Part shown: piece by piece, positions 1 through 64,000 of the stretch
How the letters are laid out: the number at the start of each line of letters is the position of its first letter
How positions within the stretch are numbered: the stretch's first letter is position 1
From: a virus
Reading direction: 5' to 3' (one strand)
Length of the DNA stretch: 64,000 nt
IMG/VR virus record: IMGVR_UViG_3300025073_000817
Coordinates: 1-64,000 of that record
Notes under the pieces: generated by a model
Database searches by the model: none
The model's input: only the letters and a program-made list of their open reading frames with translations
What the model was told of the DNA's origin: nothing
Position numbers and translations under genes: made by a program

Positions 1-475
1 CAACGGACCTAAAAACAAGCGAATTAGCACCACCTTGAAACCCATAATAATTTCCATCGGAGCAACAATTTATAAACACACATCCATATCCTGCATTCCA
101 AGCAGTGGCTTGAAAACCAAACCCGCTACTCCCCCCGTCGCAATTCGTCACCCTGATGTTCTCGAACCAAAGGGTGCTTATCCCCGGTACAATGTAAATC
201 CCCGCATAATTCCCGCCGTCCCCGTCCAGCACAAACCGCGTCCCGTCAACATTCCCCTCAGCATTACACCCGACAAATTTGATGAACCCCCCGGCGTTGG
301 TGCCGGTTTGGGTGTCAAAGTCCACCCTGGCCGCAAGCGTCTCAGTCCCACGGCAATAAACGACATCCCCGGCGACGGCGTTGTCAGCCGCCTGCTGAAG
401 AGTTTCGTAAGCGTTCGTCCAGCTCGTGCCGTCGTTATCCCCACTTGCAGCCGGATCAACATATCGCGTTGTCAT
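1..475 (-). CDS. Parallel beta-helix (pectate-lyase-like) protein, C-terminus outside window
   Basis: The reading frame opens with ATG at 475 and stays open to the window edge (about 158 codons seen). The start MTTRYVDPAASGDNDG, followed by a TSWTNAYETLQQAAD-type segment, is the typical N-terminal cap of phage and secreted right-handed beta-helix proteins. It is followed by short beta-rich rungs such as GGFIKFVGC and LWFENIRVTNC. The ATG overlaps the stop of the upstream gene as TAATG, so translation is probably coupled. There is no signal peptide. As the third beta-helix protein of the late block it is probably a tail-associated or virion-surface glycan-binding or degrading protein; no catalytic residues can be assigned. 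Confidence 0.75.
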   Translation of the reverse strand, partial: MTTRYVDPAASGDNDGTSWTNAYETLQQAADNAVAGDVVYCRGTETLAARVDFDTQTGTNAGGFIKFVGCNAEGNVDGTRFVLDGDGGNYAGIYIVPGISTLWFENIRVTNCDGGSSGFGFQATAWNAGYGCVFINCCSDGNYYGFQGGANSLVFRSV

Positions 476-828
476 TATTCCACCGCCTTTACGTCATAGT
501 GATAAACGGTATCGACCACCACGCCATCAATGGTAATGGTGTCGGTATCGACCACATGCTCACAGTTGACGGCGCACTCCGGCAACCCACGTTTAACAAG
601 GTTCGGGTGGACATGGGAGCAAAAGCCGAGTTGGACGGGCCTGCACATGACACACACAGAGTCGGCAGGGATGTCACAATTAGTGAGATTACAGCTCACG
701 AACGTCAACCCCGCCTTCCCATCGAATATCTTGGTATGGGGCAGAAGTTGCAGGAAGTTGTCCCCCGTGAACGTGTGGCCGTTTTCAACGTCCGGCAGGG
801 GCTTAATGCCTAGTGAGTAGTTACCCAT
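475..828 (-). CDS. Hypothetical cysteine-rich phage protein (117 aa)
   Basis: The chosen start MGNYSLGIKPL overlaps the upstream stop as TGATG and has a GGGGTGGAG ribosome binding site; longer in-frame starts lack one. The middle is rich in Cys and His: a CNLTNC, CVMC, FCSH, PECAVNC series at roughly residues 45-90, which resembles short beta-helix rungs or a metal site. The C-terminus (VDTDTITIDGVVVDTVYHY) is beta-rich. No function is recognised. The position between a helical small protein and a beta-helix protein suggests an accessory virion protein. Confidence 0.65.
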   Translation of the reverse strand: MGNYSLGIKPLPDVENGHTFTGDNFLQLLPHTKIFDGKAGLTFVSCNLTNCDIPADSVCVMCRPVQLGFCSHVHPNLVKRGLPECAVNCEHVVDTDTITIDGVVVDTVYHYDVKAVE

Positions 829-1052
829 CACTCCACCCCCTGAGCAAAGAAGTTGTCCCGCAGGTATTTGTAGACGTTCCAAGCCAACGTCATGATCGGG
901 TCTTTGCCGCTTGTGACCCACTTCTTTTTCTTCTCGTCCGAGAGTTTGTTCCAGACTGCCAGCCGCAGGTCCATCGCCGTCTTGAGTTGATTGATCCTGG
1001 TCTGGATCTGGCCTGCTGATGTGGATTGGCCGGTTAGGTTAAGGTCTGTCAT
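828..1052 (-). CDS. Small helical hypothetical protein (74 aa)
   Basis: Begins MTDLNLTGQSTSAGQ behind a GGAGG site 7 nt upstream; a longer in-frame extension to 1121 has no such site and is rejected. The body is helical and charged (SDEKKKKW, WNVYKYLRDN). The stop TGA overlaps the next ATG, so it is coupled to the downstream gene. No family is recognised. About 165 bp of apparently non-coding DNA separates it from the next gene upstream. Confidence 0.6.
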   Translation of the reverse strand: MTDLNLTGQSTSAGQIQTRINQLKTAMDLRLAVWNKLSDEKKKKWVTSGKDPIMTLAWNVYKYLRDNFFAQGVE

Positions 1053-1217
1053 GATGCTACCTCCTGGTAACAATGAACCACAGTCTTTGCCAAAATTTGC
1101 AATGACAAGGGACTGGCCCATCTAAAATATCTACGTCAACTTGCTTTGAAAATATTCTATGTTTACACCAATGAGGCATGATGCCCCCTTATTTGCATTT
1201 CCATTTCACTTCCTCAA

Positions 1218-1538
1218 TTACGGCACGATCCGTAGACTTGGTGATCCGGGCAGTCCGGGTACAGCGAATGCCAAAGGGGGTTCCGAGCACCCCCGGACAT
1301 TACACGCTTGGATATCGGTTATCTGGTGAGCGCCGTTGTCGAGCGGCCCAAGGTCCAGCACGATTGCCGACCCGTCCGTGTGAAGGGCATAGGGGACTTG
1401 AACAGGCACCCCATTGTCCTTCATCTGAAAGTGGGTAACGGCCACTTCTGCCTGGTAGGGGTCGCAGACCAGAAAAGGTCCAGCCCATGCCGTCGAAGTG
1501 AAAAGAATGATTGCCAAGGTGATGATTGCCTTTTTCAT
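1218..1538 (-). CDS. Secreted small protein with Sec signal peptide (106 aa)
   Basis: The start MKKAIITLAIILF follows GGAGG by 5 nt. Residues 1-19 form a textbook signal peptide (KK, hydrophobic core, cleavage after AWA), so the mature protein would begin GPFLVCDPYQ and be exported to the periplasm or outside. The mature part looks like a small beta domain with cysteines (CNVRGC). It is a divergent paralogue of the 122-aa protein encoded at 10,248-10,616, which starts its mature part SPFLVADPQQ. GC-richer than the AT-rich gene just upstream, suggesting separate acquisition. Function unknown. Confidence 0.7.
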   Translation of the reverse strand: MKKAIITLAIILFTSTAWAGPFLVCDPYQAEVAVTHFQMKDNGVPVQVPYALHTDGSAIVLDLGPLDNGAHQITDIQACNVRGCSEPPLAFAVPGLPGSPSLRIVP

Positions 1539-1562
1539 TATGTCCTCCGTTATGATTATTAA

Positions 1563-1583
1563 AATATTATTCTTAATAATATT
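1563..1583 (-). terminator. AT-only hairpin between genes, possible weak terminator
   Basis: A perfect 9-bp inverted repeat (AATATTATT, 3-nt loop, AATAATATT) lies just after the end of the serine-rich tail gene, where the sequence also changes from AT-rich to GC-rich. It has no GC stem and only a short U stretch, so terminator function is doubtful. Confidence 0.25.
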
Positions 1584-1617
1584 ATACCACAAATCATGAT
1601 ATTTTACTTTAACTATT

Positions 1618-3504
1618 TTACTTCACCTCTACCAATTCTATGTCTAAGTTATATATCCCATCTATAACTATGCTTCTTCCTATTTCATCTGAAGCAAATC
1701 TCATTGTGATTTCTTCTGATTCATATAGCGTAGGTAAAAAATCATGTGGGTCAAATATAAAACTATCTGCAATACCATTATGCCCAATAGCAAACCACCA
1801 CAACCCGTCAGTAACATCTTCATACAGATATCTTAATTTAAATCTTCTTCTAGGATTACTCCATTTTTTATCTCTCTGTTCTGAACCATTCACAGCTTCA
1901 AGAATATTTGTTTTAAATTCATAACTTTCTTCCCATGTGGCTACAGGAATTGGTGTTGATGGATATCTATCCATATCCATCGCTTCAGAGCTTGATGAAG
2001 CAGATGAACTAGATTGTTGCGAAGATGATGATTGTGAACTACTTGATTCAGAAGATTGCGAAGAACTAGATTGTGAACTACTAGAGCTTGAACTACTAGA
2101 AGTAGAAGAAGATGATTGTGAAGAACTAGAAGTAGAACTAGAACTACTTGAAGTTGATGATGATGATTGGGAGCTAGAAGATTGTGAACTAGAACTACTA
2201 GATTGTGAAGAACTTGATTGGGAAGAACTAGAAGTTGAACTAGAGGAACTTTCACTAGATGAACTAGATTCTTGAGATGATGAAGAACTACTTCTAGAAC
2301 TACTAGATTGAGAAGAACTTGAAATAGAACTACTTGAAGATATAGAGCTTGATTGGGAACTAGAACTTGATATACTTGAACTAGAAGATTGAATTCCTAT
2401 ATCTTCAATTTCAATATAAGAAGCTAATGAACTACTAGAAGAAATACTTGAACTTGATTTACTACTACTAGATTCACTAGAACTACTAGATTCACTAGAA
2501 CTTATAGAACTACTACTACTTGAAATTGAAGAACTAGAAGACTGAGAGCTAGAGCTACTAGATTGTGATGAACTTGATTCACTAGAAGAACTAGAACTAG
2601 GTTCAATATATTCATCAAATCCTATATCCCAAGTACCACTACGTGTTTCACCATCAATATCATCATCAAAAGCAAAAGCCCCATCTCCACTTAAATCTGT
2701 TCCTTGATCTTTTGCTATAGTATCTTCCGATGATAAATGAAAATCATCATTATCGGAATCTACATAGGTGGGATTACTAGTTAAACATGTAGTTTGCGTA
2801 ACATTAGCATGAATTGCAGCATTGACTATGATACAGTTTTTAGCTAATGTACCAGCTTCAGAAGCATATATGCCCCATCCAGCACTTGATGGTTGTACAC
2901 CTGTACAATTATAAATAACACCTGTATTTTTTGCTAAACTGAATAAAGTAATACTGGTTCCGCCACTTACTCTAGCAACAAGACTATTTGCAATAACACA
3001 ATAAGCCCCTCGCAAATCAATACCAACCAAAACCCCAGATGCATCAGCATTAGAAGCTCCTGATATTAGATCTCCAACAGTTTTCGAATATGCCCCTGCT
3101 GCGGGAGCATATACATGTCGTGTAGTTCCAGCGTAACTTCTATTGAATTGCAAACATAAATCATAAATACCAATATAATTTTCGCCAAGATAAAATAATT
3201 GTGCAGTGCTGGCTGAAGATACAAAGGCAACTACAGACCCATCATATTTTGGAATACCGACATGACCTTCTCCGCTTGCCGGTCTAATAACACGAAAATA
3301 TGAAGAACTAACAGTGGCTCCATCGATAGTGACATAATCATCATGTGCCCCCGCATAGCAATTTAAAATTTCACCTGCTTCAGCGGTAACTAAATCGATA
3401 TCAGTAGCACCCTCCCATACCGATAGTACAGAATAGTCTTTACCACCAGCACTATCATAAGTGCTTTCGTTATATGCTAATGGTAATCGTCTACTACTTG
3501 CCAT
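1618..3504 (-). CDS. Tail-tip-anchored beta-helix protein with long poly-serine linker (628 aa)
   Basis: Three parts are visible. Residues 1-300 are a right-handed beta-helix-like domain (repeated short strands and NCYAG, NCTGV, NCIIV-type rungs). Residues of about 300-510 are an extreme low-complexity tract of serine runs interrupted by Q, E, T or I and by one short ordered island (YIEIEDIGIQ). The last ~115 residues are a close paralogue of the stand-alone M-like tail-tip protein at 21,280-21,636 (shared HDFLP, SEEITMRFASDEIGR, IELVEV). The layout suggests a fibre-like adhesin whose C-terminal domain docks to the tail tip and whose serine linker displays the N-terminal helix. ATG at 3504 chosen. 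Confidence 0.75.
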   Translation of the reverse strand: MASSRRLPLAYNESTYDSAGGKDYSVLSVWEGATDIDLVTAEAGEILNCYAGAHDDYVTIDGATVSSSYFRVIRPASGEGHVGIPKYDGSVVAFVSSASTAQLFYLGENYIGIYDLCLQFNRSYAGTTRHVYAPAAGAYSKTVGDLISGASNADASGVLVGIDLRGAYCVIANSLVARVSGGTSITLFSLAKNTGVIYNCTGVQPSSAGWGIYASEAGTLAKNCIIVNAAIHANVTQTTCLTSNPTYVDSDNDDFHLSSEDTIAKDQGTDLSGDGAFAFDDDIDGETRSGTWDIGFDEYIEPSSSSSSESSSSQSSSSSSQSSSSSISSSSSSISSSESSSSSESSSSKSSSSISSSSSLASYIEIEDIGIQSSSSSISSSSSQSSSISSSSSISSSSQSSSSRSSSSSSQESSSSSESSSSSTSSSSQSSSSQSSSSSSQSSSSQSSSSTSSSSSSTSSSSQSSSSTSSSSSSSSSQSSSSQSSESSSSQSSSSQQSSSSASSSSEAMDMDRYPSTPIPVATWEESYEFKTNILEAVNGSEQRDKKWSNPRRRFKLRYLYEDVTDGLWWFAIGHNGIADSFIFDPHDFLPTLYESEEITMRFASDEIGRSIVIDGIYNLDIELVEVK

Positions 3505-3508
3505 TTAT

Positions 3509-4384
3509 CTAATCCACATCTAAGGCAGGAGGAGGATTTTCTTCAGGATCAACATCAGAATCATTCCATTTATCTTTAGGAATTGGATTCGTAGTTCTAA
3601 TCCAATCAAATTCAATAATTTCTTCTGAATCTATTGTTCCTGGAATAGAACAATCAACTTCATTAATTGATAATGAATGATTACTATTTCTACCATCAAA
3701 TTTTTGAATTAATTGACTTGCAGATTTAAAAGGTTGATAAATATAATTTGAATCTTGTATTTTATCAATATCAATTTCAGGAATACGATTAAGTAATCTT
3801 GCTACTGGTAATCTAAATTTACGTTTAGCCAAAACAGCAGGTCTATTACGCCAAATCTTCCCATCAACTAATGAAGCCTCATTCATATCTAAATTAGTAC
3901 AAATCACAGGATCTTGATAAATAGATTTCATCAATGAAAGATTAGGATCTCCAGGATCAATATCTAATATTTCACTATTATGAATTCCTTTATCATAAAG
4001 CCTAGATTGGATAAAACTATCTAGCTTATCTTGCTCATGGGCTTTCCATGCTTGAATTATTAAAGACTTTGCATTTGCTAATGGCATAGAGTTAAACCTA
4101 GCCAAAACATCATCAACAGTTTCCCTTGGTGTAATCTTAAGTCTAAACCAAATCTTTGTTTTGATTAAAAATCTTGCTATTTGGATTTTAGTCAATGATT
4201 GGAAATCAGGCATTGGATTTAATGACCATGGAACATTTACAATTAAAATCAAACCATATTTAATCTCTTTCAATCCCCAATTCCAAGGATATGGTCGAAC
4301 AGCAACTATGTCTCCGAGCCTTAACCTCTTATGTTTTTCATTATCAGGCATATCATGACCTTGAATATAAAATTCAAACTTCAT
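3509..4384 (-). CDS. Hypothetical protein (291 aa)
   Basis: The start MKFEFYIQGHDM has GGAG 7 nt upstream. The N-terminal third has a mixed pattern (LGDIVAVRPYPWNWG, then LILIVNVPW), the middle is helical, and the end is acidic and proline-rich (DPEENPPPALDVD). No signal peptide or membrane segment. It is sandwiched with 1-4 bp gaps between the 1,287-aa secreted beta-helix protein and the serine-linked tail protein, and shares their AT-rich composition, so a structural or assembly role in the adhesin module is likely but unproven. Confidence 0.6.
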   Translation of the reverse strand: MKFEFYIQGHDMPDNEKHKRLRLGDIVAVRPYPWNWGLKEIKYGLILIVNVPWSLNPMPDFQSLTKIQIARFLIKTKIWFRLKITPRETVDDVLARFNSMPLANAKSLIIQAWKAHEQDKLDSFIQSRLYDKGIHNSEILDIDPGDPNLSLMKSIYQDPVICTNLDMNEASLVDGKIWRNRPAVLAKRKFRLPVARLLNRIPEIDIDKIQDSNYIYQPFKSASQLIQKFDGRNSNHSLSINEVDCSIPGTIDSEEIIEFDWIRTTNPIPKDKWNDSDVDPEENPPPALDVD

Positions 4385-4385
4385 A

Positions 4386-7300
4386 TTAATACTCCACTCT
4401 GAGCTTAACCCATCCTAAGCAATTAAAACTAGAACCATTATAAACATTCCATTCATCTGATTCACAATCTTCAGATGTGGCTCCAGTCTTATATTTAATT
4501 GTAAATCCTGATGAAGCTGAACTGTATTTATTATTAAATATTGTCATATATCCTGAAGCATTTATATTCCAACAATAATTCATTTCCATATATTGATTAG
4601 GATAGAGTCTAAGTTTCTCAGAATCACCAGATCCAATAACAGTTCCTGTTCCTGACCAATTATCTGTAAAAGATCTTGATATATCTTCAATAATATCAGT
4701 CTCAGCACCCCAAACAACCGTTCCTACAGCAAATTCATAAGGACCTATATCATTAGTTCCTTCTTGGGGTAGAGTGGTTCCTATTATATCATAATCAATT
4801 CCAGTAATCGCAACTCCAGCATTTCTAAGAACACTAGTCGGTATTAATCTAAAGTCTTCATTATCTTCATCGATGAAACCCATATCGGCAACTTCAAATC
4901 GACAATCAGAACAAGTTACTGTTCCACCACTCGCTTCAATAGTTGCTTCAGATTGAGAAAAAGAACATTTTTCTCCAGTAAACGTCTTACCATTTGCTAA
5001 TGTAACAGATCCTGGAACTGCTATTCCTTTAAAGGTTGCCGATTCATTAACAATCAAAGTTCCTTTAATTAGATCTCTATATATATTACATCCAGTAGCT
5101 CCAGATGGAATAGTAAGTGTAGACCCTTCAGGTATGATCGATAATTGATGAGTATTATTAGAACCTAGCACAATATCAGAAGCATGTTTAATTTTAGATA
5201 TTACCCACCAATCGCCAAAAGTAATATCTCCAGTCCATGTTTCCCCAATACCTGTAATAATACAGGGATCGGCCTCTGTACAGTCATCGTTACCAAGATT
5301 CAGAGCTCCTGGTTCAGTAACAATACCAAGACCATATTGATCACCGTCAACCTTAGTAATGGATGCTCTAAGAGTTGTAAAATTTGGATATTCACCTTGA
5401 TATTCATCTCCATCATAATCTACGAATGTTCCTACACTCCATTCTCCTTTACCACCTATTGTAATAGTGCCTGTCGTAAATATTCCAGCAGTTCCTGCCC
5501 TGTCTAGTTCATTGCCAGACCCATCTTTAATCTCTCCACCAACCATCTCAGCCAGCACAGGATTTGAACATCGAGATTTTGCAGACACTGTAGCTCTAGC
5601 TGTTAAATACTTAATACCTCCAATATCTTTTTTCTCAAAATAGTCTAAATAAATTGTTACTGTTCCACAAGTAAAAGCCCACGTCGGGCTCTCGGTTACG
5701 ATTGAATCCTCTGACAGCTCTCCGCAAACCCTGAAACTATCACCTAATACGTAAGAAGTCGTAAGATCCTCCGTGCAGGCCGTACAGGAGGCGTCAGAAC
5801 ACACGCCACGAGCGTCCATGGTGGGGGCGGTGACATCGGCGGGAGTCCAGTCGGGCTCTGCCGCGTTGTAGGAATCAATGATGCTCCATTCATCGCCGTG
5901 CCATGGGTTGGTGAGCCCAACCGTTGTCTGGTCAGATTCCCCAAGATAGAAGTATCGTGTACCGGCCGCAAAAGCGGTGACGGCCACAGCATTGGCGTCG
6001 TTCTCCCAATCGTTCGCGCCAACTTTTATTGAGAGGCACCCGGTGGCATCTTCATTGCAATGGGTGGTTGACGATATCCTGAAACCGAGAGTTACCTCAG
6101 TTCCCGCAGAAATCGTATGCGTAGAGTTCATAGAAACGACATTGCCCTGCCCTTCATATCGCAGGGTTATGACGCCTGTTGACCTGTAATAGGCATAGAT
6201 CTGATTTGATCCGTCTTGCCACAAATGCCAAATTGTTGAATTGCCTGAATTGAGGGATTCAGGCGTTATTTTTCCCCAAACGGTCAATTCGTCTGGCGTA
6301 ACGCTGATCGTCCATTTGATAAATTCGTTCGCAACGCTGAACCGCACCCCATTCCCGGCAGTCCCGTAGGCCCCGGCTATTTCCACGCCGGCCGCAACCG
6401 TGCCAGACGTGTGGGTAGCTCCATCTGCGGTCCACGCCTCGTCGGTGTCATCGGTATAATCCGCATTATAGGCGAAGGCGTAGGTCCCCACTGGAACGTC
6501 GGCTCCCCCTACAGGTGGAGGTGGTTCATCTTCCGGGAATTCCCCGGCACCCCTATCCGCCCCACCGTTATCAGCTCTACCTATTTTCACAACCGAGACA
6601 GCTCCATAGGTCCAGACCGATGTGTTGCGGAGACCTTGTACGGCAAAGGTAGGCGCTTTACCAGAGTTGACCACCGCTGATCCCACCTCGGTCGCATACC
6701 CGCTTGAATCAATGCCGGGATCTCCGAATATTTCGTTGTCCGCGATACTCTCTCCGTTCCACCCGGCCTGTGCCGCTTCGTCTCTGGTCGTGTGCCCTGC
6801 CCAGACCACAACGTTCTGATCACCTGCATACTCATTTCTCCAGATGTTATACTCAAATGTGGGTGCGGAATTGGCATCCAGGTTCATCATTTCACTATCG
6901 GCATCGTTCATCCTGAAGATACTATTTCGGAACGTACCGTCGAACCAAGTTAGGTAAAGTCCTACTCCCATCGCGTCATCGGAGTAGAACGTCTCATTTT
7001 CAAATGTTATTTCACCCCTGTACCCCAATGAATAGACAAAGTTTCCGGTTGACCCTATGTAGCGGTTGTTGTATGAGGCATTGCCCACGCCGCTCCCGGT
7101 CGAAGCCTCAGACGAACAGCAGAAGTAGACGCCTGTTTTCGCGTCTATGATCTCATTATTTCGGACTGTATTATTGGAAACATTATCTTTGTAGGCAAAA
7201 GCGCTTGTGTCAGTCGGACCGATCAGATTCTCTTCTACGAGGTTGTTCTGAGCAAAGTCCGGGGCTTTGTACAGAAACTGAACAACACCATTATTACGCG

Positions 7301-8249
7301 GGTTACTCGCTATGGGGTAGCCGCCCATACCAACAAAGGCTGGATCACGATACATCCAGTTTGCGTAAATATGATTGTTCTGACCCCCTTTAAGATCGAT
7401 AGCATTTTCACCAAAGTTCTTAAAAATGTTGTTCGTGATGGTTACTGGAACGGTCACATTTTCTTCAACTACAGAGTCACCATTTACGTTGTAAACAATG
7501 TTTCCAGAAATAGTAACTGAAGCACCCGCCGTCTTAATTCCAACAAGAGCAATACCACTGGCATCTATACTCTCGTAGTCTGTCGCCCCTGCTGGAATCT
7601 CAGGAGTAGCCCATAAACACGGCGGCCCCCAATATTGTATGAAGTTGCCTGTAATGGAACCCGGAGCAGTTGCATAAGCAACTATCAATGCCCCGTTGTA
7701 GTAATGTGTTTCGCTATCAATAGTAGTCCCGAGCATCCCGTCAAAAATACAGTCGATAATTGCGTAGTTGACAACTCGGTTCAACCGCACTGCAAAAACT
7801 TTAGAATTAGGAAACCAATCCTGGCTGATAAATTGACCATTTTGAATGGTGATATTTACGGCTATCCCGACTACGATATGAGATCCGTAGGCCGTACCTG
7901 AGCCTGAGGGGGTTGACCCTTCCCCACCAGATATTGTCCATTTCCCGTCAACCGCAAGTGATTTGCCACCAAAATCAGCTTCGCGAATCGTAATGATAGA
8001 CCCAACCGTCCAATTATCACTATCCAGGTATCCTGTGAAAGTATCGCCTGGCCGCAGATAGATGTTGTGCGTCCCGGCGCCAGGGCTGATGCTCCGCATC
8101 TTGGTGAGCGTGGCATAGGGGTTGCCGCTCGACCCGTCGCCTGTCGTGTCGTTTCCGGCGTTGGATAGATAATAGTCGGTGGCGAAAGCCAACGAGGGCA
8201 GGGAGAGGAGGGCAAGGGCAAATATGAATTTTAGAGCGAGTCTAGCCAT
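4386..8249 (-). CDS. Large secreted beta-helix / lectin-fold protein (1,287 aa)
   Basis: The start MARLALKFIFALALL has a GGGAG site about 9 nt upstream; a GTG extension to 8309 is possible but would put the signal peptide inside. Residues 1-25 are a Sec signal peptide (cleavage after AFA). The start of the mature protein, DYYLSNAGNDTTGDG, and the following Asn-rich rungs are typical of pectate-lyase-like beta-helices (to about residue 580). A beta-sandwich resembling concanavalin-A/LamG folds follows (about 600-830), then an Ig-like Cys-containing part and a second, short beta-helix. Base composition switches from GC-rich to AT-rich near 5,690, inside the gene, implying a recombinant origin. 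A secreted phage glycan depolymerase or matrix-binding protein is plausible; catalytic residues cannot be assigned. Confidence 0.75.
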   Translation of the reverse strand: MARLALKFIFALALLSLPSLAFATDYYLSNAGNDTTGDGSSGNPYATLTKMRSISPGAGTHNIYLRPGDTFTGYLDSDNWTVGSIITIREADFGGKSLAVDGKWTISGGEGSTPSGSGTAYGSHIVVGIAVNITIQNGQFISQDWFPNSKVFAVRLNRVVNYAIIDCIFDGMLGTTIDSETHYYNGALIVAYATAPGSITGNFIQYWGPPCLWATPEIPAGATDYESIDASGIALVGIKTAGASVTISGNIVYNVNGDSVVEENVTVPVTITNNIFKNFGENAIDLKGGQNNHIYANWMYRDPAFVGMGGYPIASNPRNNGVVQFLYKAPDFAQNNLVEENLIGPTDTSAFAYKDNVSNNTVRNNEIIDAKTGVYFCCSSEASTGSGVGNASYNNRYIGSTGNFVYSLGYRGEITFENETFYSDDAMGVGLYLTWFDGTFRNSIFRMNDADSEMMNLDANSAPTFEYNIWRNEYAGDQNVVVWAGHTTRDEAAQAGWNGESIADNEIFGDPGIDSSGYATEVGSAVVNSGKAPTFAVQGLRNTSVWTYGAVSVVKIGRADNGGADRGAGEFPEDEPPPPVGGADVPVGTYAFAYNADYTDDTDEAWTADGATHTSGTVAAGVEIAGAYGTAGNGVRFSVANEFIKWTISVTPDELTVWGKITPESLNSGNSTIWHLWQDGSNQIYAYYRSTGVITLRYEGQGNVVSMNSTHTISAGTEVTLGFRISSTTHCNEDATGCLSIKVGANDWENDANAVAVTAFAAGTRYFYLGESDQTTVGLTNPWHGDEWSIIDSYNAAEPDWTPADVTAPTMDARGVCSDASCTACTEDLTTSYVLGDSFRVCGELSEDSIVTESPTWAFTCGTVTIYLDYFEKKDIGGIKYLTARATVSAKSRCSNPVLAEMVGGEIKDGSGNELDRAGTAGIFTTGTITIGGKGEWSVGTFVDYDGDEYQGEYPNFTTLRASITKVDGDQYGLGIVTEPGALNLGNDDCTEADPCIITGIGETWTGDITFGDWWVISKIKHASDIVLGSNNTHQLSIIPEGSTLTIPSGATGCNIYRDLIKGTLIVNESATFKGIAVPGSVTLANGKTFTGEKCSFSQSEATIEASGGTVTCSDCRFEVADMGFIDEDNEDFRLIPTSVLRNAGVAITGIDYDIIGTTLPQEGTNDIGPYEFAVGTVVWGAETDIIEDISRSFTDNWSGTGTVIGSGDSEKLRLYPNQYMEMNYCWNINASGYMTIFNNKYSSASSGFTIKYKTGATSEDCESDEWNVYNGSSFNCLGWVKLRVEY

Positions 8250-8347
8250 GTCAAAAGTCTCCCGTATCCAATTCCGAGAAGCGCCGCCATGAGAAGCAGG
8301 GTGAACCACACGACGATGCCGAGAAGGCCCAGGTCGAGCTTACGCAT
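8231..8347 (-). CDS. Small membrane protein (38 aa)
   Basis: ATG at 8347 overlaps the end of the upstream gene by 8 nt (ATGCGTAA), and the TAA lies inside the next gene. The product begins MRKLDLGLLGIVVWF, continues LLLMAALLGIGYG and ends WLDSL, so it is essentially one long or two short membrane-spanning helices. Such tiny proteins are often missed; tight double overlap and clear hydrophobicity support it. Function unknown; it lies close to the lysis and secretion genes. Confidence 0.5.
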   Translation of the reverse strand: MRKLDLGLLGIVVWFTLLLMAALLGIGYGRLLTWLDSL

Positions 8348-8531
8348 TCCCGCACCTAAATGGGCGCTGACCACCGCTTGACATAAATTTACCTAGCCAA
8401 TCCTCATATTTCACGAACCGTGCACCTTCCCCTTCCAGGGCTTTACGACACTCATCGCAGTTGGCGTGCTCAAGAGTATCGGTGTCGCGCCGGAAGTTAG
8501 GATCATGGCAGTTGCATTTACATTTACGCAT
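8340..8531 (-). CDS. Small Cys-rich protein, possible zinc binder (63 aa)
   Basis: Starts MRKCKCNCHDPN within the end of the upstream gene (ATGCGTAA overlap). A CKCNCH cluster near the N-terminus plus CDEC at about residues 24-27 could coordinate metal. The C-terminus RCGNA is identical to that of the gene upstream because the same DNA segment is repeated at both junctions. Function unknown. A longer in-frame extension upstream overlaps the neighbour and lacks a binding site. Confidence 0.5.
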   Translation of the reverse strand: MRKCKCNCHDPNFRRDTDTLEHANCDECRKALEGEGARFVKYEDWLGKFMSSGGQRPFRCGNA

Positions 8532-8727
8532 TTCCGCACCGCTCAATGGGGATCTGCTCAATCTCCGCCCGCTGGCGCTGGTCCTGAGTCCTGTAGAAAA
8601 ACATGGACTCGTGAGACATAACCAACCCTTCAGCCATTGCCCGCCTGATCGATACGCCATATTTGCTCATGCAAAAGTTCTGCTTCTCCGGATTCCAATC
8701 GTAAGCCTTGTGCCAATCGTCTTTCAT
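8524..8727 (-). CDS. Hypothetical protein (67 aa)
   Basis: Start MKDDWHKAYDW chosen because it lies 4 bp after the preceding gene with a GGGTGA site, whereas the longer in-frame form overlaps that gene. Charged and aromatic, with no membrane segment; ends IERCGNA. Short GC-rich genes of this cluster (8.2-9.8 kb) are tightly coupled. Function unknown. Confidence 0.5.
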   Translation of the reverse strand: MKDDWHKAYDWNPEKQNFCMSKYGVSIRRAMAEGLVMSHESMFFYRTQDQRQRAEIEQIPIERCGNA

Positions 8728-8731
8728 TTCG

Positions 8732-8971
8732 TCACCCGTCGTTAAAGGTGCAATACTTTCTGAACAGGTCATCGTCCTTCACTTCTTTCTCTTTCCTGAA
8801 TTTTGCAATATGCGGGTCAACCTTTTCGGCCGGGAAGTTCTCAGACAGGACCGCGAAGGCTGCCGATACCATCCCGGTAAGGGCTTCAACGGTCAAGGAC
8901 AGGAGCGCGACTTCAGCGTGAAGGCGCCCGATCTTCTTCCCGATTTCTTCTTCGAGGGTCATTTTCGTCAC
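8732..8971 (-). CDS. Small helical protein (79 aa)
   Basis: Starts MTKMTLEEEIGKKIG; its ATG overlaps the previous stop (ATGA). Predicted as a continuous amphipathic helix (LHAEVALLSLTVEALTGMVSAAFAV) followed by a charged tail. Could form a coiled coil; a weak membrane association of the central segment cannot be excluded. Function unknown. Confidence 0.55.
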   Translation of the reverse strand: MTKMTLEEEIGKKIGRLHAEVALLSLTVEALTGMVSAAFAVLSENFPAEKVDPHIAKFRKEKEVKDDDLFRKYCTFNDG

Positions 8972-9780
8972 CTTTCAATCTTGAATACCGCACGCCCGGC
9001 ATTGCGCGGTATCTTGTAAATCAGCTTGGTCCCGGGCCGGTGGAAATTGATGACGCCCTTTTTCAGGTCCGGATCATGCTCCGGGTACAGGTGCATTATG
9101 ACTTTGAGCTCCGGGTCTTCCGTTTCAGTAGCGAGCGGCGGGTTACCCATGAAATCAAAGGAGGTCCTGGACTGCCACTCGTCGAACGTCGCCCTGTCTA
9201 TCATTATCTCAACCCGCATCGCCTTTGCCGATCCGAGTGTTGCCCCGAATATCCATCCGCCAAACTCAACGGGTGGGTAGATCCATCGGTCGATGCAGGT
9301 CAGGGCCGTCGCGCATCCCGTAGGCGCCGGAATCCTTACCGCCCAATTCTGAGCCTTGAGCTGGTCCAATAGAGCAGGGGGCTTCCACGGATAATGATCC
9401 CAATTCTCCGGCAATGTAATTGGACCCGGAGACTGCCCATATCTCGCGAGCAAACCCGCCCCGCTCGTAGGGTTCAGAACCGTGATCCCCAGATGAATGG
9501 TTCCAGGCGGAACGTAGATCCGCCAGAAATCGGGCACGGGGACGCTTGAGCTTGGATTGTTCCACTCTCCCTGATACCACTGGATTTTGTATAACCCGAG
9601 GTGGTCGGAGTATTTGACCGATACGAGCAGGCTGGATGGAACTGGAGTATAAGTAGTCTGGCTCACTGGTGGTGGTGTAATAGTCTGGCCAAAAGAAAAC
9701 CCGTACAGGACAAGCTGGAGGATGCCGACCAAGAGGACTATGGCAAAACCTATCCTGTGCGGGATACCTATAATTCTCAT
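8968..9780 (-). CDS. Secreted hypothetical protein with N-terminal signal/anchor (270 aa)
   Basis: Start MRIIGIPHRIGFAIV chosen for its AGAGG site 7 nt upstream; an ATG at 9810 is in frame and couples to the upstream small membrane gene. Residues 8-32 are a hydrophobic signal or anchor, ending near FSFGQT. The rest is beta-rich and proline-rich (TPPPVSQTTYTPVPS, then DFWRIYVPPGTIHLGI), with two cysteines (CATALTC) and a FGGWIFGATLG stretch. GC-rich like its neighbours. An exported accessory protein; function not recognised. Confidence 0.65.
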   Translation of the reverse strand: MRIIGIPHRIGFAIVLLVGILQLVLYGFSFGQTITPPPVSQTTYTPVPSSLLVSVKYSDHLGLYKIQWYQGEWNNPSSSVPVPDFWRIYVPPGTIHLGITVLNPTSGAGLLARYGQSPGPITLPENWDHYPWKPPALLDQLKAQNWAVRIPAPTGCATALTCIDRWIYPPVEFGGWIFGATLGSAKAMRVEIMIDRATFDEWQSRTSFDFMGNPPLATETEDPELKVIMHLYPEHDPDLKKGVINFHRPGTKLIYKIPRNAGRAVFKIER

Positions 9781-9806
9781 TTTATTACCTCTATGTTTTA
9801 AATGAT

Positions 9807-9950
9807 TCATTTCATAACAATAATGATTAAAATAATAGCTATAGCCATTACTCCATAGACAACATTAATCGGAAGTTTCCCAAGCATCCAACCAAATAAT
9901 CCACCTAAAATAACAAGTAGAATTTCTTTGGCAGGTAACGATTTAAACAT
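9807..9950 (-). CDS. Small two-helix membrane protein (47 aa), holin-like
   Basis: ATG at 9950 has a GGGAG site 6 nt upstream. The product begins MFKSLPAKEILLVIL, has a GGLFGWMLGK turn, then a second hydrophobic helix (VYGVMAIAIIILIIVMK). Its stop overlaps an ATG of the next gene as ATGA. Two short helices with a positively charged end fit a small holin or antiholin, but size and topology are the only evidence. Confidence 0.55.
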   Translation of the reverse strand: MFKSLPAKEILLVILGGLFGWMLGKLPINVVYGVMAIAIILIIIVMK

Positions 9951-9984
9951 AACTATCTCCCAATATAACAAATAAGCAAAATAA

Positions 9985-10209
9985 TCATACCTCTAACTTC
10001 CCTGATTCAATCATCTTTTTAACAAAATCGTCACCAAAAATAGATCTCAATAAATTGATGTATGCAGCCTTCCTAGCATCAGCTTGATTATCTTGACTAT
10101 AAACGGCCGCAGACACAATACCCTTAATGACAAAAGGTAAGGCTCCACAAAGTGCCTGTACTTGTTCATCTGTCATATCATCATTTAATGTGACCAATAT
10201 TGCTTTCAT
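9985..10209 (-). CDS. Small hypothetical protein (74 aa)
   Basis: Starts MKAILVTLNDDMTDEQVQ with a GGAG site upstream. A short strand is followed by helices (VQALCGALPFVIKGIVSAAVY) and a charged C-terminus ending KKMIESGKLEV. No signal peptide or recognised domain. Lies between two exported proteins in the lysis/secretion cluster. Confidence 0.6.
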   Translation of the reverse strand: MKAILVTLNDDMTDEQVQALCGALPFVIKGIVSAAVYSQDNQADARKAAYINLLRSIFGDDFVKKMIESGKLEV

Positions 10210-10247
10210 AATTATTCTCCTTCAATCAACTATTAATTTCCACCTAA

Positions 10248-10616
10248 TTATTCCATCAATAGCTTTAGACCTGACGGCCCAGGACCTGATGTTAACTCGT
10301 AAACGAAAGGGACCGGATCGCTACGTGCATACGTCGCTCCGCCCTCCCTGTTTTCTACCCTTACAGCAATCACTCGCATGGAATGTTGCCCTATAGGGAG
10401 GCCAAATAAATCATGATGAAATTGAACACCTCCTGTTACCACCAGAGGATAAGACGGTTCAATTACTGTTGAAATTACAGTGCCGGTCATATCCTTCACA
10501 TCTCGCTGCACCTCATAATAGGTAACGTCCTGTTGAGGATCAGCAACAAGGAAAGGAGAGGCAAAAACAAACGAACAACTAAAAACCAACAAAAGAAAAC
10601 TCATTACATACTTCAT
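10248..10616 (-). CDS. Secreted small protein, paralogue of the one at 1,218-1,538 (122 aa)
   Basis: Starts MKYVMSFLLLVFSC with a signal peptide cleaved around FVFA, giving a mature start SPFLVADPQQDVTYYEV. The mature start and the overall beta-rich design match the second secreted protein at the left end (GPFLVCDPYQAEV). The first codons overlap the upstream gene (ATGA-type junction), so it belongs to the same transcript as the holin/lipoprotein candidates. The fold looks fibronectin/Ig-like, and the product would be periplasmic or extracellular. Function unknown. Confidence 0.7.
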   Translation of the reverse strand: MKYVMSFLLLVFSCSFVFASPFLVADPQQDVTYYEVQRDVKDMTGTVISTVIEPSYPLVVTGGVQFHHDLFGLPIGQHSMRVIAVRVENREGGATYARSDPVPFVYELTSGPGPSGLKLLME

Positions 10617-11065
10617 AATTTCCCTCCTATATTCACAAGTATTTCAAACAATCCAGGTGCATAAATATCATAGAGCAGTTTCATCACGTCACTCAGCACC
10701 TTCAGCCTAGCCACTAACACCCTTCCTAGAATCTCATCTGTCTGCTGTACTGTAGGCAATTTGGCCCATTTGTCCAGTTCATCCATCATCTTGGCAACAT
10801 CCATCGGGACCTTATTACCGAGCGCCTGCTTGATCATACCAGACTGGAATTCCCAATACAGGAGCCAGGTCTGGGCTACTTCTTTGGAGGTTTCGTAGTT
10901 ACGATATTCCTCCTCGGAAAGATATATGGCACCGGTCCGGATGGTTGAACAACCGAACGTCATGGCTATGACAGCAATGAACACGGCGACCATGACCACC
11001 CGGCAAAACCAGACGGTTATCTCCTTCCAGTCGAAGTAGCGAACGTTGCTTATGCCCATTCTCAT
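10613..11065 (-). CDS. Membrane-anchored or lipoprotein-like protein (150 aa)
   Basis: The N-terminal hydrophobic segment (about residues 18-38) ends MTFGCS, which resembles but does not strictly match a lipobox; C39 could be lipidated. The rest is a long helical periplasmic domain (EEEYRNYETSKEVAQTW, then KLPTVQQTDEILGRVLVARLKVL). It overlaps the upstream multi-pass membrane gene by ATGA. Position and topology would suit a spanin-type or periplasmic lysis accessory protein, but this is inference. Confidence 0.55.
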   Translation of the reverse strand: MRMGISNVRYFDWKEITVWFCRVVMVAVFIAVIAMTFGCSTIRTGAIYLSEEEYRNYETSKEVAQTWLLYWEFQSGMIKQALGNKVPMDVAKMMDELDKWAKLPTVQQTDEILGRVLVARLKVLSDVMKLLYDIYAPGLFEILVNIGGKL

Positions 11066-11484
11066 TGCTGTGCATCCTCCCTTTCGTCAACAATCTCGTT
11101 GATGGTTCGTTTGGCAGCTGCCTTCTCCGCCTTTCGTTCCTTGGTGGTCGGAGACCGGGCCTTGTCCTGCGTCTCATAAATTCCGATGGCCGCGAATCCC
11201 TGGATCGCACCGTAGAAAACCGAATCGACGACGGTGGGGACCGTGCAAGTAGCGCCCGCGTAGAAAATCCATAGAACCCCCAGGCCGATTCCTAACGTAA
11301 GTGTAATGGGCGGCTTGAGCCTGTCGCTCACCTGCCAGAAACTGAAAAGACCCATTGTGAATATGGTCAGGAGCGCTGGCAGGGAATACTGACCAAATGA
11401 AAATTCCTTAGCCGCAGACACGTCCGTCTGCCCGAAGGCGGGCGTCCAGAAAAACACAAATGCCAAAACTACGATATAAAACAT
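11062..11484 (-). CDS. Multi-pass membrane protein, holin candidate (140 aa)
   Basis: An N-terminal hydrophobic segment (MFYIVVLAFVFFW, possible cleavage after FGQ) is followed by membrane helices around residues 33-50, 60-78 and 85-100. The end is a highly charged, Lys/Glu-rich cytoplasmic tail (TTKERKAEKAAAKRT). Three helices plus a charged tail is a common holin architecture. The next gene starts within its stop codon. No endolysin gene is recognised next to it, which weakens the assignment. Confidence 0.55.
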   Translation of the reverse strand: MFYIVVLAFVFFWTPAFGQTDVSAAKEFSFGQYSLPALLTIFTMGLFSFWQVSDRLKPPITLTLGIGLGVLWIFYAGATCTVPTVVDSVFYGAIQGFAAIGIYETQDKARSPTTKERKAEKAAAKRTINEIVDEREDAQQ

Positions 11485-11530
11485 AACCTATTCCTCCTCG
11501 ATTTCTCCGCATTAAAGAATATTCGATATT

Positions 11531-11890
11531 TCATGTAAAGTATTTAGTAATCAATGCAACAATCAATGATAATGCAATCATAATTAAATAATCTGACCAT
11601 CTCCTAGATCCCATTTGACGATCAATCTCTTGTTTAAGATCCTTAATGGCATTATCATTCGAATTTAAGCGATTTTCTAACTTTGATGCGGCATAATCTA
11701 AATCAGTCCTAGAAAGAAATTGCCTCGACTGACGTTCAAGTTGTGCTCGAAACTCATTCATGCCTTCTAATCGACGTTCCATTTCTCTTTTTGATATTAT
11801 TAGTGCTTTATCAATGGAATCAAACCTCATAGCGATTTGCTTTTCACGTTCATCCATTTTATCTGTCAATGCTTTTTGACATGTTTTCAT
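11531..11890 (-). CDS. Coiled-coil protein with C-terminal membrane anchor (119 aa)
   Basis: Residues 1-95 are predicted as one long coiled coil (KREMERRLEGMNEFRAQLERQ; ASKLENRLNSNDNAIKDLKQEID). Residues 99-117 are a single membrane helix (YLIMIALSLIVALITKYF). The ATG at 11890 has only a poor ribosome binding site; downstream ATGs are alternatives. Tail-anchored coiled coils of this size occur in phage lysis regions, but the role is unknown. About 115 bp of non-coding DNA lies upstream. Confidence 0.55.
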   Translation of the reverse strand: MKTCQKALTDKMDEREKQIAMRFDSIDKALIISKREMERRLEGMNEFRAQLERQSRQFLSRTDLDYAASKLENRLNSNDNAIKDLKQEIDRQMGSRRWSDYLIMIALSLIVALITKYFT

Positions 11891-12006
11891 TCCACTATGA
11901 TCAAGACAATGAATTCTAACCTCTCATCCATATCTATTTTCGCCTCAATTTACTTCTATGCACTAAATAAATCAGTAAAATAAACTACAACTTCTTATGG
12001 TTTAAC

Positions 12007-12654
12007 TTAGAAATTTTGACTTTTATCTAAACGCAAAAGTCTTTTATCTACTTCTTCTCTCCATTTACTGACTTCTTCTTCATGTTTCCTAATGTCACTA
12101 GCACTTCTGTCTATTATGACCGTGTTTCTAATAACAGTATTACTTATGTTTTCTACAGATCTTGCTATTTTTTCCATATTATTATTAAAATCTTTAATAA
12201 CACATTTTTGCCAATCAGTGTTATCTCTACTCATATCCCATTGCCAAGTATATAATCCACCTATGGAACCTAAAAATACAACAAGGAGAACATAGAATGC
12301 CCAAAACGGCACTTTCTTGTTCATTTCTTTTTTAAAATTTTCTTGTAATCTTATTTCTACATCTTCAAATTTACTAGTAGTTCCGTTCAGCTTTCCACCC
12401 AATTCTTTTTTCAAGTCAGCCACCATAGTTTTCAAGTCATGCATGGTTTCTTTTAATTCAAGAGTCACCTCTTTGCCGATATTATCCATACGCCTATGGG
12501 CATCCCGCTCAACTCTACGAAGTTCTTCTGTTAAATTTTCCACTTTAACAAACTCAGTTTTAAGGTCCTCTTTCATTCTGTTTAGACATACTGCTTGTAA
12601 TTTATGTTCATCACAAAATTCCTCACATAGAACATTTTTACTTTTATCTTCCAT
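12007..12654 (-). CDS. Coiled-coil membrane protein (215 aa)
   Basis: Start MEDKSKNVLCEE chosen (a TTG five codons upstream is also in frame). The N-terminal half is a charged coiled coil (about residues 25-110), one membrane helix lies at about 116-137 (FWAFYVLLVVFLGSIGGLY), and the C-terminal half is a second coiled coil (VSKWREEVDKRLLRLDK). It shares the coiled-coil-plus-helix design with the next gene. The cysteines near the N-terminus (CEEFCDEHKLQAVC) may bind metal or crosslink. Function unknown. Confidence 0.6.
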   Translation of the reverse strand: MEDKSKNVLCEEFCDEHKLQAVCLNRMKEDLKTEFVKVENLTEELRRVERDAHRRMDNIGKEVTLELKETMHDLKTMVADLKKELGGKLNGTTSKFEDVEIRLQENFKKEMNKKVPFWAFYVLLVVFLGSIGGLYTWQWDMSRDNTDWQKCVIKDFNNNMEKIARSVENISNTVIRNTVIIDRSASDIRKHEEEVSKWREEVDKRLLRLDKSQNF

Positions 12655-12694
12655 AATATTTACCGCCAATGTTGAATTTTATCCCCACACTTAT

Positions 12695-12700
12695 ATTATA
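12695..12700 (-). promoter_or_regulatory. Possible -10 box for the leftward membrane/lysis genes
   Basis: On the minus strand the sequence ATTGTATAAT has the same TTGTATAAT core as the stronger promoters near 45.5-48.8 kb, about 40 nt before the 215-aa membrane gene. No convincing -35 box is present at 17 nt, so this is weak. Confidence 0.25.
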
Positions 12701-12731
12701 CAATAATCTGTTAAATAATTTCATGATAAAA

Positions 12732-13310
12732 TTATAAACCACCCAACTCGATTTTTTCTTCTGAACCTGTTTTATCATTCTCATTGGTAACTTCAGCTTC
12801 TAAACTATGATCAGGTTCACAAAGCATCATTAATACATTGACCTCTTGCGGATCTAATTCTTGTGGTAGTTTAATCCAATCTATTGGAATAGGATAATAT
12901 CCCAAATCAACAAGTTCTTCTGCTACAACCTTATATTTGGATAGAAATTCTTCATGATTAATAAAATACTTGGGATCATTATAAGAAGTCCCACCTTTAA
13001 GTTTCTTGATTAGTGGAACTCCATCTTTTTCATCTTTTACACCATACTCTTCAAACAAATCATTTTTATCTTCAACATAAACTCTGAATTCTTGCTGCAT
13101 TTTTATAAGGAATCTACGAAGCCAATAGCCTACATTGCCAGGAACCCAATTTATGCCTTTTCTTTTTATCATATGACTCAATGCGTGATAAGGCTGATTA
13201 GTTTCATCGAGCAAAACATTTCCAGTTATTTCATCAATTTCAAAAGACAACAATCTTTCTATTTGGTAATTGTTTAACTTAAGACTTTCTCTTTTTTCTG
13301 CTGCCGACAT
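12732..13310 (-). CDS. Hypothetical protein downstream of the tail fibre (192 aa)
   Basis: Start MSAAEKRESLKLNN has GGAGG 5 nt upstream; a GTG four codons earlier lies inside that site. The protein is soluble, mixed alpha/beta and acidic at the C-terminus (EAEVTNENDKTGSEEKIELGGL). No known motif. Situated just after a serine-tailed protein and the lectin-like fibre; could be a fibre assembly factor or a small tail component. Confidence 0.6.
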   Translation of the reverse strand: MSAAEKRESLKLNNYQIERLLSFEIDEITGNVLLDETNQPYHALSHMIKRKGINWVPGNVGYWLRRFLIKMQQEFRVYVEDKNDLFEEYGVKDEKDGVPLIKKLKGGTSYNDPKYFINHEEFLSKYKVVAEELVDLGYYPIPIDWIKLPQELDPQEVNVLMMLCEPDHSLEAEVTNENDKTGSEEKIELGGL

Positions 13311-13325
13311 AATTGCCTCCACTAA

Positions 13326-13652
13326 TTATCCAATTTGAGATGAAGATGATGATGAAGATATTGACTGTGCAACTGATGTCTGTTGATCTTTTCTTGATTG
13401 AATTTCAGTTTGAACCATTTCTATTATTTTGTCTTTAATTATTTGTCTAGGCGCAATGTTCACAATTTTGTTAGGTAACATTTCACCTAATACATTATTA
13501 AATTTTTCATTCTTAGTTGGAATCCTATATTTAATAACATCTGTTTTAATACCATCTTCATATAGAGCCTGTTCTGCTTCTATAATAATGCGTTTCAATT
13601 TGAAATCAAATAGAACTCTAGTTAATTCAACTGTTCCTTTTGACCATGTCAT
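13326..13652 (-). CDS. Hypothetical protein with poly-serine C-terminus (108 aa)
   Basis: Begins MTWSKGTVELTRVLFD behind GGAGGG. A compact alpha/beta body (residues 1-90) is followed by SISSSSSSSQIG, the same kind of serine run that forms the linker of the tail protein at 1,618-3,504. It follows the lectin-domain fibre directly. May be a fibre-associated small protein; function unknown. Confidence 0.55.
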   Translation of the reverse strand: MTWSKGTVELTRVLFDFKLKRIIIEAEQALYEDGIKTDVIKYRIPTKNEKFNNVLGEMLPNKIVNIAPRQIIKDKIIEMVQTEIQSRKDQQTSVAQSISSSSSSSQIG

Positions 13653-13668
13653 GATAACCCTCCTAATC

Positions 13669-15696
13669 CTAAGTTGGTGCTATAAAAGCCGGATAACTAA
13701 CTCCAAGAGTTGGGAGATGCAATACAAATCTAGATCCATCAGCTCCGAGATAAATATTATTCAACGTGCAAGATAATCCAGTTCCACAAGATACTCCAGT
13801 TGAACTGACAGTTAAATTAATCGCTCCCCCATACATGCCCGCCGTGAATGATCCGCCAGATCCGTATATAGCCGAAGTAATAAGACCCCTAATTGCTGCT
13901 TCTCCGTTAGACGCATACAAATATGCCCCTGCTCCAAAAGAAGCACTACAAGTCACTACAACACTATTAACCGCCATTGATGGGTCTGTAAGAATTGAAC
14001 CGATTAATTGCAATGAAGCATTATAGAAATTTATATCACCACCAGAATAAATATCTATATTGCCAGTTACCGCTAAATCACCTATTACTTCAAATTCATA
14101 CCCGGCAGGAAGAATTCCAGCTAATACTTCTTGTTCATATGAATAACCACGTATAACAGCAGCTCCTCTAACAGTAAGTGTTCTATATACTTGGCTCCAA
14201 CGAACACCACCGGCATAATCACCACCTAGGACAAATCTATAATTATATCCACCAATAACATAATCTCCAACTGTTAAGGCAAAATTAATATCTTCTGGAT
14301 AAACCATTGAATTTGTATTTCTTTGCCATGGAATTGAAGTAGCACTAATTGAATATGCATGTAATTGAAATAAATCAGCACCAGAGGTTACATATGTTCT
14401 TAATCCAAGTGAATCTAAAAGAGTTCCAGTTACAGTTGGAACATCACCAACGACAATAGCTCCAGCAACTATCCTACCACCACCACTTCCAGCAGGATAC
14501 AAATAATGACTTTTAACAGATCTCTCATTAAGAGCCATTGAGTAAACTCTTAGTTGATCTATATACCCTTTAAAATTTTGGGCATGAACTGTAGCATACC
14601 CTCCTATTAAACAAGTTCCAGAATATGAACTTATCGTAGTCGCATTAGTATAAGATCCAGTACCTTTAGAAACCCCACCTACATACCAAGTCCAACTTGA
14701 ACCATTTCTAACAAAAGAACAATGGTAAAAAGTACCTGTACTCATTCCTGGATTAACAGCATGGGTATTAGCCGATCCATTATATGTATTAAATGACAAG
14801 CTAGTAGTTCCAACAGTTATAGACCATCCATTAGAATTTGCAGTTCCACATCTAAATATATAACCTATGTTGGCTTCTAAGAGATAAACCCAAAAACTTA
14901 TGGTGAAATTCTGAGAAGTAAAATTAAGAGAAGTAGGATTTTTATCAATAGCAAAATTTATAAGATCTCCATTATTACTTCCATCTCTATTGAAATATAA
15001 ACAACTACCTACAACTCCTCCCGCCCACGAAGGATGATATGTAGTCGCAATTCCATAAAATTCAGCATTATATCCTGACCTTGAACTATCAAGAACTCTA
15101 TTACCACCATTTTCATCAAAAGTAAATGACCATATAAGATAATCATCGGGTGGTTGTAGATACCAATTTGCCATATTGATATCGCCTTTAATATCTAATA
15201 ATCCAGTTCCTCCATCACCACCATCTTCATCAAAAAATATTCCAGCACCTCCTTGATAATTGCCAATAAATTGATCACCAGTATCTCTGTAATCACCCTG
15301 CCAAAGAACATTATCCTGTAAAATTTGGGCAGATAATTGACCTGCTCCTTTTAGCATGAAAAAACCTGAAGTTTTAATAGCAAACCCCGTAACAGTAGGG
15401 GCATTACCAACTAATATCCCAGGAGAACTGTCATCAATTAAATTAAGAAAAAATAAACCACTTGTATCTAACTGAAATATCTTAGTTCCACTTTGCCAAC
15501 CAGTAATGCCATTGTTAATTCCAGGATCTCCAGGCAAATAATCTGCTATTTTCCCATCTGGATCTATTACTATTCCACTAAATGTTTCAGGAGTCATAGT
15601 ATTAATATCTCCTGAAACGAAATAAGCAGCACCACCTACGATGATATCACTTGCATTTTGAACTGGAACTTCAAATCCACCATAACGAATTGGCAT
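13669..15696 (-). CDS. Tail fibre-like protein with LamG/concanavalin-A-like lectin domain (675 aa)
   Basis: The N-terminal ~175 residues are Gly/Asp-rich beta repeats. Residues of about 185-400 form a recognisable LamG-type jelly roll: LIWSFTFDENGG, SLNFTSQNFTISFWVYL, FYHCSFVRNGSSWTWYVGG and YIDQLRVYSMALNE. This is the usual order of strands in laminin-G-like lectin domains. The C-terminal third is Gly/Tyr-rich with no assigned fold. The gene lies 12 bp after the J-like tip protein, so a distal receptor-binding or glycan-binding tail component is the best call. Confidence 0.75.
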   Translation of the reverse strand: MPIRYGGFEVPVQNASDIIVGGAAYFVSGDINTMTPETFSGIVIDPDGKIADYLPGDPGINNGITGWQSGTKIFQLDTSGLFFLNLIDDSSPGILVGNAPTVTGFAIKTSGFFMLKGAGQLSAQILQDNVLWQGDYRDTGDQFIGNYQGGAGIFFDEDGGDGGTGLLDIKGDINMANWYLQPPDDYLIWSFTFDENGGNRVLDSSRSGYNAEFYGIATTYHPSWAGGVVGSCLYFNRDGSNNGDLINFAIDKNPTSLNFTSQNFTISFWVYLLEANIGYIFRCGTANSNGWSITVGTTSLSFNTYNGSANTHAVNPGMSTGTFYHCSFVRNGSSWTWYVGGVSKGTGSYTNATTISSYSGTCLIGGYATVHAQNFKGYIDQLRVYSMALNERSVKSHYLYPAGSGGGRIVAGAIVVGDVPTVTGTLLDSLGLRTYVTSGADLFQLHAYSISATSIPWQRNTNSMVYPEDINFALTVGDYVIGGYNYRFVLGGDYAGGVRWSQVYRTLTVRGAAVIRGYSYEQEVLAGILPAGYEFEVIGDLAVTGNIDIYSGGDINFYNASLQLIGSILTDPSMAVNSVVVTCSASFGAGAYLYASNGEAAIRGLITSAIYGSGGSFTAGMYGGAINLTVSSTGVSCGTGLSCTLNNIYLGADGSRFVLHLPTLGVSYPAFIAPT

Positions 15697-15708
15697 ATTA
15701 TATCTCCA

Positions 15709-18700
15709 CTATCCCTGATTAATTGCCTCTGGATAGGCATAATAACTTCTTAAATATCCTGGAGCTTCTGAAATTAACTTGTAAGCACACATAGTTAAAT
15801 GAACAGCCCAAGTAATTCTAACTGGCTGCGGCAATGGAAAGCTCCTAGCCGACGGAATATCATACAATGCTGTATTGTCGGTATATTCACTTGGACTAAA
15901 AAAGAAACTTGCTCCTGTTAAGAATTCACCAGCAGTAGTTCCTTCCATTCCTCTTTCTACAACCCATGTACCGGGAGGGCTGATTACTGGATTTGTTAAT
16001 GCTAGATTACATCTAATGACTTCATATTTGACTCCATCTGATATCATAAAAAAGCAATATGGCCTTCCTTCTGCTTTCCACACCGACATTATTGTAATTA
16101 GATGATTAAAAGCATTTTCTTTATTTTCGAGAGTCAAATCAAGATAAGTGTTAGGAATAAAACTAGTGGCATTACTTGGCAAAGTTGTACTAAGTTCCCA
16201 TCCCCAAAAAAATGGTTGATATCTAACAAAAAATGCAAAACCATCTATATCTGGAGCTTCTAACATGTAATCCCAATGAATTTCAGTTACATCAACTAAT
16301 CCAGGCTGAGCATTATAATATACTTCGAAATTAGTAACTTCTATATCCTCTACTGTATTCCCAGGACCACCAGGAGCCTTAACCTGAAGCCAATCCCAAT
16401 CAAGTCCGTATGTCGGAGAATTACTGGCATCAATAGCTAATCTTCCATCAGCTAAAATTGCAGCCACTGTGAAACATATCCAATGAGTGCCATAAGGCAT
16501 ATTATCAACTCTAATGCTAGATGACTTCAAGCAAATATCATTCAAAATATCCTCATCGGTTTCAGGTGTACCATCTAATTTTAAAATATTACCAACATCT
16601 CTTTCAAATATATTAACCTTATCAAGATCAGGATAAATGCCATTATCTGAAACTATCGCCCATGCAATGACATATTTTTTATAGTTGTAATAATTATCAC
16701 CATTATTCCAATGTACTATTGGTTCATACTTCAAAGAATCATTTAAACGCCAACCAGCAGGATCCCAATAAACAACAATTGAATAAAAATCTTTATAAAA
16801 ATCAGTATTTGTCCAATCTATAGTAACAGTATTAACCCCTATAGGTGGAGCCCACGAAGTATCTATATAAAATACAACATCTTCAGACATTAAATATCCA
16901 ACACCACCGCTTTCGTTTATCAATGCAGCATTAACAAATAATGTCTTATCATGAAGTGTTTTGGCTGGATAATTAATTATTAGTTGATCTACATCAAAAG
17001 AAAAGTCATATCCTTTATCAGTTACTCCCCTAGATGCAACATTTCCATCCCTAAAACTACCAAATACTCTACCCTTAACTATTTTAGATCTATAAGCAGC
17101 AGTCTGATCAAGCTCAAAACTTAAAAATATGTGCGGAGCCCAAGTATGCGTTGATAGATCTAAAACCCAATCTAGATGAACATCTAAGCCAGCTAGGGCA
17201 GGAAGTTTCTTATGTACAAGCCCGCTAACAATTTCAGTAGGCACCACTTCTTCATCGCTATAAACAGAATCATTATATTCTAACAAAAAGAATTCAGGAA
17301 CATTTTCATTAGATCTTTTAAGACCTTCTATCGTAAAATCCTTAGCTTCAATGTTATCAGTGTCATTAACAAGAATCCATAAATCTTCAAATGCAGTTGG
17401 AACTGATGACCATGTTGTCGTAATATATAAAGTAGTAACCTCACCAATCCCTGTCAATGATTCGTCAACTTCATATTCAGTAATTAATTCATTTACTCTC
17501 ACATATAGCAAATATACAGTAGCAGCTTCTATCGTAACCGGGGCATCTAATGTTAAATAATCACCATTAGCATCTGTTCCTGCATCAACAACTCTTCCGC
17601 TCCATCCCCACTCGGGCCTAGGATGACTAAATTTAACTCTTTCACTAGGGAGGGCAAGTATGCTATCAAGCATTCCTTTTGAAACAGCAGTGCGACTGCA
17701 ATAAGCATCCTTATTCCTCAAATACTCAAGCATTTTCATCGCATGAGCGGTATCAGTTATGCCAAAGAAATCATAATTCACATCATATCTTTTATCTAAA
17801 ATAGTCCAATCTGGAGCTGTTACGCCATGATATGCTCTTTTATAGAAATCAGCAGCGTTTAGATATGAACAAGTATAATGAGTTGGTTTTTTGAATTGCA
17901 TTTGTTCAGAAAATGAACCATCTAAAACATTTCCAGCAGTTAACATAATAGTATCAGAAAGTAATTTCTGTTTATCGCAAGCTACTGAATATGTAGTTCC
18001 AATCAATACAGGATTCGCCCTGGCTATAAAGAGTAACGATTTGAACCAATCAACAACCTTTACAAATTTATCTAATGTTCCATCAAATGAAAACCTCTTT
18101 TTCATTTGCTTAACTATATCTATAGTAAATCCATTAGTTGGAGTAGTCGACCATTGCAAGACAGTAATTTGATCTGAAGTATTACTAACGATTTTTCTAA
18201 TTTGATAATCACTACTATATACTGGAGAACTAACCATTGCTACTCTAACATATTTATTCTTATGTTCATCAACTTCCCAACTTGCACCTGTCACAGTAAC
18301 AGTAGTTGATGTGAATGTTGTCAAAGCTGATGTTATTTCTTTTCCAGTTCCCCCCTCATCTACGATAACTAATTCATCAGCCCACTTTCCAGCAGTCATA
18401 ATATCACTGAAACTTACTTTATCAACACCCACTCTATCTCCATAACCCCATTCTTCATTAATTAAGCAATTATAATAAATCCAGAAAGGATTTGAAGTCC
18501 ATTGAGTTTCAGTATTAGATGTTAATCCGTCACAAGCCACATCAAATGTGTAATCAGTATCATCATAAATACGATATATTGCACTATATGGGTCATAATA
18601 ACAGTGGCAAAAATCTACAGTTTCACTAGAGACCTGAATTCTAGGAACCGTCATTATGATACCTAAAACAACACCGCGTAGAGTAGGCATCCCTCCAGAT

Positions 18701-20310
18701 ATTTTTTCAGTAGCAATAAATTTAACAGAAGTCAATGCCGTTCCAGGATAGGTATATCCAACTAAAGAATAGGCATTAAAATATTGCCAATAAACAGTCG
18801 CTGAATCACCATCATCCCCACCAGCATCTGGGCTTAATCTAGTAATTCTCATAGTATATCTGCCAGGAGTTTCTAAAGAATATTTTCTTGAATAATATAA
18901 AAAATTAGTATCTTTACTTGTCATTTCAAAAGAATTGTCAAGAATAGTCCATACTCCTGAGCCATATACTGATACTTCAATTTTAACCGAAACACTTCTA
19001 TCTTTAACTCCGCTATTAGTTACTTCAAAAATTCTAGATTTAAATCCTATAGTTATGCTACTGCAATCAGTAGCAGTCATAGATATTGATGGAGATACTG
19101 GATTAGCTTCTGTTAATTCTATTGGAAATGTTTCTGTAGATACTGCTTCAACAGCACTTGAAAAGTCCTCAACAGCAGTTTGGTCGTCAGTACCATATCT
19201 ATGTTCTAGCCTAACAATAGTCGGTTCTTCATCATCCTGATAATCACTTAGAGGCAAATCATTTATATAAATCTCTCTAACACCTTCTATTACACCTTCA
19301 CCCCATGCCAACAAAAGATTAAGATGTTGAGTTGTTGACGCAATACTAAAAGAATTATAATAGACATCACAACTTATATTATCATAATCTACAAATTGAA
19401 AATCTTGGTAATCATCTTGGTATCCTGTAATATTACCAAATTCATCATAAGTATTAGAATGTTCCATATAAGCCATAAGGCCCTTTACTTTAATTTCTAT
19501 TTCATATGAAGCAACATCAGGATCTAATCTATGGATTTGAAGATGTTCACCATTGTACCAAGATTGTTTGCCAACCCAATCTCCACCTTCTGGTTTATAA
19601 TTGTATTCAAACTTTAATGTAGGACCACCCCAAACTTCATCTCCATATCCTGTATCTACCATCTTTCCATTTCCGGGCATTATAAATGGTATATCAATAG
19701 AAATAATTCCTTTTGGAGCCAAAGGGTCAGCAGGGATAGCTGGAGTAACAGTAAATGTATTAGTAAAATCAACTTCAGAAGTGAGTGAAATTGTAAATGT
19801 ATCGGCACCAGCTTTCATATATTTACGGTCATGGACCATAGGGGTTTCGATATATGAGCCAATAACAGCAGGAACTACTTGGATTGTGCCAAAATTTAAC
19901 TGAATAGGATCCCCTTCTTCCATTATTACATTTTTATCAAAACCATATGTTTTTGATTTCTCATTTTGCATCTCATCTAAATCTTCAGCCATCATCCTAT
20001 AAGATATATACGAAAGAATCATACTTACAATGAGAGTTACAATCGCATATATAGCCATCGCTTCAGTACCAACCGAAGGGGTTATATATATTTCATCTTC
20101 ATCATAAACTAACAAATTCATAAAAGATAAATCGTTAGGAAGAGATATATCATTTAAAACGACATCAAATCTACCTTTAAAAAAATGAGGAACTAAATCT
20201 CTTCTAATGAATAAAAAATCATTAACACAGTCAGTAATTGTCTTACCTCTTGCATTAAAATAAATCTCATCTTTTTCAAAAGGATTTGGTTTAAATATGA
20301 TCTTTGCCAT
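15709..20310 (-). CDS. Tail tip attachment protein, lambda J-like (1,533 aa)
   Basis: The N-terminal 75 residues look like the ubiquitin-like part of lambda gpI (MAKIIFKPNP, YDEDEIYITPSVG). A membrane-like helix follows at residues 85-105 (AIYAIVTLIVSMILSYI). Next comes the start of the J-type domain (EEGDPIQLNFGTIQVVPAVIGSY). The remainder is a long chain of beta domains with fibronectin-like segments near the C-terminus. I and J appear fused, since no separate I gene is present. It overlaps the K-like peptidase gene by 20 nt, as is usual in lambda-type tail operons. Host recognition and tip assembly are the expected roles. Confidence 0.8.
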   Translation of the reverse strand: MAKIIFKPNPFEKDEIYFNARGKTITDCVNDFLFIRRDLVPHFFKGRFDVVLNDISLPNDLSFMNLLVYDEDEIYITPSVGTEAMAIYAIVTLIVSMILSYISYRMMAEDLDEMQNEKSKTYGFDKNVIMEEGDPIQLNFGTIQVVPAVIGSYIETPMVHDRKYMKAGADTFTISLTSEVDFTNTFTVTPAIPADPLAPKGIISIDIPFIMPGNGKMVDTGYGDEVWGGPTLKFEYNYKPEGGDWVGKQSWYNGEHLQIHRLDPDVASYEIEIKVKGLMAYMEHSNTYDEFGNITGYQDDYQDFQFVDYDNISCDVYYNSFSIASTTQHLNLLLAWGEGVIEGVREIYINDLPLSDYQDDEEPTIVRLEHRYGTDDQTAVEDFSSAVEAVSTETFPIELTEANPVSPSISMTATDCSSITIGFKSRIFEVTNSGVKDRSVSVKIEVSVYGSGVWTILDNSFEMTSKDTNFLYYSRKYSLETPGRYTMRITRLSPDAGGDDGDSATVYWQYFNAYSLVGYTYPGTALTSVKFIATEKISGGMPTLRGVVLGIIMTVPRIQVSSETVDFCHCYYDPYSAIYRIYDDTDYTFDVACDGLTSNTETQWTSNPFWIYYNCLINEEWGYGDRVGVDKVSFSDIMTAGKWADELVIVDEGGTGKEITSALTTFTSTTVTVTGASWEVDEHKNKYVRVAMVSSPVYSSDYQIRKIVSNTSDQITVLQWSTTPTNGFTIDIVKQMKKRFSFDGTLDKFVKVVDWFKSLLFIARANPVLIGTTYSVACDKQKLLSDTIMLTAGNVLDGSFSEQMQFKKPTHYTCSYLNAADFYKRAYHGVTAPDWTILDKRYDVNYDFFGITDTAHAMKMLEYLRNKDAYCSRTAVSKGMLDSILALPSERVKFSHPRPEWGWSGRVVDAGTDANGDYLTLDAPVTIEAATVYLLYVRVNELITEYEVDESLTGIGEVTTLYITTTWSSVPTAFEDLWILVNDTDNIEAKDFTIEGLKRSNENVPEFFLLEYNDSVYSDEEVVPTEIVSGLVHKKLPALAGLDVHLDWVLDLSTHTWAPHIFLSFELDQTAAYRSKIVKGRVFGSFRDGNVASRGVTDKGYDFSFDVDQLIINYPAKTLHDKTLFVNAALINESGGVGYLMSEDVVFYIDTSWAPPIGVNTVTIDWTNTDFYKDFYSIVVYWDPAGWRLNDSLKYEPIVHWNNGDNYYNYKKYVIAWAIVSDNGIYPDLDKVNIFERDVGNILKLDGTPETDEDILNDICLKSSSIRVDNMPYGTHWICFTVAAILADGRLAIDASNSPTYGLDWDWLQVKAPGGPGNTVEDIEVTNFEVYYNAQPGLVDVTEIHWDYMLEAPDIDGFAFFVRYQPFFWGWELSTTLPSNATSFIPNTYLDLTLENKENAFNHLITIMSVWKAEGRPYCFFMISDGVKYEVIRCNLALTNPVISPPGTWVVERGMEGTTAGEFLTGASFFFSPSEYTDNTALYDIPSARSFPLPQPVRITWAVHLTMCAYKLISEAPGYLRSYYAYPEAINQG

Positions 20311-20638
20311 GACTACCTTTCCAGCGATAAATTCTTTTGATCCATTTTTTATAAAGTGAAACTTTAATTAATTTTGATCCATGCTTATTCATAGAATGAA
20401 GCATCATTCCATCGCCAATATATAATCCAATATGTTTGGTCAATCCATCTGGTGGTTCCATATATATAATGTCAAATAATCTAATATTCATTTCATCAAT
20501 TATTTCCCAATTCTCAAAGAAATTCCTATCTGTATGATTACCTATATCAATTCCATTGTCTTGGAATATTTTATGAACCAATCCAAAACAACAAAGTTGA
20601 CTATGTGGAATTCCCTTATATTTTTCTAAATCTAGCAT
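20291..20638 (-). CDS. NlpC/P60 family tail peptidase, lambda K-like (115 aa)
   Basis: Start MLDLEKYKGIPHS preferred; a TTG four codons upstream is possible. The catalytic Cys lies in LCCFGLV (C17 aligns with the usual DC-x-GLV), and the catalytic His in KHIGLYIGDG (H69), with H81 as a further candidate. This matches the NlpC/P60 fold in a minimal form without the N-terminal Mov34-like part of full-length K. Located between L-like and J-like genes, exactly where K lies in lambda. Likely cleaves host peptidoglycan during DNA entry or trims the tip complex. Confidence 0.8.
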   Translation of the reverse strand: MLDLEKYKGIPHSQLCCFGLVHKIFQDNGIDIGNHTDRNFFENWEIIDEMNIRLFDIIYMEPPDGLTKHIGLYIGDGMMLHSMNKHGSKLIKVSLYKKWIKRIYRWKGSHGKDHI

Positions 20639-20650
20639 AATTAAAACCAA

Positions 20651-21277
20651 TCAATACCATTTCTTTTTAATTTGAGGAAAGCCACCAAAATTAGGTAAGT
20701 TATCTAATTCATTACATCTACGCCAAGATCTATCACATTCAGTTTCAACTCCAACATATTTGCATCTAGTTCCACCTTCAGATAATTTAAATATAATGTA
20801 CCTACACTTGTTATGCATATACATGAACCGAGGCATGAAGTCATCAAAAATCAAAGGGTTCTTCAATGAAAATACTACATTCAGTTCATTAGTTTCAGCA
20901 GAATCTACTTCGAATTCATCTTCAATATAAGCACTAGCATCATCTAATCTATCAAGCCAGGCCATCTTTATATTTATAGTCATCTTTTTTAGAGTAGCAG
21001 AGTTATTTAGCACTGATCCCCAAATACTTCCAGTTAGATCAGGAACCACTATGGATGTCGTAGCTATAGCCCCTTCTTTTTTACTTTCTATATCTTCACG
21101 ACGTATTGAAGATTTAACATAAGTTATTCCACCAAAAGAAACATTAATATCATGTTCTGCTAAATATTCCCAAGTACCAATACTTCCAGGATCATACTTA
21201 AAAGTATAAAGATTTATACTTGCAACTTCAGCTTTATTCTTTTCTTCAATAAATCCGGCTGACGGGGCTCTAGGCAC
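20651..21277 (-). CDS. Minor tail protein L-like, probable Fe-S tail-tip protein (208 aa)
   Basis: GTG start (MPRAPSAGFIEEKN) with a GAGGT site. The N-terminal domain is beta-rich; the C-terminal domain holds four conserved-looking cysteines at 158, 172, 181 and 188 within NKCRY, TRCKYVG, ECDRSW and RRCNE, followed by NFGGFP. In lambda the L protein carries a four-cysteine iron-sulfur site in the same place. Immediately downstream of the M-like gene and upstream of the K-like peptidase. Confidence 0.8.
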   Translation of the reverse strand: MPRAPSAGFIEEKNKAEVASINLYTFKYDPGSIGTWEYLAEHDINVSFGGITYVKSSIRREDIESKKEGAIATTSIVVPDLTGSIWGSVLNNSATLKKMTINIKMAWLDRLDDASAYIEDEFEVDSAETNELNVVFSLKNPLIFDDFMPRFMYMHNKCRYIIFKLSEGGTRCKYVGVETECDRSWRRCNELDNLPNFGGFPQIKKKWY

Positions 21278-21279
21278 GG

Positions 21280-21636
21280 CTACATTACCTCGATGAGTTC
21301 TACTTCTATTCCATAAAAACCATATAGGCTCACTTCTCGACCTATTTCATCTGACGCAAATCTCATTGTTATATCTTCAGAATTATACAGATTTGGGAGA
21401 AAGTCATGCGGATTAAAAGTAAATGAATTTGCAGATCCATTTTTACTTTTAGCAAATGCCCAAATTGTAGACCTGAAATCTTCATAAATATATCTTAATT
21501 TAAATTTTCGCTTAGAATATGCCCATTGTTGCAATCTTTGTTCTGAACCATATCCAGCTTCATTGATTCTAGTCTTAAATACCCGACCTTCTCCTAGGAT
21601 AGAAACAGGTTGAGGATCTGATGGAAAATCAGCCAT
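21280..21636 (-). CDS. Minor tail protein M-like (118 aa)
   Basis: Starts MADFPSDPQPVSIL. Contains the pattern seen in M-like/DUF2460-type tail tip proteins: RKFKLRYIYEDF, FTFNPHDFLPNLYNSEDITMR, DEIGREVSLYGFYGIEVEL. It sits between the tape measure and the L-like gene, as M does in lambda. The whole protein is clearly paralogous to the C-terminal domain of the serine-linked protein at 1,618-3,504, so two gene products may bind equivalent positions on the tail tip. Confidence 0.8.
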   Translation of the reverse strand: MADFPSDPQPVSILGEGRVFKTRINEAGYGSEQRLQQWAYSKRKFKLRYIYEDFRSTIWAFAKSKNGSANSFTFNPHDFLPNLYNSEDITMRFASDEIGREVSLYGFYGIEVELIEVM

Positions 21637-21639
21637 GAC

Positions 21640-24600
21640 TTATCCTTTCAAACCCTTTCGAGAAATACCATCATTGCGATAATCATGAACAACAGCCGCT
21701 CCAAATATACCAGAATGTTTTTTAGCAAATGAACTAAATGAGGCCGCATCCATTGCTTGAATATGAAAATGATTTTCAATTATAGTTGTTGGTTGTGATT
21801 CTTCACCATCAGAAGTTGAAACGGTAGTTTTGCTAATTCCGCCAACAGAACCACCATCTTGCATTTTTTTGATATCTTTTCTACGAAGCCGCTCCATTAG
21901 ATCAGCTCCGTAGTAATCTACTGAATCTTTAGGCATCATGTACTCACCATCAGAACCGAGAATTAAAATAGAATCCCTACCTTTTATTCCTCCTCTAAGA
22001 ATACCACCTCCGGCCATTTCAACAGGAGTACCACCCCCTCCAAAAGAATAATTAAAATTAGCACCATATTCGGAACCTCCAGCACTTCCAGCAACCATTC
22101 CCATAGCCTTTTTTAATACATAGATGAACAACAATTTCATGCCATAAGCTGTTAATTCCTTTCCAGCTTCTTGCAATGTAGATGCTAGAATTTGTTTATA
22201 TCCTTCTAAGCCATCCTTACTGCCTTGAACAAATTGCATTGTCATGTCAGTCATCATACCAGTAGTCATATCTATTGCTGATCTAGTACCATCTGTAACC
22301 GCTTTTGAAATATTTTCAACCTCCAACCAAGACCCATAAGTTCCAGCCTTAAGAGACGTATAGAACCAATCAAATTGTCCTTCAGTTTCTTTGAATCCTC
22401 TATATTCTGCTTCAGCCTGTTTTTGTAATCTTTCTAATGTGAGATTAAGAATTTTATTCTCCAAATCAACTCTTGATTCATACTCACGACGAGCCATATC
22501 TGATTTGAAATCAGCTAGAATTCTTACTTTATCAGTCTCATTAATCAATCCACGGGCAATCATATCTTGAAGAGTTTTCTCAAGTTGCAATCTTTCTGCC
22601 ATTTGCTGTAAAATAAATCCTTGAGTGGCAAATGATCTTCCATAGAGAACATCACCATACTCTATCAAGTCATTTGATAATTTAATTACCATATTAAATT
22701 TTTCTTGAGCTTGCCTAATTCTTTCTTGAATTGTTAGTCTTTCAGTTTCTACTTGATTTGTTTCTTTACGTTGTTTTAATTCTTTCTTCAACCTATCAAT
22801 TTCTTTTTCATAATATTCTATACTCTTAGAAATAGCATCAATCCTCTTAACTTCATCTTCACTTAAAGTAGAAAGCACTAATTTTAAATTTTCAATAGCC
22901 CTACTTTGTTCGTTTATTTTATCAACAATGGCCGTTACTTCATTCTTACGATCAGACATATCTTTAGCAACCACTTCTTCAACAGTATGATATTCTTTCA
23001 TTCTATATTGGAGATCTTGCATTGATTTTTCATGTGATAATGCTGATTTATTCTCCCTATCTAACATTTGACGCATTACATCTTTTTTAGCAAGATCAGC
23101 TTCTCTATTAGCCAGTTCCTCAATTAAATATTGATATCTCGTAATTTGAACCATTCTTTTATCAAAATAATCCCCCACTGATTTAGCACCTACAGATTCA
23201 CCAAACATTTCAAATGTCTTTTGTTTAATATCATCAGTGGCTTTAACCCAATCAAGAACAAAATCTTCAACCATTTTCTTAGCTTGTCTTTGTTTCTCAA
23301 TAGCTTCAGCATCTGCGGAAAAAAGTATTTTAACAAGATTATCTTGAACGAAACCAGATATGGTCTTATCAATATTTCTTTCAGTAGTATAAATTAAATC
23401 TTCAAAAGATTTATTTAGTGTACGAGATGAATTTTCAACTTCTTTAGTTGTAACTCCCAATTTAACCATAGCATCTTTATATTTTTCTATTAAACCAATT
23501 AAATCTTTATAAACACCTTCAGTCTTGCCTTGTTCTCTTAAATATTCTGCTAAATTACCAATATCATCAGTGCTAACACTAATTCCCCACCCTTCTGTTT
23601 CCTTGCCAATTTTTCTTTTGAGCTCTTTAATATCTCTTTTCAATCTAGTTATAGGACCTGTTTCTCCAATAGCTATTTCTTCAGCAATTAGAGATCCAAA
23701 TTCTTTTCCTGACTCCTTAGCCCAATTTCTTGCAGTATTCAACAAATCTATAATACCTTTTGACGATTTTTGTGCTTCTTCGAAAACCTTACCACCTAAA
23801 TCTTTTCCGGCCTCGGCAGCTAGTTTCTTAAGATTTTGAATTATGAAGGTAAACTTCATATTAAAATCACTTAATAATTTGTCAGCCAGTTCTCTAAAAG
23901 CAGGATCTTCACGCATTGACTTTAATTTTTCTTTCATAATAGTAAGGGCTGATAGCATTTGAGTAGCAAATTCTCTACTAGCCTTAGCTGTTTTCTTAAT
24001 GTCCGGAGCTTGACCTATCCCAAATAAAGCTCCTGAATCTTTAAAACCTAATTTTGACGACATTTCAATTTGTTTCCTAACCTTATCTAATTCATCACCA
24101 GTTTCTTTTATCTTTTTTGGCATATCTTTAAACATGCTTTTCATATCTTCTTCAATATCATACAACATATTTTCTTTTCTTAATTTTAATGTATCCTCAA
24201 GAGTTTTCTTATAAGCCTTCGAAGCTTCATCTAATCCTTTGACGGAGTTAATTTTATTCTGAAGAGCATCTATTTCTTGTTTATGAACATCTATTGCTTG
24301 CGTCATTTTATTTATTGATTCAGTATATTCTTTATTAGTTACAATTAACCAATCAATAAATTTGTAGATAACATAAGCTCCTAACAATGACAAAAATATA
24401 GTAAAAGCCCCAACGGAACCCATAACAGCAATGGCTAATGAATCATAAGCATATCTTAATTTGGATATATTCGTCGTCATCTTAGAGACTCCAGCAATTT
24501 GAAATGGAGACCCAAGTGCAGAAAACCCACTTTTTAGGTTAATTATTCTTTCATTGAATTTGCCAACCACATCATAATAGGTTTGCCAATCCCTAGTGCC

Positions 24601-27600
24601 TCTTGCAAATCTATTCCTAAGACCACCAATAATAGAAGTTAAAACAAGAAATGCAGAAGATAATCCAACAACATTTAGTGCAACTCCACCAATTGCTTTA
24701 GGCCATTCTGCCTTCATTGAACTGAACTCATATCCAACTAATGACACTCCAGTGGCGGTAATCTGCATAATTTTCACTAGAGGTTCAAAACCTTCTCTAA
24801 TTAATGCCGCTAAGGTTTGTTTCATCCTACCAAAAGCTACATCAGGCTTATCCAACATAACTTGCGCCATTCTTTCAGCAGAATCTACAGAAGTATCTTT
24901 AAGCCTTTGAATATCTTCATCAACTTTATTAATATTTCTAACTAATGAAATAAATCCCTTAGCTCCTATTATTCCCATTCTATCAAAAACATCACCAACC
25001 TGACTTATACTCAGGGCTCCTTTATCCATTCTTGTACCAATTTCTCTAAGTATTTCTATTAAATTAAGAGGAGCTTCTGGATCCATAGCTACGCCAAAAG
25101 CCTTTGCAAACGCAACTGGACTATCTGAAATTTTAGCTAACATCCTTTGCACGGAACGGCCAGCCATACCAGATCTAATTAAATGATCATTTAATACACC
25201 AAGAATTGATGACATTTCTAGAAATGTTAGGTTACTAGCCTTACCCATAGCCATTAAATGTTGATAACCATCTCTTAATTCATTTAATTCAACCTGATGA
25301 ATATCAAATGTTGCAATTAAGATGTCATTTATATATTTAAATTTTTCTTCAAGAGTGGTAGCTCCTTTAATACTTTCTGCGAAATTATTATACACAGAAG
25401 CTGTTAATTTAGTCATAGATTGAGCTTCATCTTCTGAAGCTACAATAGCATCCATTGTAGAATTTAACGCTGCAACACTTTCTTTTGCATTTAACCCTGC
25501 ACTTCCTAACTGATAAAGAGCCTCGCTTATATTTTCAATACCCTGCCCATATTTCAGCATAGCAGTTGTTGAAGCGCCACTAAACATATTAAATATTTCA
25601 GCTTGAGCCATGCCTTCTTGCCTAGCAGTCCTCATTGCCCGAGCCAATTCATGCTGTACTGTAACTACTGACATTAAAGCATCTTTAAAACCACGAATTG
25701 CTCCAAACATTACACCATATCCAAGAACCCATGCTGCTTGCGATCGCATCATGTCTTGGAATCCCTTTAAGGTAGTACGAATATCTCCTCTGAAGTGCTC
25801 AGCAGTTCTTTCAGATTCAAGTCTTTGAACTTGTTGTAACTTCCTTAATTTATCCTCATATCCACTTAATGAATTATATATTGCGTTATAACTTCTCGAA
25901 AGAATATCAAGTTCCTTAGCTTTTTTCATATATATTGCAGATGATTTACCTTCTTCTATTTCTATCTTTTTAAGTTTAAGCTCATATCTAGACATCAATT
26001 CTTCTTGTACTTTCCTTTTGGCATTTAATTCATTAATATAATCAGTAACAGCTCTAATTGTTGTAGCCATCCTTCCAGGTTCAAGGCCAAATGCTTTTGA
26101 CGGATCTGTAAATCCAAATTTAGAAGTTATACCTCCCCATTTCTGATTAATTTCATTAACAAACCCACTAGTATCTTTTATCATAGTTTGAAAACTACCA
26201 CCACCAGGAAGTTGCGATTTAAGGGCAACAGTTCTCTGCCTCTCAATGGCTTGAGTAATTCTTTGTATTGCTTGTTCAGCAGTTCCTATCTTAGAAGGTG
26301 CCCTAGCAAATTCTTCATCTACTTCTCTCAATATTTTAAAAAATTCTTTCAATTCTTCTGTTGATTTTTCTGTAGATAATTTAAATTCATCACTACCATT
26401 AGCTCCGGCAATAAGAGCATGGGTAAATTCCTTATAATCTTTTTCAGCTATGCCTATTTGCACATCAAATTCTCTCATTTTCAAAGCAAGAACTTTTAAC
26501 TTTTTACTAGTATCTCCAGCTCCAACCTTAGACATTGTGGCATAAAAATCTTCTACGGTTCCAGTTTTAACTCCTGAAGCATTTCTATTTGTAGATTCTC
26601 CTAATTCATATTTTGCTCTAGACAACAGATTATTTCTCTTCTCAATTAGAGTATTTATTTTCTCATAATTCTTAGCGACAGCTCCACCTATATTATTAAA
26701 TCTTTCAAATTGTGCAAATACTCTATCTTGAACAGAAGCTCCACCCTCTTGTACAATGAAAAATTTACCAAAAGTTGTTGCTATGCTAGATATGATATTT
26801 GAATATTGAGTCATCCTAGCTGAAGTAATATCAGTCTTTTCACCTAACATCTCTTGTCTGTAATATGCCGAGGTCAATGCTTCTGTAAATTTTGATGTTG
26901 CAAGTGCAGCATCTCTTTTAACCATCTGTAATCTTTCAATTACAGTTGACATATTATCATATATAACAACAATTCTATTTAATCGTTCAGGGTCTTCACT
27001 TATTGGGCCACCTCCTCCAGCTCCACCAGCAGCTCCTCCTCCAATTGCCGCAACTGAAGCTACTTTAGTTTGAGCAGAAGCTCTACTACTTTTTTCAAGA
27101 GAATTCAATCTCTGTTTAATAGCTTCTAATTCTTTATTTCTAGCTATGAGTTGATCCATTAACTTAACTTGTTCTTCTGTAAGTTTACTATTTTCTTTAG
27201 CAAGTTCATTTTCTTTTTGAAAACTTTCAGCAACTCCTTTAACCTCAGTGGCAGACACATCCATCCCACTAGGGGAGAAAGTTCCAGTTCTAGTTGCTCC
27301 TATTAATGATTTTACCTTGCCAATAGGAACACCTAATTGTCTCGCAGTTCCTATTTGGTAGATCATCTGTTGTAAAACAGTGTACATGCCTTTTGGATCG
27401 GCATATCCTGTTTTCCAATCAATAATTAATTTTTCAAATTGCTTGCCAAAATCAACCAGCAAATCTAAGGTTCCTGTTATGGCTAATCCTCTTTGTTTCA
27501 AAGTAGTCATGAATTCTTTAAATTGACTTTTATCTCCTATAACTGTTCGCATTTGCTTAATAGTTGTTCTCAAATATCTCTGGGCTGATTCTTTCAGTTC

Positions 27601-29079
27601 TCCTTGTATATCTAATCCGCCACCGGGCTTAATCATAGTTAAGGCTTGAATTGGTTTCTCAAGTTCAATTCTTGTTGATTGTAACCCTTTGGCTATGGCA
27701 TCTATGTCACCTCCAAATGCTTTAACAGCTCTTTCTCTTAGCATTGGAAAGAAATTCCTACTCCACGTAATAAATTCTCTTTCTAGATTTCCGGCAGCTC
27801 TTTCTATTTGTTCTTTAATCTTAGGAGCTTCTGGATTAACACCTCCTTTGCTTAATCCTTCTGAAACCATTGCCTTAAATGCTGCTGAAGCTGACTTGGC
27901 TTCATTAGCCATATTGATAGCAAATTGTTCAGTCTTATATGCTTGACTTGTTATCATTTCAATAAAACTTTCGCCAATTATGCCACCTTTTCCAACCCCT
28001 AAATGTTTAAGAGTTTCTTCAATGGCCTTATGAGTAACAGTACCTCTGAACAATCCCAAAGACTGTATTTCACCAGGAATTGCTTCGGCATATGTTGATT
28101 TAGTGGCAATGCTGGAAAGTTCTGATGCTGAAAAAACTCCTGATAAACCTTTTTCCATTTGAGAAACTAATCCTGATATATCTCCTGATTTCTTATCAAC
28201 CATTTGCTTCACAAAAGCATCCATTTCTTGTGAAACAAATCTAACTTTATTTATATATTTATCAAATGCATTAATGGTTTCTTTATCAATACCTCTTTTT
28301 TCTACATCTTTGGATAATCTTTCTATCATCCCTCCAGACATTCCAGACCAATTAATATACGATGATGGAGCACCACCTCCTCCACCCACACCAATTCCAG
28401 TTAGAGCTCTAGCCATTGCAGAAGCCCCACTTTCCAACCCAGGAGATGACATCAATGTAACAATTTTTTCTAAAAGAGAAGCCACTGAAGTTAATTCATC
28501 TTTAGTATTAGCTATATCTTTGATTGCTGTGACCATTGTTCCGCCCTGCCCGAATCTTGCAGCAGCTTCAGACAAGGACTTAAAAAATGTAGATGCTTTT
28601 TCAGTATCCCCTCCAGCAGAAAGAGCCTTAACTATCCCTGCCATCTCTTTAAAAACTTCTGTTACTCTTGAAATGCCGGCAGGATCTTTTATCGATCCAG
28701 CAGCTTTGTTTAACTGTTCTACAACTCTAGTAATAACAGTCATAGAATTTTCAGCCACTGTTATGCCCTTGGATATTTTTTCGAATGATGTAGATATGGA
28801 TTTAAATGCTTCTAGGGTACTTTTTTCTTTACCTTTTTTACCAAACTCTCCAAGAGTTGTTATAAATTCTTTCAACATAGTCGTAGCTGTTCCAAAAGCA
28901 GTAGCCCCTCCCTTACCGCTCATCTCAGTCATGGACTGTAGATCTTCCATTGCTCCCCTAACAGAAGCAACAGCATCATTTATTTCTTTTATATCTTTCT
29001 TAAATCCTGCCACTCCTGATTGCATCTCATTTCTAAGAGTAACAAGGAATTTAATTTCTCTTGATTCTACTTTTCCCAT
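21640..29079 (-). CDS. Tail tape measure protein (2,479 aa)
   Basis: By far the largest gene. Long alpha-helical, coiled-coil-rich protein with the TP901/lambda-H type core at about residues 1,100-1,400 (QHELARAMRTARQEG, GLNAKESVAALNSTMDAI, EMSSILGVLNDHLIRSGMAG, FDRMGIIGAKGF). Hydrophobic segments follow at about 1,460-1,480 and 1,545-1,580, and a long coiled coil and a Gly-rich C-terminus (FSFGGGGTPVEMAGGG) complete it. GGAG site before ATG 29079. Its length should set tail length. It directly follows the two chaperone-position genes. Confidence 0.9.
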   Translation of the reverse strand: MGKVESREIKFLVTLRNEMQSGVAGFKKDIKEINDAVASVRGAMEDLQSMTEMSGKGGATAFGTATTMLKEFITTLGEFGKKGKEKSTLEAFKSISTSFEKISKGITVAENSMTVITRVVEQLNKAAGSIKDPAGISRVTEVFKEMAGIVKALSAGGDTEKASTFFKSLSEAAARFGQGGTMVTAIKDIANTKDELTSVASLLEKIVTLMSSPGLESGASAMARALTGIGVGGGGGAPSSYINWSGMSGGMIERLSKDVEKRGIDKETINAFDKYINKVRFVSQEMDAFVKQMVDKKSGDISGLVSQMEKGLSGVFSASELSSIATKSTYAEAIPGEIQSLGLFRGTVTHKAIEETLKHLGVGKGGIIGESFIEMITSQAYKTEQFAINMANEAKSASAAFKAMVSEGLSKGGVNPEAPKIKEQIERAAGNLEREFITWSRNFFPMLRERAVKAFGGDIDAIAKGLQSTRIELEKPIQALTMIKPGGGLDIQGELKESAQRYLRTTIKQMRTVIGDKSQFKEFMTTLKQRGLAITGTLDLLVDFGKQFEKLIIDWKTGYADPKGMYTVLQQMIYQIGTARQLGVPIGKVKSLIGATRTGTFSPSGMDVSATEVKGVAESFQKENELAKENSKLTEEQVKLMDQLIARNKELEAIKQRLNSLEKSSRASAQTKVASVAAIGGGAAGGAGGGGPISEDPERLNRIVVIYDNMSTVIERLQMVKRDAALATSKFTEALTSAYYRQEMLGEKTDITSARMTQYSNIISSIATTFGKFFIVQEGGASVQDRVFAQFERFNNIGGAVAKNYEKINTLIEKRNNLLSRAKYELGESTNRNASGVKTGTVEDFYATMSKVGAGDTSKKLKVLALKMREFDVQIGIAEKDYKEFTHALIAGANGSDEFKLSTEKSTEELKEFFKILREVDEEFARAPSKIGTAEQAIQRITQAIERQRTVALKSQLPGGGSFQTMIKDTSGFVNEINQKWGGITSKFGFTDPSKAFGLEPGRMATTIRAVTDYINELNAKRKVQEELMSRYELKLKKIEIEEGKSSAIYMKKAKELDILSRSYNAIYNSLSGYEDKLRKLQQVQRLESERTAEHFRGDIRTTLKGFQDMMRSQAAWVLGYGVMFGAIRGFKDALMSVVTVQHELARAMRTARQEGMAQAEIFNMFSGASTTAMLKYGQGIENISEALYQLGSAGLNAKESVAALNSTMDAIVASEDEAQSMTKLTASVYNNFAESIKGATTLEEKFKYINDILIATFDIHQVELNELRDGYQHLMAMGKASNLTFLEMSSILGVLNDHLIRSGMAGRSVQRMLAKISDSPVAFAKAFGVAMDPEAPLNLIEILREIGTRMDKGALSISQVGDVFDRMGIIGAKGFISLVRNINKVDEDIQRLKDTSVDSAERMAQVMLDKPDVAFGRMKQTLAALIREGFEPLVKIMQITATGVSLVGYEFSSMKAEWPKAIGGVALNVVGLSSAFLVLTSIIGGLRNRFARGTRDWQTYYDVVGKFNERIINLKSGFSALGSPFQIAGVSKMTTNISKLRYAYDSLAIAVMGSVGAFTIFLSLLGAYVIYKFIDWLIVTNKEYTESINKMTQAIDVHKQEIDALQNKINSVKGLDEASKAYKKTLEDTLKLRKENMLYDIEEDMKSMFKDMPKKIKETGDELDKVRKQIEMSSKLGFKDSGALFGIGQAPDIKKTAKASREFATQMLSALTIMKEKLKSMREDPAFRELADKLLSDFNMKFTFIIQNLKKLAAEAGKDLGGKVFEEAQKSSKGIIDLLNTARNWAKESGKEFGSLIAEEIAIGETGPITRLKRDIKELKRKIGKETEGWGISVSTDDIGNLAEYLREQGKTEGVYKDLIGLIEKYKDAMVKLGVTTKEVENSSRTLNKSFEDLIYTTERNIDKTISGFVQDNLVKILFSADAEAIEKQRQAKKMVEDFVLDWVKATDDIKQKTFEMFGESVGAKSVGDYFDKRMVQITRYQYLIEELANREADLAKKDVMRQMLDRENKSALSHEKSMQDLQYRMKEYHTVEEVVAKDMSDRKNEVTAIVDKINEQSRAIENLKLVLSTLSEDEVKRIDAISKSIEYYEKEIDRLKKELKQRKETNQVETERLTIQERIRQAQEKFNMVIKLSNDLIEYGDVLYGRSFATQGFILQQMAERLQLEKTLQDMIARGLINETDKVRILADFKSDMARREYESRVDLENKILNLTLERLQKQAEAEYRGFKETEGQFDWFYTSLKAGTYGSWLEVENISKAVTDGTRSAIDMTTGMMTDMTMQFVQGSKDGLEGYKQILASTLQEAGKELTAYGMKLLFIYVLKKAMGMVAGSAGGSEYGANFNYSFGGGGTPVEMAGGGILRGGIKGRDSILILGSDGEYMMPKDSVDYYGADLMERLRRKDIKKMQDGGSVGGISKTTVSTSDGEESQPTTIIENHFHIQAMDAASFSSFAKKHSGIFGAAVVHDYRNDGISRKGLKG

Positions 29080-29082
29080 GAA

Positions 29083-29934
29083 TCATCTCCTACCAATCCT
29101 ACGACTAGGCGGTCTTGTTCTTGTTACTGAAGGGCTTTTCTGTTGTGACTTTTGCTTCAACTCTTGTTTCATTATATCACTTTGTTCTGATAGCACTATC
29201 ATCCTAGCAGTATAGAAATAATTAGTCTGGTCTAAAGCTCCTCCTCCGAAAGGAAGAGACTTAGATGATTCTATATAATTAATAAGATTAGTTAACTTAA
29301 CAGCCCTTGATGATAGCATCGAAACAGGACATCTTGTAATAGAACTATTCTTTGGATTATCTCCAGGAAAAATAAATTTGAAATGAGGTTTAGTAATCTT
29401 CCCACACTTGGGACACTTGCTATTATCTGTTTCTATATTGCAATTAAGACATCTATTGGGCATATCTCCATTACAATTCCTAGCTACGAACAATTTTCTT
29501 TCAATACAAGTATCACAACTCCACAAATCTTGTTTATCTGATTTGCTAACAAAATCAGACCATCTTGTGACAAATTTTACTTCATTAGCAACTTCTTCAC
29601 TAACATCAGAAATATCCATTATGTTTTCAAATATTTCAACCTGATTATCATACTTAATTGCACCTATGTTAGAAAAAGAAAATGGGATAACTTCGCCATT
29701 TTCATAAACGAAGTTATCCCATCCAACAAGGCCAGCTTGCAAAATCTTCAAGGTGAATTCTCCTAATTGTTGCTGATTGTTTTCCCTATCAGGAGAACCC
29801 TCCTCGCAAGACTTAAATTCAAAAACAGTTAGAGGTTTTATTTTAAAAATAGTTGGAGTATCATCGTCATCATCCTTACAAACATAATCAAAGATGGTTC
29901 TTGGATCTAATCTTTTTAAAATAGGAAATTTCAA
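29083..29934 (-). CDS. Tail assembly chaperone-position protein with zinc-ribbon extension (283 aa)
   Basis: TTG start (MKFPILKRLDPRTIF) after GGGGTGG. Residues 10-110 are homologous to the preceding 117-aa protein: shared DYVCKDD, TIFK, GWDNFVY, GEVIPFS versus GEEIPYS. Residues 138-180 add metal-binding pairs (C140/C143, C154, C162/C165, C174/C177), and the C-terminus is basic (TRTRPPSRRIGRR). It occupies the slot of the lambda G-T product just before the tape measure, but is a separate gene rather than a frameshift fusion. May bridge tape measure and tail tube during assembly. Confidence 0.7.
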   Translation of the reverse strand: MKFPILKRLDPRTIFDYVCKDDDDDTPTIFKIKPLTVFEFKSCEEGSPDRENNQQQLGEFTLKILQAGLVGWDNFVYENGEVIPFSFSNIGAIKYDNQVEIFENIMDISDVSEEVANEVKFVTRWSDFVSKSDKQDLWSCDTCIERKLFVARNCNGDMPNRCLNCNIETDNSKCPKCGKITKPHFKFIFPGDNPKNSSITRCPVSMLSSRAVKLTNLINYIESSKSLPFGGGALDQTNYFYTARMIVLSEQSDIMKQELKQKSQQKSPSVTRTRPPSRRIGRR

Positions 29935-29950
29935 AGAACCACCCCATAAA

Positions 29951-30301
29951 TTACGCTTCTTCAGTACCTCTAATATGATTAGCTATTTCATCCCTCTGTG
30001 CTGGCGGAATACAAGAGAAATTTTCTACACTATAAGGAATCTCTTCTCCGGTATCGGCGTAAACAAAGTTATCCCATCCTTTAAGTCCCATTTCAAGAGC
30101 CTTGAGCGCTGTAGTTCCAGTCAAGAACTTTTCAGACCTAGTAGCACCTACTCCTGAAACGTCATACAAAGCATCTTTAATCTGGGCTTGTTGTTTTGAA
30201 TCCAAATACTGGACCTTAAAAATCGTTTGTTCGCCAATAGGCAAATCTCTGTCATCCTTACAAACATAATCATGTGGGGTATTAAAACGTACACCTTTCA
30301 T
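29951..30301 (-). CDS. Tail assembly chaperone-position protein (117 aa)
   Basis: Start MKGVRFNTPHDYVC chosen because it aligns with the start of the downstream paralogue and has ACGGAGG 11 nt upstream; ATG at 30310 lies too close to that site. Contains DYVCKDD, EQTIFKVQYLD and GLKGWDNFVYADTGEEIP. Together with the next gene it forms a duplicated pair between tail tube and tape measure, in the position of lambda G/GT. Soluble, with no metal-binding extension. Confidence 0.7.
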   Translation of the reverse strand: MKGVRFNTPHDYVCKDDRDLPIGEQTIFKVQYLDSKQQAQIKDALYDVSGVGATRSEKFLTGTTALKALEMGLKGWDNFVYADTGEEIPYSVENFSCIPPAQRDEIANHIRGTEEA

Positions 30302-30610
30302 AGAATCCATAGCCTCCGTAATGAAATTAAGTTTTAATATTTTTAAGCAGATCTTAAAGATATACCCAAATTCAAATGTATCTACTTTTGATTGTGCTAT
30401 TTTGATCACCCTTTTTATCAATTCTAACTTGCCAAGGTAAATACATAGCACAACAACCCTACCGATAAAATCCGAATATATCTCTGCTAATCTGCATAGC
30501 CTCCAATTAGCTGCCATTAACGAAAATGTCAAAATAAAAAATATGATAGGTAATAATTTCATGATTAACAATGCTGGGATTAGCTATGACACTAATCCCA
30601 GCAGTTAAAG
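30302..30610. other. 309-bp gap without a supported gene
   Basis: On the minus strand the frame of the 117-aa gene stays open up to a TTG at 30571, and would add 87 very hydrophobic residues (MKLLPIIFFILTFSLMAANW after an internal ATG). No ribosome binding site precedes it, and the paralogue has no such extension, so it is treated as AT-rich spacer, perhaps a leader region. A small membrane peptide is possible but unsupported. Confidence 0.4.
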
Positions 30611-32635
30611 TTAGATGTGAGCGGTGTTGTTTGTCAAGGTCATTCTAAGTTCAGGAATTGAAGCATCATCATCATACAATGCGTTAAAAGGATAATCAGT
30701 TGTAATGATGTCAGGACCTCCAGCAACTGGAGTTGTTCCTGAATATTTGATATTAGGAAATCTCAAGACCAATCCATAATGAACAGAACTTGAACCAATA
30801 TATTCGTCAGATATAAGATTAACTGTCAAGTCACCAGCAACCTGATTAACGAACATACGATAAATATCAAGATCGTCAAACTCTAGAGACATGCTTCCTT
30901 CAACAGTTCTTTGTTGAGGAACCAGAGCAGCTCTTTGTCGCTCACCAATATGATATTTATCGCCATAGAGATTATTAGTAAGTGTGAAATTAAAACCCAT
31001 GATGCCTTGAGCTACTGCACCAGAACCATCACCACGATCTAGAGTAACTGATCCTTGGAATCCTGTAAATGATTCTTCAGTTTCATAAGTGGCTCCGCTT
31101 GCCTCATCTTTAAAGGTACTGATACTCCAAGTATCATTGGCTGTAAGAACAGTTGTGCTAAGTCCTGGAAACATTACATCAAATCCAGTATCAACTCCAG
31201 CAGCATTTAGAATATCATGCCAAGTATTATTAGTGATTAGTGTAGTGGCAGACCAATCAGAACCATTAATAGAGCCCTTAAATACAGCATGAGCCCCGTC
31301 AATAGCTCCGCCAGTGCTTACATCCACATATACAGTTCCACTATTACCTGCATCTGTTCCAATATAATTTCCACGGAAAAGAGGTTTAATGGTAGCACTA
31401 ATAGCCATTGTGATAACTTGGTCAGAAGTAGTTACAGGTTCATAAGTATCATCAGCAAGACCCGTTGTGGCTACCGATCCATCAACTCCACCATACCTGA
31501 TTACATTAAAATAACCAGTATAATACTCTAGAAATTCAAGAAATCCTTGTACAGTAGAGACATCATAGTAATAACCATCATGCGTATGATGCCCACGTTT
31601 TAGGGAAAATCCAAATTTCCAAACTTCACTTGCACCCGCTCCAGTCTTATAAGTACAAACATCAAGAGCCGTATTTATATCAAGAATAGAACTGGCATTT
31701 CCAGATGCATCCCTAACAGCACACAATGGAGCAATCCATCCCGTATTACTTCCAACAACAGCAGGATCGCCACATGTACTTGCTCCCTTAAACATCAGGT
31801 TAGTTGTTCCAGTAACAATCTCTCCAGGATTAACAGTCAAAGACAACGAATTAACTCTACCACCATAATAATTAAAAGCTGCAACATCACGACCAACTTC
31901 AAGAGTCAACCCTTGTGGAACATCAGCAGCACAATCAATCACATGATCATAAATGCCGTAATTATACCAAATCGGGAAAAACTTCATATGAGTAGTATCA
32001 GCCGCATAAGCAGGAACTTCAATAGCAGTACAAGTTTCTACCAATCCTGTAAGATCACCACTAGGGGTAAAATCAGCAGTACCCGGAATCTTAACAGCAG
32101 CAGTCTTATCTGCAACTGAAAAATAGCCACCACCAACTCCAGTAGTACTATCACCCCACGGTGCATAACACACCCAACTATCAAGAGCATCAAGAGCGGC
32201 TATGAGTTCTGCTTGGGTATATTCCAAGGTAAGATCTATATGATCCCCAGCAGTAGTTCCGGCAGAGCTGATGGCATTTGCAGCGATCGTTACAGTTACG
32301 TCAGTATCAGCGCCTACATAAATAAGAATTGCACAAATATCACGCCTCTTGGTTCTTTTTTGGCCAAGAGCATGTTTGAAAAGAGTTCCAAATCCAGCAG
32401 GAGCCAACTCAAAACTAACATCTCCAGCCGCTTGTTCAGTTCCTGTTCGTTGTTTATGAATAGCTCTATCGGCACGTAGTGAAGCACTAACCAAGTTAGT
32501 ATATTCACTGACAATACCTTCGCCAGTAAACTCAAAAAATTTATTAGGAGGGCTGACTGGATAGCCCCATCGGGTTTCTTCGGCTATCCCGATCTGAGCC
32601 TTACCACCAACCGCTGGTCCGACCGTATACACCAT
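30611..32635 (-). CDS. Major tail tube protein, enlarged (674 aa)
   Basis: Starts MVYTVGPAVGGKAQIGIAEE with GCGAGG upstream. The opening (EETRWGYPVSPPNKFFEF, then EYTNLVSASLRADRAIH) and the phrase GDVSFELAPAGFGTLFKHALG are characteristic of phage tail tube proteins. C-terminal elements (SFTGFQGSVTLDRGDG, LTNNLYGD, DDLDIYRMFVNQ) match the second half of the tube fold. At 674 residues it is much longer than the usual 150-350, with extra beta domains between, probably displayed on the tail surface. It precedes the chaperone pair and tape measure. Confidence 0.8.
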   Translation of the reverse strand: MVYTVGPAVGGKAQIGIAEETRWGYPVSPPNKFFEFTGEGIVSEYTNLVSASLRADRAIHKQRTGTEQAAGDVSFELAPAGFGTLFKHALGQKRTKRRDICAILIYVGADTDVTVTIAANAISSAGTTAGDHIDLTLEYTQAELIAALDALDSWVCYAPWGDSTTGVGGGYFSVADKTAAVKIPGTADFTPSGDLTGLVETCTAIEVPAYAADTTHMKFFPIWYNYGIYDHVIDCAADVPQGLTLEVGRDVAAFNYYGGRVNSLSLTVNPGEIVTGTTNLMFKGASTCGDPAVVGSNTGWIAPLCAVRDASGNASSILDINTALDVCTYKTGAGASEVWKFGFSLKRGHHTHDGYYYDVSTVQGFLEFLEYYTGYFNVIRYGGVDGSVATTGLADDTYEPVTTSDQVITMAISATIKPLFRGNYIGTDAGNSGTVYVDVSTGGAIDGAHAVFKGSINGSDWSATTLITNNTWHDILNAAGVDTGFDVMFPGLSTTVLTANDTWSISTFKDEASGATYETEESFTGFQGSVTLDRGDGSGAVAQGIMGFNFTLTNNLYGDKYHIGERQRAALVPQQRTVEGSMSLEFDDLDIYRMFVNQVAGDLTVNLISDEYIGSSSVHYGLVLRFPNIKYSGTTPVAGGPDIITTDYPFNALYDDDASIPELRMTLTNNTAHI

Positions 32636-32672
32636 GATTAAATACCTCGCAAAGTAATGGGTGAAAGTAACA

Positions 32673-32689
32673 GTGATTGCGACTCACTA
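32673..32689. repeat. 17-19 bp inverted-copy element A, upstream of tail tube gene
   Basis: AGTGATTGCGACTCACT lies in the spacer before the tail tube gene. The reverse complement of the same sequence (19 bp matching with flanks) lies at 35785-35801, after the major capsid gene. Each copy folds into a 5-bp stem with a 7-nt loop, and the two loops are complementary. Confidence 0.6.
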
Positions 32690-32700
32690 AACATTCTAAT

Positions 32701-33162
32701 CTAAGTAATCGTAGCTATCGTAGCCTGATAAGGTGCAGTGAATGTTATTCTTGCAGATGCAAGCAATGTTCCTGATCTTAGCCTTGGAATATAAACACAA
32801 TTTCTGAAAACTGCCCTTGTGTTTACCAGCCAATTATTAAGAGACGCTTTTTGGATCAACCTATTTGAAACCCTATACGCATGTTCCATAACCAAATTTT
32901 TACGAATATCTGGACTAACAGAAGAATGGTAATACCAAATTTCACCAACAAATACCAATTCATATCGGACACTTATGCTGCCTAACGTTCTAGGTGTCCC
33001 CCATATCGAAGAACATGAAATAGCAATTGATGGATAACTTGGAACAATCAAAACATCTTCTGTATAGATTTCTTTCAACCCCAAAGAAGCCATATTATCT
33101 TCAAATATAACCTTGGTATTCAACACAAAATCTCTAACCATGTCATCTGTGTTAATTGTCAT
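32701..33162 (-). CDS. Neck/tail-terminator-like protein (153 aa)
   Basis: Starts MTINTDDMVRDFVLN. Alpha/beta protein (PSYPSIAISCSSIWG, ISVRYELVFVGEIWYYH, RLRSGTLLASARITFTAPYQA) of the size and position of siphophage tail completion/terminator proteins, immediately before the tube gene. Family membership is judged from position, length and strand pattern only. Confidence 0.55.
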   Translation of the reverse strand: MTINTDDMVRDFVLNTKVIFEDNMASLGLKEIYTEDVLIVPSYPSIAISCSSIWGTPRTLGSISVRYELVFVGEIWYYHSSVSPDIRKNLVMEHAYRVSNRLIQKASLNNWLVNTRAVFRNCVYIPRLRSGTLLASARITFTAPYQATIATIT

Positions 33163-34538
33163 TCTATGCCCTCAACCTTCATTATTATAGAATTTCTGAA
33201 ATGGTTAAACACAGATTCATAAATATCATTTCTGCCAAACATTTCATTGCTGATAATTGACCTTATGTTAAATATTAAATCTTGAGACACTCCAATTCTA
33301 GATAATGATCGAGTAATATCATCAGAAAGGCTAAATATATATTTCATCCTATACTTATGTTCTTCTATTTTTGTATCAAAAACATCTATTTTACCAGCCC
33401 TGTTTTTAAACTCATCAATGAATTCAAATCTTTCAAATGATTCATATCTTGGATAGGCATCCATTATCATATTCTTGCAATCATTAATATAGAAATTATT
33501 TAAATGTTCAAGAACATCAATTTCACTTGACACATTAAGTGTTTGTCCCATAGATTCTACAATTCTACTTAGCACAGGATCCTCAACCAAATCCATACTT
33601 GAGATATTATCTCTTATTGTTTGAAGTTTATTAGTTAGAAACTCTAAATCAACCATATATATTTCATCAAGCATTGAAATTAAACCAACAATATTTTTGA
33701 AATCTCTTTTGCTTAAAAGCTCAATAGTTGAATTAAGATTTGATTCTATCTTTACAATCATTCCAGATATAAACAGGACAATTTCCTTAAATTGACTATC
33801 AGTAATATCTCTGAAAAATTTAAATGCTCTTGATTTGCTCAATATTTCATTTTTGCCTATTGCTTCTATGATTGAATTTATATTTCCTGATACATTATTT
33901 AGCATAGTCAACGAATATGACAATAATTTTCTAGCTAAATTAAGAATATTCTCTCCGGCCATTATTTCATCTTGATGGGATAAAAAATAATCTTCAAGAG
34001 CATCTGCTAAAACGCTTCTTGCTGAAGATATTGCAACATCATCATATATCAACTCAGCCAATTTTCTAGTATCCTCTTGTCCAACTAAAGCGAGTTCACC
34101 AACATTACTTAAAAAATCTTCAAGAGGACTAAGATCAATAGAAGCTCCAGACTTTCCTCCTCTGATTATTGGCTCACGTTTTTGAATAGCCTTAACACCT
34201 TTGAGTTTTGCAACTTGACCAATTGATGTTAATCTCCAAGCTCTTTCCTCGAAAGCCATTGAATCTAACATACTTCTTATGACTTCATCAGCTTGTTCTC
34301 TTGTTAGATCAGGATTATTTTTAATCCAATTTTCAATATCGTATAACTGAGCTTTATCTTCTAGATCTCCTTCTTTATACATTTCTTGTTCATATATTTG
34401 TTGCCCAATATAGTCATATCCAGCCTTGCCTTCAGGTTCACCACCAGGACCGTATATTGTAAATCCATAGGAAGAACGTTCTTCACTACTAGATGAAAAA
34501 TATTCTTTCCACGATACAAATCCTGGTTTCTTAGCCAT
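33159..34538 (-). CDS. Hypothetical head-tail junction region protein (459 aa)
   Basis: Starts MAKKPGFVSWKEYFSSSSEE. After a short serine-rich N-terminus the protein is almost entirely helical, with long amphipathic heptads (about residues 130-440), so it is probably an elongated bundle. The first codon overlaps the stop of the gp36-like adaptor gene and its own end overlaps the terminator-like gene, placing it inside the neck operon. No known family; may be an extra neck or head-to-tail connector component. Confidence 0.6.
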   Translation of the reverse strand: MAKKPGFVSWKEYFSSSSEERSSYGFTIYGPGGEPEGKAGYDYIGQQIYEQEMYKEGDLEDKAQLYDIENWIKNNPDLTREQADEVIRSMLDSMAFEERAWRLTSIGQVAKLKGVKAIQKREPIIRGGKSGASIDLSPLEDFLSNVGELALVGQEDTRKLAELIYDDVAISSARSVLADALEDYFLSHQDEIMAGENILNLARKLLSYSLTMLNNVSGNINSIIEAIGKNEILSKSRAFKFFRDITDSQFKEIVLFISGMIVKIESNLNSTIELLSKRDFKNIVGLISMLDEIYMVDLEFLTNKLQTIRDNISSMDLVEDPVLSRIVESMGQTLNVSSEIDVLEHLNNFYINDCKNMIMDAYPRYESFERFEFIDEFKNRAGKIDVFDTKIEEHKYRMKYIFSLSDDITRSLSRIGVSQDLIFNIRSIISNEMFGRNDIYESVFNHFRNSIIMKVEGIE

Positions 34539-35341
34539 TACGATTCCTGTTCATTGAAATCTTCGTCATACTCAACATCAACGGCATCGATTTCACCCTT
34601 CATGCCTTCAACACCTTCGGCCTCAGTTATGCCAACTTTCTCAAACAAAGGCTCCCTAGATACGAATCTGGCATGTTTAGTAGCCTTTCTTAACCTTACG
34701 CCTGAAAGTGAAGCTAAATAAGTCCTGATCATTTCACTCGATAGATTAGAATATCTTTTGATAGCAGGAGGAACATCTTCGGTATTAAGATTCGAAAATA
34801 CTGAAGAAAATATTAGATTAGCTGACTGGTACATGGATGCCCTAGCTATTAGTGCTGGAACTTCTGTAAACTCCAATTCATCGCTATCGATCAATTCATG
34901 TAATTTCCCGGTAATTATAGCATCGGCATCATTTATAAATTCATCGCCATCATCTGTTGCTATATTTGAATCAGTTCTAAATTTGAATTTATCACCAGAT
35001 TGTGGAGTTCCAGTCCACATTGCAGTGCCAATGGTTACAATACCACTAGTAGAAGTGAAACTAGCAGATGTGTCACCATTTCCATCAGGAGAACTTTCAT
35101 CCTCTCCACGATAAAGAGTAAAAGCAGTGCCGGAAGTGAATTCTATCCACCAATGTTCACTTCCGGCATAGCTTGTCACAATACTAGTTATTCCCTTAAG
35201 AATACCGCTACCTTGATTAGTAGAATAGGCTTTCGGTATCTCATATGCATCGGAAAATCTAACCTTATACTGGTTATTCCCAGATGCATTACTGAGAACA
35301 CTTAAAAGTCTCTTAACATCATCAAGATCGCAATAAGCCAT
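34538..35341 (-). CDS. Head completion adaptor, Mu gp36/DUF1320-like (267 aa)
   Basis: The start MAYCDLDDVKRLLSVLS is the hallmark opening of gp36-type adaptors. The C-terminal part is helical as expected (FINDADAIITGKLHEL, VPALIARASMYQSANLIFS, MIRTYLASLSGVRL). A beta-rich insertion (about residues 45-110, GSEHWWIEFTSGTAFTLYRGED) enlarges it beyond the usual ~140 residues. It lies between capsid-linked and neck genes, consistent with closing the filled head. Confidence 0.7.
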   Translation of the reverse strand: MAYCDLDDVKRLLSVLSNASGNNQYKVRFSDAYEIPKAYSTNQGSGILKGITSIVTSYAGSEHWWIEFTSGTAFTLYRGEDESSPDGNGDTSASFTSTSGIVTIGTAMWTGTPQSGDKFKFRTDSNIATDDGDEFINDADAIITGKLHELIDSDELEFTEVPALIARASMYQSANLIFSSVFSNLNTEDVPPAIKRYSNLSSEMIRTYLASLSGVRLRKATKHARFVSREPLFEKVGITEAEGVEGMKGEIDAVDVEYDEDFNEQES

Positions 35342-35342
35342 T

Positions 35343-35747
35343 TTAGAGTTTCCTTAGAAAGGTGATAAGTTGTCTCAGTTTATTGCCTTTAATACTTTTA
35401 ACATAGTTATCTTTGCAACCAAGATCAATAGCCATTAATCGTAATTCTTTATTTTTCTTTTCTTTCAAATCATCATCAATTTCTGGTTCTGTTGACTTTG
35501 GGGTACTTTTCATATCATAATCAAGTTCATCACCAAAATCCATATCTTCTCTGCTTTTTTCCAAATCATCAGCATCTACAATTCTAGCTATTCTTATTTT
35601 CTTATTTGAATCCCTGTGAAATTGTTTAACTTTCTTTTCAGCAAGTTCGACAAGATACTTGGTAGGGACTAATTCAATATCACCCCTATCATAAATCTTG
35701 TCACCAATTGTAAACCCTGGAAAAAGAATTTGAACTGCTTGTTTCAT
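35343..35747 (-). CDS. Hypothetical protein following the capsid gene (134 aa)
   Basis: Starts MKQAVQILFPGFTIGDKIYD. The short N-terminal beta part (PGFTIGDKIYDRGD) resembles small capsid-adjacent phage proteins, and the remainder is charged and helical with an acidic linker (EPEIDDDLKEKKN). The C-terminal 40 residues (IDLGCKDNYVKSIKGNKLRQL) look like a small helical SAP/HeH-type unit, a guess. Expressed with MCP and neck genes. Confidence 0.55.
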   Translation of the reverse strand: MKQAVQILFPGFTIGDKIYDRGDIELVPTKYLVELAEKKVKQFHRDSNKKIRIARIVDADDLEKSREDMDFGDELDYDMKSTPKSTEPEIDDDLKEKKNKELRLMAIDLGCKDNYVKSIKGNKLRQLITFLRKL

Positions 35748-35784
35748 CTGAAATGCCCTCCAGCATTTAGTATTTAGAACACTT

Positions 35785-35801
35785 AGTGAGTCGCAATCAC
35801 T
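35785..35801. repeat. 17-19 bp inverted-copy element B, downstream of capsid gene
   Basis: AGTGAGTCGCAATCACT, the exact reverse complement of the element at 32673-32689, lies in the 73-bp spacer between the major capsid gene and the next gene. Confidence 0.6.
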
Positions 35802-35820
35802 ATGGTTATGATAACTTCAA

Positions 35821-37059
35821 TTACGCTACAGTCGCCACCACAAAGCCTCTTTTGCGATAAAGAACCGGAAGCGCATTGATTCCAGCAATAATTTCAATTT
35901 GTTTAGGATCTTTGTTCATGAAAATTGTTTCGGCAAATTTCCCAGGTTTAGGCGACATAAGATTACCAGTTCCATAGACAGCGTCAACACTGATGACCTC
36001 CCCCTTCGATCCAGAACCAGGAGGAAAATCACCTTCAATAATAAACACATCATCAGGAATGAAGGTTTTATAACAGCGAATCATACTCGCCGCAGGATAT
36101 GTTCCAGCAAGAGTTCCTGTACCGGTCAAAGTATTACCAGAAACACCGGAGAGTGTAAGGTTCTCTTCAGCACTTTCATCAGCAGCAGCAATCTGGACAA
36201 TATCACCAGTTGCATATCCAGTTCCATCATCAACCGAAATAGTATGAGGACCACCACCAGCCGAAACAGCACCGATAGTATAAGTAATCAAATTATAACC
36301 GCTATCATAAACCTCATATTCGTAATTGCCAATATAGGTTTTCATGATAGATTTAAGAACTTCCTCACCCATAGAAGCGGGAACGCCACCATTGAAAACA
36401 CGATCTAGAAGACTCAAAATCCTTTGATTTTGAAAAAGATATTGAAGAACTTGAGTGTTAAACCAAAACTTCTTAGGTTTACAACCAGAACCTCTAAAAA
36501 GACGAACCCATGTTTGAATATTAGAAATAGGATCAGCAGTCGCTACTGTACTCCAGAGAGGAGAAGCAGTAGGTCTTTGACGAGTAGGCATGTTATAGGT
36601 AACTGTGAATTGCACCTTATTTTCATTAATCGTAAGGGTATTATTCACAATCGGCTGCCATCTCATCCATTCAATACGATTTTCCAGACGATCATTAAGG
36701 TCAATCATGATCTCGGCAATGAGTTCAGCAGCAGTAGATCTTTGTTCCCATGTACCGAGTTTCCTAAGAGTCGTAACATCTGACTCACCAAGAATTACTT
36801 TTTCACGGAAATGAGCAGGCTCAAAAGATGCTTGCCCAACACCCCTACGATGGATGATCGGAGACTCAGCGCCACGTGCGACAGCCTGGGTCATTCCACC
36901 AAGAGGCCTACGAATATCCCATTCAACTCTAGGTCCGGGTTGAGTAATTAGAGGCATTACATCCATGCCTCTAAACGTCTCAGGTTGACGTGGAATATCG
37001 TCGATAACACGAATTAAAGCTCTCGGAGTCAAAAGTTGGCTTGAAACCAATGCGTCCAT
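35821..37059 (-). CDS. Major capsid protein, lambda gpE-type HK97 fold (412 aa)
   Basis: AAGGAGATAAACT precedes the ATG. Characteristic segments are RGMDVMPLITQPGPRVEWD, GQASFEPAHFREKVILGESD and AEIMIDLNDRLENRIEWMRWQ, then FWFNTQVLQYLFQN and the C-terminal EAMC-like end (LPVLYRKRGFVVATV). An insertion of about 65 residues (262-328: ISVDDGTGYATGDIVQI, LSGVSGNTLTGTG) forms a small beta domain that may protrude from the capsid surface. It lies after the protease/scaffold and the decoration pair, as usual. Confidence 0.85.
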   Translation of the reverse strand: MDALVSSQLLTPRALIRVIDDIPRQPETFRGMDVMPLITQPGPRVEWDIRRPLGGMTQAVARGAESPIIHRRGVGQASFEPAHFREKVILGESDVTTLRKLGTWEQRSTAAELIAEIMIDLNDRLENRIEWMRWQPIVNNTLTINENKVQFTVTYNMPTRQRPTASPLWSTVATADPISNIQTWVRLFRGSGCKPKKFWFNTQVLQYLFQNQRILSLLDRVFNGGVPASMGEEVLKSIMKTYIGNYEYEVYDSGYNLITYTIGAVSAGGGPHTISVDDGTGYATGDIVQIAAADESAEENLTLSGVSGNTLTGTGTLAGTYPAASMIRCYKTFIPDDVFIIEGDFPPGSGSKGEVISVDAVYGTGNLMSPKPGKFAETIFMNKDPKQIEIIAGINALPVLYRKRGFVVATVA

Positions 37060-37084
37060 AGTTTATCTCCTTAGAATAATAAAA

Positions 37085-38023
37085 TTAGCTTAACCTAATC
37101 GGTGTTCTCAAGAACCTAACAGGGGTTCTCACAATCGACAGTTCTCTTACAGGTTCTCGTATCTTGTGTTTAAAAACTTGATCTTCAGTCCAAACCCTAA
37201 AGGTCATGTCATGTTTCTTACAAAACCTGTTTGCAGCTTTGAATTTCTTTCTTGTTCTTACATCATTTAAATATCTGTTAGGTCTTACTTCAATTAATTC
37301 TTTATCTCCATTTTTAAGTCTAACCATAATATCAGGAATATATCTTCTAAGCTCACCATTTTCATCAACATATCTTATATGGAATGGTTCATATTCATAA
37401 CCGCAAACCATGTGCATAGATTCTAATAACTTGAATGCACATAATTCATAAGAAGAACGATAATGATAAGTTTTACCATTCTTCTTAGAATAGTAATTAC
37501 CCTTAATAAATCTTCTTGGACTAGCATTATCCATTCTTCCTTCTAAAATTGCCGTTGCAACTCCCTTTCTTATTCTGTTTAAAGACTCAGGAGTATGTTT
37601 ATAATGTCTTCCAATCCATCTTTTATCTTCGGGATGTTCTTTCATATATCTTTTGTTACCTTCAGAAATTTTTTTCTTAATTTCTTCTGGCAAATGTTTG
37701 CCAGCAGTCCATGGAATTTGCCCCTTATGGGCCTTTGATCTCACCCTAAACGCTTCTTCTCTGTTTCCATCAATATATTTTCTAATAGCCTTTGACATTT
37801 TCTCTTTAGATTCTGTAGAATGTTTCCTACCTTTAGTATAACTATTGCCCCAAGGTTTCTTGCTTGGATTTTCGGCAAAGTATCTTTTTAAACTTTCAGA
37901 AATTTTCTTCTTTTGTTCATTTGACATCTTCAATCCAAGATTAGGATGAGAATCTGGATTTTCAGCATAAAAACACTTTTTCGATTCTGATATATTTCTT
38001 CTATGTTCTTTAGTAAATTTCAT
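37085..38023 (-). CDS. Free-standing homing endonuclease: NUMOD3 repeats + PD-(D/E)XK-like nuclease (312 aa)
   Basis: Residues 1-175 contain at least five NUMOD3-type DNA-binding repeats (for example NISESKKCFYAENPD, KKKISESLKRYFAENP, KEKMSKAIRKYID, KKKISEGNKRYMKEHP). Residues of about 185-300 look like a VSR/TnsA-like PD-(D/E)XK nuclease: SYELCAFKLLES, YEPFHIRY, RYIPDIMV (candidate Asp) and ELIEVRP (candidate Glu-x-Arg in place of Lys). It sits between the major capsid and decoration genes in the same orientation. It is most likely a selfish mobile gene targeting capsid-region DNA of competing phages; no intron is seen. Confidence 0.75.
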   Translation of the reverse strand: MKFTKEHRRNISESKKCFYAENPDSHPNLGLKMSNEQKKKISESLKRYFAENPSKKPWGNSYTKGRKHSTESKEKMSKAIRKYIDGNREEAFRVRSKAHKGQIPWTAGKHLPEEIKKKISEGNKRYMKEHPEDKRWIGRHYKHTPESLNRIRKGVATAILEGRMDNASPRRFIKGNYYSKKNGKTYHYRSSYELCAFKLLESMHMVCGYEYEPFHIRYVDENGELRRYIPDIMVRLKNGDKELIEVRPNRYLNDVRTRKKFKAANRFCKKHDMTFRVWTEDQVFKHKIREPVRELSIVRTPVRFLRTPIRLS

Positions 38024-38043
38024 TTAGAACATCCCTTTAAGAA

Positions 38044-38481
38044 TTACGCATCAGGCAACCCAACAACCGTAATCCTTTGCAGATCCAGCCATTGAGCAAG
38101 GGTAATGGCAGTAACACCACTACCAGTATATTTCAGTTTTGCAAGATCAAATGTTCCTTTCCAATATGCCTTAACAGGTTGATCACCAAGAGAAGCATCA
38201 AGGATTGTTTCGGCAAGAACAACCACGTCCTTCATAAATTGAGTAGGAGTGCCATTAAGGTTATTATTACCTGCAACGGTATCAAGATCTATATATGTAT
38301 TATCCGACAGATCATCATCAAGAACCAAAAGAAGCCCCTTAGGGAGCTTAGTAGATGGAGAAGCTCCAGTAGGATCATAAGTTGCAGTAGAATCAACTGT
38401 AATGCTAATCAGTTGAAAATCACCGCTCCTAAGAATTTCAGAATCGAATTCAGCAGTAACATACGAATTTCCAGGTCGCAT
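38044..38481 (-). CDS. Putative head decoration protein, copy 2 (145 aa)
   Basis: Starts MRPGNSYVTAEFDSEIL. Beta-rich, ends AQWLDLQRITVVGLPDA. It aligns with the preceding gene product over its length (KGLLLVLDDD versus AGLLLTLAVG; VVVLAETIL versus IVVLAKKTY; QWLDLQRI versus QWDDVQRI), so the two are tandem duplicates. Position between protease/scaffold and capsid is the slot of decoration or cement proteins. Function inferred from position. Confidence 0.6.
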   Translation of the reverse strand: MRPGNSYVTAEFDSEILRSGDFQLISITVDSTATYDPTGASPSTKLPKGLLLVLDDDLSDNTYIDLDTVAGNNNLNGTPTQFMKDVVVLAETILDASLGDQPVKAYWKGTFDLAKLKYTGSGVTAITLAQWLDLQRITVVGLPDA

Positions 38482-38502
38482 AGTTATTTCTCCTTATAAA
38501 AA

Positions 38503-39063
38503 TTAAAGTGTACCGACTGTTTCTTCAACTCTATTCCATAATAGAGCTCTTAGTTTATCATTAAAAGAACGATTAGATCCTCGAGGAACTAATCGTATTC
38601 TTTGTACATCATCCCACTGATACTGCAAAATTTCTTGGTTTGATTTATTGTTATAGTAAACCTTATTTTCATATATATTACACGACAAATATGCAGGAAC
38701 AATCTGATTAACAGGAGTAACCGTTCTTACTCTAGTTCCTCCCATGATAAAAACCTTGTTCATGTATGTTTTCTTAGCCAATACTACTATGTTGTGAAAT
38801 GTTTGTAATGGCAAATCCCCATTCAAATATCCATTGGCTGTATTAGCAACGCCATAAACAGAACCACCGCCAACTGCAAGTGTCAACAACAAACCAGCTC
38901 TAAGGATATTCTCATCTTCAGGATTTTCTTCATCTAAACATGCTGAACTTATTGTCACCGATGTTACTTGATAACTTCCATCAAACAACAATTCTTCATC
39001 ATAATAAGGTGATTGCTCACCATATCCTGAAGCCGGGAAGTTTATATCCTGATAATTCGCCAT
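38503..39063 (-). CDS. Putative head decoration protein, copy 1 (186 aa)
   Basis: Start MANYQDINFPASGYGEQ preferred because AGAGG lies about 10 nt upstream; an ATG 8 codons earlier has no site. Beta-rich with the C-terminal signature QWDDVQRIRLVPRG shared with the next gene. Probably a head surface protein. Upstream, 39,064-39,205 holds no gene, only short hairpins. Confidence 0.6.
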   Translation of the reverse strand: MANYQDINFPASGYGEQSPYYDEELLFDGSYQVTSVTISSACLDEENPEDENILRAGLLLTLAVGGGSVYGVANTANGYLNGDLPLQTFHNIVVLAKKTYMNKVFIMGGTRVRTVTPVNQIVPAYLSCNIYENKVYYNNKSNQEILQYQWDDVQRIRLVPRGSNRSFNDKLRALLWNRVEETVGTL

Positions 39064-39205
39064 TATGACGTTTCCTCTAAGAGGCATCTAACATCTAAGT
39101 TAGAACTTTCTAGCTTCATCAGACTCAATGAGTCCTCCACATGGTTGCGTCCCAACCTTTTTGATTTCAAGCTGCTAACCTCAATCCTAATCTTATCAGC
39201 AGCCA

Positions 39206-40285
39206 TTACTTTTTCACAACCTTAAGACCCTTGCGAGCAAAAACATTTGCCATGGCCTTATCCATCAACTTGCTATTTTCCTCTTCACTAAGCTCATGCG
39301 AATGAGTTTCTTCCTTATAATCAGCTCTCTGATTCTTTGGAATTGCTTGAAGAAGTCTAAGAACCGCATCTTTCACTGTAAGCTCAAGTTCTACAGTCTT
39401 CTCATTATCGCCATCTTTAATGGTCTCAGACATTTTAATAATCTTAGCGCCATTATCATTCAGCATAATCTCTTTAGCAATGGCGACAATGGCGGGATGA
39501 TGGTGTTCATCCCTAAGCAGGGTATCACAAAGGCGATCAACATCGACTTTCTTAGCCCTAGACTGAATATTGTTGTTTGCGTCCTTCAGAGATTTATTTT
39601 CCTCTTGAAGGGTCTTAATCACACCGTTCATTTCTTCCATTTGCTTCTTCTGAGCCACAATAAAATCGGAAAACTCGGCCAATTGCTTTTTGGTATCATC
39701 ATCTGTAACAAATTCCTTTTCTTTCACAATAGTCTTGACAGGCTGACGAACAATTTTATTTCCATCCTTATCAACTAGCATTGAATTATCCTCCAATCTA
39801 TACAATGAAACATCCTTATTTCCATCCAAAGAAAACTCAATTTTTTGAAGCTTAGTAATAAACGGTCTGTTTGTTAATGCACCACCAAGAATCGTAGGGC
39901 CAAAAGTATCTCCTGATTCAGAATCCTCATGATCATCACTATACTCAATAGAAAAATAACCATATCTCTTATTCTTAACAGAATCAGCTCCTTTATCGGT
40001 AAAATCAACAGTACCAATCAACTTATCATCTTCAACACGAACAGACTTCAACCATGCAGAAGCATCTTCACTCTTATGATTCCAATCAAAAGAAATGTCT
40101 CTGCCTACAACATTATTATCAAAATTTTGAACCATAGTATTGAGAGTTGCAACATCAATATCGAGCTTTCCATACTTTTTATGATTAAACTTCCCAACTC
40201 TCAACATTTCGATATCGATGTCGGTAGCATCAGAAAGATCGATATCACTAAGAGATACTACACTAAAAAATTTCTCCTTGTTCAT
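39206..40285 (-). CDS. Prohead protease/scaffold, Mu I-like (359 aa)
   Basis: Residues 25-150 match the phage I (Mu gpI) protease domain: FDWNHKSEDASAWLK, VDFTDKGADSVKNKRYGYFSIEY and ILGGALTNRPFI. Residues of about 195-250 form a coiled coil (KQMEEMNGVIKTLQEENKSLK), the expected scaffold part, followed by a helical end with a basic C-terminus (FARKGLKVVKK) typical of capsid-binding tails. It precedes the decoration pair and capsid, so the same product likely templates and then processes the prohead. Confidence 0.8.
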   Translation of the reverse strand: MNKEKFFSVVSLSDIDLSDATDIDIEMLRVGKFNHKKYGKLDIDVATLNTMVQNFDNNVVGRDISFDWNHKSEDASAWLKSVRVEDDKLIGTVDFTDKGADSVKNKRYGYFSIEYSDDHEDSESGDTFGPTILGGALTNRPFITKLQKIEFSLDGNKDVSLYRLEDNSMLVDKDGNKIVRQPVKTIVKEKEFVTDDDTKKQLAEFSDFIVAQKKQMEEMNGVIKTLQEENKSLKDANNNIQSRAKKVDVDRLCDTLLRDEHHHPAIVAIAKEIMLNDNGAKIIKMSETIKDGDNEKTVELELTVKDAVLRLLQAIPKNQRADYKEETHSHELSEEENSKLMDKAMANVFARKGLKVVKK

Positions 40286-40298
40286 AATAACCTCGCAT

Positions 40299-40976
40299 CT
40301 AAATTTTTGTCATTTTACCAAAAGATTCTTGCGCCTTCTTCTTGGCACAATTCTTAGAATAAATACGTTTTGCTTTTGCGGCTATTTCTGGTCTCTTAGG
40401 GGCTCCACGAGCTCCATTGGCATAAGCCATAGCAGTTTTAAGACCTGTACAGTTAATTGATCCATCTTTATTTTTGAACGGATACCGTTTGTTCTTAGAA
40501 TCAAGAAAATGGCCTGCAGGAACCTCACTACGTTTCTTTGGAGCTTCCCATAATTCAATAGCACCAGCTTCTTCTAGAAATATCTTATACTCAGACTCAT
40601 AGTGCTCATCTTCAGCAAAGGCTTTTTCATCTTCTAGATCAAACATTCCACCTTCTTTTTTATAATACCCATCACTTGAATCTTTCAAATCTTGTGGCAA
40701 ATAATCATCCAATTCAGAATCCCATGTATCATAATAATGAGTCTTATCATTATCAATAAGAGCCCGTACAATGGCCTCATGAATGGATCTTATATCTTCA
40801 ACTGTATATCCTTTCAAACCTTCTTCACCAACAAGAAGTGAAAGTGCCTTCCTTTGCTTATACAAATAGTGAACATCACTATGATCTTTGTGGCTTACTT
40901 TAGATGAATCTATAGTAACCAGGGTTTCTAATTTCTTGTCTTTAGCCGCAAAAGAAAAGAGTTTTCTCTTTCCCAT
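40299..40976 (-). CDS. Head-region accessory protein (225 aa)
   Basis: Start MGKRKLFSFAAKDKK chosen for its AGAGG site and lack of overlap; an ATG 12 codons upstream is in frame. The C-terminal ~70 residues (RYPFKNKDGSINCTGLKTAMAY, then RPEIAAKAKRIYSKN) resemble the small module found at the end of several phage prohead-processing proteins (DUF6582-like). The N-terminal part is helical and acidic. Lies between portal-side and protease genes. Confidence 0.55.
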   Translation of the reverse strand: MGKRKLFSFAAKDKKLETLVTIDSSKVSHKDHSDVHYLYKQRKALSLLVGEEGLKGYTVEDIRSIHEAIVRALIDNDKTHYYDTWDSELDDYLPQDLKDSSDGYYKKEGGMFDLEDEKAFAEDEHYESEYKIFLEEAGAIELWEAPKKRSEVPAGHFLDSKNKRYPFKNKDGSINCTGLKTAMAYANGARGAPKRPEIAAKAKRIYSKNCAKKKAQESFGKMTKI

Positions 40977-40987
40977 AATAACCTCTT

Positions 40988-41311
40988 TTAATAGAAATAT
41001 ATGATAATCCATTCATTTGCTGATTCATTAGTCACATAAGTAAGTGTCGATCCAGATATTGTATAGTTGGTTGTTACTGCCTTAGTTGTAATGGCAAAAT
41101 TACTCCCAGAGGCAGTAGGAACTGAAAGAACAGCTACGACAGCAACAGGGGCTTGTGTAAGAGCTTGCGTTCCACTTGCCTTGCCAGTAAACGCTTGAAC
41201 AATAAGCCTTCCAGGAACACCAACTTTGGAAGTGTCAGAACTACCATCTAACATGCCGAGTGCTTTCAACTCATTTACAAGAGGTGGATTAATAGAAACA
41301 TCAAGAGCCAT
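40988..41311 (-). CDS. Small beta-rich head protein (107 aa)
   Basis: Starts MALDVSINPPLVNELKALG with GGAG upstream. The second half is a run of short strands (PVAVVAVLSVPTASGSNFAI, YTISGSTLTYV, EWIIIYFY). Composition and place between portal and protease suggest a minor head or capsid-stabilising protein. No family recognised. Confidence 0.55.
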   Translation of the reverse strand: MALDVSINPPLVNELKALGMLDGSSDTSKVGVPGRLIVQAFTGKASGTQALTQAPVAVVAVLSVPTASGSNFAITTKAVTTNYTISGSTLTYVTNESANEWIIIYFY

Positions 41312-41334
41312 AATTATTCTCCTTCGTGAAAAAA

Positions 41335-42966
41335 TTATTCAACAGGTTTCTTCTTACCTTTAACAGGAACTCCTTTTGGTGCCTTTTTAATTTTGTCATT
41401 CTTTTGAATATTTGCAGTATTGCCCTTATTTCTTTTATTGACAACTTCTTCTATATCTATAGGATTACCGTCTGAGTCAAATACTTCATCATCTTCACTA
41501 GATTCGATTTTCATGTACTCTTCTTCAAAGTTACGCAATGGAACACCAAGTACATTTCCCATTTCAACAATTGACGGAACCAAATGTGGGGCACTTCCAG
41601 CCTTAATTAAAGTATTCATATTTCTAATAATTTCAATTAATATTTCTTTCAATATTCTCTTACGATCATATTGAATCTTTTCAATCCTTATTCTAGTTGG
41701 AATAATTTTATTAGGCTGAAAATTATAATTAACAAGAGGTGGGATTATATGTTCATTAATAGCATCTTCCATAGATGCAGCCAAACCTTCTTGAGCTAAA
41801 AGAAAGACGTCTGCATGACTGCTAGCCATGCTATAACTTCCAGTACTCAAATCTTGAGTCATAACTCTCTCAGGCGTCAACATACCTCTTAATATCTGAG
41901 CACCTAGATAATTAAGAGCATTCACAAACATTTCTCCACGTTTTTCATCTTGTAAAAATTCAACACCCCACTGATTCTTACCTTCTTTATTTGGTTCGTA
42001 TGGAAGAGTAATTACACTATTTTCAATAATATTTTGACCTATCCTTAGAGCTACTGTAGAATTGTCATATTCATTACCTTGATCATCAACACTAATACCT
42101 GTTGGATGAGTAACTAAAGAAGATGGACTTCCTCTCCTTTCAAAATATCTTAACATAAATTGGGTGAGAACTTCCTTCCAATACCAACTCTTGTAAGCTG
42201 GTTTCAATCTCGATTGCCCATAAAAATTACCAAATTCATCATTCAATGCAAACAGAAAACATTTATCAGCATCAACAGAAACAGATTGCCCGCCACCTCC
42301 AGTTGCTTGAATAATACCTAAAAATTCATCAGTCGTTTGATCGGTTCTAATCTTGATAGTTGATGGATAGTGAGGTTTAATTTTAAGGTAGGTTTCAGCC
42401 TTACCATTATAATGAGTTTTCTTCCTACCATTTGGAAGAGTAGAAGCAACATTCATCTGAACCAATTGCCAAACTTTTTCATGACTAGCAAATCCAAAAT
42501 CAATAGCAGTTAACATGCTTCTAAGGAGTTTCTTCCAAATAGGAGCCAATGTAGCTTTTATGAACTCTCTAATATCAATATCTTCACATTCAACAACCCA
42601 TCCAAGCGAATACAAAGGCATTTTAATGACAGCAAGACCGATAGCTACTTGTGGATCTGACCTCATGCGAATATAAGTATCTACAGGAATAATATCAGGA
42701 TTATATACACCCAAAACATCACTAGCATATGCACTACTCACATACGGAGAACCATACCTTGTCAATTCATTATGCATACTAGGTGTCTTACGGTAAGCAG
42801 TAGACTTTGATTCCCTAGTGGCAAGGTAATATCTCATCTCATCGCGAACTTCTCTATCAATGCCGTGCTTCTTCATAACAGTGAGGAGGCGTTTTCCACC
42901 TTCAGAAAATTCCTTCTCACGATTAGGCGAATAATTAGGATCTATGATGCGAACAGTTTGTCTCAT
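41335..42966 (-). CDS. Portal protein, DUF935/Mu gp29-like (543 aa)
   Basis: Contains the portal core: IPVDTYIRMRSDPQVAIGLA, PLYSLGWVVECED, AIDFGFASHEKVWQ, then GQSRLKPAYKSWYWKEV, FERRGSPSSLVTHP and MLTPERVMTQDLSTGS, in the order found in Mu gp29-type portals. The C-terminus is Lys/Pro-rich (KKAPKGVPVKGKKKPVE). Follows the large terminase by 8 bp. Forms the DNA entry vertex. Confidence 0.85.
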   Translation of the reverse strand: MRQTVRIIDPNYSPNREKEFSEGGKRLLTVMKKHGIDREVRDEMRYYLATRESKSTAYRKTPSMHNELTRYGSPYVSSAYASDVLGVYNPDIIPVDTYIRMRSDPQVAIGLAVIKMPLYSLGWVVECEDIDIREFIKATLAPIWKKLLRSMLTAIDFGFASHEKVWQLVQMNVASTLPNGRKKTHYNGKAETYLKIKPHYPSTIKIRTDQTTDEFLGIIQATGGGGQSVSVDADKCFLFALNDEFGNFYGQSRLKPAYKSWYWKEVLTQFMLRYFERRGSPSSLVTHPTGISVDDQGNEYDNSTVALRIGQNIIENSVITLPYEPNKEGKNQWGVEFLQDEKRGEMFVNALNYLGAQILRGMLTPERVMTQDLSTGSYSMASSHADVFLLAQEGLAASMEDAINEHIIPPLVNYNFQPNKIIPTRIRIEKIQYDRKRILKEILIEIIRNMNTLIKAGSAPHLVPSIVEMGNVLGVPLRNFEEEYMKIESSEDDEVFDSDGNPIDIEEVVNKRNKGNTANIQKNDKIKKAPKGVPVKGKKKPVE

Positions 42967-42974
42967 AATCGTTC

Positions 42975-44828
42975 CTAAATCTGATCTAAATTTCTAGATA
43001 AAATAGCAAATTCACCAGCATGAAATGGAGGCATTGGTAATTTTTTATAATCAACAGATCCTACCGCCATTGGCATTCCTATAAAATTACGATGTTTTTC
43101 AGGTTTCAATAATCTATTGAAACTTTTATGTTCTGGTTGAAGAATACCCGCAGAAACAAATTTAACTCTATGCATCTGTGCAGGTTCACCGCTAAAAGAA
43201 GCTAATGCTAAAGACCAAAATTTATCTCCGTGGTGTTTCTTTGATTTTTCAGCCTCATAACGTACAGTGTTATTACCTTCAGTAACTTTACGTTTGATGC
43301 TATAAATCTGCATTATAAGATCACGATCATTGGGAATTCCCAATGTTTGATCTTCTAACCTAAATTTAAAGTTAGTAGCAATATCATTTTTTATCTCATT
43401 AGTAAAGTGGACAGGATCAATACGACTATGAAACTTCTTTTTCAAATCTTCAGCTAATTGTTTACCCATGCCGGTTGAATCTATTTTCATCAACCTTATT
43501 GGGAGATGTTTAAACAATTTACATATAAACTGAAATTGTTTTCTAAACTCCATTTTACGCATTGAAGCAATCAATCTGATTGATTGAAAATAATTCATTT
43601 CAGGAACTTCTTCTACAATAATTACCTCAGAACTATCTTCATTGCGACCAATATCAAATCCAGCAAATAATCTTTTACCTACTTCTCCTTTAGCAACGGC
43701 TCTAGATAATGATTCAAGACTTTCATAAACCTTAAAATTATATCCAGGATACACAGAATCAGTGTGCTCAGGATTATCACCATAGATATCTTCTTCATCT
43801 ATAATCTCAAATCCAGCAAGTACCTCAAAAGTACATTGCCTAATTAGTGACATTGGATAATAAGAAGTCTCTTCATCTAATGGCCTTAGTTCGTATTCTT
43901 GACAAAAATATTCTTCAAGAGTGTTTAAATATGCTTGAATAATACTGTCATTACCATATTTAAATACTCGTTCTTCGGTTGTTAAGGTAGGAGCATCTTC
44001 TTGGACTTCAGCAATTCTAGGTATATACTTCTCTTTAAGAAAGTCTGGATTATCCCACCAATATATTTTATGGCGAGAATACATACTAAAATCTTTTTCA
44101 TTAGCTCCTACTTCATAATGTATACCAGTTCTTCCTAATGGAGAACTGGCCATACTGAGTTGCCCCAAACCACGAGTAATAATAGGAACACTCGCCACAT
44201 ATACTTTCTGTTGCCATTGGTAATGGGCAAACTCATCGAGAAACACATCTGTATTAAAACCCTTCCCACGAGGTTCTCGTTGGGGATGACTAATTATTCT
44301 AGTTCTTGTTTTCCTTCCATTACTAGTCCTGCCCTCGAACTCCATTGCCGTTATTCTATCTATTGTAGCCTTCTTACGATATTTATGCGGAGTACTTTCA
44401 TAGAGAGTTCTTGCATAATTAATCTTATCATTGGCTTCAGACTGATTATAAGAAACAAAAACTCCAGTATAAATATCCATTAACTGCGATTTAGCATACC
44501 CTTCGCAACTAAAAGAATAAGACATGCCTACCTGCCTACTCTTATCACAGTGGCGGTATTTATTACGGTCCAACATGAATTTTTTCTGGTAATGATAAAG
44601 GCGGGTAGGCGAAAGGTTTGTCTCTGTTAAATTTTCAATATAGCCAACTTCATTAGATATTTTACCAGCCACACCTAATATTTTTTGAGCCCTAGTATTT
44701 GTCTCATCCATCGTTTTGTTAAAATCTTCAATATCATCACGTGGATCTTTCCTAGACAAAATGAGCGGACCTCTGACTGGAGTCCGCTCTGTTTTAAGAT
44801 ATTTCACCGGGGTTCTTTTAATCTTCAA
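42975..44828 (-). CDS. terL: Terminase large subunit (617 aa)
   Basis: TTG start. The ATPase part has a Walker-A-like SRQVGMSYS (97-105) and a Walker B VFLDEF (195-200), followed by a coupling segment (SMASSPLGRTG). The nuclease part begins with AGFDIGRNEDSSEVII (about 389-404) and continues with MKIDSTGMG and HHGDKFWSLALA, matching the metal-binding positions of RNase-H-fold terminase nucleases. The N-terminus has a curious RTPVKYLKTERTPVRGP basic segment. Next to the small subunit and portal as expected. Confidence 0.9.
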   Translation of the reverse strand: MKIKRTPVKYLKTERTPVRGPLILSRKDPRDDIEDFNKTMDETNTRAQKILGVAGKISNEVGYIENLTETNLSPTRLYHYQKKFMLDRNKYRHCDKSRQVGMSYSFSCEGYAKSQLMDIYTGVFVSYNQSEANDKINYARTLYESTPHKYRKKATIDRITAMEFEGRTSNGRKTRTRIISHPQREPRGKGFNTDVFLDEFAHYQWQQKVYVASVPIITRGLGQLSMASSPLGRTGIHYEVGANEKDFSMYSRHKIYWWDNPDFLKEKYIPRIAEVQEDAPTLTTEERVFKYGNDSIIQAYLNTLEEYFCQEYELRPLDEETSYYPMSLIRQCTFEVLAGFEIIDEEDIYGDNPEHTDSVYPGYNFKVYESLESLSRAVAKGEVGKRLFAGFDIGRNEDSSEVIIVEEVPEMNYFQSIRLIASMRKMEFRKQFQFICKLFKHLPIRLMKIDSTGMGKQLAEDLKKKFHSRIDPVHFTNEIKNDIATNFKFRLEDQTLGIPNDRDLIMQIYSIKRKVTEGNNTVRYEAEKSKKHHGDKFWSLALASFSGEPAQMHRVKFVSAGILQPEHKSFNRLLKPEKHRNFIGMPMAVGSVDYKKLPMPPFHAGEFAILSRNLDQI

Positions 44829-44830
44829 AT

Positions 44831-45391
44831 TTATGACCTAGACTTTCTATTAATAGAAACCACTTTACTAGAATTTTCTTCTATTGCTTTTAGTCTAGAT
44901 TGACCATAGCTTGTTCTTGCAAGTGCAAGTACATCTTCTCCATCAATATCACTATCACCTTCATACCCATCATCATCTGCCACTTTAGTTCCAAGTTGTC
45001 CAGCAGGTACAACTTTAGCAATCAATCTATAATCACATCTTATTTCATTATGTACTTGAGACATTACTCTAAGGAGATCAACAAACCTCATATCTTTGTG
45101 TTCGCCATTCTTAAGTCGTTTTTTTATCTCCTTATATAGAGGAGAAAGAATCTTGTTCATTCGCCTAGTTCTATATGTGACCTCGTCTTTAGTAATTTCA
45201 TCAAAAAGCTGAAGTACCTTAAATCTAAAATTAGGCATATTCTTCCATTTCTTAAACTCTGTTCTTTTTACGCCTAATTTTTCAGCAATTTGATCATCCT
45301 TTATGTATTTACCACCAGCTATCATCATTGCAGCTTTATATTGTTGCAATGTCAACCCATCAAGTTCTATCTCACCTTCGAATCTTGGCAT
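44831..45391 (-). CDS. terS: Terminase small subunit (186 aa)
   Basis: GGAG precedes the ATG. Residues 15-60 form a helix-turn-helix (QYKAAMMIAGGKYIKDDQIA, LGVKRTEFKKWKNMPNF) typical of terminase small subunits that recognise packaging sites. A helical oligomerisation part follows (RMNKILSPLYKEIKKRLKNG). It is the first gene of the leftward late operon and overlaps nothing upstream; the promoter at 45442-45470 lies just ahead. Confidence 0.8.
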   Translation of the reverse strand: MPRFEGEIELDGLTLQQYKAAMMIAGGKYIKDDQIAEKLGVKRTEFKKWKNMPNFRFKVLQLFDEITKDEVTYRTRRMNKILSPLYKEIKKRLKNGEHKDMRFVDLLRVMSQVHNEIRCDYRLIAKVVPAGQLGTKVADDDGYEGDSDIDGEDVLALARTSYGQSRLKAIEENSSKVVSINRKSRS

Positions 45392-45441
45392 GATGATGCT
45401 CCAATTGAAAGTTAAAAATTTTTAACCAGCTTCCTACTGGT

Positions 45442-45470
45442 ATTATACAACACGCCTCCAAACTTTACAA
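45442..45470 (-). promoter_or_regulatory. Leftward promoter for the late block
   Basis: Minus strand TTGTAA (45470-45465), 17-nt spacer, TATAAT (45447-45442), about 50 nt before the small terminase gene. Part of a divergent pair. Confidence 0.6.
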
Positions 45471-45498
45471 CAAGAAAATGAAAAATGTGTTTTTACCC

Positions 45499-45527
45499 TT
45501 GCATCACTTGTAATTTTATTGTATAAT
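45499..45527 (+). promoter_or_regulatory. Rightward promoter for the exonuclease gene
   Basis: TTGCAT (45499-45504), exact 17-nt spacer, TATAAT (45522-45527). Same arrangement as the promoters at 46477, 47597 and 48814; the first gene starts 35 nt downstream. Confidence 0.7.
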
Positions 45528-45561
45528 GTTGGTAGTAACAAAACTTAGCGAGGGCAATTAA

Positions 45562-46488
45562 ATGAATTTACTAATTATCGACGGATCTAGCATAACATAT
45601 CGCGAATTTTTCGCCTTTAAAAAAAGGCCACTTACCATTACTTTAGAAAATGGTACCGAACTTACCACAAGTGCTGTTTTCAGCTTTGCAAAAGCCATTA
45701 TTTATATGGCAGAACGTAATGAGTATTCTTTCTATATTACGACTTGGGATACTCCACCATATAAAAAGAAATTAAAATTTCCAGATTATAAAGAAGGTAG
45801 GAAAAGAGATAAAAAAGATTCCGAAAACTTATTTAGAGAAATGGACATGATTAAAATCTTAGCGAATTCTCTAAATATACCATGCTTTTATTCTAAAGGA
45901 TATGAGGCTGAAGATGTTTGCAGATCAGTTATTAAAAGAATTGGCAAAAAGTTTGATGAAATAACAATTCTTGCAAACGATAACGATTATAATTCATTAC
46001 TAAGTGACAAAATATCTATTCTAAAAAATGGTAGAGAAGGTTTGATCAAATTTACCCATGATGATCTTAAACTTGATGGTATAGACAGTAAAACATTTAC
46101 TGAAGCCAAAAAACTGTCAGGGTGTACAACTGACAAAGTCAAAGGATTTAAAGGTATAGGATTTAAAACAGCAGTTGATCTTATAAGAACATTTGGATCA
46201 GCAGAAGCTGTATTTAATAATAAAAGTGAACTCCCAGAAAATATATCATCTAAATTAGAGAAAGGAGGATATGATACTTTAGAAAAAACAGCCTATCTGA
46301 TTAAAATACTTAATCCTAAAAAACTAAAACTGCATAAAAGTGATAATGAAGTATCTGCAGAAAATATGCTAGAATTTATAGAAGCAGAATCTCTTCTAAA
46401 ACCAAGGTTTCTATTGCTACTTCCTAAATTGGCAAAACAACAAGCTAAAATGTTTGATAAACTAGAAAAAAAGTTATTGCAAAGTTAA
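45562..46488 (+). CDS. 5'-3' exonuclease, FEN/PolA N-domain-like (308 aa)
   Basis: GAGGG precedes the ATG. Metal-binding acidic residues are visible at D7 (LLIIDGSS), D63, E115/E117/D118 (GYEAEDVC), D140/D142 (ANDNDYNSLL) and D191. A helix-3-turn-helix (VKGFKGIGFKTAVDL, 193-207) binds DNA. Size and motif order match phage flap endonucleases such as T5 D15 and the T4 RNase H group, which remove RNA primers and recombination flaps. It is the first gene of the early rightward region. No DNA polymerase is present in the window. Confidence 0.85.
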   Translation: MNLLIIDGSSITYREFFAFKKRPLTITLENGTELTTSAVFSFAKAIIYMAERNEYSFYITTWDTPPYKKKLKFPDYKEGRKRDKKDSENLFREMDMIKILANSLNIPCFYSKGYEAEDVCRSVIKRIGKKFDEITILANDNDYNSLLSDKISILKNGREGLIKFTHDDLKLDGIDSKTFTEAKKLSGCTTDKVKGFKGIGFKTAVDLIRTFGSAEAVFNNKSELPENISSKLEKGGYDTLEKTAYLIKILNPKKLKLHKSDNEVSAENMLEFIEAESLLKPRFLLLLPKLAKQQAKMFDKLEKKLLQS

Positions 46489-46505
46489 ATAATCAGTTGT
46501 ATAAT
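46477..46505 (+). promoter_or_regulatory. Promoter of short RNA 1
   Basis: TTGCAA (46477-46482), 17-nt spacer, TATAAT (46500-46505). It overlaps the last codons of the exonuclease gene. Confidence 0.65.
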
Positions 46506-46511
46506 ATCAGT

Positions 46512-46598
46512 AGAGATGGTTGTTTCGTTTTCCTTCGACGCCATGCTTCTCTCCTCCTTAAGAGCCCCAAGAGACTCCCCACCTCTTGGGGCTCTTTC
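46512..46598 (+). ncRNA. Short RNA 1 with exposed anti-Shine-Dalgarno segment
   Basis: Begins about 7 nt after the -10 box and ends in a terminator hairpin. A 5' stem-loop is formed by AGAGATGG (46512-46519) with CCAT and CTCT (46541-46552). Between the two stems lies single-stranded CTCTCCTCCTTA (46549-46560), complementary to the ribosome binding site AAGGAGGAG. No good reading frame with a ribosome site lies inside. Shares promoter type, size class and exposed CCTCCT with the RNA at 48.85 kb. Predicted from sequence only. Confidence 0.55.
46560..46597 (+). terminator. Intrinsic terminator of short RNA 1
   Basis: Perfect 14-bp stem AAGAGCCCCAAGAG (46560-46573) with CTCTTGGGGCTCTT (46583-46596) around a 9-nt loop. 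The following T run is short. Confidence 0.65.
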
Positions 46599-46616
46599 CA
46601 TTTATTGGGTAATCAG

Positions 46617-46799
46617 ATGAAGAAAATTACAGTTATTAGAATTGTAGCACCTCATTTTGTTGCAGGAATTTGTAAAAATAACATCAATAACAAATTAACA
46701 AAAACAGCTCCTATTTTAAAATATATGAAAAATTGGAGCTTATTCGAAATAGCTATCTATTGCAAACAAAAACAATGGAAATTATCAATCATCAACTAA
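46617..46799 (+). CDS. Small conserved-type phage protein (60 aa)
   Basis: Starts MKKITVIRIVAPHFVAG; the APHFVAG near the start followed by APILKYMKNWS and a YC..K.W end is a pattern I recognise from uncharacterised small phage proteins. The longer in-frame reading to 46497 crosses the terminator hairpin and is rejected. Only a weak GGGT site precedes the ATG. Lies between short RNA 1 and the dCTP deaminase-like gene. Function unknown. Confidence 0.65.
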   Translation: MKKITVIRIVAPHFVAGICKNNINNKLTKTAPILKYMKNWSLFEIAIYCKQKQWKLSIIN

Positions 46800-46811
46800 C
46801 AGGAGGCAACT

Positions 46812-47303
46812 ATGATTTGGAATGACAAAAGACTAACGCAATGGGCAGAAAATGGTGGAGTTGAACCTTTTGATCCTAAACTAATTAATCCGGCATCAAT
46901 AGATCTAAAAATTGGAAGTTTCATTCGCGTCCCAATAGAAGACAATACGTGGTCAGATCCTATAGATATGAACATTACGCCATGGACTATAAAATGCGGT
47001 GAAATTGTACTCTTGCATACCCTAGAATTTACAAAAATACCTACTAATGCTATTGCAATGTTGTTTTTAAAATCAACAGTCGGAAGACAAGGGCTAGAAC
47101 ATCTACATGCAGGCTATGGTGATCCTGGATTTCATGGGCAATGGACTCTTGAAATCATCAATCATTGGCCTTTTCCCAGATTCTTAGTTCCAGGTTTAAG
47201 ATTAATACAACTAGTGTTAGCTGATGCAGAAGAAGCTGGAGTTGACTATTCAAAAACTGGTCATTATCAAAATCAACTAGGCCCTACCGTGCCATGGAGG
47301 TAA
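46812..47303 (+). CDS. dcd: dCTP deaminase / dUTPase-family nucleotide enzyme (163 aa)
   Basis: An AGGAGG site precedes the ATG. Family motifs in order are INPASIDLKIGSF (25-37), MLFLKSTVGRQGLEH (83-97), GYGDPGFHGQWTLEI (101-115, with E114 in the position of the catalytic Glu of dCTP deaminase), VPGLRLIQLVLAD (126-138) and a C-terminal QNQLGPT. It would supply dUMP/dTMP precursors or limit dUTP during phage replication; deaminase versus bifunctional deaminase/dUTPase cannot be decided by eye. Confidence 0.85.
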   Translation: MIWNDKRLTQWAENGGVEPFDPKLINPASIDLKIGSFIRVPIEDNTWSDPIDMNITPWTIKCGEIVLLHTLEFTKIPTNAIAMLFLKSTVGRQGLEHLHAGYGDPGFHGQWTLEIINHWPFPRFLVPGLRLIQLVLADAEEAGVDYSKTGHYQNQLGPTVPWR

Positions 47304-47305
47304 TT

Positions 47306-47587
47306 ATGGAATCTATTAGAATTATTAATAAGCAAAAAGATCTTGAATTTAAATTTGAGGTAAATGGAAAAGATCTTACAAAAGACTTAGGAATTACAAA
47401 TTTATCTATAGATATAAGAGGTAATAATATACCTGAAATTAAACTAGATTTAGATGCTTTTGATATTGACATCACTATTGATGGCGATATTGTTATTGAT
47501 AAAATTACAGTTCCTGACTGGTTAAAGGCTCGTGTTTATGATAAGCTCATTTTACAACTAAAACAGTACAAGGATATGGAAGTTTAA
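47306..47587 (+). CDS. Hypothetical acidic beta-rich protein (94 aa)
   Basis: Starts MESIRIINKQKDLEFKFE with GGAGG 5 nt upstream; it follows the dCTP deaminase-like gene immediately. Alternating strands (LSIDIRGNNIPEIKLDLDAF, DITIDGDIVIDKITV) and a helical C-terminus. No family recognised. Ends just before the promoter of the large RNA. Confidence 0.65.
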   Translation: MESIRIINKQKDLEFKFEVNGKDLTKDLGITNLSIDIRGNNIPEIKLDLDAFDIDITIDGDIVIDKITVPDWLKARVYDKLILQLKQYKDMEV

Positions 47588-47596
47588 ATTTTTATA

Positions 47597-47625
47597 ATGC
47601 AATTTGACAAATTTAATTGTATAAT
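47597..47625 (+). promoter_or_regulatory. Promoter of the large structured RNA
   Basis: ATGCAA (47597-47602), 17-nt spacer, TATAAT (47620-47625), with the same ATTGTATAAT core as the neighbouring promoters. A TTGACA nearby is too close (10 nt) to serve as the -35 box. Confidence 0.55.
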
Positions 47626-47632
47626 AAAAGTA

Positions 47633-48140
47633 TGGGGTAGCACTAGCAATGCGTCTCTATATCAAGTAACACGCCACCTAGTGTTTAGCATCAAAGGGTT
47701 ACATTAGAGCCTTGATGCTCTCTATGCAGCCATATGTTTTCTGATTAGTGTCTTGAAAAAACAGCTTCTTAGTGAAGTATTAAATCAGAAAAACCAAGGG
47801 GGGTGCATAGATTCCTCCTCTTCTCCCTAACTTAAGAAGGCGTCCGTTAATTCAGACGATTTCTCGGGCCGTGTTAAATAGCGACTGTGTACGATATTTT
47901 TTAAACCGTTTCTTATCAATGTCGCTGACAGCTCTTTAAGAGTGCTAGAAACGAAAATTAATATCGTCTTTTAAATTTTCTTTAGATATCTGCGGAGAAC
48001 CCTGTAAAGCACTTCGGTGGACGTGCAAATTGAAGCCAAGTCCGGTTACAGGGAACTAAAGAAAAACCATAGCGGTTCGGGCGTGGGGGGAAGGGGGGGT
48101 CTGCCGAGACCTCGGGTCGAGGCAGGTTGGAAGTACAAAG
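47633..48140 (+). ncRNA. Large, intricately folded non-coding RNA candidate
   Basis: The ~815-bp gap has no supported gene but many long perfect helices: CACTAG/CTAGTG (47641/47678); AGCATCAA/TTGATGCT (47687/47712); CTATGCA/TGCATAG (47722/47804) enclosing TTTTCTGATT/AATCAGAAAA (47737/47783); ACGATATT/AATATCGT (47891/47960) enclosing CGTTTCT/AGAAACG (47907/47947); AGCGAC/GTCGCT (47880/47921) crossing these as a pseudoknot; TTTCTTTAG/CTAAAGAAA (about 47977/48055) enclosing CCCTGTAA/TTACAGGG (48000/48046); and CTGCC-GA-GACC-TCG-GGTC-GA-GGCAG at 48100-48124. Unpaired CCTCCTC lies at 47814-47820. Size and complexity recall the GOLLD/ROOL class of phage RNAs, but identity is not established; the 3' end is uncertain. 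Confidence 0.6.
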
Positions 48141-48219
48141 AAAGCTTCTCTCTGATCTTTTTTCTATAATTTAAATCACTTCTAAAATTAAAGTATCTAA
48201 ATCTGAAGTCTTTTCTATC

Positions 48220-48273
48220 CTCATGATGCGATCTCAGATCGCATCATGAGGCAATGAGCCGGAGGCTCATTGC
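48220..48273 (+). repeat. Two back-to-back perfect hairpins
   Basis: A 15-bp inverted repeat with a single central base (48220-48250; CTCATGATGCGATCT and its complement) is followed at once by a 10-bp hairpin with a GGA triloop (48251-48273; GCAATGAGCC). They may end or process the large RNA upstream. There is no immediate T run, so a Rho-independent terminator is not certain. Confidence 0.6.
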
Positions 48274-48403
48274 AATTAAAAACCTTTCTTTTATTCGGTA
48301 CTAACACTTTGTTTTTTTCTGTCACATGAATCTTAAAATCATTGAAATCTTAACAATCACTAAGTAAGTTAAGTTTTTAACAATTAAATAGCAGGAATTG
48401 ATT

Positions 48404-48787
48404 ATGAAAAAGAAAAGATATAGTGGAGAGATATGGACAGCCAACTACTTTATTGATGATCTTGATAGACTTGATATCACAATTAGAGGGAAGCATGAAA
48501 TAGGAAGAATTTTTGCACCTACTTGGGAAATGGTTATGGCTTTAAAGAAAGCCAATGACCCGAAAACTTATATTCCTAGATATATTGAAAAATATAATCA
48601 AATGATGGATGAATCCTATAGAAAGAATAGAGAAATTTGGAGATATGTTATACAGATGCCAAGAGTTGTTTTTACTTGTTATTGTGGTGCAGACAAGTTT
48701 TGCCATAGAGTATTGTTAGCTAATTATTTTCATAAACATTTTGGATCAAAGTATAGAGGAGAAATCTATAGGAAAAGAAGAAAATAA
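48404..48787 (+). CDS. DUF488-like protein (127 aa)
   Basis: Start MKKKRYSGEIWTANYF chosen (CAGGA 7 nt upstream). The C-terminal VVFTCYCGADKFCHRVLLANYF closely matches the Cys-x-Cys ... Cys-His-Arg signature of DUF488-type proteins, whose biochemical role is unknown. The N-terminal half is alpha/beta with a long helix (YIEKYNQMMDESYRKNREIW). Lies between two non-coding RNA units. Confidence 0.7.
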   Translation: MKKKRYSGEIWTANYFIDDLDRLDITIRGKHEIGRIFAPTWEMVMALKKANDPKTYIPRYIEKYNQMMDESYRKNREIWRYVIQMPRVVFTCYCGADKFCHRVLLANYFHKHFGSKYRGEIYRKRRK

Positions 48788-48813
48788 TTTATGCAGAAAA
48801 ACCTATTATTTGC

Positions 48814-48842
48814 TTGCAATTGCTTATTGCTTATTGTATAAT
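48814..48842 (+). promoter_or_regulatory. Promoter of short RNA 2
   Basis: TTGCAA (48814-48819), 17-nt spacer, TATAAT (48837-48842). The spacer contains the tandem TTGCTTATTGCTTATTG. Confidence 0.7.
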
Positions 48843-48848
48843 ATTGGT

Positions 48849-48981
48849 GTAAAGGTACACATGTAGCAACTAGAGGTTTCACCTCCTTTCTCTCAGTTGC
48901 GACCCTAAGAGGCTCTTTGACATAGAACTCATCACTACCACCTCCTGCTTGATGAGCATTCTTGCAAAGAGCCTCTTTTTT
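48849..48981 (+). ncRNA. Short RNA 2 displaying two anti-Shine-Dalgarno loops
   Basis: About 133 nt from promoter to terminator. Stem-loop 1 is GTGTA/TACAC (48847-48860), which begins at or just before the inferred 5' end. Stem-loop 2 is GCAACT+AGAG with CTCT+AGTTGC (48866-48900), leaving a 14-nt loop GTTTCACCTCCTTT. Stem-loop 3 is the terminator, whose inner stem CTCATCA/TGATGAG (48928-48956) holds the loop CTACCACCTCCTGCT. Both large loops carry CACCTCCT, the same sequence as the 3' end of bacterial 16S rRNA that pairs with GGAGGTG ribosome sites. No coding potential seen. Confidence 0.7.
48907..48981 (+). terminator. Intrinsic terminator of short RNA 2
   Basis: A 13-bp perfect stem AAGAGGCTCTTTG (48907-48919) with CAAAGAGCCTCTT (48965-48977) runs into TTTTTT (48976-48981). 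The long loop contains the second anti-Shine-Dalgarno hairpin. Read-through would enter the small-gene array. Confidence 0.8.
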
Positions 48982-48999
48982 GACTATTAAGGATTTATT

Positions 49000-49176
49000 A
49001 TGAATAAGTACACATTAGATAAATATATTCAGTTAGGAAAATCAGTTATACTCATAAAAGATAAAACCATTAGGCGTATAATGGGAATATATAAACACGA
49101 AAATAAAATATTGGGAGTTGTGGTTGAGGGAATATACGTATTACTTCCTATTGATGAAATAGAGATAATAAAATGA
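49000..49176 (+). CDS. MNxYT-family small protein 1 (58 aa)
   Basis: First gene of the tandem array, starting MNKYTLDKYIQLGKSVILI about 20 nt after the terminator of short RNA 2, with AAGGA upstream. Shows the family plan: MNxYT start, a basic helix, a G(K) turn, then short strands ending in an acidic hydrophobic tail (LPIDEIEIIK). Stop TGA overlaps the next ATG. The fold is probably a small SH3-like beta barrel (inference). Confidence 0.7.
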   Translation: MNKYTLDKYIQLGKSVILIKDKTIRRIMGIYKHENKILGVVVEGIYVLLPIDEIEIIK

Positions 49177-49355
49177 ATCTGTACACACTTAGGAAAACAT
49201 TTAAACCAGGAACTAAAGTTAGTTGTCCTTTAGATGATTGCGTTGGAACTGTTAAAGGAATTGTAGAGTTTTGGAAGAAAGTATGGCTAATAGAATTGGT
49301 TGAATATGATGATGATTTATTTAGCCCAGAAGATTTGGTGATAATCAATGAATGA
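49173..49355 (+). CDS. MNxYT-family small protein 2 (60 aa)
   Basis: Starts MNLYTLRKTFKPGTKVSCP inside the previous stop (ATGA). Ends FSPEDLVIINE. Its opening matches the member at 60,438 (MNLYTFKKTFKDGMKV), including Cys residues after the first strand (CPLDDCVG), a possible metal or disulfide pair. Confidence 0.75.
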   Translation: MNLYTLRKTFKPGTKVSCPLDDCVGTVKGIVEFWKKVWLIELVEYDDDLFSPEDLVIINE

Positions 49356-49542
49356 TTATGTGTTTAATAAATATCTTAAACCTGGACAAAAAGTAAGAAT
49401 AAAATCTGATAAAATAATGCCAAAATTAGATAGAATTCATATAATATCAAAAGTAGATAGATTTAATAATTCATATCTAACGATATGGCTTAAGGATAAT
49501 CCATTCCCCTGGTATAAAGATGAAATTGAGATAGTAATATGA
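49348..49542 (+). CDS. MNxYT-family small protein 3 (64 aa)
   Basis: Starts MNDYVFNKYLKPGQKVRIKS, overlapping the previous gene by 8 nt (ATGAATGA). Four short strands are predicted; ends WYKDEIEIVI. Highly basic N-terminal half, acidic end, as in other members. Confidence 0.75.
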   Translation: MNDYVFNKYLKPGQKVRIKSDKIMPKLDRIHIISKVDRFNNSYLTIWLKDNPFPWYKDEIEIVI

Positions 49543-49733
49543 ATGAATATACAATAAATAAGGCAATAAGAGAATTAATGACGGGAAGAAGAAAAATAAC
49601 TATTGAATTTGCTGGTTTTAAAGAATCCTTCTATTTAGAGGGAATAGAAATAACACATGATGAAATTGTTCTAAAATTAGATAGACCTACATTTAGTGGA
49701 ACTAGGACCTTTACGTTTAAAAAGTCGCCATGA
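49539..49733 (+). CDS. MNxYT-family small protein 4 (64 aa)
   Basis: Starts MNEYTINKAIRELMTGRRK at an ATGA junction. The helix after the motif is longer than usual, then strands (ITIEFAGFKESFYLEGIEI) and an atypical basic end (FTFKKSP) instead of the acidic tail. Confidence 0.7.
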   Translation: MNEYTINKAIRELMTGRRKITIEFAGFKESFYLEGIEITHDEIVLKLDRPTFSGTRTFTFKKSP

Positions 49734-49969
49734 ATGAATATACGATAAAAAAGAAATTTCCAATAGGGACTAAAATTAGATATTTTGAAGAACCATATAA
49801 TGACCATGAATCTGAAATAGAATATCACGGACATGTTATTGGTTATTTCAGAACAACACGAAATGAATTATTCATTAATGCAAGGGTATCTGCAATAGAT
49901 AGTAACAATAATCCAGTTAATTTAGAGTTTGGTGTTATTATTAATCCTGATCATGTTGAAATAATATGA
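49730..49969 (+). CDS. MNxYT-family small protein 5 (79 aa)
   Basis: Starts MNEYTIKKKFPIGTKIRYFE at an ATGA junction. The FPIGTK turn is the version of the G motif shared by most long members. An extended central loop (YNDHESEIEYHGH) precedes strands; ends INPDHVEII. Confidence 0.75.
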   Translation: MNEYTIKKKFPIGTKIRYFEEPYNDHESEIEYHGHVIGYFRTTRNELFINARVSAIDSNNNPVNLEFGVIINPDHVEII

Positions 49970-50181
49970 ACATATATACAGAATTTAAAGAACTTAGAAG
50001 AATATTTCCCAAAGGTAAATTTTTTAGAAATAAATACAATCGATGGGAGCATATCTGCATTATAGGTTATGAAATATTAGCAGATAAATGGTTTGCTAAA
50101 GGTAAGGTTATTAAAGAAAGTAATAATGAAGTAATCCATTGGTTAGATTTGAAACAAAAAAATAAATGGTTAAGAATATGA
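49966..50181 (+). CDS. MNxYT-family small protein 6 (71 aa)
   Basis: Starts MNIYTEFKELRRIFPKGKFF at an ATGA junction. The turn is FPKGKF in place of FPIGTK. Contains aromatic residues (NRWEHICIIGYEI, DKWFAKGKV) and ends NKWLRI, so the acidic tail is missing. Confidence 0.7.
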   Translation: MNIYTEFKELRRIFPKGKFFRNKYNRWEHICIIGYEILADKWFAKGKVIKESNNEVIHWLDLKQKNKWLRI

Positions 50182-50381
50182 ATATATATACATTTAATAA
50201 ATTAAAACATGGTGATAGATTTAGGGTTAAAGAGATGGCACAAACACGAGGGTTTGAAGGAAAAATATTTACAGTTGATATTAGAGCAGTAGATAAAATA
50301 GGCCCATACGTTAGAACTATTGAAATGAATAAATATAACAATATTCAATTAGTATTTTCAGCAGATGAAATAGAAAAATGA
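50178..50381 (+). CDS. MNxYT-family small protein 7 (67 aa)
   Basis: Starts MNIYTFNKLKHGDRFRVKE at an ATGA junction. This short KLKxGDR form of the opening is the same as in members at 63,398 and 63,698, 13 kb away, including at the DNA level. Ends VFSADEIEK. Confidence 0.75.
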   Translation: MNIYTFNKLKHGDRFRVKEMAQTRGFEGKIFTVDIRAVDKIGPYVRTIEMNKYNNIQLVFSADEIEK

Positions 50382-50653
50382 ATAGATACACTGCAAAAAA
50401 ATTACTAATTCAAAAATACCCTATTGGAGCTAAGCTAAGATTAAAAGAAGATCTTGATTTTTCTGATTATAGAAAAATATCACTATTTCCAGAAGATTGT
50501 TCCATAATTGATTATGTATTACCTATCCTTGAAGTTGAAGTATCATCAATTAGTATGACTAAAACCGTTAACGGTTACATAAAAGCTTCAACTTATGAAC
50601 ACGATTTCATATCAATTAATGATTTAGAAAAATATTATGATATAATCAAATGA
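50378..50653 (+). CDS. MNxYT-family small protein 8 (91 aa)
   Basis: Starts MNRYTAKKLLIQKYPIGAKL at an ATGA junction. Longest member of the first block, with an insertion after the first strand (DYRKISLFPEDCSIIDYVLP) and a typical end (ISINDLEKYYDIIK). Confidence 0.75.
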   Translation: MNRYTAKKLLIQKYPIGAKLRLKEDLDFSDYRKISLFPEDCSIIDYVLPILEVEVSSISMTKTVNGYIKASTYEHDFISINDLEKYYDIIK

Positions 50654-50859
50654 ATTATTATACCAAGTTAAAATATGCTAACAAGCATTTTCCTATAGGG
50701 TCAACTATTACTCAGACTTTTGATGAAAAACATATGGGAAAGATATCAAAATTCATATTAAAAGATCAATATCTAACGATATTTGTTGAAGGCAATAATC
50801 TGGAAGGAAGTATAACGGTAGATATTGAAAGATTAATTGAAGAAGATAAAAATGAATAA
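50650..50859 (+). CDS. MNxYT-family small protein 9 (69 aa)
   Basis: Starts MNYYTKLKYANKHFPIGSTI at an ATGA junction. Strands FILKDQYLTIFVEGNN and an acidic end ERLIEEDKNE. The next gene begins within its last codons. Confidence 0.75.
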   Translation: MNYYTKLKYANKHFPIGSTITQTFDEKHMGKISKFILKDQYLTIFVEGNNLEGSITVDIERLIEEDKNE

Positions 50860-51058
50860 TTATACCTTAATGAAATTTTTGAGGAAGAAATATCCAATAG
50901 ATAAAATTATTACAGAAGATGGACGAATATTAAAAGTAATTAAATGGGAAATAAGTAATTACGGGATATGGATAACATTTCTTATTCTAGATGGTCTTGA
51001 AAAAGGAAAATATTTAGTACAGATGTTAGATGAAGAAACAAGGACGGCTTATGAATAA
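50852..51058 (+). CDS. MNxYT-family small protein 10 (68 aa)
   Basis: Start MNNYTLMKFLRKKYPIDKII chosen over an upstream in-frame codon because it restores the family motif and the usual 8-nt overlap. The conserved Gly of the turn is replaced (YPIDKI). Ends DEETRTAYE. Confidence 0.7.
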   Translation: MNNYTLMKFLRKKYPIDKIITEDGRILKVIKWEISNYGIWITFLILDGLEKGKYLVQMLDEETRTAYE

Positions 51059-51272
51059 TTATACAAAACTAAAAGAAGCTAGAAAAGAATTCCCCATAGG
51101 TAGTAGATATATTTCTAAAATAACTTCTTCAGCGTCTATAGAAATAATAGGTCATAGTATTGGGCATAGTATTGCTGGAACTAAAATTGCAATAATACAC
51201 TTTGAAGATAAATCTGGAGCAAAATATTCTCAACCTATTGAGATATTTAGAAGTTGGTTTACTAATGAATAA
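51051..51272 (+). CDS. MNxYT-family small protein 11 (73 aa)
   Basis: Starts MNNYTKLKEARKEFPIGSRY, overlapping by 8 nt. Close paralogue of the member at 51,750: both share KEARKEFP, an IGHSI strand and an (I/L)-F-R motif near the end (PIEIFRSWF versus SIDLFRKAF). Contains an internal duplication IGHSIGHSI. Confidence 0.75.
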   Translation: MNNYTKLKEARKEFPIGSRYISKITSSASIEIIGHSIGHSIAGTKIAIIHFEDKSGAKYSQPIEIFRSWFTNE

Positions 51273-51477
51273 CTATACTCTACTTAAAGAAGTTAGATCA
51301 AAGTATCCTGTTGGTTCAAGGTTTAAGAGTCTTAGAACAAATAAGATATGCTACATCACTTTAGTAAGATATAGCACGGTATTTCGTAGAATTGTCATAC
51401 AGGCAGAGCCAGAAACTAATTGTAGTGAAATCAATACACCTTATCTATTCTATCCTGAAGAGTTAGAGCCATTATGA
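51265..51477 (+). CDS. MNxYT-family small protein 12 (70 aa)
   Basis: Starts MNNYTLLKEVRSKYPVGSRF, overlapping by 8 nt; a long upstream in-frame extension is rejected. Ends FYPEELEPL. Confidence 0.75.
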   Translation: MNNYTLLKEVRSKYPVGSRFKSLRTNKICYITLVRYSTVFRRIVIQAEPETNCSEINTPYLFYPEELEPL

Positions 51478-51753
51478 ACCTCTACACTAAATTCAAAAAC
51501 TTTAGAAAAACCTATCCAATAGGAACGAAACTTGTTCGGTACAATAATATTGGAGATACCCTAACTATTCTTTCTCATATTGCTCCTGATCACTCTAATG
51601 ACTACACCTGCCTTGCACTAGTAAAACTACATGGGATTAGAGTATGCAGCTTCTGAAATGTACCTAGATGTTCTCTATGAGAATCATGCATGTAAAATCA
51701 ATAAAAATGACTCCATATCAATCAAAATTGAAAATAAGTTGGTAGAAAAATGA
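51474..51753 (+). pseudogene. MNxYT-family member interrupted by a frameshift
   Basis: Starts MNLYTKFKNFRKTYPIGTKL at an ATGA junction and stops early at 51656 (60 aa, ending GIRVCSF). In the +1 frame an open stretch beginning near 51631 (MGLEYAASEMYLDVLYENHA) continues to a TGA that overlaps the next ATG, exactly as an intact family gene would. So one net base (+1 or -2) separates two halves of an ~92-aa protein. Decay, sequencing error or programmed frameshift are all possible. Confidence 0.6.
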
Positions 51754-51965
51754 ATAGCTACACCATTCTTAAAGAAGCTAGAAAAGAATTTCCCATGGGA
51801 AGTGTTAATGGTTATATCAAAGTAATCGGGCATTCAATAAGAGAGGGTTTCGAAAATGAAAATGTAGTGAAAATACATTTTAAAATTTTGAGTAATCTAA
51901 GTGATGGCTCAGAACATAGGTTATCTATAGATCTATTTAGAAAAGCATTCAGTTTAACATGTTGA
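51750..51965 (+). CDS. MNxYT-family small protein 14 (71 aa)
   Basis: Starts MNSYTILKEARKEFPMGSVN. Paralogue of the 51,051 member (shared GHSI and LFRKAF). It is the last tightly coupled gene of the first block: 14 nt separate it from the next. Confidence 0.75.
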   Translation: MNSYTILKEARKEFPMGSVNGYIKVIGHSIREGFENENVVKIHFKILSNLSDGSEHRLSIDLFRKAFSLTC

Positions 51966-51979
51966 TGCTGAGGTAGAAT

Positions 51980-52315
51980 ATGAATATCTACACTCTAATG
52001 AAGAGACTTCGTGAAATACTTCCAATCGGAACAATTCTGCATCCAAGAAGACATATAAAATTCTCTATCAATCATTCTGTGATGATTGTAGACTTCTACA
52101 TAATAACTATCCCATTCGTGACTGCAATCACAAGGAGTCTACCCACGCACGATGACTCTTCAGAGCCATTTAATGCAGACTACCTCATAAATCTTCTATG
52201 TTACTATTTTGAAACCCCCGATGATCTAGAACCCTTCATAAAATCCTACCACGTGAGTATAGGATATAATGTTTATGATTCTGTTTCAAGTAGTTATAGT
52301 TCTAAAATCAGATAA
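51980..52315 (+). CDS. MNxYT-family protein 15, longest member (111 aa)
   Basis: Starts MNIYTLMKRLREILPIGTIL with GAGGT upstream. After the family opening it contains hydrophobic strands (SVMIVDFYIITIPFVTAI) and an unusual C-terminus with no acidic tail (DSVSSSYSSKIR). May be fused to or read into unrelated sequence at its end. Terminates the first block. Confidence 0.65.
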   Translation: MNIYTLMKRLREILPIGTILHPRRHIKFSINHSVMIVDFYIITIPFVTAITRSLPTHDDSSEPFNADYLINLLCYYFETPDDLEPFIKSYHVSIGYNVYDSVSSSYSSKIR

Positions 52316-52784
52316 ATTTTTCGAATTTTTTCTACAACATGATCCTTTCTTATCTTCATTTCTAGATTAAAAATGAATTCAAAAATTTAAGAAACAAAAG
52401 TATAAGGTTGGTTATAGCGGGTATACCCTGCTTGTAGTTATACAGTTAATGTAAAGCCTATATTATCTCATAAGGTTTCTTAAGTTTCAAAAATTTCGAT
52501 TAAATCATTTCTTCGATTGAATCATCAAGAGGTTAATACTTCTAAGTTACTAAGAAATCATTTTTCGAACGAATCAACGAGGGGTCAATAGGTAGTATGG
52601 TAGTTCGTAAGTTACTAAGAAATCATTTTTATCGACTAATTCATCGGGTGGTCATAACAAGTAATAGTGCCTTACGCCCAAAATAACATGGGGTAGGGGG
52701 TGATTAGTGAAGTCAAATAACAACATAACAATCTAACTGTGGTGATAACCTAATGTGTGACAATCTAACAATGGAGGTGATAAC
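52316..52784 (+). other. 469-bp non-coding region with an RNA-like fold and direct repeats
   Basis: No supported gene. At 52383-52487 a 13-bp stem (AAATTTAAGAAAC with GTTTCTTAAGTTT, one wobble) encloses GTATAA/TTATAC and a small AGCGGG/CCCTGCT hairpin. At 52502, 52555 and 52620 three imperfect direct repeats begin AAATCATTT followed by TCGA and an AATCA-type core; TTACTAAG precedes the last two. The region separates two small-gene blocks and could be a regulatory leader, an iteron-like site or an RNA. Confidence 0.5.
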
Positions 52785-52961
52785 ATGTGGTGGGATGTAT
52801 TACCGTTCGTGTCGTTAGTGATGTTTCTATTTGCTATGGTGTGGGGTTTGCATGACATCATCAGAGGAAGCAGGGTAATAGGAGGAATTGTGTTGTTCTT
52901 TTCAACCTTTGGTGCGGTTGCTCATATGTGGGCAATCATAATGTTCGTACTAGGGAGGTGA
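52785..52961 (+). CDS. Small membrane protein (58 aa)
   Basis: A perfect GGAGGTGATAAC site precedes the ATG. Starts MWWDVLPFVSLVMFLFAMVW; two membrane helices (about 5-22 and 32-55) are joined by HDIIRGSR. The stop TGA is part of the next GGGAGGTGA ribosome site. Function unknown. Confidence 0.65.
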   Translation: MWWDVLPFVSLVMFLFAMVWGLHDIIRGSRVIGGIVLFFSTFGAVAHMWAIIMFVLGR

Positions 52962-52966
52962 TAAAA

Positions 52967-52990
52967 ATGATTAACAACTCAACAATGTAG
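52967..52990 (+). other. Seven-codon open frame behind a perfect ribosome site (leader peptide or remnant)
   Basis: ATG follows GGGAGGTGATAAAA and encodes MINNSTM then TAG. A similar 13-codon frame MINNIDAQLTRSS lies at 54,077-54,118 in the same context, and both run into the same intergenic repeat. Either they are truncated gene relics or translated leaders. Confidence 0.3.
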
Positions 52991-53044
52991 ATGCCTTAGT
53001 GTTAACTTATCAACATAACAATTTAACAAAAGAAAGGAATAATT

Positions 53045-53200
53045 ATGAGACCAATGTTTGAGTGTGATAGGGGATTCAATATATACCAAACGCTTGAGGG
53101 CTACTTTGTAGTGGCTCTCTATTTGGGTCACATTCAGGTCAGAGGCCCTTGGGATAGGGTTACTCCGGCTATACTGGAGGGGTTGCGCCTGACCGCATAG
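53045..53200 (+). CDS. Small hypothetical protein (51 aa)
   Basis: Starts MRPMFECDRGFNIYQTLEGY with AAAGGA upstream. The centre, FVVALYLGHIQVRGPW, suggests a beta hairpin; ends EGLRLTA. GC-richer than the MNxYT genes. No family recognised. Confidence 0.55.
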   Translation: MRPMFECDRGFNIYQTLEGYFVVALYLGHIQVRGPWDRVTPAILEGLRLTA

Positions 53201-53217
53201 GGAGGGAGGTGACATGT

Positions 53218-53379
53218 ATGGGACGACCGGTGATTGGAAGTATAATGCACCGTGTCAATCCACTTCACATCTATTGTAGAATTATTGACCTTGGTTTCAG
53301 TAAACTCACAGCCAAACGTCTAGCCTCAATTCTAACCTACTTGTCTAATCTTTTAATCTATGGGAGAAAATTAACATGA
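53218..53379 (+). CDS. Small basic hypothetical protein (53 aa)
   Basis: Start MGRPVIGSIMHRVNP chosen at proper spacing from GGGAGGTGAC; an ATG 4 nt earlier opens a shorter alternative frame (20 codons). Basic with a helical C-terminus (SKLTAKRLASILTYLSNLL). The stop overlaps the next ATG. Function unknown. Confidence 0.45.
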   Translation: MGRPVIGSIMHRVNPLHIYCRIIDLGFSKLTAKRLASILTYLSNLLIYGRKLT

Positions 53380-53633
53380 TAGGAAACGAAGGTTTGAGAA
53401 GTGTCTATTTCGGATTCACCGGCAGAATGAAAGCCGGTGATGTTAACAACAAGGGTGCTGTGTCCAGGTCCGTTGGACAGAAGAAACCCAATATCAACAA
53501 TATTGACAAAGGGCTCACTGAGAGCCTGGAGTTGGTGTTGGAGTTGGAGCGCAAGGAAAGGTCGCTCAAGTGCGACATCACACGCATTGGTGATGTGATC
53601 AGGAGAAGGCGCAGGAAGGAGGTGACAGAGTAA
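53376..53633 (+). CDS. Small basic hypothetical protein (85 aa)
   Basis: Starts MIGNEGLRSVYFGFTGRMK at an ATGA junction. The first half is Gly/Asn/Lys-rich; the second half is a charged helix (LELVLELERKERSLK) ending in an Arg-rich stretch (VIRRRRRKEVTE). Could bind nucleic acid; no family recognised. Confidence 0.6.
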   Translation: MIGNEGLRSVYFGFTGRMKAGDVNNKGAVSRSVGQKKPNINNIDKGLTESLELVLELERKERSLKCDITRIGDVIRRRRRKEVTE

Positions 53634-53824
53634 TGACTAAGAAAGAAACATTGGCTATTTTTGAGAAAGCAAGTCAGCTTGTTGATGAACGGCTTGCTAA
53701 AGTTGCTAAGTCAATTAACAGTCATACACTTTATGGTATTCGGGTCACCTGTGAACATGCTATTGGAACTAGAGCAACTAATGTTCAAGTAATCAAAATT
53801 GCTAAGATTCTTGGAATCATTTAA
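53633..53824 (+). CDS. Small hypothetical protein (63 aa)
   Basis: Starts MTKKETLAIFEKASQLVDE; ATG overlaps the preceding stop (TAATG) and the GGAGGTGACAGAG site lies in the upstream gene. Helical N-terminus, then HTLYGIRVTCEHAIGTRATNV. No family recognised. Confidence 0.6.
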   Translation: MTKKETLAIFEKASQLVDERLAKVAKSINSHTLYGIRVTCEHAIGTRATNVQVIKIAKILGII

Positions 53825-53897
53825 TTAACTATTACTAACTTGTAGATGCACTATTAACTAGATAATCATAACCTTTAACAAAGAATAGGAGAATATT

Positions 53898-54071
53898 ATG
53901 AAAAAGAGATTATTTTGGGTATGGCGTGATACGTTAGGCTGGTTTGGATGCTCAGGTGAAGGGCCACAGAGGACGGCCTTTGGAGTGCCAGTGGTTGTGA
54001 GGATTGAAGGGGAAGTTGTGCATTTCGGGTTCCGTTCTTATGAGGACTGGCAAAGAGCCGAAGGGAGGTGA
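53898..54071 (+). CDS. Small hypothetical protein (57 aa)
   Basis: Starts MKKRLFWVWRDTLGWFGCSG with TAGGAG upstream. Aromatic-rich, with a strand pair (FGVPVVVRIEGEVVHFGF). The last codons and stop form the next GGGAGGTGA ribosome site, so the C-terminal Gly-Arg is dictated by that site. Function unknown. Confidence 0.6.
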   Translation: MKKRLFWVWRDTLGWFGCSGEGPQRTAFGVPVVVRIEGEVVHFGFRSYEDWQRAEGR

Positions 54072-54076
54072 CAAAC

Positions 54077-54118
54077 ATGATAAACAATATAGATGCTCAA
54101 TTAACCAGATCATCATAA
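54077..54118 (+). other. Thirteen-codon open frame behind a perfect ribosome site
   Basis: MINNIDAQLTRSS follows GGGAGGTGACAAAC. It resembles the short frame at 52,967 and overlaps the third copy of an intergenic repeat (GATGC..TTAAC..ATCATAAC). Relic or leader peptide. Confidence 0.3.
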
Positions 54119-54144
54119 CCCTTTTGAAAGATAGGAGATATGAT

Positions 54145-54288
54145 ATGAAGAGTATGGCAGTGTTCTTTTGTGTTTGCGGGTGTGTTTTCATTCTTTGCAG
54201 GATTATTTACAGAATGATTAAGATTTTCCCTGTGGCTGTGTACTTCACTGTCAAGGCTTTTTTGAAAGATGCCAACCTTGATTATTAG
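54145..54288 (+). CDS. Small Cys-rich membrane protein (47 aa)
   Basis: Starts MKSMAVFFCVCGCVFILCRI with TAGGAG upstream. One membrane helix with four cysteines, then a basic amphipathic part (YRMIKIFPVAVYFTVKAFL). A longer in-frame reading from 54004 is not preceded by a ribosome site and overlaps the upstream gene. Function unknown. Confidence 0.55.
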   Translation: MKSMAVFFCVCGCVFILCRIIYRMIKIFPVAVYFTVKAFLKDANLDY

Positions 54289-54297
54289 GAGGGTGAA

Positions 54298-54513
54298 ATG
54301 AACTTGTATACATTAAGCCGATTAAAAAGAGGAGATTTTGTTCAATTAACAGATTTAATTGAACAAAAAGAATCACCTGACTATCAAGCGCCAGAAGTGG
54401 CAAAGGTTCTTTCAAATGATTTTGTAAAAAAGTTCATTTCATTTGAAACTAAGAGCCTGGTGGTGAGGTATAAATATAATTCACTTAGAAAAGAATTTAT
54501 TATCAAAAGGTGA
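54298..54513 (+). CDS. MNxYT-family small protein (71 aa)
   Basis: Starts MNLYTLSRLKRGDFVQLTD behind its own strong AGGAGGGTGAA site, unlike the coupled members of the first block. Contains the KRGD turn and strands SLVVRYKYNS; ends RKEFIIKR (basic rather than acidic). Confidence 0.75.
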   Translation: MNLYTLSRLKRGDFVQLTDLIEQKESPDYQAPEVAKVLSNDFVKKFISFETKSLVVRYKYNSLRKEFIIKR

Positions 54514-54521
54514 GGTGACAA

Positions 54522-54737
54522 ATGAAGGTTGTGAAAGTTATTGATTCAACAGAACTGAGAGGGGATTCTGGGCGTGTCTACTTTGCTCAGATCACGGTAG
54601 GATTTGCCGTATTCTACTCAGACATTGATCCTACAAAGTTGGAAAACCTCTGCAATCATAGATGGTCATTGTTCAGGACTTATGACAAAGGAATCGCTTC
54701 CAATATCTTTGATGCTTGGAAGTCAAACAAGATCTAG
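54522..54737 (+). CDS. Small hypothetical protein (71 aa)
   Basis: Starts MKVVKVIDSTELRGDSGRV behind GGTGAGGTGACAA. Alpha/beta (VYFAQITVGFAVFYSDID, then ENLCNHRWSLFRTYDKG). Not a member of the MNxYT family. Function unknown. Confidence 0.65.
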   Translation: MKVVKVIDSTELRGDSGRVYFAQITVGFAVFYSDIDPTKLENLCNHRWSLFRTYDKGIASNIFDAWKSNKI

Positions 54738-54753
54738 TTGAAGGAGGTGATAT

Positions 54754-54888
54754 ATGTGGAATAATCAGCAAGTAACTATTCGAGGTCCACCCATGCGGAA
54801 CGGAGTATTCTATTATCCTGTAACTCAATTAATTGATAACCAAACAATCTTAATGTGGATGGTTAATTCTGGTATAAATCTTTCATAA
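54754..54888 (+). CDS. Small hypothetical protein (44 aa)
   Basis: AAGGAGGTGATAT precedes the ATG. Starts MWNNQQVTIRGPPMRNGVFY; the IRGPP motif also occurs in the 12-codon frame at 55,985 (CIRGPP), suggesting a duplicated and degraded relative. Ends WMVNSGINLS. Function unknown. Confidence 0.55.
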   Translation: MWNNQQVTIRGPPMRNGVFYYPVTQLIDNQTILMWMVNSGINLS

Positions 54889-54900
54889 AGGAGAAATACA

Positions 54901-55188
54901 ATGGGAAATTTGACGTTTGGTCGTTCGGATGGTAGTGACCTTCGCGTTGGTCAGATTCGCATGGCACATCTTAGCCACAGAGTGGATGAGGAAGCCCTTC
55001 GTACTGGAAGGGGTGCTGTTAAGGTAGAGGTGATGAGAATCGTCGGAACTATGGTGACGGTGAAGATCGTCAAGACCGGAACCATCATTCGGATCGACAA
55101 GAGAGGATTCAGGCCGATGGCTGAAAAGAAAGCCATGGAATTGAAGGTAAACGAACTGGTTAGCAAATTCAATGGCGCAAGAGCTTGA
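54901..55188 (+). CDS. Small hypothetical protein (95 aa)
   Basis: AAAGGAG precedes the ATG. Starts MGNLTFGRSDGSDLRVGQ; the middle is a clear strand series (AVKVEVMRIVGTMVTVKIVKT, IIRIDKRGF) and the end is helical. GC-richer than neighbours. No family recognised; the small barrel-like core could bind nucleic acid or protein. Confidence 0.65.
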   Translation: MGNLTFGRSDGSDLRVGQIRMAHLSHRVDEEALRTGRGAVKVEVMRIVGTMVTVKIVKTGTIIRIDKRGFRPMAEKKAMELKVNELVSKFNGARA

Positions 55189-55367
55189 ACATTAAGTTCT
55201 TCGAGTATGACAATGTAACCAAGTTAACTAAAATCATAAAATACCCGAATGTGATTTATAAGAATGGGAAACGCTGGACACTTGCAATTCACAGCACAAT
55301 CTTAGATAGGAAGAGTTCATTTCATATGGTAATTGGTAAACTAAGATATATGACTTCTAGGAGGTGA
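55185..55367 (+). CDS. Small hypothetical protein (60 aa), TTG start
   Basis: TTG overlaps the preceding stop. Starts MNIKFFEYDNVTKLTKIIKY; ends YMTSRR, the last two codons and stop being the next AGGAGGTGA ribosome site. Vaguely MN-like but lacks the YT motif. Function unknown. Confidence 0.5.
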   Translation: MNIKFFEYDNVTKLTKIIKYPNVIYKNGKRWTLAIHSTILDRKSSFHMVIGKLRYMTSRR

Positions 55368-55370
55368 CAG

Positions 55371-55613
55371 ATGAACCTCTATTCACTACAAAAACTTAAG
55401 AAAGCAAACATCGTAAAGGTAACTGATGAACTTAATGATTTCAATGGAGATCCATATACTCACTCAATTGTGTATGTAGTTGTAAATAATGATCCTAAAA
55501 ATAAAAATATAACATTAGCTACTAATATTTACGATAAAGAGACAAGAACAACATTTGATTATAAAATATTCACTAACTATCCTAAAACCACACTTACTAA
55601 ACTTACTAACTAG
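55371..55613 (+). CDS. MNxYT-family small protein (80 aa)
   Basis: AGGAGGTGACAG precedes the ATG. Starts MNLYSLQKLKKANIVKVTD; the usual Gly of the turn is replaced by Asn. Strands HSIVYVVVNNDPKNKNITLA; Thr/Lys-rich end without the acidic tail. Confidence 0.7.
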   Translation: MNLYSLQKLKKANIVKVTDELNDFNGDPYTHSIVYVVVNNDPKNKNITLATNIYDKETRTTFDYKIFTNYPKTTLTKLTN

Positions 55614-55623
55614 GAGGTGACAA

Positions 55624-55971
55624 ATGAATAAATATACAAGCAAGGAGTTAATGAAAGAATTAAAAGGTAAACTTAGATTTGGAACAATTGTGAGGCTGAC
55701 CCAAACGTATGGGCGATTATCCAAAGATGATTTATTAGATGTTAAAAAAGTATATGAATCTAGATCACACAGGGGTGTTGATTCTAAGTTACTTCAAATA
55801 GATCCAATTGATGGTGGTTTTTACGATGAGGAAGTTAATATTAATGATGTAGAGATTGTAATGGATGCACCTAAAATCAAATGTCCAAACTGCAATCATG
55901 TATTTCACTTTGATATTTATAAATATGAAAAACTATTAGAAAAATTTATGAAAAAACTTAGAGGCTGGTAA
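55624..55971 (+). CDS. MNxYT-family protein with C-terminal zinc-ribbon-like extension (115 aa)
   Basis: AGGAGGTGACAA precedes the ATG. Starts MNKYTSKELMKELKGKLRFG; family core to about residue 85 (VNINDVEIVM is the typical end of other members). It then extends with IKCPNCNHVFHFDIY, a CxxC and H.FH metal-binding-like knuckle, and a basic helix. Shows the family can acquire accessory domains. Confidence 0.7.
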   Translation: MNKYTSKELMKELKGKLRFGTIVRLTQTYGRLSKDDLLDVKKVYESRSHRGVDSKLLQIDPIDGGFYDEEVNINDVEIVMDAPKIKCPNCNHVFHFDIYKYEKLLEKFMKKLRGW

Positions 55972-55984
55972 GGAGATGACAACC

Positions 55985-56023
55985 ATGCAATGCATTAGAG
56001 GCCCGCCTTTTAGTGCCAGATAA
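55985..56023 (+). other. Twelve-codon open frame behind a ribosome site (remnant)
   Basis: MQCIRGPPFSAR follows AAGGAGATGACAACC. The IRGPP string matches the start of the 44-aa protein at 54,754. Probably a truncated copy. Confidence 0.3.
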
Positions 56024-56037
56024 CTGTATTTTTAACC

Positions 56038-56067
56038 TTGCAATTAACATTTAGCCTATGGTATAGT
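56038..56067 (+). promoter_or_regulatory. Promoter for the metallopeptidase-VWA / MoxR operon
   Basis: TTGCAA (56038-56043), 18-nt spacer, TATAGT (56062-56067), 25 nt before an AGGAGG ribosome site and the gene start at 56092. Confidence 0.6.
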
Positions 56068-56091
56068 AAACCATTAACTTAGGAGGGTATT

Positions 56092-57228
56092 ATGGACAAG
56101 AAAACAAAGGCAATGATTGCTCTGAGGGCATCTATTGCTGATCAATGGGAGCCATTCTACACATGCGCTTTAGGTTCGGCGTGTGATGTAGATTGGGCAA
56201 GGCTTTCAGGAGCCTATGCTTGTGTCTATCATAAAGGAAATGGTAGATTTCAAATCTTTGTCAATGAGGACATGGTAGATGAACCACTAGATGTCCTCCA
56301 GTATGAAGTCAAACATGAACTATGGCATGTACTGTTGGGGCATCTAACTAACAGATTCCATTCTGTTCTGTTTGCTGATAGTGAAAGGGCAAATGTTGCA
56401 CAAGACATAGCCCTGAATTGTTGTATTCAAATTCCAGATAAAATAGCAAAGGAAAGACAAACAGCAGAAGTATGGAAAGTAGATCCAGATAAAACAACAG
56501 AGTTCTACTATCATGCACTAGAAGGAAATACAAAACTTCCTAATCTTAAAGAAATAACATTAGAAGAACTAATGCAAATGATTAAAAATGGCGAAAAAGT
56601 AAACTTTAAATTCATTGATACCATCAAAGGCAAACCTCTTGAAGAACACGAAATGCAAGAGGTGATGAATAGGATCGGCCAGTTGGCAGGAGCAATGCCT
56701 GGTGATTTATTGAGGGCATTGAATCGTGAACGTGGTATCAACTTCCAAATGATGGAAAAGATGATGCGTAACATGGTTGATCCTGATGGCAACAAAGGGA
56801 TCAAGAAAACATGGGCGTATGCTAATCGTAGAAATCCAACATTTAGAGGCAAAGTAAGGAGAATGATGGCCAGGATCTTCCTTATCCTGGATTCATCAGG
56901 ATCAATTACACAGCAACAACTCAACGTATTTGCTGGAACTTTGCACAGTCTGTCTGAATACTGCAAAATATTTGTGGCAGTAACGGATGCTCAGGTGCAT
57001 GAAAAATTCTGGTTCAAAGGTCACTTGTCTAAGGTGACGGGAGGAGGTGGCACGGTATTTCACGACGCATTCAAATTAGCAGAGGAAATGAGGTTTACTA
57101 ACATTGCAATTCTAACAGACGGGTATTGCGACTACCCGGACAAGACCACGGCAAAGCAGGTCTTGTGGGGCATTATTGAGAACAAAGAATTCAAGCCGAA
57201 GTTCGGCAATGTCATTCACCTTAAATAA
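56092..57228 (+). CDS. Metallopeptidase-like (DUF2201) plus von Willebrand A domain protein (378 aa)
   Basis: Residues 1-160 resemble the DUF2201 putative metallopeptidase domain, with HELWHVLLGH (75-84) as an HExxH zinc motif in a long helix (DVLQYEVKHELWH). Residues of about 255-375 are a VWA domain with the MIDAS-like DSSGS (267-271), a later Thr/Gly-rich GGGGT loop and an ILTDGYCD strand. This two-part arrangement is normally encoded next to a MoxR ATPase, and here the next gene is one. May deliver substrates to the ATPase as an adaptor; whether the protease site is active is unknown. Confidence 0.8.
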   Translation: MDKKTKAMIALRASIADQWEPFYTCALGSACDVDWARLSGAYACVYHKGNGRFQIFVNEDMVDEPLDVLQYEVKHELWHVLLGHLTNRFHSVLFADSERANVAQDIALNCCIQIPDKIAKERQTAEVWKVDPDKTTEFYYHALEGNTKLPNLKEITLEELMQMIKNGEKVNFKFIDTIKGKPLEEHEMQEVMNRIGQLAGAMPGDLLRALNRERGINFQMMEKMMRNMVDPDGNKGIKKTWAYANRRNPTFRGKVRRMMARIFLILDSSGSITQQQLNVFAGTLHSLSEYCKIFVAVTDAQVHEKFWFKGHLSKVTGGGGTVFHDAFKLAEEMRFTNIAILTDGYCDYPDKTTAKQVLWGIIENKEFKPKFGNVIHLK

Positions 57229-57246
57229 GAAAGGGAGGAAATGATT

Positions 57247-58254
57247 ATGGAACTTTACAAGAGTTTGGTTACGGTAAAGGAAATGGTGAAGGCAATGGAC
57301 ATGTGTGCCAATGCTGGTATGACTCCAGTATTTGAGGGAGAGTCAGGCATTGGTAAGACTCAACAGATCAGGGCTTATGCTAATGATCGAAAGATGGATC
57401 TGGTTGAGTTGAATTGTGCAACTCTATTTGTGGAAGATTTTGGCGCAATCAGAGATGATGGCAACTTTGTAAAGTTCAGGCTGAATGCTATCTTTGATAT
57501 CAAGAGGCCAACTGTGGTGTTCTATGATGAATTCAGCAGAGCCCGTGGGGATTTACGTAACGCATTAATGAGTGCCATAAACGAGAACATGATTTATGGT
57601 ACAAAGCTCAGTGGCAAAATCCAGAATGTTGTTGCAATGAACCCTCCAACTCAGGACTATGGTGACACTGATGATCCGTTTGTGGATCTAGCAACCACAC
57701 GGAGATACTCGATATTCAGTGTCATTCACAAGGCACAGGACTGGCTTGATTGGGCAGTTGAAAACAAGGTACATGAACAAGTAATCAGATTCATAAGGAA
57801 AAACGAAGTGATGTTGGTGTACGGGCAAGCGTGCCCAAGACAATGGGTTAAGATGAGTAACGTCTTAAAGATTGATGGAATTGAGGGTGTTAGGATGGTT
57901 GCTAATGGTTGTTTGGGCATAGCAGCACGGCATTTTATCGAACACCTCATGGAGAGGAAGGTGATAACAGTCGATGATGTGTTAAAGAGGTACGCCGGGG
58001 TAAGGGATGAAGTAATTAAGGATAAGCAGCTTCAACTGGCTCTTGGTTCTGAAATTGCAGCCAAGAGGTTGGAGAAAACGTACAAAACAAACTATCTGGC
58101 ATTCATCATGGACCTGTCTGAAGAGATCAGATATCAGGTTGTTAAGTTAATTGTGGAACAGAAAACAGATGAGGAAGAAAGGGACATGGTGTATGGATGG
58201 CATGACAGCAATGCTGCTTTGAAAGAGTTCATGGAAAAACAATCAGATTATTAA
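57247..58254 (+). CDS. MoxR-like AAA+ ATPase (335 aa)
   Basis: Start MELYKSLVTVKEMVKAMD chosen for spacing to GGGAGG (an ATG two codons earlier is too close). Walker A is GESGIGKT (31-38), Walker B VVFYDEF (90-96), a sensor-1-like VVAMNPP lies near 122-128, and an arginine-finger region TTRRYSIF follows near 144-151. The MoxR group forms hexamers that act with VWA partners in maturation or remodelling of protein complexes. Encoded 18 bp after the VWA gene in one transcript; strand, spacing and family pairing support a functional unit. Confidence 0.85.
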   Translation: MELYKSLVTVKEMVKAMDMCANAGMTPVFEGESGIGKTQQIRAYANDRKMDLVELNCATLFVEDFGAIRDDGNFVKFRLNAIFDIKRPTVVFYDEFSRARGDLRNALMSAINENMIYGTKLSGKIQNVVAMNPPTQDYGDTDDPFVDLATTRRYSIFSVIHKAQDWLDWAVENKVHEQVIRFIRKNEVMLVYGQACPRQWVKMSNVLKIDGIEGVRMVANGCLGIAARHFIEHLMERKVITVDDVLKRYAGVRDEVIKDKQLQLALGSEIAAKRLEKTYKTNYLAFIMDLSEEIRYQVVKLIVEQKTDEEERDMVYGWHDSNAALKEFMEKQSDY

Positions 58255-58263
58255 CATATAACC

Positions 58264-58282
58264 GAGGGGCTTTCACCCCCTC
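58264..58282 (+). repeat. Hairpin between the ATPase gene and the next MNxYT gene
   Basis: GAGGGG (58264-58269) pairs with CCCCTC (58277-58282). It is followed by no T run but directly by a GGAGGTGATAA ribosome site, so it may insulate or attenuate rather than terminate. Confidence 0.4.
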
Positions 58283-58301
58283 AAGATTGGAGGTGATAAA
58301 T

Positions 58302-58523
58302 TTGAACCAGTATACCTTTAACAAAGAATTTAAAGTAGGAACTAGAATCTATCATCAAAATCATGGAGAAGTTTTTATATCTGAAATCCTATATTCACAC
58401 TTTAACAATAACATAGTATTTGGGCTAAAGTTAAATAGCCTAATAAATGGTAAACGAGTAATGTTAAGGACTCTTAGAAAATTTTCAGAAGAATATAACA
58501 ATGGGGATTTCTATAAATTATGA
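58302..58523 (+). CDS. MNxYT-family small protein, TTG start (73 aa)
   Basis: TTG at 58302 follows GGAGGTGATAAAT with good spacing and restores the family opening MNQYTFNKEFKVGTRIYHQN. Strands EVFISEILYS and NNNIVFGLKL follow; ends EEYNNGDFYKL. Overlaps the next gene by ATGA. Confidence 0.7.
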   Translation: MNQYTFNKEFKVGTRIYHQNHGEVFISEILYSHFNNNIVFGLKLNSLINGKRVMLRTLRKFSEEYNNGDFYKL

Positions 58524-58741
58524 ACATGTATACACTGAAAAAAGAATATCCGATTGGAACCATATTTAGCTCACATCTTTTTAACAAATTAACCATAACT
58601 AATTACACCTATAGTGACCAATTAAAAACCATTTTAGTCCACATATCTTTAGATAATGGTGAACGTTATGGGCATTATGAACTTAATCACTTTCTTCATA
58701 ATATTGGTAAAATATGGGATAAAGGAGAAAGAAAATGGTAG
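58520..58741 (+). CDS. MNxYT-family small protein (73 aa)
   Basis: Starts MNMYTLKKEYPIGTIFSSH at an ATGA junction. Strands KLTITNYTYS and KTILVHISLDNG; basic end (WDKGERKW) that carries the next gene's GGAG site. Confidence 0.75.
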   Translation: MNMYTLKKEYPIGTIFSSHLFNKLTITNYTYSDQLKTILVHISLDNGERYGHYELNHFLHNIGKIWDKGERKW

Positions 58742-59460
58742 AGATTATGAAAAAGAGTGTTGGCAATGGTGTGATTTCAAGTGCAGTTAACTCTTTAGCA
58801 ACCGAAATGGAGGGTGAAATGATGGAGAAACAGTCTATGGTGGACCAATTGGTGCAAGAAATTGATGAAACTGATTCAAAAACAGCGAAAGTTGAGTCAA
58901 AAACGTCCAAAGTTGGTCCAAAAAAGAGGAAAGTTGGGCCAAAAAAGAGCAATGAAAAATCGAAGGGAGGTGACATCATGAACAAGGATCTGTCTCCAAG
59001 GCAGAAGGCAGAGGCTCTCCTTATGAGAGTATGTAAGGAGATGGGCATTCGTGTCCAGAGGATTCAACCTAAGAGAGACATTCAGCACAAGCCCGGAGCA
59101 CTTCAAGCAGTCAGGGCTGATGGCCTCAAGGTAGCAGTAAGAGCTGGTGATGTGTGTATCTACAGCCCTTACAGTGTGATCAAGGTTGGGCGTCCTGAGG
59201 TTGGTGGTTATCCACACGTAACCATACTCAGGCACAGTGAACCTGAAATGGAAGTAGCACTAAGAAGAGCGTTGAAGGACAAAAAGTCCAACGCTCAGTG
59301 GGCTGCTGAACTGAAGGCAACTCGTAGGACGAAAACACTTGAAACAATTGAACAGAGAAGGGTAAGGCTTGAGGCTGAACTCAAAGCGCTCAAGGAAACA
59401 GAAAAGAGCATGAAGAAAAAAGAAGTCATGCTAAAGAAACTGAAACCACAAACCGTCTAA
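58735..59460 (+). CDS. Lys-rich protein with KVGPKK repeats and an internal start (241 aa)
   Basis: GGAG precedes ATG 58735. Residues 1-45 are a short helical domain. Residues of about 45-80 are a Lys-rich linker with tandem units (TAKVESK, TSKVGPKKR, KVGPKKS). An in-frame ATG at 58979 (MNKDLSPRQKAEALLMRV) is preceded by a perfect GGGAGGTGACATC, so a 159-aa C-terminal product is probably also made. The C-terminal part has a beta core (GDVCIYSPYSVIKVG) and a long charged coiled coil. Nucleic-acid binding likely; no family recognised. Confidence 0.65.
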   Translation: MVEIMKKSVGNGVISSAVNSLATEMEGEMMEKQSMVDQLVQEIDETDSKTAKVESKTSKVGPKKRKVGPKKSNEKSKGGDIMNKDLSPRQKAEALLMRVCKEMGIRVQRIQPKRDIQHKPGALQAVRADGLKVAVRAGDVCIYSPYSVIKVGRPEVGGYPHVTILRHSEPEMEVALRRALKDKKSNAQWAAELKATRRTKTLETIEQRRVRLEAELKALKETEKSMKKKEVMLKKLKPQTV

Positions 59461-59468
59461 AAAGGAGA

Positions 59469-59493
59469 TTGGGGAGGACAACAAACTCCCCAA
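59469..59493 (+). repeat. Hairpin before an MNxYT gene
   Basis: TTGGGGAG (59469-59476) pairs perfectly with CTCCCCAA (59486-59493); the stem buries the only GGGGAGG site upstream of the gene at 59,502, which could restrict its translation. Confidence 0.45.
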
Positions 59494-59501
59494 TACAAAC
59501 T

Positions 59502-59711
59502 ATGAATGAATATGTTAAGATAAAATTGTTTAGACCAGGAACTAAAGTAACACCGACAAAAAAATTCAGAGGTCTTTATAACAAAATGGATCTATCAGAT
59601 GTATATGTAGTTAAATCATTCTTAAAAGAAGTTGATCATGTAATTTTATGTGGTGGAAAATATGATGAAGAACGATGGCATATAGATCATTTGGAGGTAG
59701 TAAATGAATAA
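59502..59711 (+). CDS. MNxYT-family small protein (69 aa)
   Basis: Starts MNEYVKIKLFRPGTKVTPTK; its only upstream ribosome site lies in a hairpin 9-33 nt away. Strands DVYVVKSF and DHVILCGGKY; ends WHIDHLEVVNE, a typical family end, which also contains the GGAGG of the next gene. Confidence 0.7.
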   Translation: MNEYVKIKLFRPGTKVTPTKKFRGLYNKMDLSDVYVVKSFLKEVDHVILCGGKYDEERWHIDHLEVVNE

Positions 59712-59940
59712 TTATATTGCAAGAAAAATATTGAAACCAGGAGTTAAAGTAAGAATCAAAAAAGAAGCCGGAATAATTTATGAAGAAATAACATCTAAAG
59801 AAGTGTTAACCATAACAGAGGTTTTAGTTTCGGAAGATAATAAGGTATTCATATCATTGATTAAAGGAAATATAAATGACCTTGATGAACTTAATTACTC
59901 ATTTAAATTAGAAGAAATTGAGGAGGTGATAAATGGATAA
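59704..59940 (+). CDS. MNxYT-family small protein (78 aa)
   Basis: Starts MNNYIARKILKPGVKVRIKK after TTGGAGGTAA, overlapping by 8 nt. Closest in opening to the 49,348 member (NKYLKPGQKVRIKS). Ends LEEIEEVING, with the next GGAGGTGATAA site inside its last codons. Confidence 0.75.
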   Translation: MNNYIARKILKPGVKVRIKKEAGIIYEEITSKEVLTITEVLVSEDNKVFISLIKGNINDLDELNYSFKLEEIEEVING

Positions 59941-60229
59941 GTATAACCAGACAAAAAGATTTCATAAAATGCAATTGGGCGAAGTAGTAGGTCTTTTTCT
60001 AAAAATTGAAAACGAAGCTAATGATGGATGGGGTGATGCAATTTCACATTATTATGGATATACTTCTCCTAGTCATATCCGAAATAAGAACATTGAAATT
60101 CTTAAACTAGATCTAAAAAGATTTACTAAATGGACTCGTAAGAAAATCAAAGAAGAAATAGAGCGTAGAAGGATTAGTTACAAATGGCTATATAACAATG
60201 GTGTTTCATATCTTATAGAGGAGGAATGA
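59933..60229 (+). CDS. Divergent MNxYT-like protein (98 aa)
   Basis: GGAGGTGATAA precedes the ATG. Starts MDKYNQTKRFHKMQLGEVVG, a degenerate family opening, but the rest is helical and basic (FTKWTRKKIKEEIERRRIS), so the resemblance may be limited to the first residues. Function unknown. Confidence 0.6.
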   Translation: MDKYNQTKRFHKMQLGEVVGLFLKIENEANDGWGDAISHYYGYTSPSHIRNKNIEILKLDLKRFTKWTRKKIKEEIERRRISYKWLYNNGVSYLIEEE

Positions 60230-60231
60230 TT

Positions 60232-60441
60232 ATGGCATACACGAGTGTTGATTTCAAAACAAAGAAAGCGTTGAAAGAAGCTGTGGTTCAAGGTAGGAAG
60301 ATTTCTATCTATAACCACTCAGGAATATTTCCAACCAAAGACAATGGAATTGAATTCGTTGAAGGTCCACACTATCCTAAACCTCACACATGGTATGCTC
60401 AAGTAACAATGAAAGACGGGGTGATAGTAAAAGTAAAATGA
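60232..60441 (+). CDS. Small conserved-type phage protein (69 aa)
   Basis: Start MAYTSVDFKTKKALKEAVV chosen at 8 nt from GAGGAGG (an ATG two codons earlier is too close). The combination of VDFKTKKALKEAV, EGPHYPKPHTWYAQV and a C-terminal DGVIVKVK is a pattern I recognise from uncharacterised small phage proteins. It interrupts the MNxYT series. Function unknown. Confidence 0.7.
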   Translation: MAYTSVDFKTKKALKEAVVQGRKISIYNHSGIFPTKDNGIEFVEGPHYPKPHTWYAQVTMKDGVIVKVK

Positions 60442-60656
60442 ATCTATACACATTTAAAAAGACATTTAAAGATGGAATGAAAGTTAAACTACTTAGATGT
60501 GATAACAAAAACTGTGGTCTACGAAATGACTGTGTTGGGTCTATTGTAGAAATCGGTGATATTTCAACTCGAAATGGACCGAGTTTTTGGATTGAGGGTG
60601 AATATGCAGAGTGTGAAGTAACATGTGACTTTGAAGATTTGGAGGTAATAAAATGA
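60438..60656 (+). CDS. MNxYT-family small protein, Cys-rich (72 aa)
   Basis: Starts MNLYTFKKTFKDGMKVKLL at an ATGA junction. Cysteines in RCDNKNCGLRNDCVG and AECEVTC could bind zinc. Ends FEDLEVIK. The frame-restored pseudogene at 63,166 is its closest relative in the window (same Cys spacing style). Confidence 0.75.
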   Translation: MNLYTFKKTFKDGMKVKLLRCDNKNCGLRNDCVGSIVEIGDISTRNGPSFWIEGEYAECEVTCDFEDLEVIK

Positions 60657-60874
60657 AGGAAGAAATAAAGAAATTAATGCTTGAGTATCCAATTGGCACC
60701 ATTGTTGATTTTGCCGACGAAGGCGAAGAGATTGATCGATGGATTATTATTGAACATAATCTAGACAATAGCCCTGGGGAACTTGATCTTGGGCTAACAT
60801 ACGAAAATGATCCTAGCGAAACTCCAGACTTTTATGCATTCCCTAAAGACGTAACAATTATTAAGAAACCTTAA
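60653..60874 (+). CDS. MNxYT-related small protein lacking the first motif (73 aa)
   Basis: TTGGAGGTAATAAA precedes the ATG at an ATGA junction. Starts MKEEIKKLMLEYPIGTIVDF: the YPIGT turn and following strands are family-like, but the MNxYT opening is gone. Strongly acidic (DEGEEIDRW); ends KDVTIIKKP. Confidence 0.7.
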   Translation: MKEEIKKLMLEYPIGTIVDFADEGEEIDRWIIIEHNLDNSPGELDLGLTYENDPSETPDFYAFPKDVTIIKKP

Positions 60875-60886
60875 AGAGATTATAAA

Positions 60887-61111
60887 ATGAATCTATATCA
60901 ACTCAGGAGATACATAGGTAAACAATTCAAAATGAAAAATTTAGCTAATAGACCAGGGACTATAGGTACTTATTCAAATATTTGGCCCGGAATCTATATT
61001 GTAAAAGATGCTTATTACAGTAATAGAAGGATGTGTAATGTAATAGAATTCATAGATTCAAGTGATAATGAGGAATATATTATAAAACTTAAATTTGTAG
61101 AGTTTCTGTAA
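60887..61111 (+). CDS. MNxYT-family small protein (74 aa)
   Basis: Starts MNLYQLRRYIGKQFKMKNL with AAAGAGAT upstream. Strands GIYIVKDAYYS and CNVIEFIDS; ends IIKLKFVEFL. Last gene of the third block. Confidence 0.7.
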   Translation: MNLYQLRRYIGKQFKMKNLANRPGTIGTYSNIWPGIYIVKDAYYSNRRMCNVIEFIDSSDNEEYIIKLKFVEFL

Positions 61112-61403
61112 CCATCATAAACCAGTCAACTCTAATTACTAATCTTTAGTCTAAATTAGAATATGCTTTAACATTCCGACACGGTGTAGACTGCTCTCGC
61201 TCTATACTCGCGATTTCATGATCTTCCATTTCACGCGCGGATTTGCGAACTCGCTGAACCTACCGAAGTCCATGAATCTAATCACGCCATTCACAACAAT
61301 CACCAAAAACGAAACATTGCATTTTTTGCTTGCATCGGAGCCCTCGCCATGTTATACTGTACCCGTAACAATATAACAGGGACTTAGGACATAAGGAGGT
61401 CTC
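61112..61403 (+). other. 292-bp intergenic region with a promoter
   Basis: No gene seen. Composition shifts from AT-rich to GC-richer around 61,180, marking the edge of a distinct block. A promoter lies at 61330-61358 and an AAGGAGG site before 61,404. Confidence 0.5.
61330..61358 (+). promoter_or_regulatory. Promoter of the GC-richer block (1)
   Basis: TTGCAT (61330-61335), 17-nt spacer, TATACT (61353-61358). Confidence 0.6.
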
Positions 61404-61586
61404 ATGATTTCAAAGAGCACAAAGAAGTGGAATACACTGGTCAACCGGATGCTCAAAACTGGACTTGGCCAGGAAGGCCATCAGATTCGGATGGATGAAG
61501 TTGAGAACCTAGAAAGGGAAATGTTCAGAAATCAGTATCCGTTCAGGTCAGTACCCTCAGTAAAAAGGGGTCGCAAGAAAGCCTAA
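61404..61586 (+). CDS. Small basic hypothetical protein (60 aa)
   Basis: AAGGAGG precedes the ATG. Starts MISKSTKKWNTLVNRMLKTG; helical and Lys/Arg-rich, ending VKRGRKKA. Has its own promoter and is followed by another promoter 9 nt later. Possibly a DNA-binding or inhibitory peptide; no family recognised. Confidence 0.65.
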   Translation: MISKSTKKWNTLVNRMLKTGLGQEGHQIRMDEVENLEREMFRNQYPFRSVPSVKRGRKKA

Positions 61587-61594
61587 TTATTTAC

Positions 61595-61623
61595 TTGCAT
61601 CGGCAAGCTCGACGTGTTATAGT
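61595..61623 (+). promoter_or_regulatory. Promoter of the GC-richer block (2)
   Basis: TTGCAT (61595-61600), 17-nt spacer, TATAGT (61618-61623). TTGCATCGG matches the start of promoter (1) 265 bp upstream, suggesting duplication. Confidence 0.65.
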
Positions 61624-61656
61624 GGGAATAATAATACAGTAGAGGAGGTGATGAGA

Positions 61657-62061
61657 GTGTCAGATTTCCCGAGTCCCACACTAGCCGTTGAAATGGCACT
61701 GAAGCAATTCGGCGGATGGTTCAGGATGTTCGGGAGGTCATCTGGAACAGTAGATATCCAGGATATCACATATCGGGAAGGTGAAGTGGGATTCTGGGTT
61801 GAATGGTCCAAGGTCAAGATGGCCGAACAGTTGGATGTAGATGTAGAGGAGGCCTGCCAAGAATTTGTGAAAGCCTATGGCAGGAAAATGCCGAAGGCCG
61901 AACTAAGGGAGAGGATGGTTCGCGCTCTCCTTAAGAACGGATGGAAACCCGATTCGGTAAAAGTCATCAAAGAAATGCGAACCATTCAGAAGTCCAAGCG
62001 GGAGGATATATCATGTCTAAGAAAAAGTCTACGAAAAAAGATGTCAAGAAGGAAGTCGTGA
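61657..62061 (+). CDS. Hypothetical protein (134 aa), GTG start
   Basis: GTG at 61657 lies 8 nt after GAGGAGG; an ATG two codons earlier is too close but in frame. Starts MSDFPSPTLAVEMALKQFGG. The N-terminal half is beta-rich (TVDIQDITYREGEVGFWVEW), the C-terminal half helical and basic (AELRERMVRALLKNGWKPDSV; end KKMSRRKS). Overlaps the next gene by 49 nt in another frame. No family recognised. Confidence 0.6.
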   Translation: MSDFPSPTLAVEMALKQFGGWFRMFGRSSGTVDIQDITYREGEVGFWVEWSKVKMAEQLDVDVEEACQEFVKAYGRKMPKAELRERMVRALLKNGWKPDSVKVIKEMRTIQKSKREDISCLRKSLRKKMSRRKS

Positions 62062-62624
62062 AAGTCGGATGTGCCGCCAAGATCAAGAGAGGCGACAACC
62101 AGCACGAGAATAAAACCATTCGGAATATGTTCTCGGCCATCCTGAAGAAGCATTCGGATCTGAGCCTCGTGGAGAACTCGTGGGGAGCCCTTCAGGTGAA
62201 GCGAAACGGGGACGTCCTGTTCTCGGCCAGGCGTGGCGGCGACATGATCATCAGCCGTCCAATGTTCACCGGCACCGGAAAGAATCGTGAGCGCCTGTTC
62301 AAGCATCCGGGCAATCACTACGATTACCTCTCCTCGGTTCCACTCAACAAGGTGACCCTGGCGATGCTCGAGGACCGCGTGAAGGACCCGAAGTCCACGA
62401 AGGACTACTACGCTGAGATCTACAAGGGGCGTGAGGCTGAGGCTGGCTGGAACATGAGGAAAGCCGCCGCCGCCAAGAGGGTCGGTGAGGTTGTCAAGGA
62501 AGCCAAGGGAAAGGTCTCCAAGAAGACAGTGGAAAAGATCGTTGCTAAGAGGAAGGCCACCGAACTGAAGAGGACACCGGTCCGCAAGGCTCTCGCTCAG
62601 GTCGCAGCAGAAGCCTCAGCGTAA
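62013..62624 (+). CDS. Lys-rich basic protein (203 aa)
   Basis: Start MSKKKSTKKDVKKEVVKVG behind GGGAGGAT; an upstream extension in frame is rejected. A Lys-rich N-terminus leads to a compact middle (VENSWGALQVKRNGDVLFSARRGGDMIISRP) and a long basic helical C-terminus (KKTVEKIVAKRKATELKRTPVRK). Overall plan (basic linker, small beta core, coiled basic tail) resembles the 241-aa protein at 58,735. GC-rich. Probably nucleic-acid binding; unproven. Confidence 0.65.
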   Translation: MSKKKSTKKDVKKEVVKVGCAAKIKRGDNQHENKTIRNMFSAILKKHSDLSLVENSWGALQVKRNGDVLFSARRGGDMIISRPMFTGTGKNRERLFKHPGNHYDYLSSVPLNKVTLAMLEDRVKDPKSTKDYYAEIYKGREAEAGWNMRKAAAAKRVGEVVKEAKGKVSKKTVEKIVAKRKATELKRTPVRKALAQVAAEASA

Positions 62625-62633
62625 CCAACTTCA

Positions 62634-62663
62634 GGGAGGGTCACCAAGACCCTCCCTTTTTTT
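62634..62663 (+). terminator. Intrinsic terminator closing the GC-richer block
   Basis: GGGAGGGTC, loop ACCAA, GACCCTCCC followed by TTTTTTT: a textbook Rho-independent terminator ten bases after the 203-aa gene. Confidence 0.9.
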
Positions 62664-62729
62664 GACTTTATTCCATCAGGATATCAAAGTTTTTTATTTC
62701 CTTTAGTCAGAGTTTTATGTGGGTGTGAG

Positions 62730-62918
62730 ATGAATAAATACAGTTGGGAAAAAGGTCGTAATGAACTTGCAAAAACTCTAAAAGAAAAACTTTCACCAGA
62801 AGAAATTATGGTGATAGTAGAAACTGTTTTTGATTTATTAGATGAAGAGGAACATGAACAGGTTTTTTCAAAAGAAATTCTAGATCTCTTAGATGGTAAT
62901 TCAAAATATTTCCGGTAA
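62730..62918 (+). CDS. Small acidic helical protein with MN-type start (62 aa)
   Basis: Starts MNKYSWEKGRNELAKTLKE. The opening is family-like, but the body is helical and acidic (EEIMVIVETVFDLLDEEEHE). GGGTGTGAG upstream is a weak site. It may be an unrelated protein sharing the initiation segment. Confidence 0.6.
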   Translation: MNKYSWEKGRNELAKTLKEKLSPEEIMVIVETVFDLLDEEEHEQVFSKEILDLLDGNSKYFR

Positions 62919-62971
62919 TAGTTTGCCCTTACTACTATTCCAAGACTAGTCGTAAGAGGATCTGAAATATC

Positions 62972-63169
62972 ATGAATTTATACTGTTTTCGTAAATTGAA
63001 AGTAGGTGATGAAATAGAAATAGCCGACAATTTATTTAAAGGATTATTTCTTCCTGAAAGAATTACCATAATAAAATTACGAAAAGATTCATCTGGGAAC
63101 GATTGTGCGGATATTGATTATGGGCTATATGTTTTACCTTATCAAATCGTTAGAAAGATAGAAAAATGA
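62972..63169 (+). CDS. MNxYT-family small protein (65 aa)
   Basis: Starts MNLYCFRKLKVGDEIEIAD; AGAGG lies upstream. The end LPYQIVRKIEK is nearly shared with the 63,398 member (ICKIEK). ATGA junction with the next (broken) gene. Confidence 0.75.
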   Translation: MNLYCFRKLKVGDEIEIADNLFKGLFLPERITIIKLRKDSSGNDCADIDYGLYVLPYQIVRKIEK

Positions 63170-63401
63170 ATTTATATACTTTCAAAAAAGGAGCTGTAAC
63201 CTGTAAGAAACTAAAGATGATCGCATGTAAGCATGTAAGGCAGATTCTCCTTGTCATAACCGTTGTCTTAGCGAAACACATGAAATTGTAGAACTAAAAT
63301 TTAATAGTAATAGAAATGAATATGAAATTAATTTTATTAACAGTTGCACTTCGAGGGTTTGCCAAGCTAGATATGAAGATGAATTTGAGTTTGTAGAATG
63401 A
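63166..63401 (+). pseudogene. MNxYT-family member broken by an 8-bp tandem duplication
   Basis: Starts MNLYTFKKGAVTCKKLKMIA at an ATGA junction but runs into an unrelated frame and stops at 63291. The sequence GCATGTAAGCATGTAA near 63,223-63,238 is an exact tandem duplication of 8 nt. Removing one copy restores an open frame of 75 codons to a TGA overlapping the next ATG, with a Cys-rich body (CKADSPCHNRC) and the family end (EDEFEFVE). Inactive, or phase-variable by slippage. Confidence 0.75.
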
Positions 63402-63601
63402 ATCTATATACATTCAAAAAATTGAAAGTAGGTGATAGAATTCTTATTGATTTTCCAATGAGAAAAACTCCAATGGAATGTGAAGTAGTAGAAGCAGTAA
63501 CCACAGACAGTGATTGGATAAAAACATTTATTGTTAATTCAAGAAATAAAGAACCTTTGAATGTCCCAAGAGTAGCAATAATCTGTAAGATAGAAAAATG
63601 A
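63398..63601 (+). CDS. MNxYT-family small protein (67 aa)
   Basis: Starts MNLYTFKKLKVGDRILIDF, the clearest form of the family opening, at an ATGA junction with the broken gene. Strands CEVVEAVTTDSDWIKTFIV and VPRVAIICKIEK. Confidence 0.8.
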   Translation: MNLYTFKKLKVGDRILIDFPMRKTPMECEVVEAVTTDSDWIKTFIVNSRNKEPLNVPRVAIICKIEK

Positions 63602-63636
63602 ATATATGTTTTCAAAGGGCTAATAGCGAGGGTTAA
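63598..63636 (+). pseudogene. Truncated MNxYT stub 1
   Basis: ATG overlaps the previous stop and encodes MNICFQRANSEG then TAA. Nearly identical DNA (TTTCAAAGGGCTAAT) occurs in stub 2. A 5' remnant of a family gene. Confidence 0.5.
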
Positions 63637-63649
63637 ATGGGTTATTGAG

Positions 63650-63691
63650 ATGAATATATATTGCTTTCAAAGGGCTAATGGTAGTAGTTAA
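63650..63691 (+). pseudogene. Truncated MNxYT stub 2
   Basis: MNIYCFQRANGSS then TAA. Tandem duplicate of stub 1, 52 nt downstream, preserving the family opening at DNA level. Confidence 0.5.
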
Positions 63692-63697
63692 ATTGAC

Positions 63698-63904
63698 ATG
63701 AATCTATATACTTTCAATAAATTGAAACCAGGAGATAGAATTAGACTTCGCGAAGGAATGGATCATAGAGATTGTTCTACAATCCAAGTTGTGAAGAAGC
63801 GTTGGGGTAATAGTAAATTATGGATAGTAACAAGTGATAGCGAAACTAGAAATCCAAAACTCACTCATATATCTAATGTTGAATGTAAAATAGAAGAATC
63901 ATGA
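63698..63904 (+). CDS. MNxYT-family small protein (68 aa)
   Basis: Starts MNLYTFNKLKPGDRIRLRE; strands TIQVVKKRW and KLWIVTSDSE; ends VECKIEES. Opening DNA is almost identical to the 50,178 and 63,398 members. ATGA junction with the next gene. Confidence 0.8.
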   Translation: MNLYTFNKLKPGDRIRLREGMDHRDCSTIQVVKKRWGNSKLWIVTSDSETRNPKLTHISNVECKIEES

Positions 63905-64000
63905 AATTTTCAGAATTAAAAAAACTTAAGAAAGGAAATAGAATTCTTGTTAATAAATCATATTTCTCAGAGGTTCATAAAGTTAAAGATCCTGTTTCAA
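63901..64000 (+). CDS. MNxYT-related small protein, cut by window edge
   Basis: Starts MKFSELKKLKKGNRILVNKS, keeping the KLKxGxRI part of the opening but not MNxYT; the frame is open to the edge. The array continues beyond the window. Confidence 0.6.
   Translation, partial: MKFSELKKLKKGNRILVNKSYFSEVHKVKDPVS

Follow-up and report, generated by a model that had tools for sequence, protein, structure and literature searches.

Predicted Small RNAs Exposing an Anti-Shine–Dalgarno Motif Are Kept at One Locus in Diverged Phages

The phage DNA analyzed here (the window, 64 kb of a 114.6-kb virus record, IMGVR_UViG_3300025073_000817) contains, 3' of a 5'-3' exonuclease gene, a predicted small RNA that exposes CCUCC, the core of the 16S rRNA anti-Shine–Dalgarno (anti-SD) sequence, directly ahead of a strong hairpin. 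By computation, we identified its promoter class, hairpin, and exposed motif, as well as the synteny of the locus and the conservation of the motif in RNAs that are otherwise unalignable. We infer that the RNA is transcribed, pairs with mRNA in the cell, and has a repressive effect, and we consider it probable (roughly 0.6) that it is a phage trans-acting antisense small RNA (sRNA) that keeps ribosomes off GGAGG-type mRNAs. To our knowledge, few phage sRNAs are backed by evolutionary evidence of function, and most of those known come from enterobacterial prophages.

Results

Promoter and Predicted Structure of the RNA

The TTGCAA-17-TATAAT promoter that the initial annotation had placed at 46477 is present there and overlaps the stop of the exonuclease gene (Table 1). 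In the whole 114.6-kb record, WTGCAA-N17-TATAAT occurs five times on the plus strand and not at all on the minus strand, and the reversed-motif control gives no match on either strand; therefore, the promoter class is real and not a chance match. TTGTATAAT occurs eight times, compared with two for its control, and additionally flanks the divergent exonuclease/terminase promoters. The five promoters stand before the RNA at 46512, a large structured region at 47.6 kb, an RNA at 48.85 kb, and two ORFs, one small and zinc-ribbon-like and the other TnpB-like (both named by eye). The TnpB/OrfB-like ORF (by eye) lies at the contig end (L038, 1569–1898; 114.3 kb of the record) with a TTGCAA-17-TATAAT promoter upstream.

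Table 1. Features of the two predicted anti-SD RNAs and their surroundings in the window
Feature	Position	Strand	Remarks
5'-3' exonuclease gene	45562..46488	+	syntenic neighbor upstream of the RNA
Promoter TTGCAA-17-TATAAT, TTG ahead of second hexamer	46477..46505	+	motif scan
Predicted small RNA, ~87 nt	46512..46598	+	start deduced from promoter; fold z = -4.6
Predicted weak 5' stem of the RNA	46512..46552	+	fold; relatives do not keep it in this form
CAU, anti-start codon, 8 nt ahead of CCUCC	46542..46544	+	
CCUCCUU, anti-SD core, mostly unpaired (predicted)	46553..46559	+	CCUCC kept at the locus in 5 relatives
Perfect 14-bp stem with 9-nt loop, terminator hairpin with weak U-tract	46560..46596	+	
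60-aa ORF immediately 3' of the RNA	46617..46799	+	no family match; differs from the gene 3' of the RNA in relatives
Promoter of second anti-SD RNA, TTGCAA-17-TATAAT type	48814..48842	+	
Second predicted RNA, CCUCC at 48882 and 48941	48849..48982	+	CAU 8 nt ahead of the 48941 site

The 87-nt RNA has a predicted folding energy of -34 kcal/mol, and in the predicted ensemble the mean probability of being unpaired is 0.97 for CCUCC (46553–46557). The CTCT just 5' of this motif pairs with a 5' AGAGA in the minimum free energy structure. Thus, CCUCCUU is exposed, but not the whole CTCTCCTCCTTA that had been described as single-stranded. The 14-bp stem contains eight G-C pairs and forms one of two equally strong hairpins in the 64 kb, while none of that strength arose in five first-order Markov sequences; the hairpin exceeds chance. 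The U-tract that follows (TTTCCATTT) is weak, and a consensus terminator scan did not list the hairpin, so termination here may be incomplete. The two-stem layout of the initial annotation is predicted for the window RNA but varies in form among relatives and is not general in the group. We rejected a short coding frame across the RNA, which is open in the window and in the relatives L051, L127, and L133; in L053 the frame lacks a start codon, and no SDs are seen (by eye).

The RNA Locus in Related Phages

The phage group with this RNA is known from metagenomes only. A DNA search of public phages gave no match, and direct protein scans of IMG/VR returned nothing beyond an identical contig of the same phage. 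Relatives were found by profile scans of IMG/VR for terminase (A1) and portal (A2), showing 51–67% identity in terminase or portal; an exonuclease profile scan added no further ones. They comprise L051/L125, L052/L129, L053/L126, L127, L133, and L128, with L054 and L055 more distant, and they share a gene order in which the terminase gene lies on one strand and the exonuclease gene diverges from it.

Five relatives carry an intergenic RNA 3' of the exonuclease gene, and also of a small MPFG-type gene, in which CCUCC precedes a strong terminator. The locus reads TCTCCTCCTTTCTTAAGAG with a 16-bp terminator and seven U in L051, which lacks a good promoter; TTTCCTCCTTTCTTGAC with a 20-bp stem behind TTGCAT-17-TATTAT in L053; CAACCTCCTTGTC with a 15-bp stem behind TTGCAG-17-TATTAT in L127; ACTCCTCCTTTCTT with a strong stem and U7 behind a promoter-like TTGCAT in L133; and ATACCTCC with a CU-rich tract and a 12-bp stem with U9 behind TTGTAA-17-TATTGT in L052. 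In predicted folds, CCUCC is unpaired with a probability of 0.72–1.0 in five of the six phages and is mostly paired (0.12) in L133. The genes 3' of the RNA vary: L051, L053, and L133 have a homologous-looking ORF, and the window, L127, and L052 have others, which favors a free-standing RNA.

The RNA is absent from this place in L128, L054, and L055. In the divergent exonuclease/terminase region of L128 (5500–5580), a hairpin adjoins CTCCTCCTTTTC; read on the other strand, the same segment shows a hairpin, AAAGGAGGAG, and an ATG that opens an 11-codon frame within the leader of the exonuclease gene. The CCTCC and hairpin at 5524–5559 were left out of our count because they lack a U-tract and the other strand forms an SD in that leader.

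Conservation and Spacing of the Motif

An nhmmer comparison of the window RNA with the relatives' loci detected no nucleotide similarity; therefore, the shared CCUCC is not leftover identity. The RNA sequence appears to have drifted beyond recognition except for the anti-SD piece, often with a match to the start codon. In dinucleotide shuffles of the six pre-terminator segments, CCTCC appeared at frequencies of 0.02–0.21 (15% for the window segment alone), giving a joint P of ~5e-7 if the segments are independent. Near terminator-like hairpins in all fetched loci, CCTCC was counted 21 times, compared with 2–5 times for each of four permutations, in a set whose loci overlap and in which CCTCC arises also as the SD of opposite-strand genes.

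A CAU stands 5–8 nt ahead of CCUCC in the window RNA, in L052, L053, and L127, and at the second site of the 48.85-kb RNA. With the spacing set to 4–9 nt, a range that was picked after the first cases had been seen and that equals the canonical SD–AUG range, five of the eight sites have CAU against 0.7 expected (shuffle P 0.00025), the L051 and L133 sites being among those without it. Because of this spacing, the RNA appears complementary to a translation initiation region. Half of the eight sites (L051, L053, L133, and the first 48.85-kb site) have the sequence CCUCCUUUCU, which in many bacteria is the complete 3' tail of 16S rRNA, whereas the window, L127, and L052 sites follow this tail no further than CCUCCUU or CCUCC.

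The initial annotation had held that the anti-SD is functional rather than accidental and had made this depend on conservation of CCTCC among relatives. The motif is kept in six phages including that of the window, as part of an intergenic RNA that carries a terminator and occupies the same locus, and the CAU spacing adds further evidence. The argument offered at the time, recurrence of the motif 2.3 kb away, is weak alone; it is the relatives that support function.

The Second RNA and Its Surroundings

A second anti-SD RNA is indeed predicted at 48.85 kb, with the correction that it has two anti-SD sites. Both are predicted to be unpaired, and the RNA has a proper U-tract and the same type of promoter as that at 46477. 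A CCTCC in the large RNA at 47.8 kb was rejected as a third exposed copy; it is paired within a long stem.

In this large region (47597–48280), an ATGCAA-17-TATAAT promoter of the same class precedes ~550–650 nt that are non-coding and strongly structured (-203 kcal/mol, z = -4.9) and include a 16-bp long-range stem. It is closed by two adjoining hairpins (48219–48273), the first being a 15-bp perfect palindrome. It had no Rfam match up to an E-value of 5 and no similarity in the relatives, and it is possibly a new large phage RNA. Further downstream (49000–51656), a long end-to-end run of small paralogous ORFs starting with MN-YT--K was observed, which recurs near 113–114 kb of the record (L038, 814–1474).

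Similar Elements in Other Phages

A search of IMG/VR for a promoter followed by CCTCCTTTCT returned nine stretches. Besides the window phage and L053, two of these come from the unrelated temperate phages L148 and L142; both lie between genes, close to an integrase gene, and have terminators. The remaining stretches mostly appear to be coding or chance matches. The L148 element (10850–11060, minus strand; phage GC 51%) adjoins the integrase gene and consists of a promoter, CAUGCAGAACCUCCUUUCUA, and a terminator; its site, ACCTCCTTTCTA, has CAU at 6 nt. In L142 (4800–5000, minus strand), two neighboring terminator hairpins, whose 5' arm or loop contains CTCCC/CTCC, lie between the endolysin and integrase genes; the motif is within a hairpin, a second such hairpin stands upstream, and the pair could be tandem anti-SD RNAs. 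Similar RNAs may occur between the lysis and integrase genes of unrelated temperate phages (L142, L148), but since a few chance matches are expected among such stretches, we treat both elements as leads only.

Discussion

The locus is best read as a free-standing gene with which a phage lineage encodes a small RNA; it would have its own host-type promoter and its own terminating hairpin. Its RNA would present a single-stranded copy of the 16S rRNA anti-SD tail (CCUCC, often CCUCCUUUCU), with a CAU that at many sites would be placed to pair with a start codon, and would thereby pair in trans with the GGAGG-N(4–9)-AUG initiation region of one or more mRNAs and block ribosome access to them. The promoters, the U-tracts, and the fact that the downstream genes change all favor transcription as an independent unit. 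As to targets, a check against the phage's own ribosome-binding sites, suggested together with the initial annotation, pointed to no specific own-phage gene: the complementarity of the RNA to own-phage messages does not extend beyond the SD, and its duplex energies with own-phage initiation regions are not better than those of shuffles (8 of 40 as good). The L053 and L051 RNAs did beat shuffles when scored against the initiation regions of the window phage. Strong SDs (6–7 matches) make up 10 of 19 in the plus-strand block at 52–64 kb and a smaller share, 4 of 26, in the structural block, a hint that own-gene targets, if any, are more likely to lie there.

An arrangement in which the element is a cis-acting leader of the downstream operon, either an attenuator or an mRNA-stabilizing hairpin whose CCUCC pairs with a downstream SD, is unlikely. 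The hairpin does lie ~20 nt before the ORF at 46617, the U-tract of the window is weak, and in several relatives an ORF with a poor SD starts close 3' of the hairpin (by eye); the candidate partner would be the AGGAGG of the dCTP deaminase gene (at ~46802), as in the C4 arrangement of phage P1. However, complementarity to that SD amounts to only ~6 bp, U-tracts of 7–9 come right after the stem in L051, L052, and L133, and the RNA stays while the genes downstream change. The promoters and U-tracts, which point to the plus strand, make it very improbable that CCTCC is instead the SD (AAGGAGG, ATG at 5–8 nt) of a short minus-strand ORF with the hairpin upstream. A minus-strand GGAGG followed by ATG at 5–8 nt is found in the window, L052, L053, and L127 (partly by eye), but the ORFs would have just 4 to 19 codons and unrelated sequences, with none in L133 and one at the wrong place in L051 (by eye), and would make the region antisense to the exonuclease operon.

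A real RNA that pairs with no mRNA might also serve as a decoy, its 16S-tail copy titrating a protein or nuclease that recognizes the 16S rRNA 3' end, such as an anti-SD-cleaving toxin or a ribosomal protein. The sites that copy the full tail would suit this role, and MazF toxins that remove the 16S anti-SD exist (PMC12274833). We nevertheless give the decoy little credence, since a CAU at SD–AUG spacing is explained by mRNA pairing and not by a protein decoy, and the window, L127, and L052 sites depart from the tail. That CCTCC merely happens to fall in a pyrimidine-rich intergenic hairpin would be unremarkable for the window segment by itself, given its shuffle frequency; recurrence in six diverged phages and the CAU spacing render such a coincidence scarcely credible.

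Among known RNAs, a trans-acting antisense sRNA of this kind resembles the CiaRH-controlled csRNAs of streptococci, which carry the anti-SD and CAU in unpaired regions, have a terminator with or without a first stem-loop, and are 51–202 nt long (PMC3091779). Both are short RNAs with their own promoter and terminator, present in several copies per genome, and in csRNAs the unpaired anti-SD and CAU, at initiation-region spacing, often lie between two stem-loops (PMC3091779, PMC4507080). The window RNA has the same unpaired anti-SD with CAU, as predicted from its fold. The RNA here is phage-encoded, and no sequence similarity to csRNAs was established. In csRNA promoters, the CiaR repeat is TTTAAG-N5-TTTAAG; it is absent from the promoter here, and the csRNA nonamer [A/C]UCCUAAA[A/C] is absent from all seven RNAs. 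By analogy, therefore, the RNA would function in the manner of csRNAs, yet it does not belong to their family.

C4 RNA arises by processing of the leader of the operon that it targets. In phages P1 and P7, this antisense RNA base-pairs with a message in the neighborhood of its ribosome-binding site (PMC12197685), and the RNA here is likewise a phage RNA predicted to be aimed at such a site. In contrast to C4, the genes downstream vary among relatives and no cis target is conserved, the 6-bp complement at the dCTP deaminase SD being found in the window; the Rfam C4 model gave no match at gathering or up to an E-value of 5. The LhrC-type sRNAs of Listeria occur in several copies, and their C-rich unpaired segments are expected to bind SD regions. 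The RNA here is predicted to share both traits with them, whereas LhrC is bacterial and stress-induced (PMC4132741) and, judged through Rfam only, has no sequence relation to it. Rfam as a whole gave no match at gathering. A sub-threshold match to Clostridiales-2 RNA (RF02937) on the opposite strand scored 21.9 bits, where the cut-off is 58.6, and was taken as chance; real members have AGGAGGGUGCUCAG and a second stem, which the window lacks. L042, met in that follow-up, was a coding coincidence.

The RNA is kept at one locus across diverged phages that have lost all detectable similarity in it except the anti-ribosome-binding motif. We tentatively suggest that stand-alone RNAs combining a copy of the 16S anti-SD tail and an anti-start codon could be general translation-initiation blockers of the phage lineage, which would serve, for example, to shut off strong-SD host messages or to time the phage's own strong-SD genes. 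If the targets are host mRNAs, this would represent RNA-based interference with host translation initiation. With the promoter–motif–terminator signature, such RNAs can be sought even where sequences show no similarity.

Follow-up and report, generated by a model that had tools for sequence, protein, structure and literature searches.

The window analysed here (64,000 nucleotides, positions 1 to 64,000 of a virus record of 114,591 bases) belongs to a tailed-phage-like genome (Mu-type portal, phage capsid E protein, C-family DNA polymerase), for which a Bacillota-like host is plausible, since the relatives of its terminase include Bacillota phages and genomes (Brevibacillus, Alicyclobacillus and Paenibacillus, 33-35% identity), next to a Candidatus Fermentibacteria assembly (39%). 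The locus under study lies between a gene that matches Pfam DUF488-N3a (4e-9) and phrog_2450 (48,404-48,787) and an operon of small proteins that begins at 49,000 (Table 1). The latter belong to a set of ~52 paralogues (~40-118 aa, starting with MNxYTxxKxxxPGxKVRI) that occupy 49,000-71,584 and are scattered up to 114,167 of the record; many of their genes overlap as ATGA and have no Shine-Dalgarno (SD) sequence, and no relative of the proteins was found in viral contigs. On the other side of the locus, 47,628-48,290 is a candidate large structured RNA: it follows a TATAATA box, seems to be non-coding, folds strongly (MFE -108.6 and z -4.1 for 47,940-48,290), contains a long palindrome (around 48,219-48,251) and matched nothing in Rfam. 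At 48,513-48,558 on the minus strand, inside a coding gene, the histone 3' UTR stem-loop family scored 24.3 bits against a gathering threshold of 34, a hit that is surely due to chance.

Table 1. Coordinates of the RNA unit, its sibling and the associated genes (positions in the window)
Feature	Position	Strand	Basis or remark
Sibling unit promoter, TTGCAA-17-TATAATAT, same class	46477..46507	+	exact promoter match
Sibling RNA unit (putative): CUCUCCUCCUUA, then terminator AAGAGCCCCAAGAG-ACUCCCCAC-CUCUUGGGGCUCUU	46508..46600	+	z -5.54
RNA unit promoter, TTGCAA-17-TATAATAT	48814..48844	+	exact class, 4 copies on the genome's + strand
Small RNA (predicted)	48849..48981	+	start inferred ~7 nt past the -10 box; T run taken as the end
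Hairpin 1, stem GUAGCAACUAGAG / CUCUCAGUUGCGAC, loop with UCACCUCCUUUCU	48863..48903	+	folding, accessibility
Loop 1 CACCUCCU, inside UCACCUCCUUUCU	48880..48887	+	motif position, accessibility
Terminator hairpin and T6	48907..48981 (hairpin to 48,977)	+	z -7.48 when folded alone
Loop 2 CACCUCCU	48939..48946	+	motif position, accessibility
First downstream gene	49000..49176	+	ATG 18 nt past the T run
Gene cluster, leaders GGAGGTG(A); candidate phage targets	52773..61650	+	more copies to ~68.5 kb of the record

An initial sequence-only reading of this stretch had described a 133-nt non-coding unit framed by a promoter (TTGCAA-17-TATAAT) and a strong terminator, and in our analysis the hexamers (TTGCAA at 48,814-48,819, TATAAT at 48,837-48,842), the 17-nt spacer and the terminator were all borne out. 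The promoter, moreover, belongs to a recurrent class: TTGCAA-17-TATAATAT has four exact copies on the plus strand of the genome (0.005 expected) and none on the minus strand, which is stronger evidence than a single promoter would provide. Two of the four copies (46,477 and 48,814) would drive RNA units and the other two stand upstream of protein genes; the fourth (114,194-114,591 of the record) precedes a frame that, on visual inspection of its initial residues, resembles a TnpB/OrfB-type protein and is cut at the end of the record. The transcript probably begins near 48,849, and the longest reading frame within 48,849-48,981 has 13 codons; the designation of this segment as a stand-alone non-coding RNA unit, with its own promoter and an intrinsic terminator-like hairpin, is well supported at the level of predicted elements. 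To judge by its sequence, it thus constitutes an independent transcription unit, as trans-acting small RNAs with anti-SD motifs do; it matched no Rfam family and no tRNA. A reading of the unit on the minus strand was dropped, as the hairpin has no T run on that strand. At the base of hairpin 1 (48,861-48,866) an AUG is immediately followed by UAG and preceded by AAAGG; this start-stop pair could position a 30S subunit on the hairpin 1 stem, or be fortuitous.

The predicted fold of the whole RNA is far more stable than that of its shuffled versions (MFE -44.0 kcal/mol vs -26.1 +/- 3.6; z -4.92). In the terminator hairpin, a short irregular segment separates a 13-bp GC-rich base from a 7-bp upper stem (CUCAUCA/UGAUGAG), which is capped by a 15-nt loop (CUACCACCUCCUGCU), and the hairpin is followed by T6; folded alone (stem AAGAGGCUCUUUG/CAAAGAGCCUCUU plus T6) it reaches z -7.48, and in a scan of the 114.6-kb genome it ranked top in stability among terminator-like hairpins outside called genes. 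Hairpin 1, which displays UUUCACCUCCUU in its loop, is modest when folded alone (z -1.3 to -2.5). The motif CACCTCCT occurs once in each hairpin, and the MFE structure places both copies in loops (12 and 15 nt, respectively); the first had earlier been described as a loop of 14 nt, and its presence holds while its size differs by one closing pair. Opening the two CACCUCCU motifs would cost 0.10 and 0.24 kcal/mol, as compared to a median of 2.8 for random 8-mers in shuffled RNAs, so that in the predicted folds the SD-complementary motif is accessible in loops, in the manner of anti-SD small RNAs. An alternative hairpin (GAGGU-UUC-ACCUC) that would hide loop 1 was discarded, having a probability of only ~0.06.

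Such a double exposure is not expected by chance. Pairs of CCTCC located 25-90 nt apart and in two different hairpin loops occur once in the real genome and 0.03 times per genome in 30 dinucleotide-shuffled genomes, none of which contained a two-loop unit that was similarly stable and had a T run. Taken together with the MFE fold and the low opening cost, these shuffles confirm the initial observation of two hairpin loops presenting the anti-SD motif. The motif is also scarce: on the plus strand of the rightward half of the genome (~66 kb) ACCTCC has three copies, two of which are the loops of the RNA unit. Furthermore, the last ten bases of UCACCUCCUUUCU in loop 1 (CCUCCUUUCU, preceded by UCA) equal the entire mature 16S rRNA 3' tail of B. 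subtilis (tail sequence from PMC5732282), a tail assumed here for the host, from whose own it may differ; loop 2 copies CACCUCCU only.

The second RNA unit with a promoter of this class (promoter at the end of the exonuclease gene; Table 1) is apparently non-coding too, and carries CUCCUCC as well as a 14-bp terminator hairpin with a CUCCCC loop. Opening the former motif would cost 2.7 kcal/mol, part of it being paired, and the latter is free; the U tract is weak, weaker than that of the unit at 48,849-48,981. The sibling probably represents another RNA of this kind.

Potential binding sites are concentrated downstream. From 52.8 to 68.5 kb, a series of rightward genes has GGAGGTG 4-8 nt 5' of the start codon, and the motif precedes 12 of the 26 tested starts at 52-69 kb vs none of 131 elsewhere (leftward starts, 0/35). 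The size of this effect is biased upward, because five of the 12 starts were included on account of their motif, and the limits of 52-69 kb were set afterwards; with called genes alone the counts become 7/21 and 0/131. The original statement that many rightward genes use GGAGGTGA applies to the 52-69 kb cluster and does not extend to the rightward genes as a whole. At the GGAGGTG starts the duplexes predicted with loop 1 amount to ~-16 to -24 kcal/mol, as compared to means of -10.3 for leftward genes and -6.9 for 48-52 kb. Pairing at these starts did not exceed that obtained once the flanks had been shuffled (24 tests, lowest p 0.06), which means that target specificity rests on the SD itself and that the RNA looks generic, rather than tuned to one mRNA. 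The additional complementarity of gene 55,371 (AACCUCUA adjoining its SD) looked striking and was set aside, as it is the p of 0.06 among these 24 tests.

Taken together, the two-loop exposure beyond chance, the scarcity of ACCTCC, the clustering of GGAGGTG, the duplex strengths and the sibling point to the unit at 48,849-48,981 encoding a trans-acting antisense small RNA that masks SD sites, a reading to which we assign a probability of roughly 0.58. The exposed CACCUCCU loops would pair with SD sites of the form GGAGGUG(A), and the paired loops would block 30S subunits, so that the translation of mRNAs with such leaders would be repressed; that the loops may seize strong SDs in this way is argued by analogy with LhrC and NfeR1. 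Likely targets would be the extended-SD phage genes of the 52-69 kb region, together with host mRNAs bearing a near-perfect SD, and the structural genes and the small-protein operon right downstream would be spared, their SDs being weaker. The two redundant loops may confer a higher avidity, or allow one RNA to hold two mRNAs. Masking of ribosome sites, as put forward in the sequence-only reading, hence remains the best explanation of the sequence, the folding and the shuffle tests, the interpretation as a whole being supported in part; the competition with 16S rRNA that it also envisaged is tenable only as competition for mRNA, because the two RNAs are alike.

The class of mechanism is already known, as are phage RNAs that block ribosome sites. 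The same layout is seen in LhrC1-5 of Listeria monocytogenes, in which loop A and the terminator loop were experimentally proven to bind the SD region of lapB redundantly (PMC4132741). Both are two-stem-loop RNAs whose first and terminator loops each carry a CU-rich motif for SD binding; LhrC, however, is bacterial and multicopy, and its motif is UCCC, flanked by a U-rich stretch and present a third time in the linker, whereas the phage-encoded unit has CACCUCCU. Of the three UCCC sites of LhrC none is found in the unit (its sibling has CUCCCC once), and an Rfam scan of the region returned no LhrC match. In the rhizobial alpha-r14/cuckoo family, whose member NfeR1 has redundant anti-SD motifs (PMC10746234), several hairpins with diverged stems likewise each carry such a motif, but these alpha-proteobacterial RNAs have three motifs with an ultraconserved CCUCCUCCC, while here the unit has two CACCUCCU loops, no CCUCCUCCC, and an extended 16S tail in loop 1. 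Streptococcal csRNAs (PMC3091779) resemble it in their intergenic strong promoter and terminator, their mostly two stem-loops and their unpaired anti-SD, and differ in being controlled by CiaR and in joining the anti-SD to an anti-start-codon in unpaired regions; the unit has TTGCAA-17-TATAAT in place of a CiaR promoter, and no CAU adjoining CACCUCCU. Among RNAs of phage origin, SprD of Staphylococcus aureus (PMC2880579) is expressed from a converting phage and occludes both the SD and the start codon of its target mRNA, but it is prophage-borne, is directed at a host gene and forms a structured pairing with the sbi mRNA rather than presenting two 16S-like loops. The c4 antisense RNA of phages P1 and P7 (PMC12197685; RF01695) pairs around a ribosome-binding site, with its complementary sequence likely in loops, but is dedicated to ant mRNA rather than being generically anti-SD, and its covariance model had no match at E <= 10 in the whole 114.6-kb record. 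The initial statement that no phage example was known is consequently too strong, given that SprD and c4 RNA block ribosome sites from structured RNAs, and the two-loop layout is anticipated by LhrC (first and terminator loop) and alpha-r14 (three motifs). The defining tests of these families assigned the unit to no named one; what is unusual about it is the copy of the 16S tail in a phage RNA, the second unit with the same class of promoter, and the match to a clustered class of SDs.

Outside this phage, searches recovered no further example. BLASTN of the unit against phages and plasmids gave fragments only (E about 0.4 or worse), and relatives reached through the DUF488-like gene, the exonuclease, the terminase or the small-protein family were either the identical record or distant phages devoid of the RNA. 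With degenerate DNA patterns in viral contigs, the two-loop design proposed for a search in related phages appeared in none of the matches listed, copies of the same phage aside, and viral loci totalling 4.8 Mb (mostly chosen for paired CCTCC motifs or related genes) yielded no second two-loop example among their 864 candidate CCTCC pairs. A covariance model built from one sequence found nothing in 29 other viral records, in three Bacillota genomes with related terminases and in 299 Bacillota genomes; such a model is weak, and these nulls are therefore not strong negatives. In the collections searched there was thus no diverged homologue, the sole other copy being identical DNA.

The want of a conserved homologue is what one would expect if the hairpin were an ordinary intrinsic terminator of the gene at 48,404, with fortuitous CCTCC loops and no function as RNA, and this gene, which ends at 48,787, may need a terminator. 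We nevertheless consider this improbable on account of the promoter class, the structure and the loops: a promoter of the exact recurrent class intervenes between the upstream gene and the hairpins, the terminator is unusually long and modular, and loops exposed in pairs at this stability were absent from all 30 shuffled genomes and from the 864 pairs of the viral loci. Somewhat less improbable, though still rather unlikely, is a role in cis, by which the unit would be the 5' leader of the small-protein operon, with the terminator setting entry into it and the free RNA as a by-product. The ATG at 49,000 follows the T run so closely that an ordinary promoter of its own does not fit, the weak SDs of the operon would let it escape an anti-SD RNA, and processive antitermination is frequent in phages. 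Folding disclosed no mutually exclusive antiterminator, however (shorter transcripts form hairpin 1 and weak pairing of the 5' arm, vs ~-31 kcal/mol for the terminator), so that control by attenuation would require a protein; moreover, a leader leaves unexplained both the two exposed CACCUCCU loops and a sibling with C-rich motifs.

The length of the 16S match raises a further alternative, namely that the UCACCUCCUUUCU copy is a decoy of the 16S 3' end. It would bind a factor recognising this tail, be it a ribosomal protein, an anti-SD-cleaving RNase or a factor of rRNA maturation, with a consequent change in the supply of ribosomes. Loop 1 contains the full B. subtilis tail, which is longer than SD masking requires. 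Upstream of it, on the other hand, the RNA has UUUCA where 16S rRNA has GAUCA, the element read by Era, and loop 2 has CACCUCCU alone; the tail compared, moreover, may not be that of the host. We regard the decoy as quite improbable.

If SD masking by the RNA is accepted, a broader and doubtful proposal can be formulated, in which the two phage RNAs act as a class-wide translation switch: loops copying the 16S tail would silence the phage genes with extended SDs (and host mRNAs with strong ones), late genes with weaker SDs would stay on, and SD strength would mark the temporal class. Were this true, the phage would govern a whole class of genes through their ribosome-binding sites (rather than a single target by means of a specific antisense RNA), with a sequence copied from the ribosome itself as its tool. 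Whether SD strength serves as an address label in gene timing could then be tested simply, and the tuning of translation would gain a compact natural part. The genome additionally encodes a DNA gyrase subunit A and an NAD-dependent DNA ligase (71,602-74,007 and 79,228-81,114 of the record, respectively).

Follow-up and report, generated by a model that had tools for sequence, protein, structure and literature searches.

A repertoire of small paralogous genes with predicted SH3-like barrels in a tailed phage

Although phage genomes are compact, about 8% of a map of about 140 kb is devoted in one phage to paralogs of a single 70-residue domain. This raises the question of what these genes encode and which function could be served by so many diverged copies. 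We analyzed them in a stretch of 64,000 nucleotides (positions 1 to 64,000 of the IMG/VR virus record IMGVR_UViG_3300025073_000817), referred to below as the window. An earlier note, made from the sequence alone, had described about thirty tandem paralogous small genes running from 49.0 kb to its right edge.

Extent and layout of the array

The window is part of a phage contig of 114,591 bp, which a second contig of 35 kb meets at both ends to give a circular map of about 140.4 kb. The two overlap by 126 bp and, at the opposite end, by 9,155 bp, both with 100% identity, and so come from one and the same phage; the single-copy relative on the second contig, first attributed to another phage, was therefore rejected as such. 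Between 49,000 and 64,000, 27 open reading frames of 58 to 115 codons belong to the family (Table 1). With 22 copies at 64–79 kb and 3 at 113.5–114.1 kb, the count on the window contig rises to 52, and 1 further copy is present on the adjoining contig. A profile built from the family retrieved 45 copies at E ≤ 1e-3 from the 114.6-kb contig, and an all-against-all phmmer comparison yielded a paralog cluster of 41 members in the genome of this phage. The array is thus larger than had been described and runs on past the window edge. It is not continuous, however: the only near-gapless run, of 15 genes, covers 49.0–52.3 kb, and unrelated genes interrupt the array beyond it (e.g., a VWA-like gene at 56.1 kb and an AAA ATPase at 57.2 kb).

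The described packing by short overlaps was also observed. Of the 52 copies, 16 share 4 nt (ATGA) with the preceding family gene, and 6 share 8 nt (ATGAATGA). The strings of genes overlapping through ATGA suggest translational coupling. The array genes lie on the same strand and side as the replication genes, away from the structural module, and from this position and direction we assume that they are expressed early. Scans for promoters and terminators stayed at background level, no Rfam RNA was found in the window, and no tRNA was found either.

Table 1. Positions of the family copies in the window, with their strand, the length of the product and individual features. Rows are family members unless stated otherwise.
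Position	Strand	Length (aa)	Remarks
49000..49176	+	58	First gene of the array
49173..49355	+	60	Upstream overlap 4 nt
49348..49542	+	64	Predicted helix and five-stranded SH3-like barrel (AlphaFold, pLDDT 83.9)
49539..49733	+	64	
49730..49969	+	79	
49966..50181	+	71	Divergent subfamily, KxxRxxxPxG
50178..50381	+	67	
50378..50653	+	91	
50650..50859	+	69	
50852..51058	+	68	Upstream overlap 8 nt
51051..51272	+	73	Divergent subfamily; predicted SH3-like (AlphaFold, pLDDT 91.3)
51265..51477	+	70	
51474..51656	+	60	Frameshift truncation possible (frame +1 ORF runs on to 51753)
51750..51965	+	71	44% identity to paralog 51051
51980..52315	+	111	Member by N-terminus; body score not above shuffles
54298..54513	+	71	
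55371..55613	+	80	
55624..55971	+	115	CPNCNHVFH C-terminal extension (possible zinc site)
58302..58523	+	73	TTG start
58520..58741	+	73	
59502..59711	+	69	
59704..59940	+	78	
60438..60656	+	72	5 Cys; weak DUF4314 match (E = 0.0017), under cut-off
60653..60874	+		Divergent relative without MNxYT (E = 0.0042 against full profile)
60887..61111	+	74	
62972..63169	+	65	
63166..63400	+		Cys-rich copy, frameshifted, probably dead
63398..63601	+	67	
63698..63904	+	68	Array runs on beyond the window edge to about 79 kb of the contig

A protein family with a conserved opening

The common opening reads MN-x-Y-[T]-x-x-K-(n)-G-x-K/R and the C-terminal end is usually [E/D]-[I/V/L]-E; the shared opening and the usual acidic end, both pointed out earlier, were confirmed across the 27 in-window reading frames. 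That N2 and Y4 never vary is in part an effect of how the copies were picked, as MNxY was the search pattern. N-x-Y-T is also kept, however, in 4 copies with non-ATG starts, which were located by profile or reading frame, and is missing from two weak relatives only. Divergence is as strong as had been stated, the mean pairwise identity among members being 24%; their net charge ranges from −5 to +13 (mean +1.8), and a dozen of them are acidic. Among the copies with at least three cysteines, one is intact in the window (60438–60656) and the other three lie outside it. This bears out the cysteine clusters that had been reported, but the "zinc knuckle" of 55624–55971 comes down to a single CPNCNHVFH motif with a sub-threshold zinc-ribbon match (E = 0.0067).

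We considered the possibility that unrelated proteins share only their first residues, these being a translation signal. Residues 14 onward, taken alone, were homologous at p ≤ 0.05 in 31 of 48 members and residues 23 onward in 25 of 52, the body homology being individually non-significant for about one third of the members. The codons at N2, T5 and K8 matched genome usage, and the rarer TAC was used for tyrosine more often, not less. The homology of residues 14 onward together with genome-like codon usage at MNxYT is evidence against a signal acting in translation or at the DNA level, as are the first 20 codons, in which dN was well below dS and synonymous sites were near saturation in most pairs while the amino acids were kept. 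Sequence comparison therefore shows a true protein family. That the motif is instead an element of translation initiation or a promoter, acting as nucleic acid on unrelated small proteins, might be imagined from its location at the extreme 5' end and from the many copies that overlap the preceding gene, but these findings contradict it and make it hardly credible. Six MNxY proteins have no detectable barrel, versus about 0.24 expected by chance; the N-terminal helix may be reusable on other bodies.

Predicted fold

AlphaFold models of two members of different subfamilies (pLDDT 83.9 and 91.3) consist of an N-terminal helix followed by a five-stranded SH3-like barrel. The top Foldseek matches were SH3-like barrels (eS4, PetP, PsaE, KIN, EF-P and a chromo-barrel; TMq up to 0.64), and a PDB sequence-profile search gave weak matches that include SPT5, PetP, PsaE, CarS, NusG and eS4; neither search produced a match for the family at E ≤ 1e-3. 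The models and both searches agree with the common SH3-like barrel foreseen in the earlier note, as a predicted fold. The resemblance to the KOW/SH3-like superfamily (PsaE, PetP, eS4, the KOW domains of NusG/SPT5, domain I of EF-P, CarS) is one of predicted topology, at the level of the fold and without a significant sequence match. Neither Pfam nor PHROGs assigned the proteins to a family with confidence. Three members showed weak matches to DUF4314 (PF14192) in their first strands (best E = 0.0017), the best score of 18.7 bits lying below the curated gathering threshold of 27. None of the members, and none of their relatives, is functionally characterized.

A remotely homologous set in Acinetobacter phages

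The number of paralogs is far beyond chance: the 41-member cluster contrasts with clusters of at most 2 (phmmer) in three phages whose structural genes are related to those of the window phage (terminases 37–39% identical). The family was absent from the terminase relatives searched, and no other carriers of MNxYT were found by pattern scans of viral contigs, subfamily searches, one genome-collection scan and tblastn against phage records.

Small SH3-like paralogs are present in seven culturable Acinetobacter phages (AM24, Mithridates, Herod, Bestia, P577, YMC13/03/R2096 and Ab15). A profile search of six genomes, with a profile that came from the phage with most copies, counted 15–26 of them per genome. 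Alignment of the window family with this set by hhalign gave 90.5% (E 1.3e-6, 63 columns), versus at most 0.7% for 60 column-shuffles and 0.3% for the reversed control. Judged from these profiles, the Acinetobacter set is remotely homologous to the window family and makes up another repertoire, whose copy number varies. The profile of the Acinetobacter set (A7) retrieved no member from the window phage at E ≤ 0.01. Both sets are made of single-domain proteins, mostly of 60–100 aa in the AM24-like set, clustered in one genome region. Unlike the window family, most AM24-like proteins start directly in the barrel (VGDKVEV...GDVAKV), without the MNxYT helix, and they carry an NPxW motif that is absent from the window family; host and phage are also unrelated. 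A description of such a phage family was not found in the searched literature.

Selection and copy turnover

In all pairs tested dN was lower than dS (dN/dS < 1), and dN/dS gave no indication of positive selection. N-terminal dN was mostly 0.2–0.4, versus 0.4–1.0 in the body, showing that the family is under purifying selection, with tighter constraint on the helix than on the barrel. Codons 1 to 20 of the closest pair were near-identical even synonymously (dS 0.10, versus 1.03 in the body), which hints at recombination through the conserved start. The similarity of neighboring copies did not significantly exceed that of distant ones (Mantel p = 0.09), so a recent expansion is unsupported for the window phage itself. 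At least one copy is frameshifted (63166) and two have short or truncated starts (66784 and 78336). As to the proposal of a fast-evolving, expandable repertoire, the 15–26 copies in Acinetobacter phages speak for its expandable character, whereas dN/dS below 1 in the pairs tested gives no support to adaptive fast evolution. A diversity-generating retroelement was rejected, as the reverse transcriptase domain PF00078 was absent from the 114.6-kb contig, to which the search was confined and in which controls matched.

Proposed role and alternatives

In view of the remotely homologous Acinetobacter set, the window array has the appearance of a repertoire of small binding domains that can be expanded, with the helix constrained and the barrel variable. 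The reading that we favor, and that we judge to be an even call, is that about 50 separate SH3-like barrel proteins make up a lineage-specific repertoire, which arose in a tailed phage as genes duplicated and diverged, and whose members serve as host-directed binding modules with different targets. Repeated duplication and divergence would have generated these separately encoded barrels, in each of which the constrained helix (MNxYTxxK) would lead into a diverged five-strand barrel. Barrels with different surfaces would bind distinct host macromolecules and block or redirect them, new binders being supplied by duplication while failed copies decay or get lost. The spread of net charge is expected if members have different targets. 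The likeliest use of the array would be host takeover or counter-defence. Small viral counter-defence genes are known to multiply within a genome: AcrID1 has paralogs in Sulfolobus rudiviruses, with 26 of 35 homologs in four viruses (PMC11065993), and tifA of T4, a small counter-defence gene, undergoes segmental amplification (PMC9391042). AcrID1, unlike the window family, is a proven anti-CRISPR, a different protein and present in fewer copies per genome.

Alternatively, the proteins could be nucleic-acid binders of the KOW/Sm-like kind, acting on DNA or RNA of the phage as a coat or as gene regulators or RNA-binding factors, rather than host-directed effectors. The nearest solved folds include the nucleic-acid- or ribosome-associated eS4, EF-P, SPT5, NusG and Cren7, the mean net charge is mildly positive, and the copy on the adjoining contig lies between SbcD-like and SbcC-like genes (names given from a reading of the sequence rather than from a database match). 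Yet the dozen acidic members fit this poorly, the fold class also holds protein-binding barrels (PsaE, PetP, Tudor), and about 50 diverged copies are not obviously needed for one nucleic-acid function; we consider it unlikely, though worth keeping in mind. Also unlikely is a modular library of binders, one tiny SH3-like scaffold in dozens of gene copies, in which the shared helix docks to a common partner and a variable barrel face picks the target, so that duplication creates new counter-defence specificities, on a scaffold expanded at least twice (window phage and AM24-like phages).

The copies might also result from a duplication ratchet, arising by recombination between repeated starts and being kept as a tolerated, short, well-folded domain with little individual function. 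Frameshifted and truncated copies, and the contrast in dS within the closest pair, would fit such a process. Most copies are intact, however, and with about 24% mean identity and dN below dS this means that reading frames were preserved over long divergence, which makes a ratchet rather improbable.

The T4 internal proteins, which carry a capsid targeting sequence, combine a conserved N-terminal stretch with variable bodies, and this likeness suggests that the family could be virion-packaged, injected effectors, MNxYTxxK being a packaging or targeting helix on variable cargo. The N-terminal helix is indeed the most conserved part and occurs on the six barrel-less proteins, and the genome encodes a Mu-like prohead protease (39206–40285). 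In T4, however, the N-terminus is cleaved at a defined site, whereas that of the family is part of the predicted fold, conserved G13 and K15 belonging to the start of the barrel. A cleavage motif was not seen: the first 20 columns lack a conserved acidic site, although a T4-type acidic site may not be the specificity of this protease. Since the genes also lie on the replication side, packaging appears very unlikely.

Returning to host-directed binding modules, the two repertoires suggest that some phages maintain a set of small binding proteins that can be enlarged and is probably directed at the host. As the AM24-like phages have been isolated and sequenced, what was an uncultured curiosity becomes a testable system; copy number varies between their related genomes, so single members can be linked to phenotypes. 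In these genomes the set is annotated merely as hypothetical proteins.

An array of 52 small paralogs

Every ATG-(Asn/Asp)-x-Tyr ORF right of 48.9 kb was enumerated and cross-checked with the family profile. We removed 11 ORFs for being frameshifted, truncated or unlike the barrel and included four copies that start at codons other than ATG, which gave 52 family members. The earlier note had seen about thirty tandem paralogs at 49-64 kb; the window indeed holds 27, and the array continues with 22 members at 64-79 kb and 3 at 113.5-114.1 kb. One further copy lies on the adjoining contig 3300025121_000677, between genes that read as putative SbcD-like and SbcC-like. The described tight packing applied to part of the array, the overlap with the preceding family gene being 4 nt in 16 of the 52 and 8 nt in 6. 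Members average 72 aa, with a mean pairwise identity of 24%, and occupy 8.1% of the circular map. It is a genuine array, in which a known fold class has undergone an unusually large expansion specific to this lineage.

MNxYT proteins form one family

All-against-all phmmer comparison of all genes gave a single 41-member cluster in this phage, and clusters of at most 2 members in three phages with common capsid, terminase or replication genes. The body of the proteins was assessed by cutting the first 13 residues and scoring each member with the profile of the others against 300 shuffles of itself. Under these conditions, 31 of the 48 core members scored above 95% or more of their shuffles (2.4 expected), and 25 of all 52 members were still significant after removal of 22 residues; about one third were individually not significant by body alone. 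Judged by sequence, the MNxYT proteins are therefore one protein family, as had been proposed.

We considered the possibility that MNxYT is a nucleic-acid signal, such as a translation signal placed on unrelated bodies. Synonymous codons at N2, T5 and K8 fitted genome usage (p 0.90, 0.41 and 0.91) and Tyr4 shifted towards the rarer TAC (p 0.018), indicating conservation of the motif at the protein and not the DNA level. In the paralog pairs tested, dN was lower than dS; dN was mostly 0.2-0.4 in the first 20 codons and 0.4-1.0 in the rest of the gene, with synonymous sites near saturation in both parts in most pairs. The first 20 codons are under stronger constraint than the rest. Together with the homology of the bodies, these data leave the signal explanation a negligible chance. 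In the youngest pair, 65408/65895 (members are named by start coordinate), the first 20 codons were nearly identical, synonymous sites included, which hints at recombination by way of the start they share.

Six MNxY proteins had no detectable barrel, versus 0.24 expected from residue frequencies, though two of them, 87865 and 88278, are alike and the independent events are thus fewer than six. They could be explained by fusion, by decay of former copies, or by a helix that serves as a signal separable from the barrel. A diversity-generating retroelement was rejected, since a search of the 114.6-kb contig brought up no reverse transcriptase.

A predicted SH3-like barrel

The AlphaFold model of member 49348, from a 39-row family alignment, had a pLDDT of 83.9 and showed a helix (3-9) followed by strands 15-18, 30-39, 43-48, 51-56 and 60-62. 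That of 51051, whose subfamily barely scores against other members by body sequence, reached 91.3 with the same order of elements plus a short helix before the last strand; since its alignment included other family members, the two models depend partly on each other. Foldseek matched the first to the SH3-like barrels of eS4, PetP, PsaE, a cyanobacterial electron-transport subunit (6khi_S) and KIN, and the second to those of Tudor, EF-P domain I, chromo-barrel, eS4 and Cren7. Independently, SPT5, PetP, PsaE, CarS, NusG and eS4 were among the weak matches when the PDB was searched with a sequence-only profile. Each match was individually non-significant, and the assignment rests on the agreement between methods, which supports the SH3-like fold predicted earlier. 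In the models, N2 plausibly caps the helix and the acidic 'EIE' end plausibly forms the last strand. Similarity to DUF4314 was below threshold.

A remotely homologous repertoire in Acinetobacter phages

Among the matches listed when 2.9 million viral contigs and 50,697 phage records were searched by pattern, profile and tblastn, and GTDB by one pattern scan, there was no further carrier of the MNxYT form. Following a weak lead in Acinetobacter phages, we came upon an unexpected second set of small paralogs in phage Mithridates, with clusters of 20, 4 and 2 members and the pattern VGDKVEV...GDVAKV...NPxW. When a profile of 14 Mithridates paralogs (A7) was aligned to that of the window family, the match spanned 63 columns with a probability of 90.5%; none of 60 column-shuffled versions exceeded 0.7%, and reversing the profile gave 0.3%. 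The comparison of copy number in related phages, suggested by the earlier note, was possible in this homologous set: at E<=0.01, Mithridates had 26 copies, AM24 22, Bestia 19, P577 18, Ab15 17 and Herod 15, a spread that may be inflated because the profile was built from Mithridates. The Acinetobacter phage papers searched for paralogs held no mention of the set. Sets of small SH3-like barrels are therefore found in two phage groups that are unrelated to each other, and one of these can be cultured. The parallel repertoire in isolate phages is newly found, and the weight of the finding lies in its scale, the isolated lineage and the testability gained through culturable Acinetobacter phages.

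Possible function of the barrels

The array has a history of duplication, divergence under purifying selection and decay of some copies; in the homologous set, copy number differs between related phages. By prediction, the proteins combine a constrained helix with a variable barrel. Each barrel could be a small binding module, different members binding different host macromolecules soon after infection; we give such host-directed binding an even chance. Small counter-defence genes are known to multiply in other viruses, as AcrID1 in rudiviruses (PMC11065993) and tifA in T4 under toxIN selection (PMC9391042). Nip of SPbeta, a counter-defence protein, has predicted SH3-like domains (PMC11984713), but is larger than the window proteins and resembles them in these domains. 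Nucleic-acid roles of the barrels seem unlikely, and a mostly non-adaptive duplication ratchet somewhat more so. That the proteins are effectors packaged in the virion is improbable.

The phage genome

The IMG/VR record (114,591 bp, the window being its bases 1-64,000) overlaps contig 3300025121_000677 (35,078 bp) by 126 bp at its right end (114466-114591) and 9,155 bp at its left end (1-9155), both at 100% identity, so that together they close into a circle of 140,388 bp, broken in assembly within a TnpB-type gene repeat. In the left 45 kb, and mostly on the minus strand, are the genes for the terminase, the portal, the major head protein, the prohead protease and other structural proteins, those of the tail having a J-like central fibre protein among them. 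Plus-strand genes run rightwards from 45.5 kb, with a 5'-3' exonuclease and a dCTP-deaminase-like protein, then the small-gene region, followed by topoisomerase II, NAD-dependent ligase, helicases, DnaB, primase, DnaE-type DNA polymerase and thymidylate synthase.

Features of the phage contigs and of phage Mithridates
Feature	Location	Remark
DUF488-N3 family protein	48398-48787 (+)	directly upstream of array
Densest stretch of array	49.0-52.3 kb	15 consecutive genes
VWA-like (DUF2201) gene and adjoining AAA ATPase gene	56092-57228 (+); 57241-58254 (+)	inserted in small-gene region; resembling a MoxR/VWA pair
MNxY proteins without detectable barrel	62730 (window); 74215, 87865, 88278, 89076, 111336 (contig)	
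TnsA-like nuclease with NUMOD3 motif	37085-38023 (-)	within capsid gene cluster; likely homing endonuclease
129-bp inverted copy (95%) of contig 98878-99006	39065-39193 (window)	isolated within structural module; resembling a lone element end
Sequence at end of TnpB gene (97,720-98,904)	contig 98878-99006	
DnaE-type DNA polymerase, two pieces	contig 107861-110593; 112623-113510	outside window, about 2 kb apart; apparently intron, intein or gene fission
Protein with long Asp/Asn-rich tail	3300025121_000677, 2690-4066	adjoins apparent RecA-like gene; possibly ssDNA-binding protein
Mithridates SH3-like paralog clusters	MW316731.1, 74.7-95.4 kb and 5.5-6.3 kb	all annotated 'hypothetical protein'

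The closest terminases in virus contigs were at most 39% identical, and 41-60 kb, the region tested, had no nucleotide match to phage records, which makes this an isolated lineage; a 21,134-bp stretch of contig 3300009285_010022 was identical to the window contig. Distant matches were to Brevibacillus and Moorella phages, and these, with ribosome sites of GGAGG type, suggest a host among the Bacillota.
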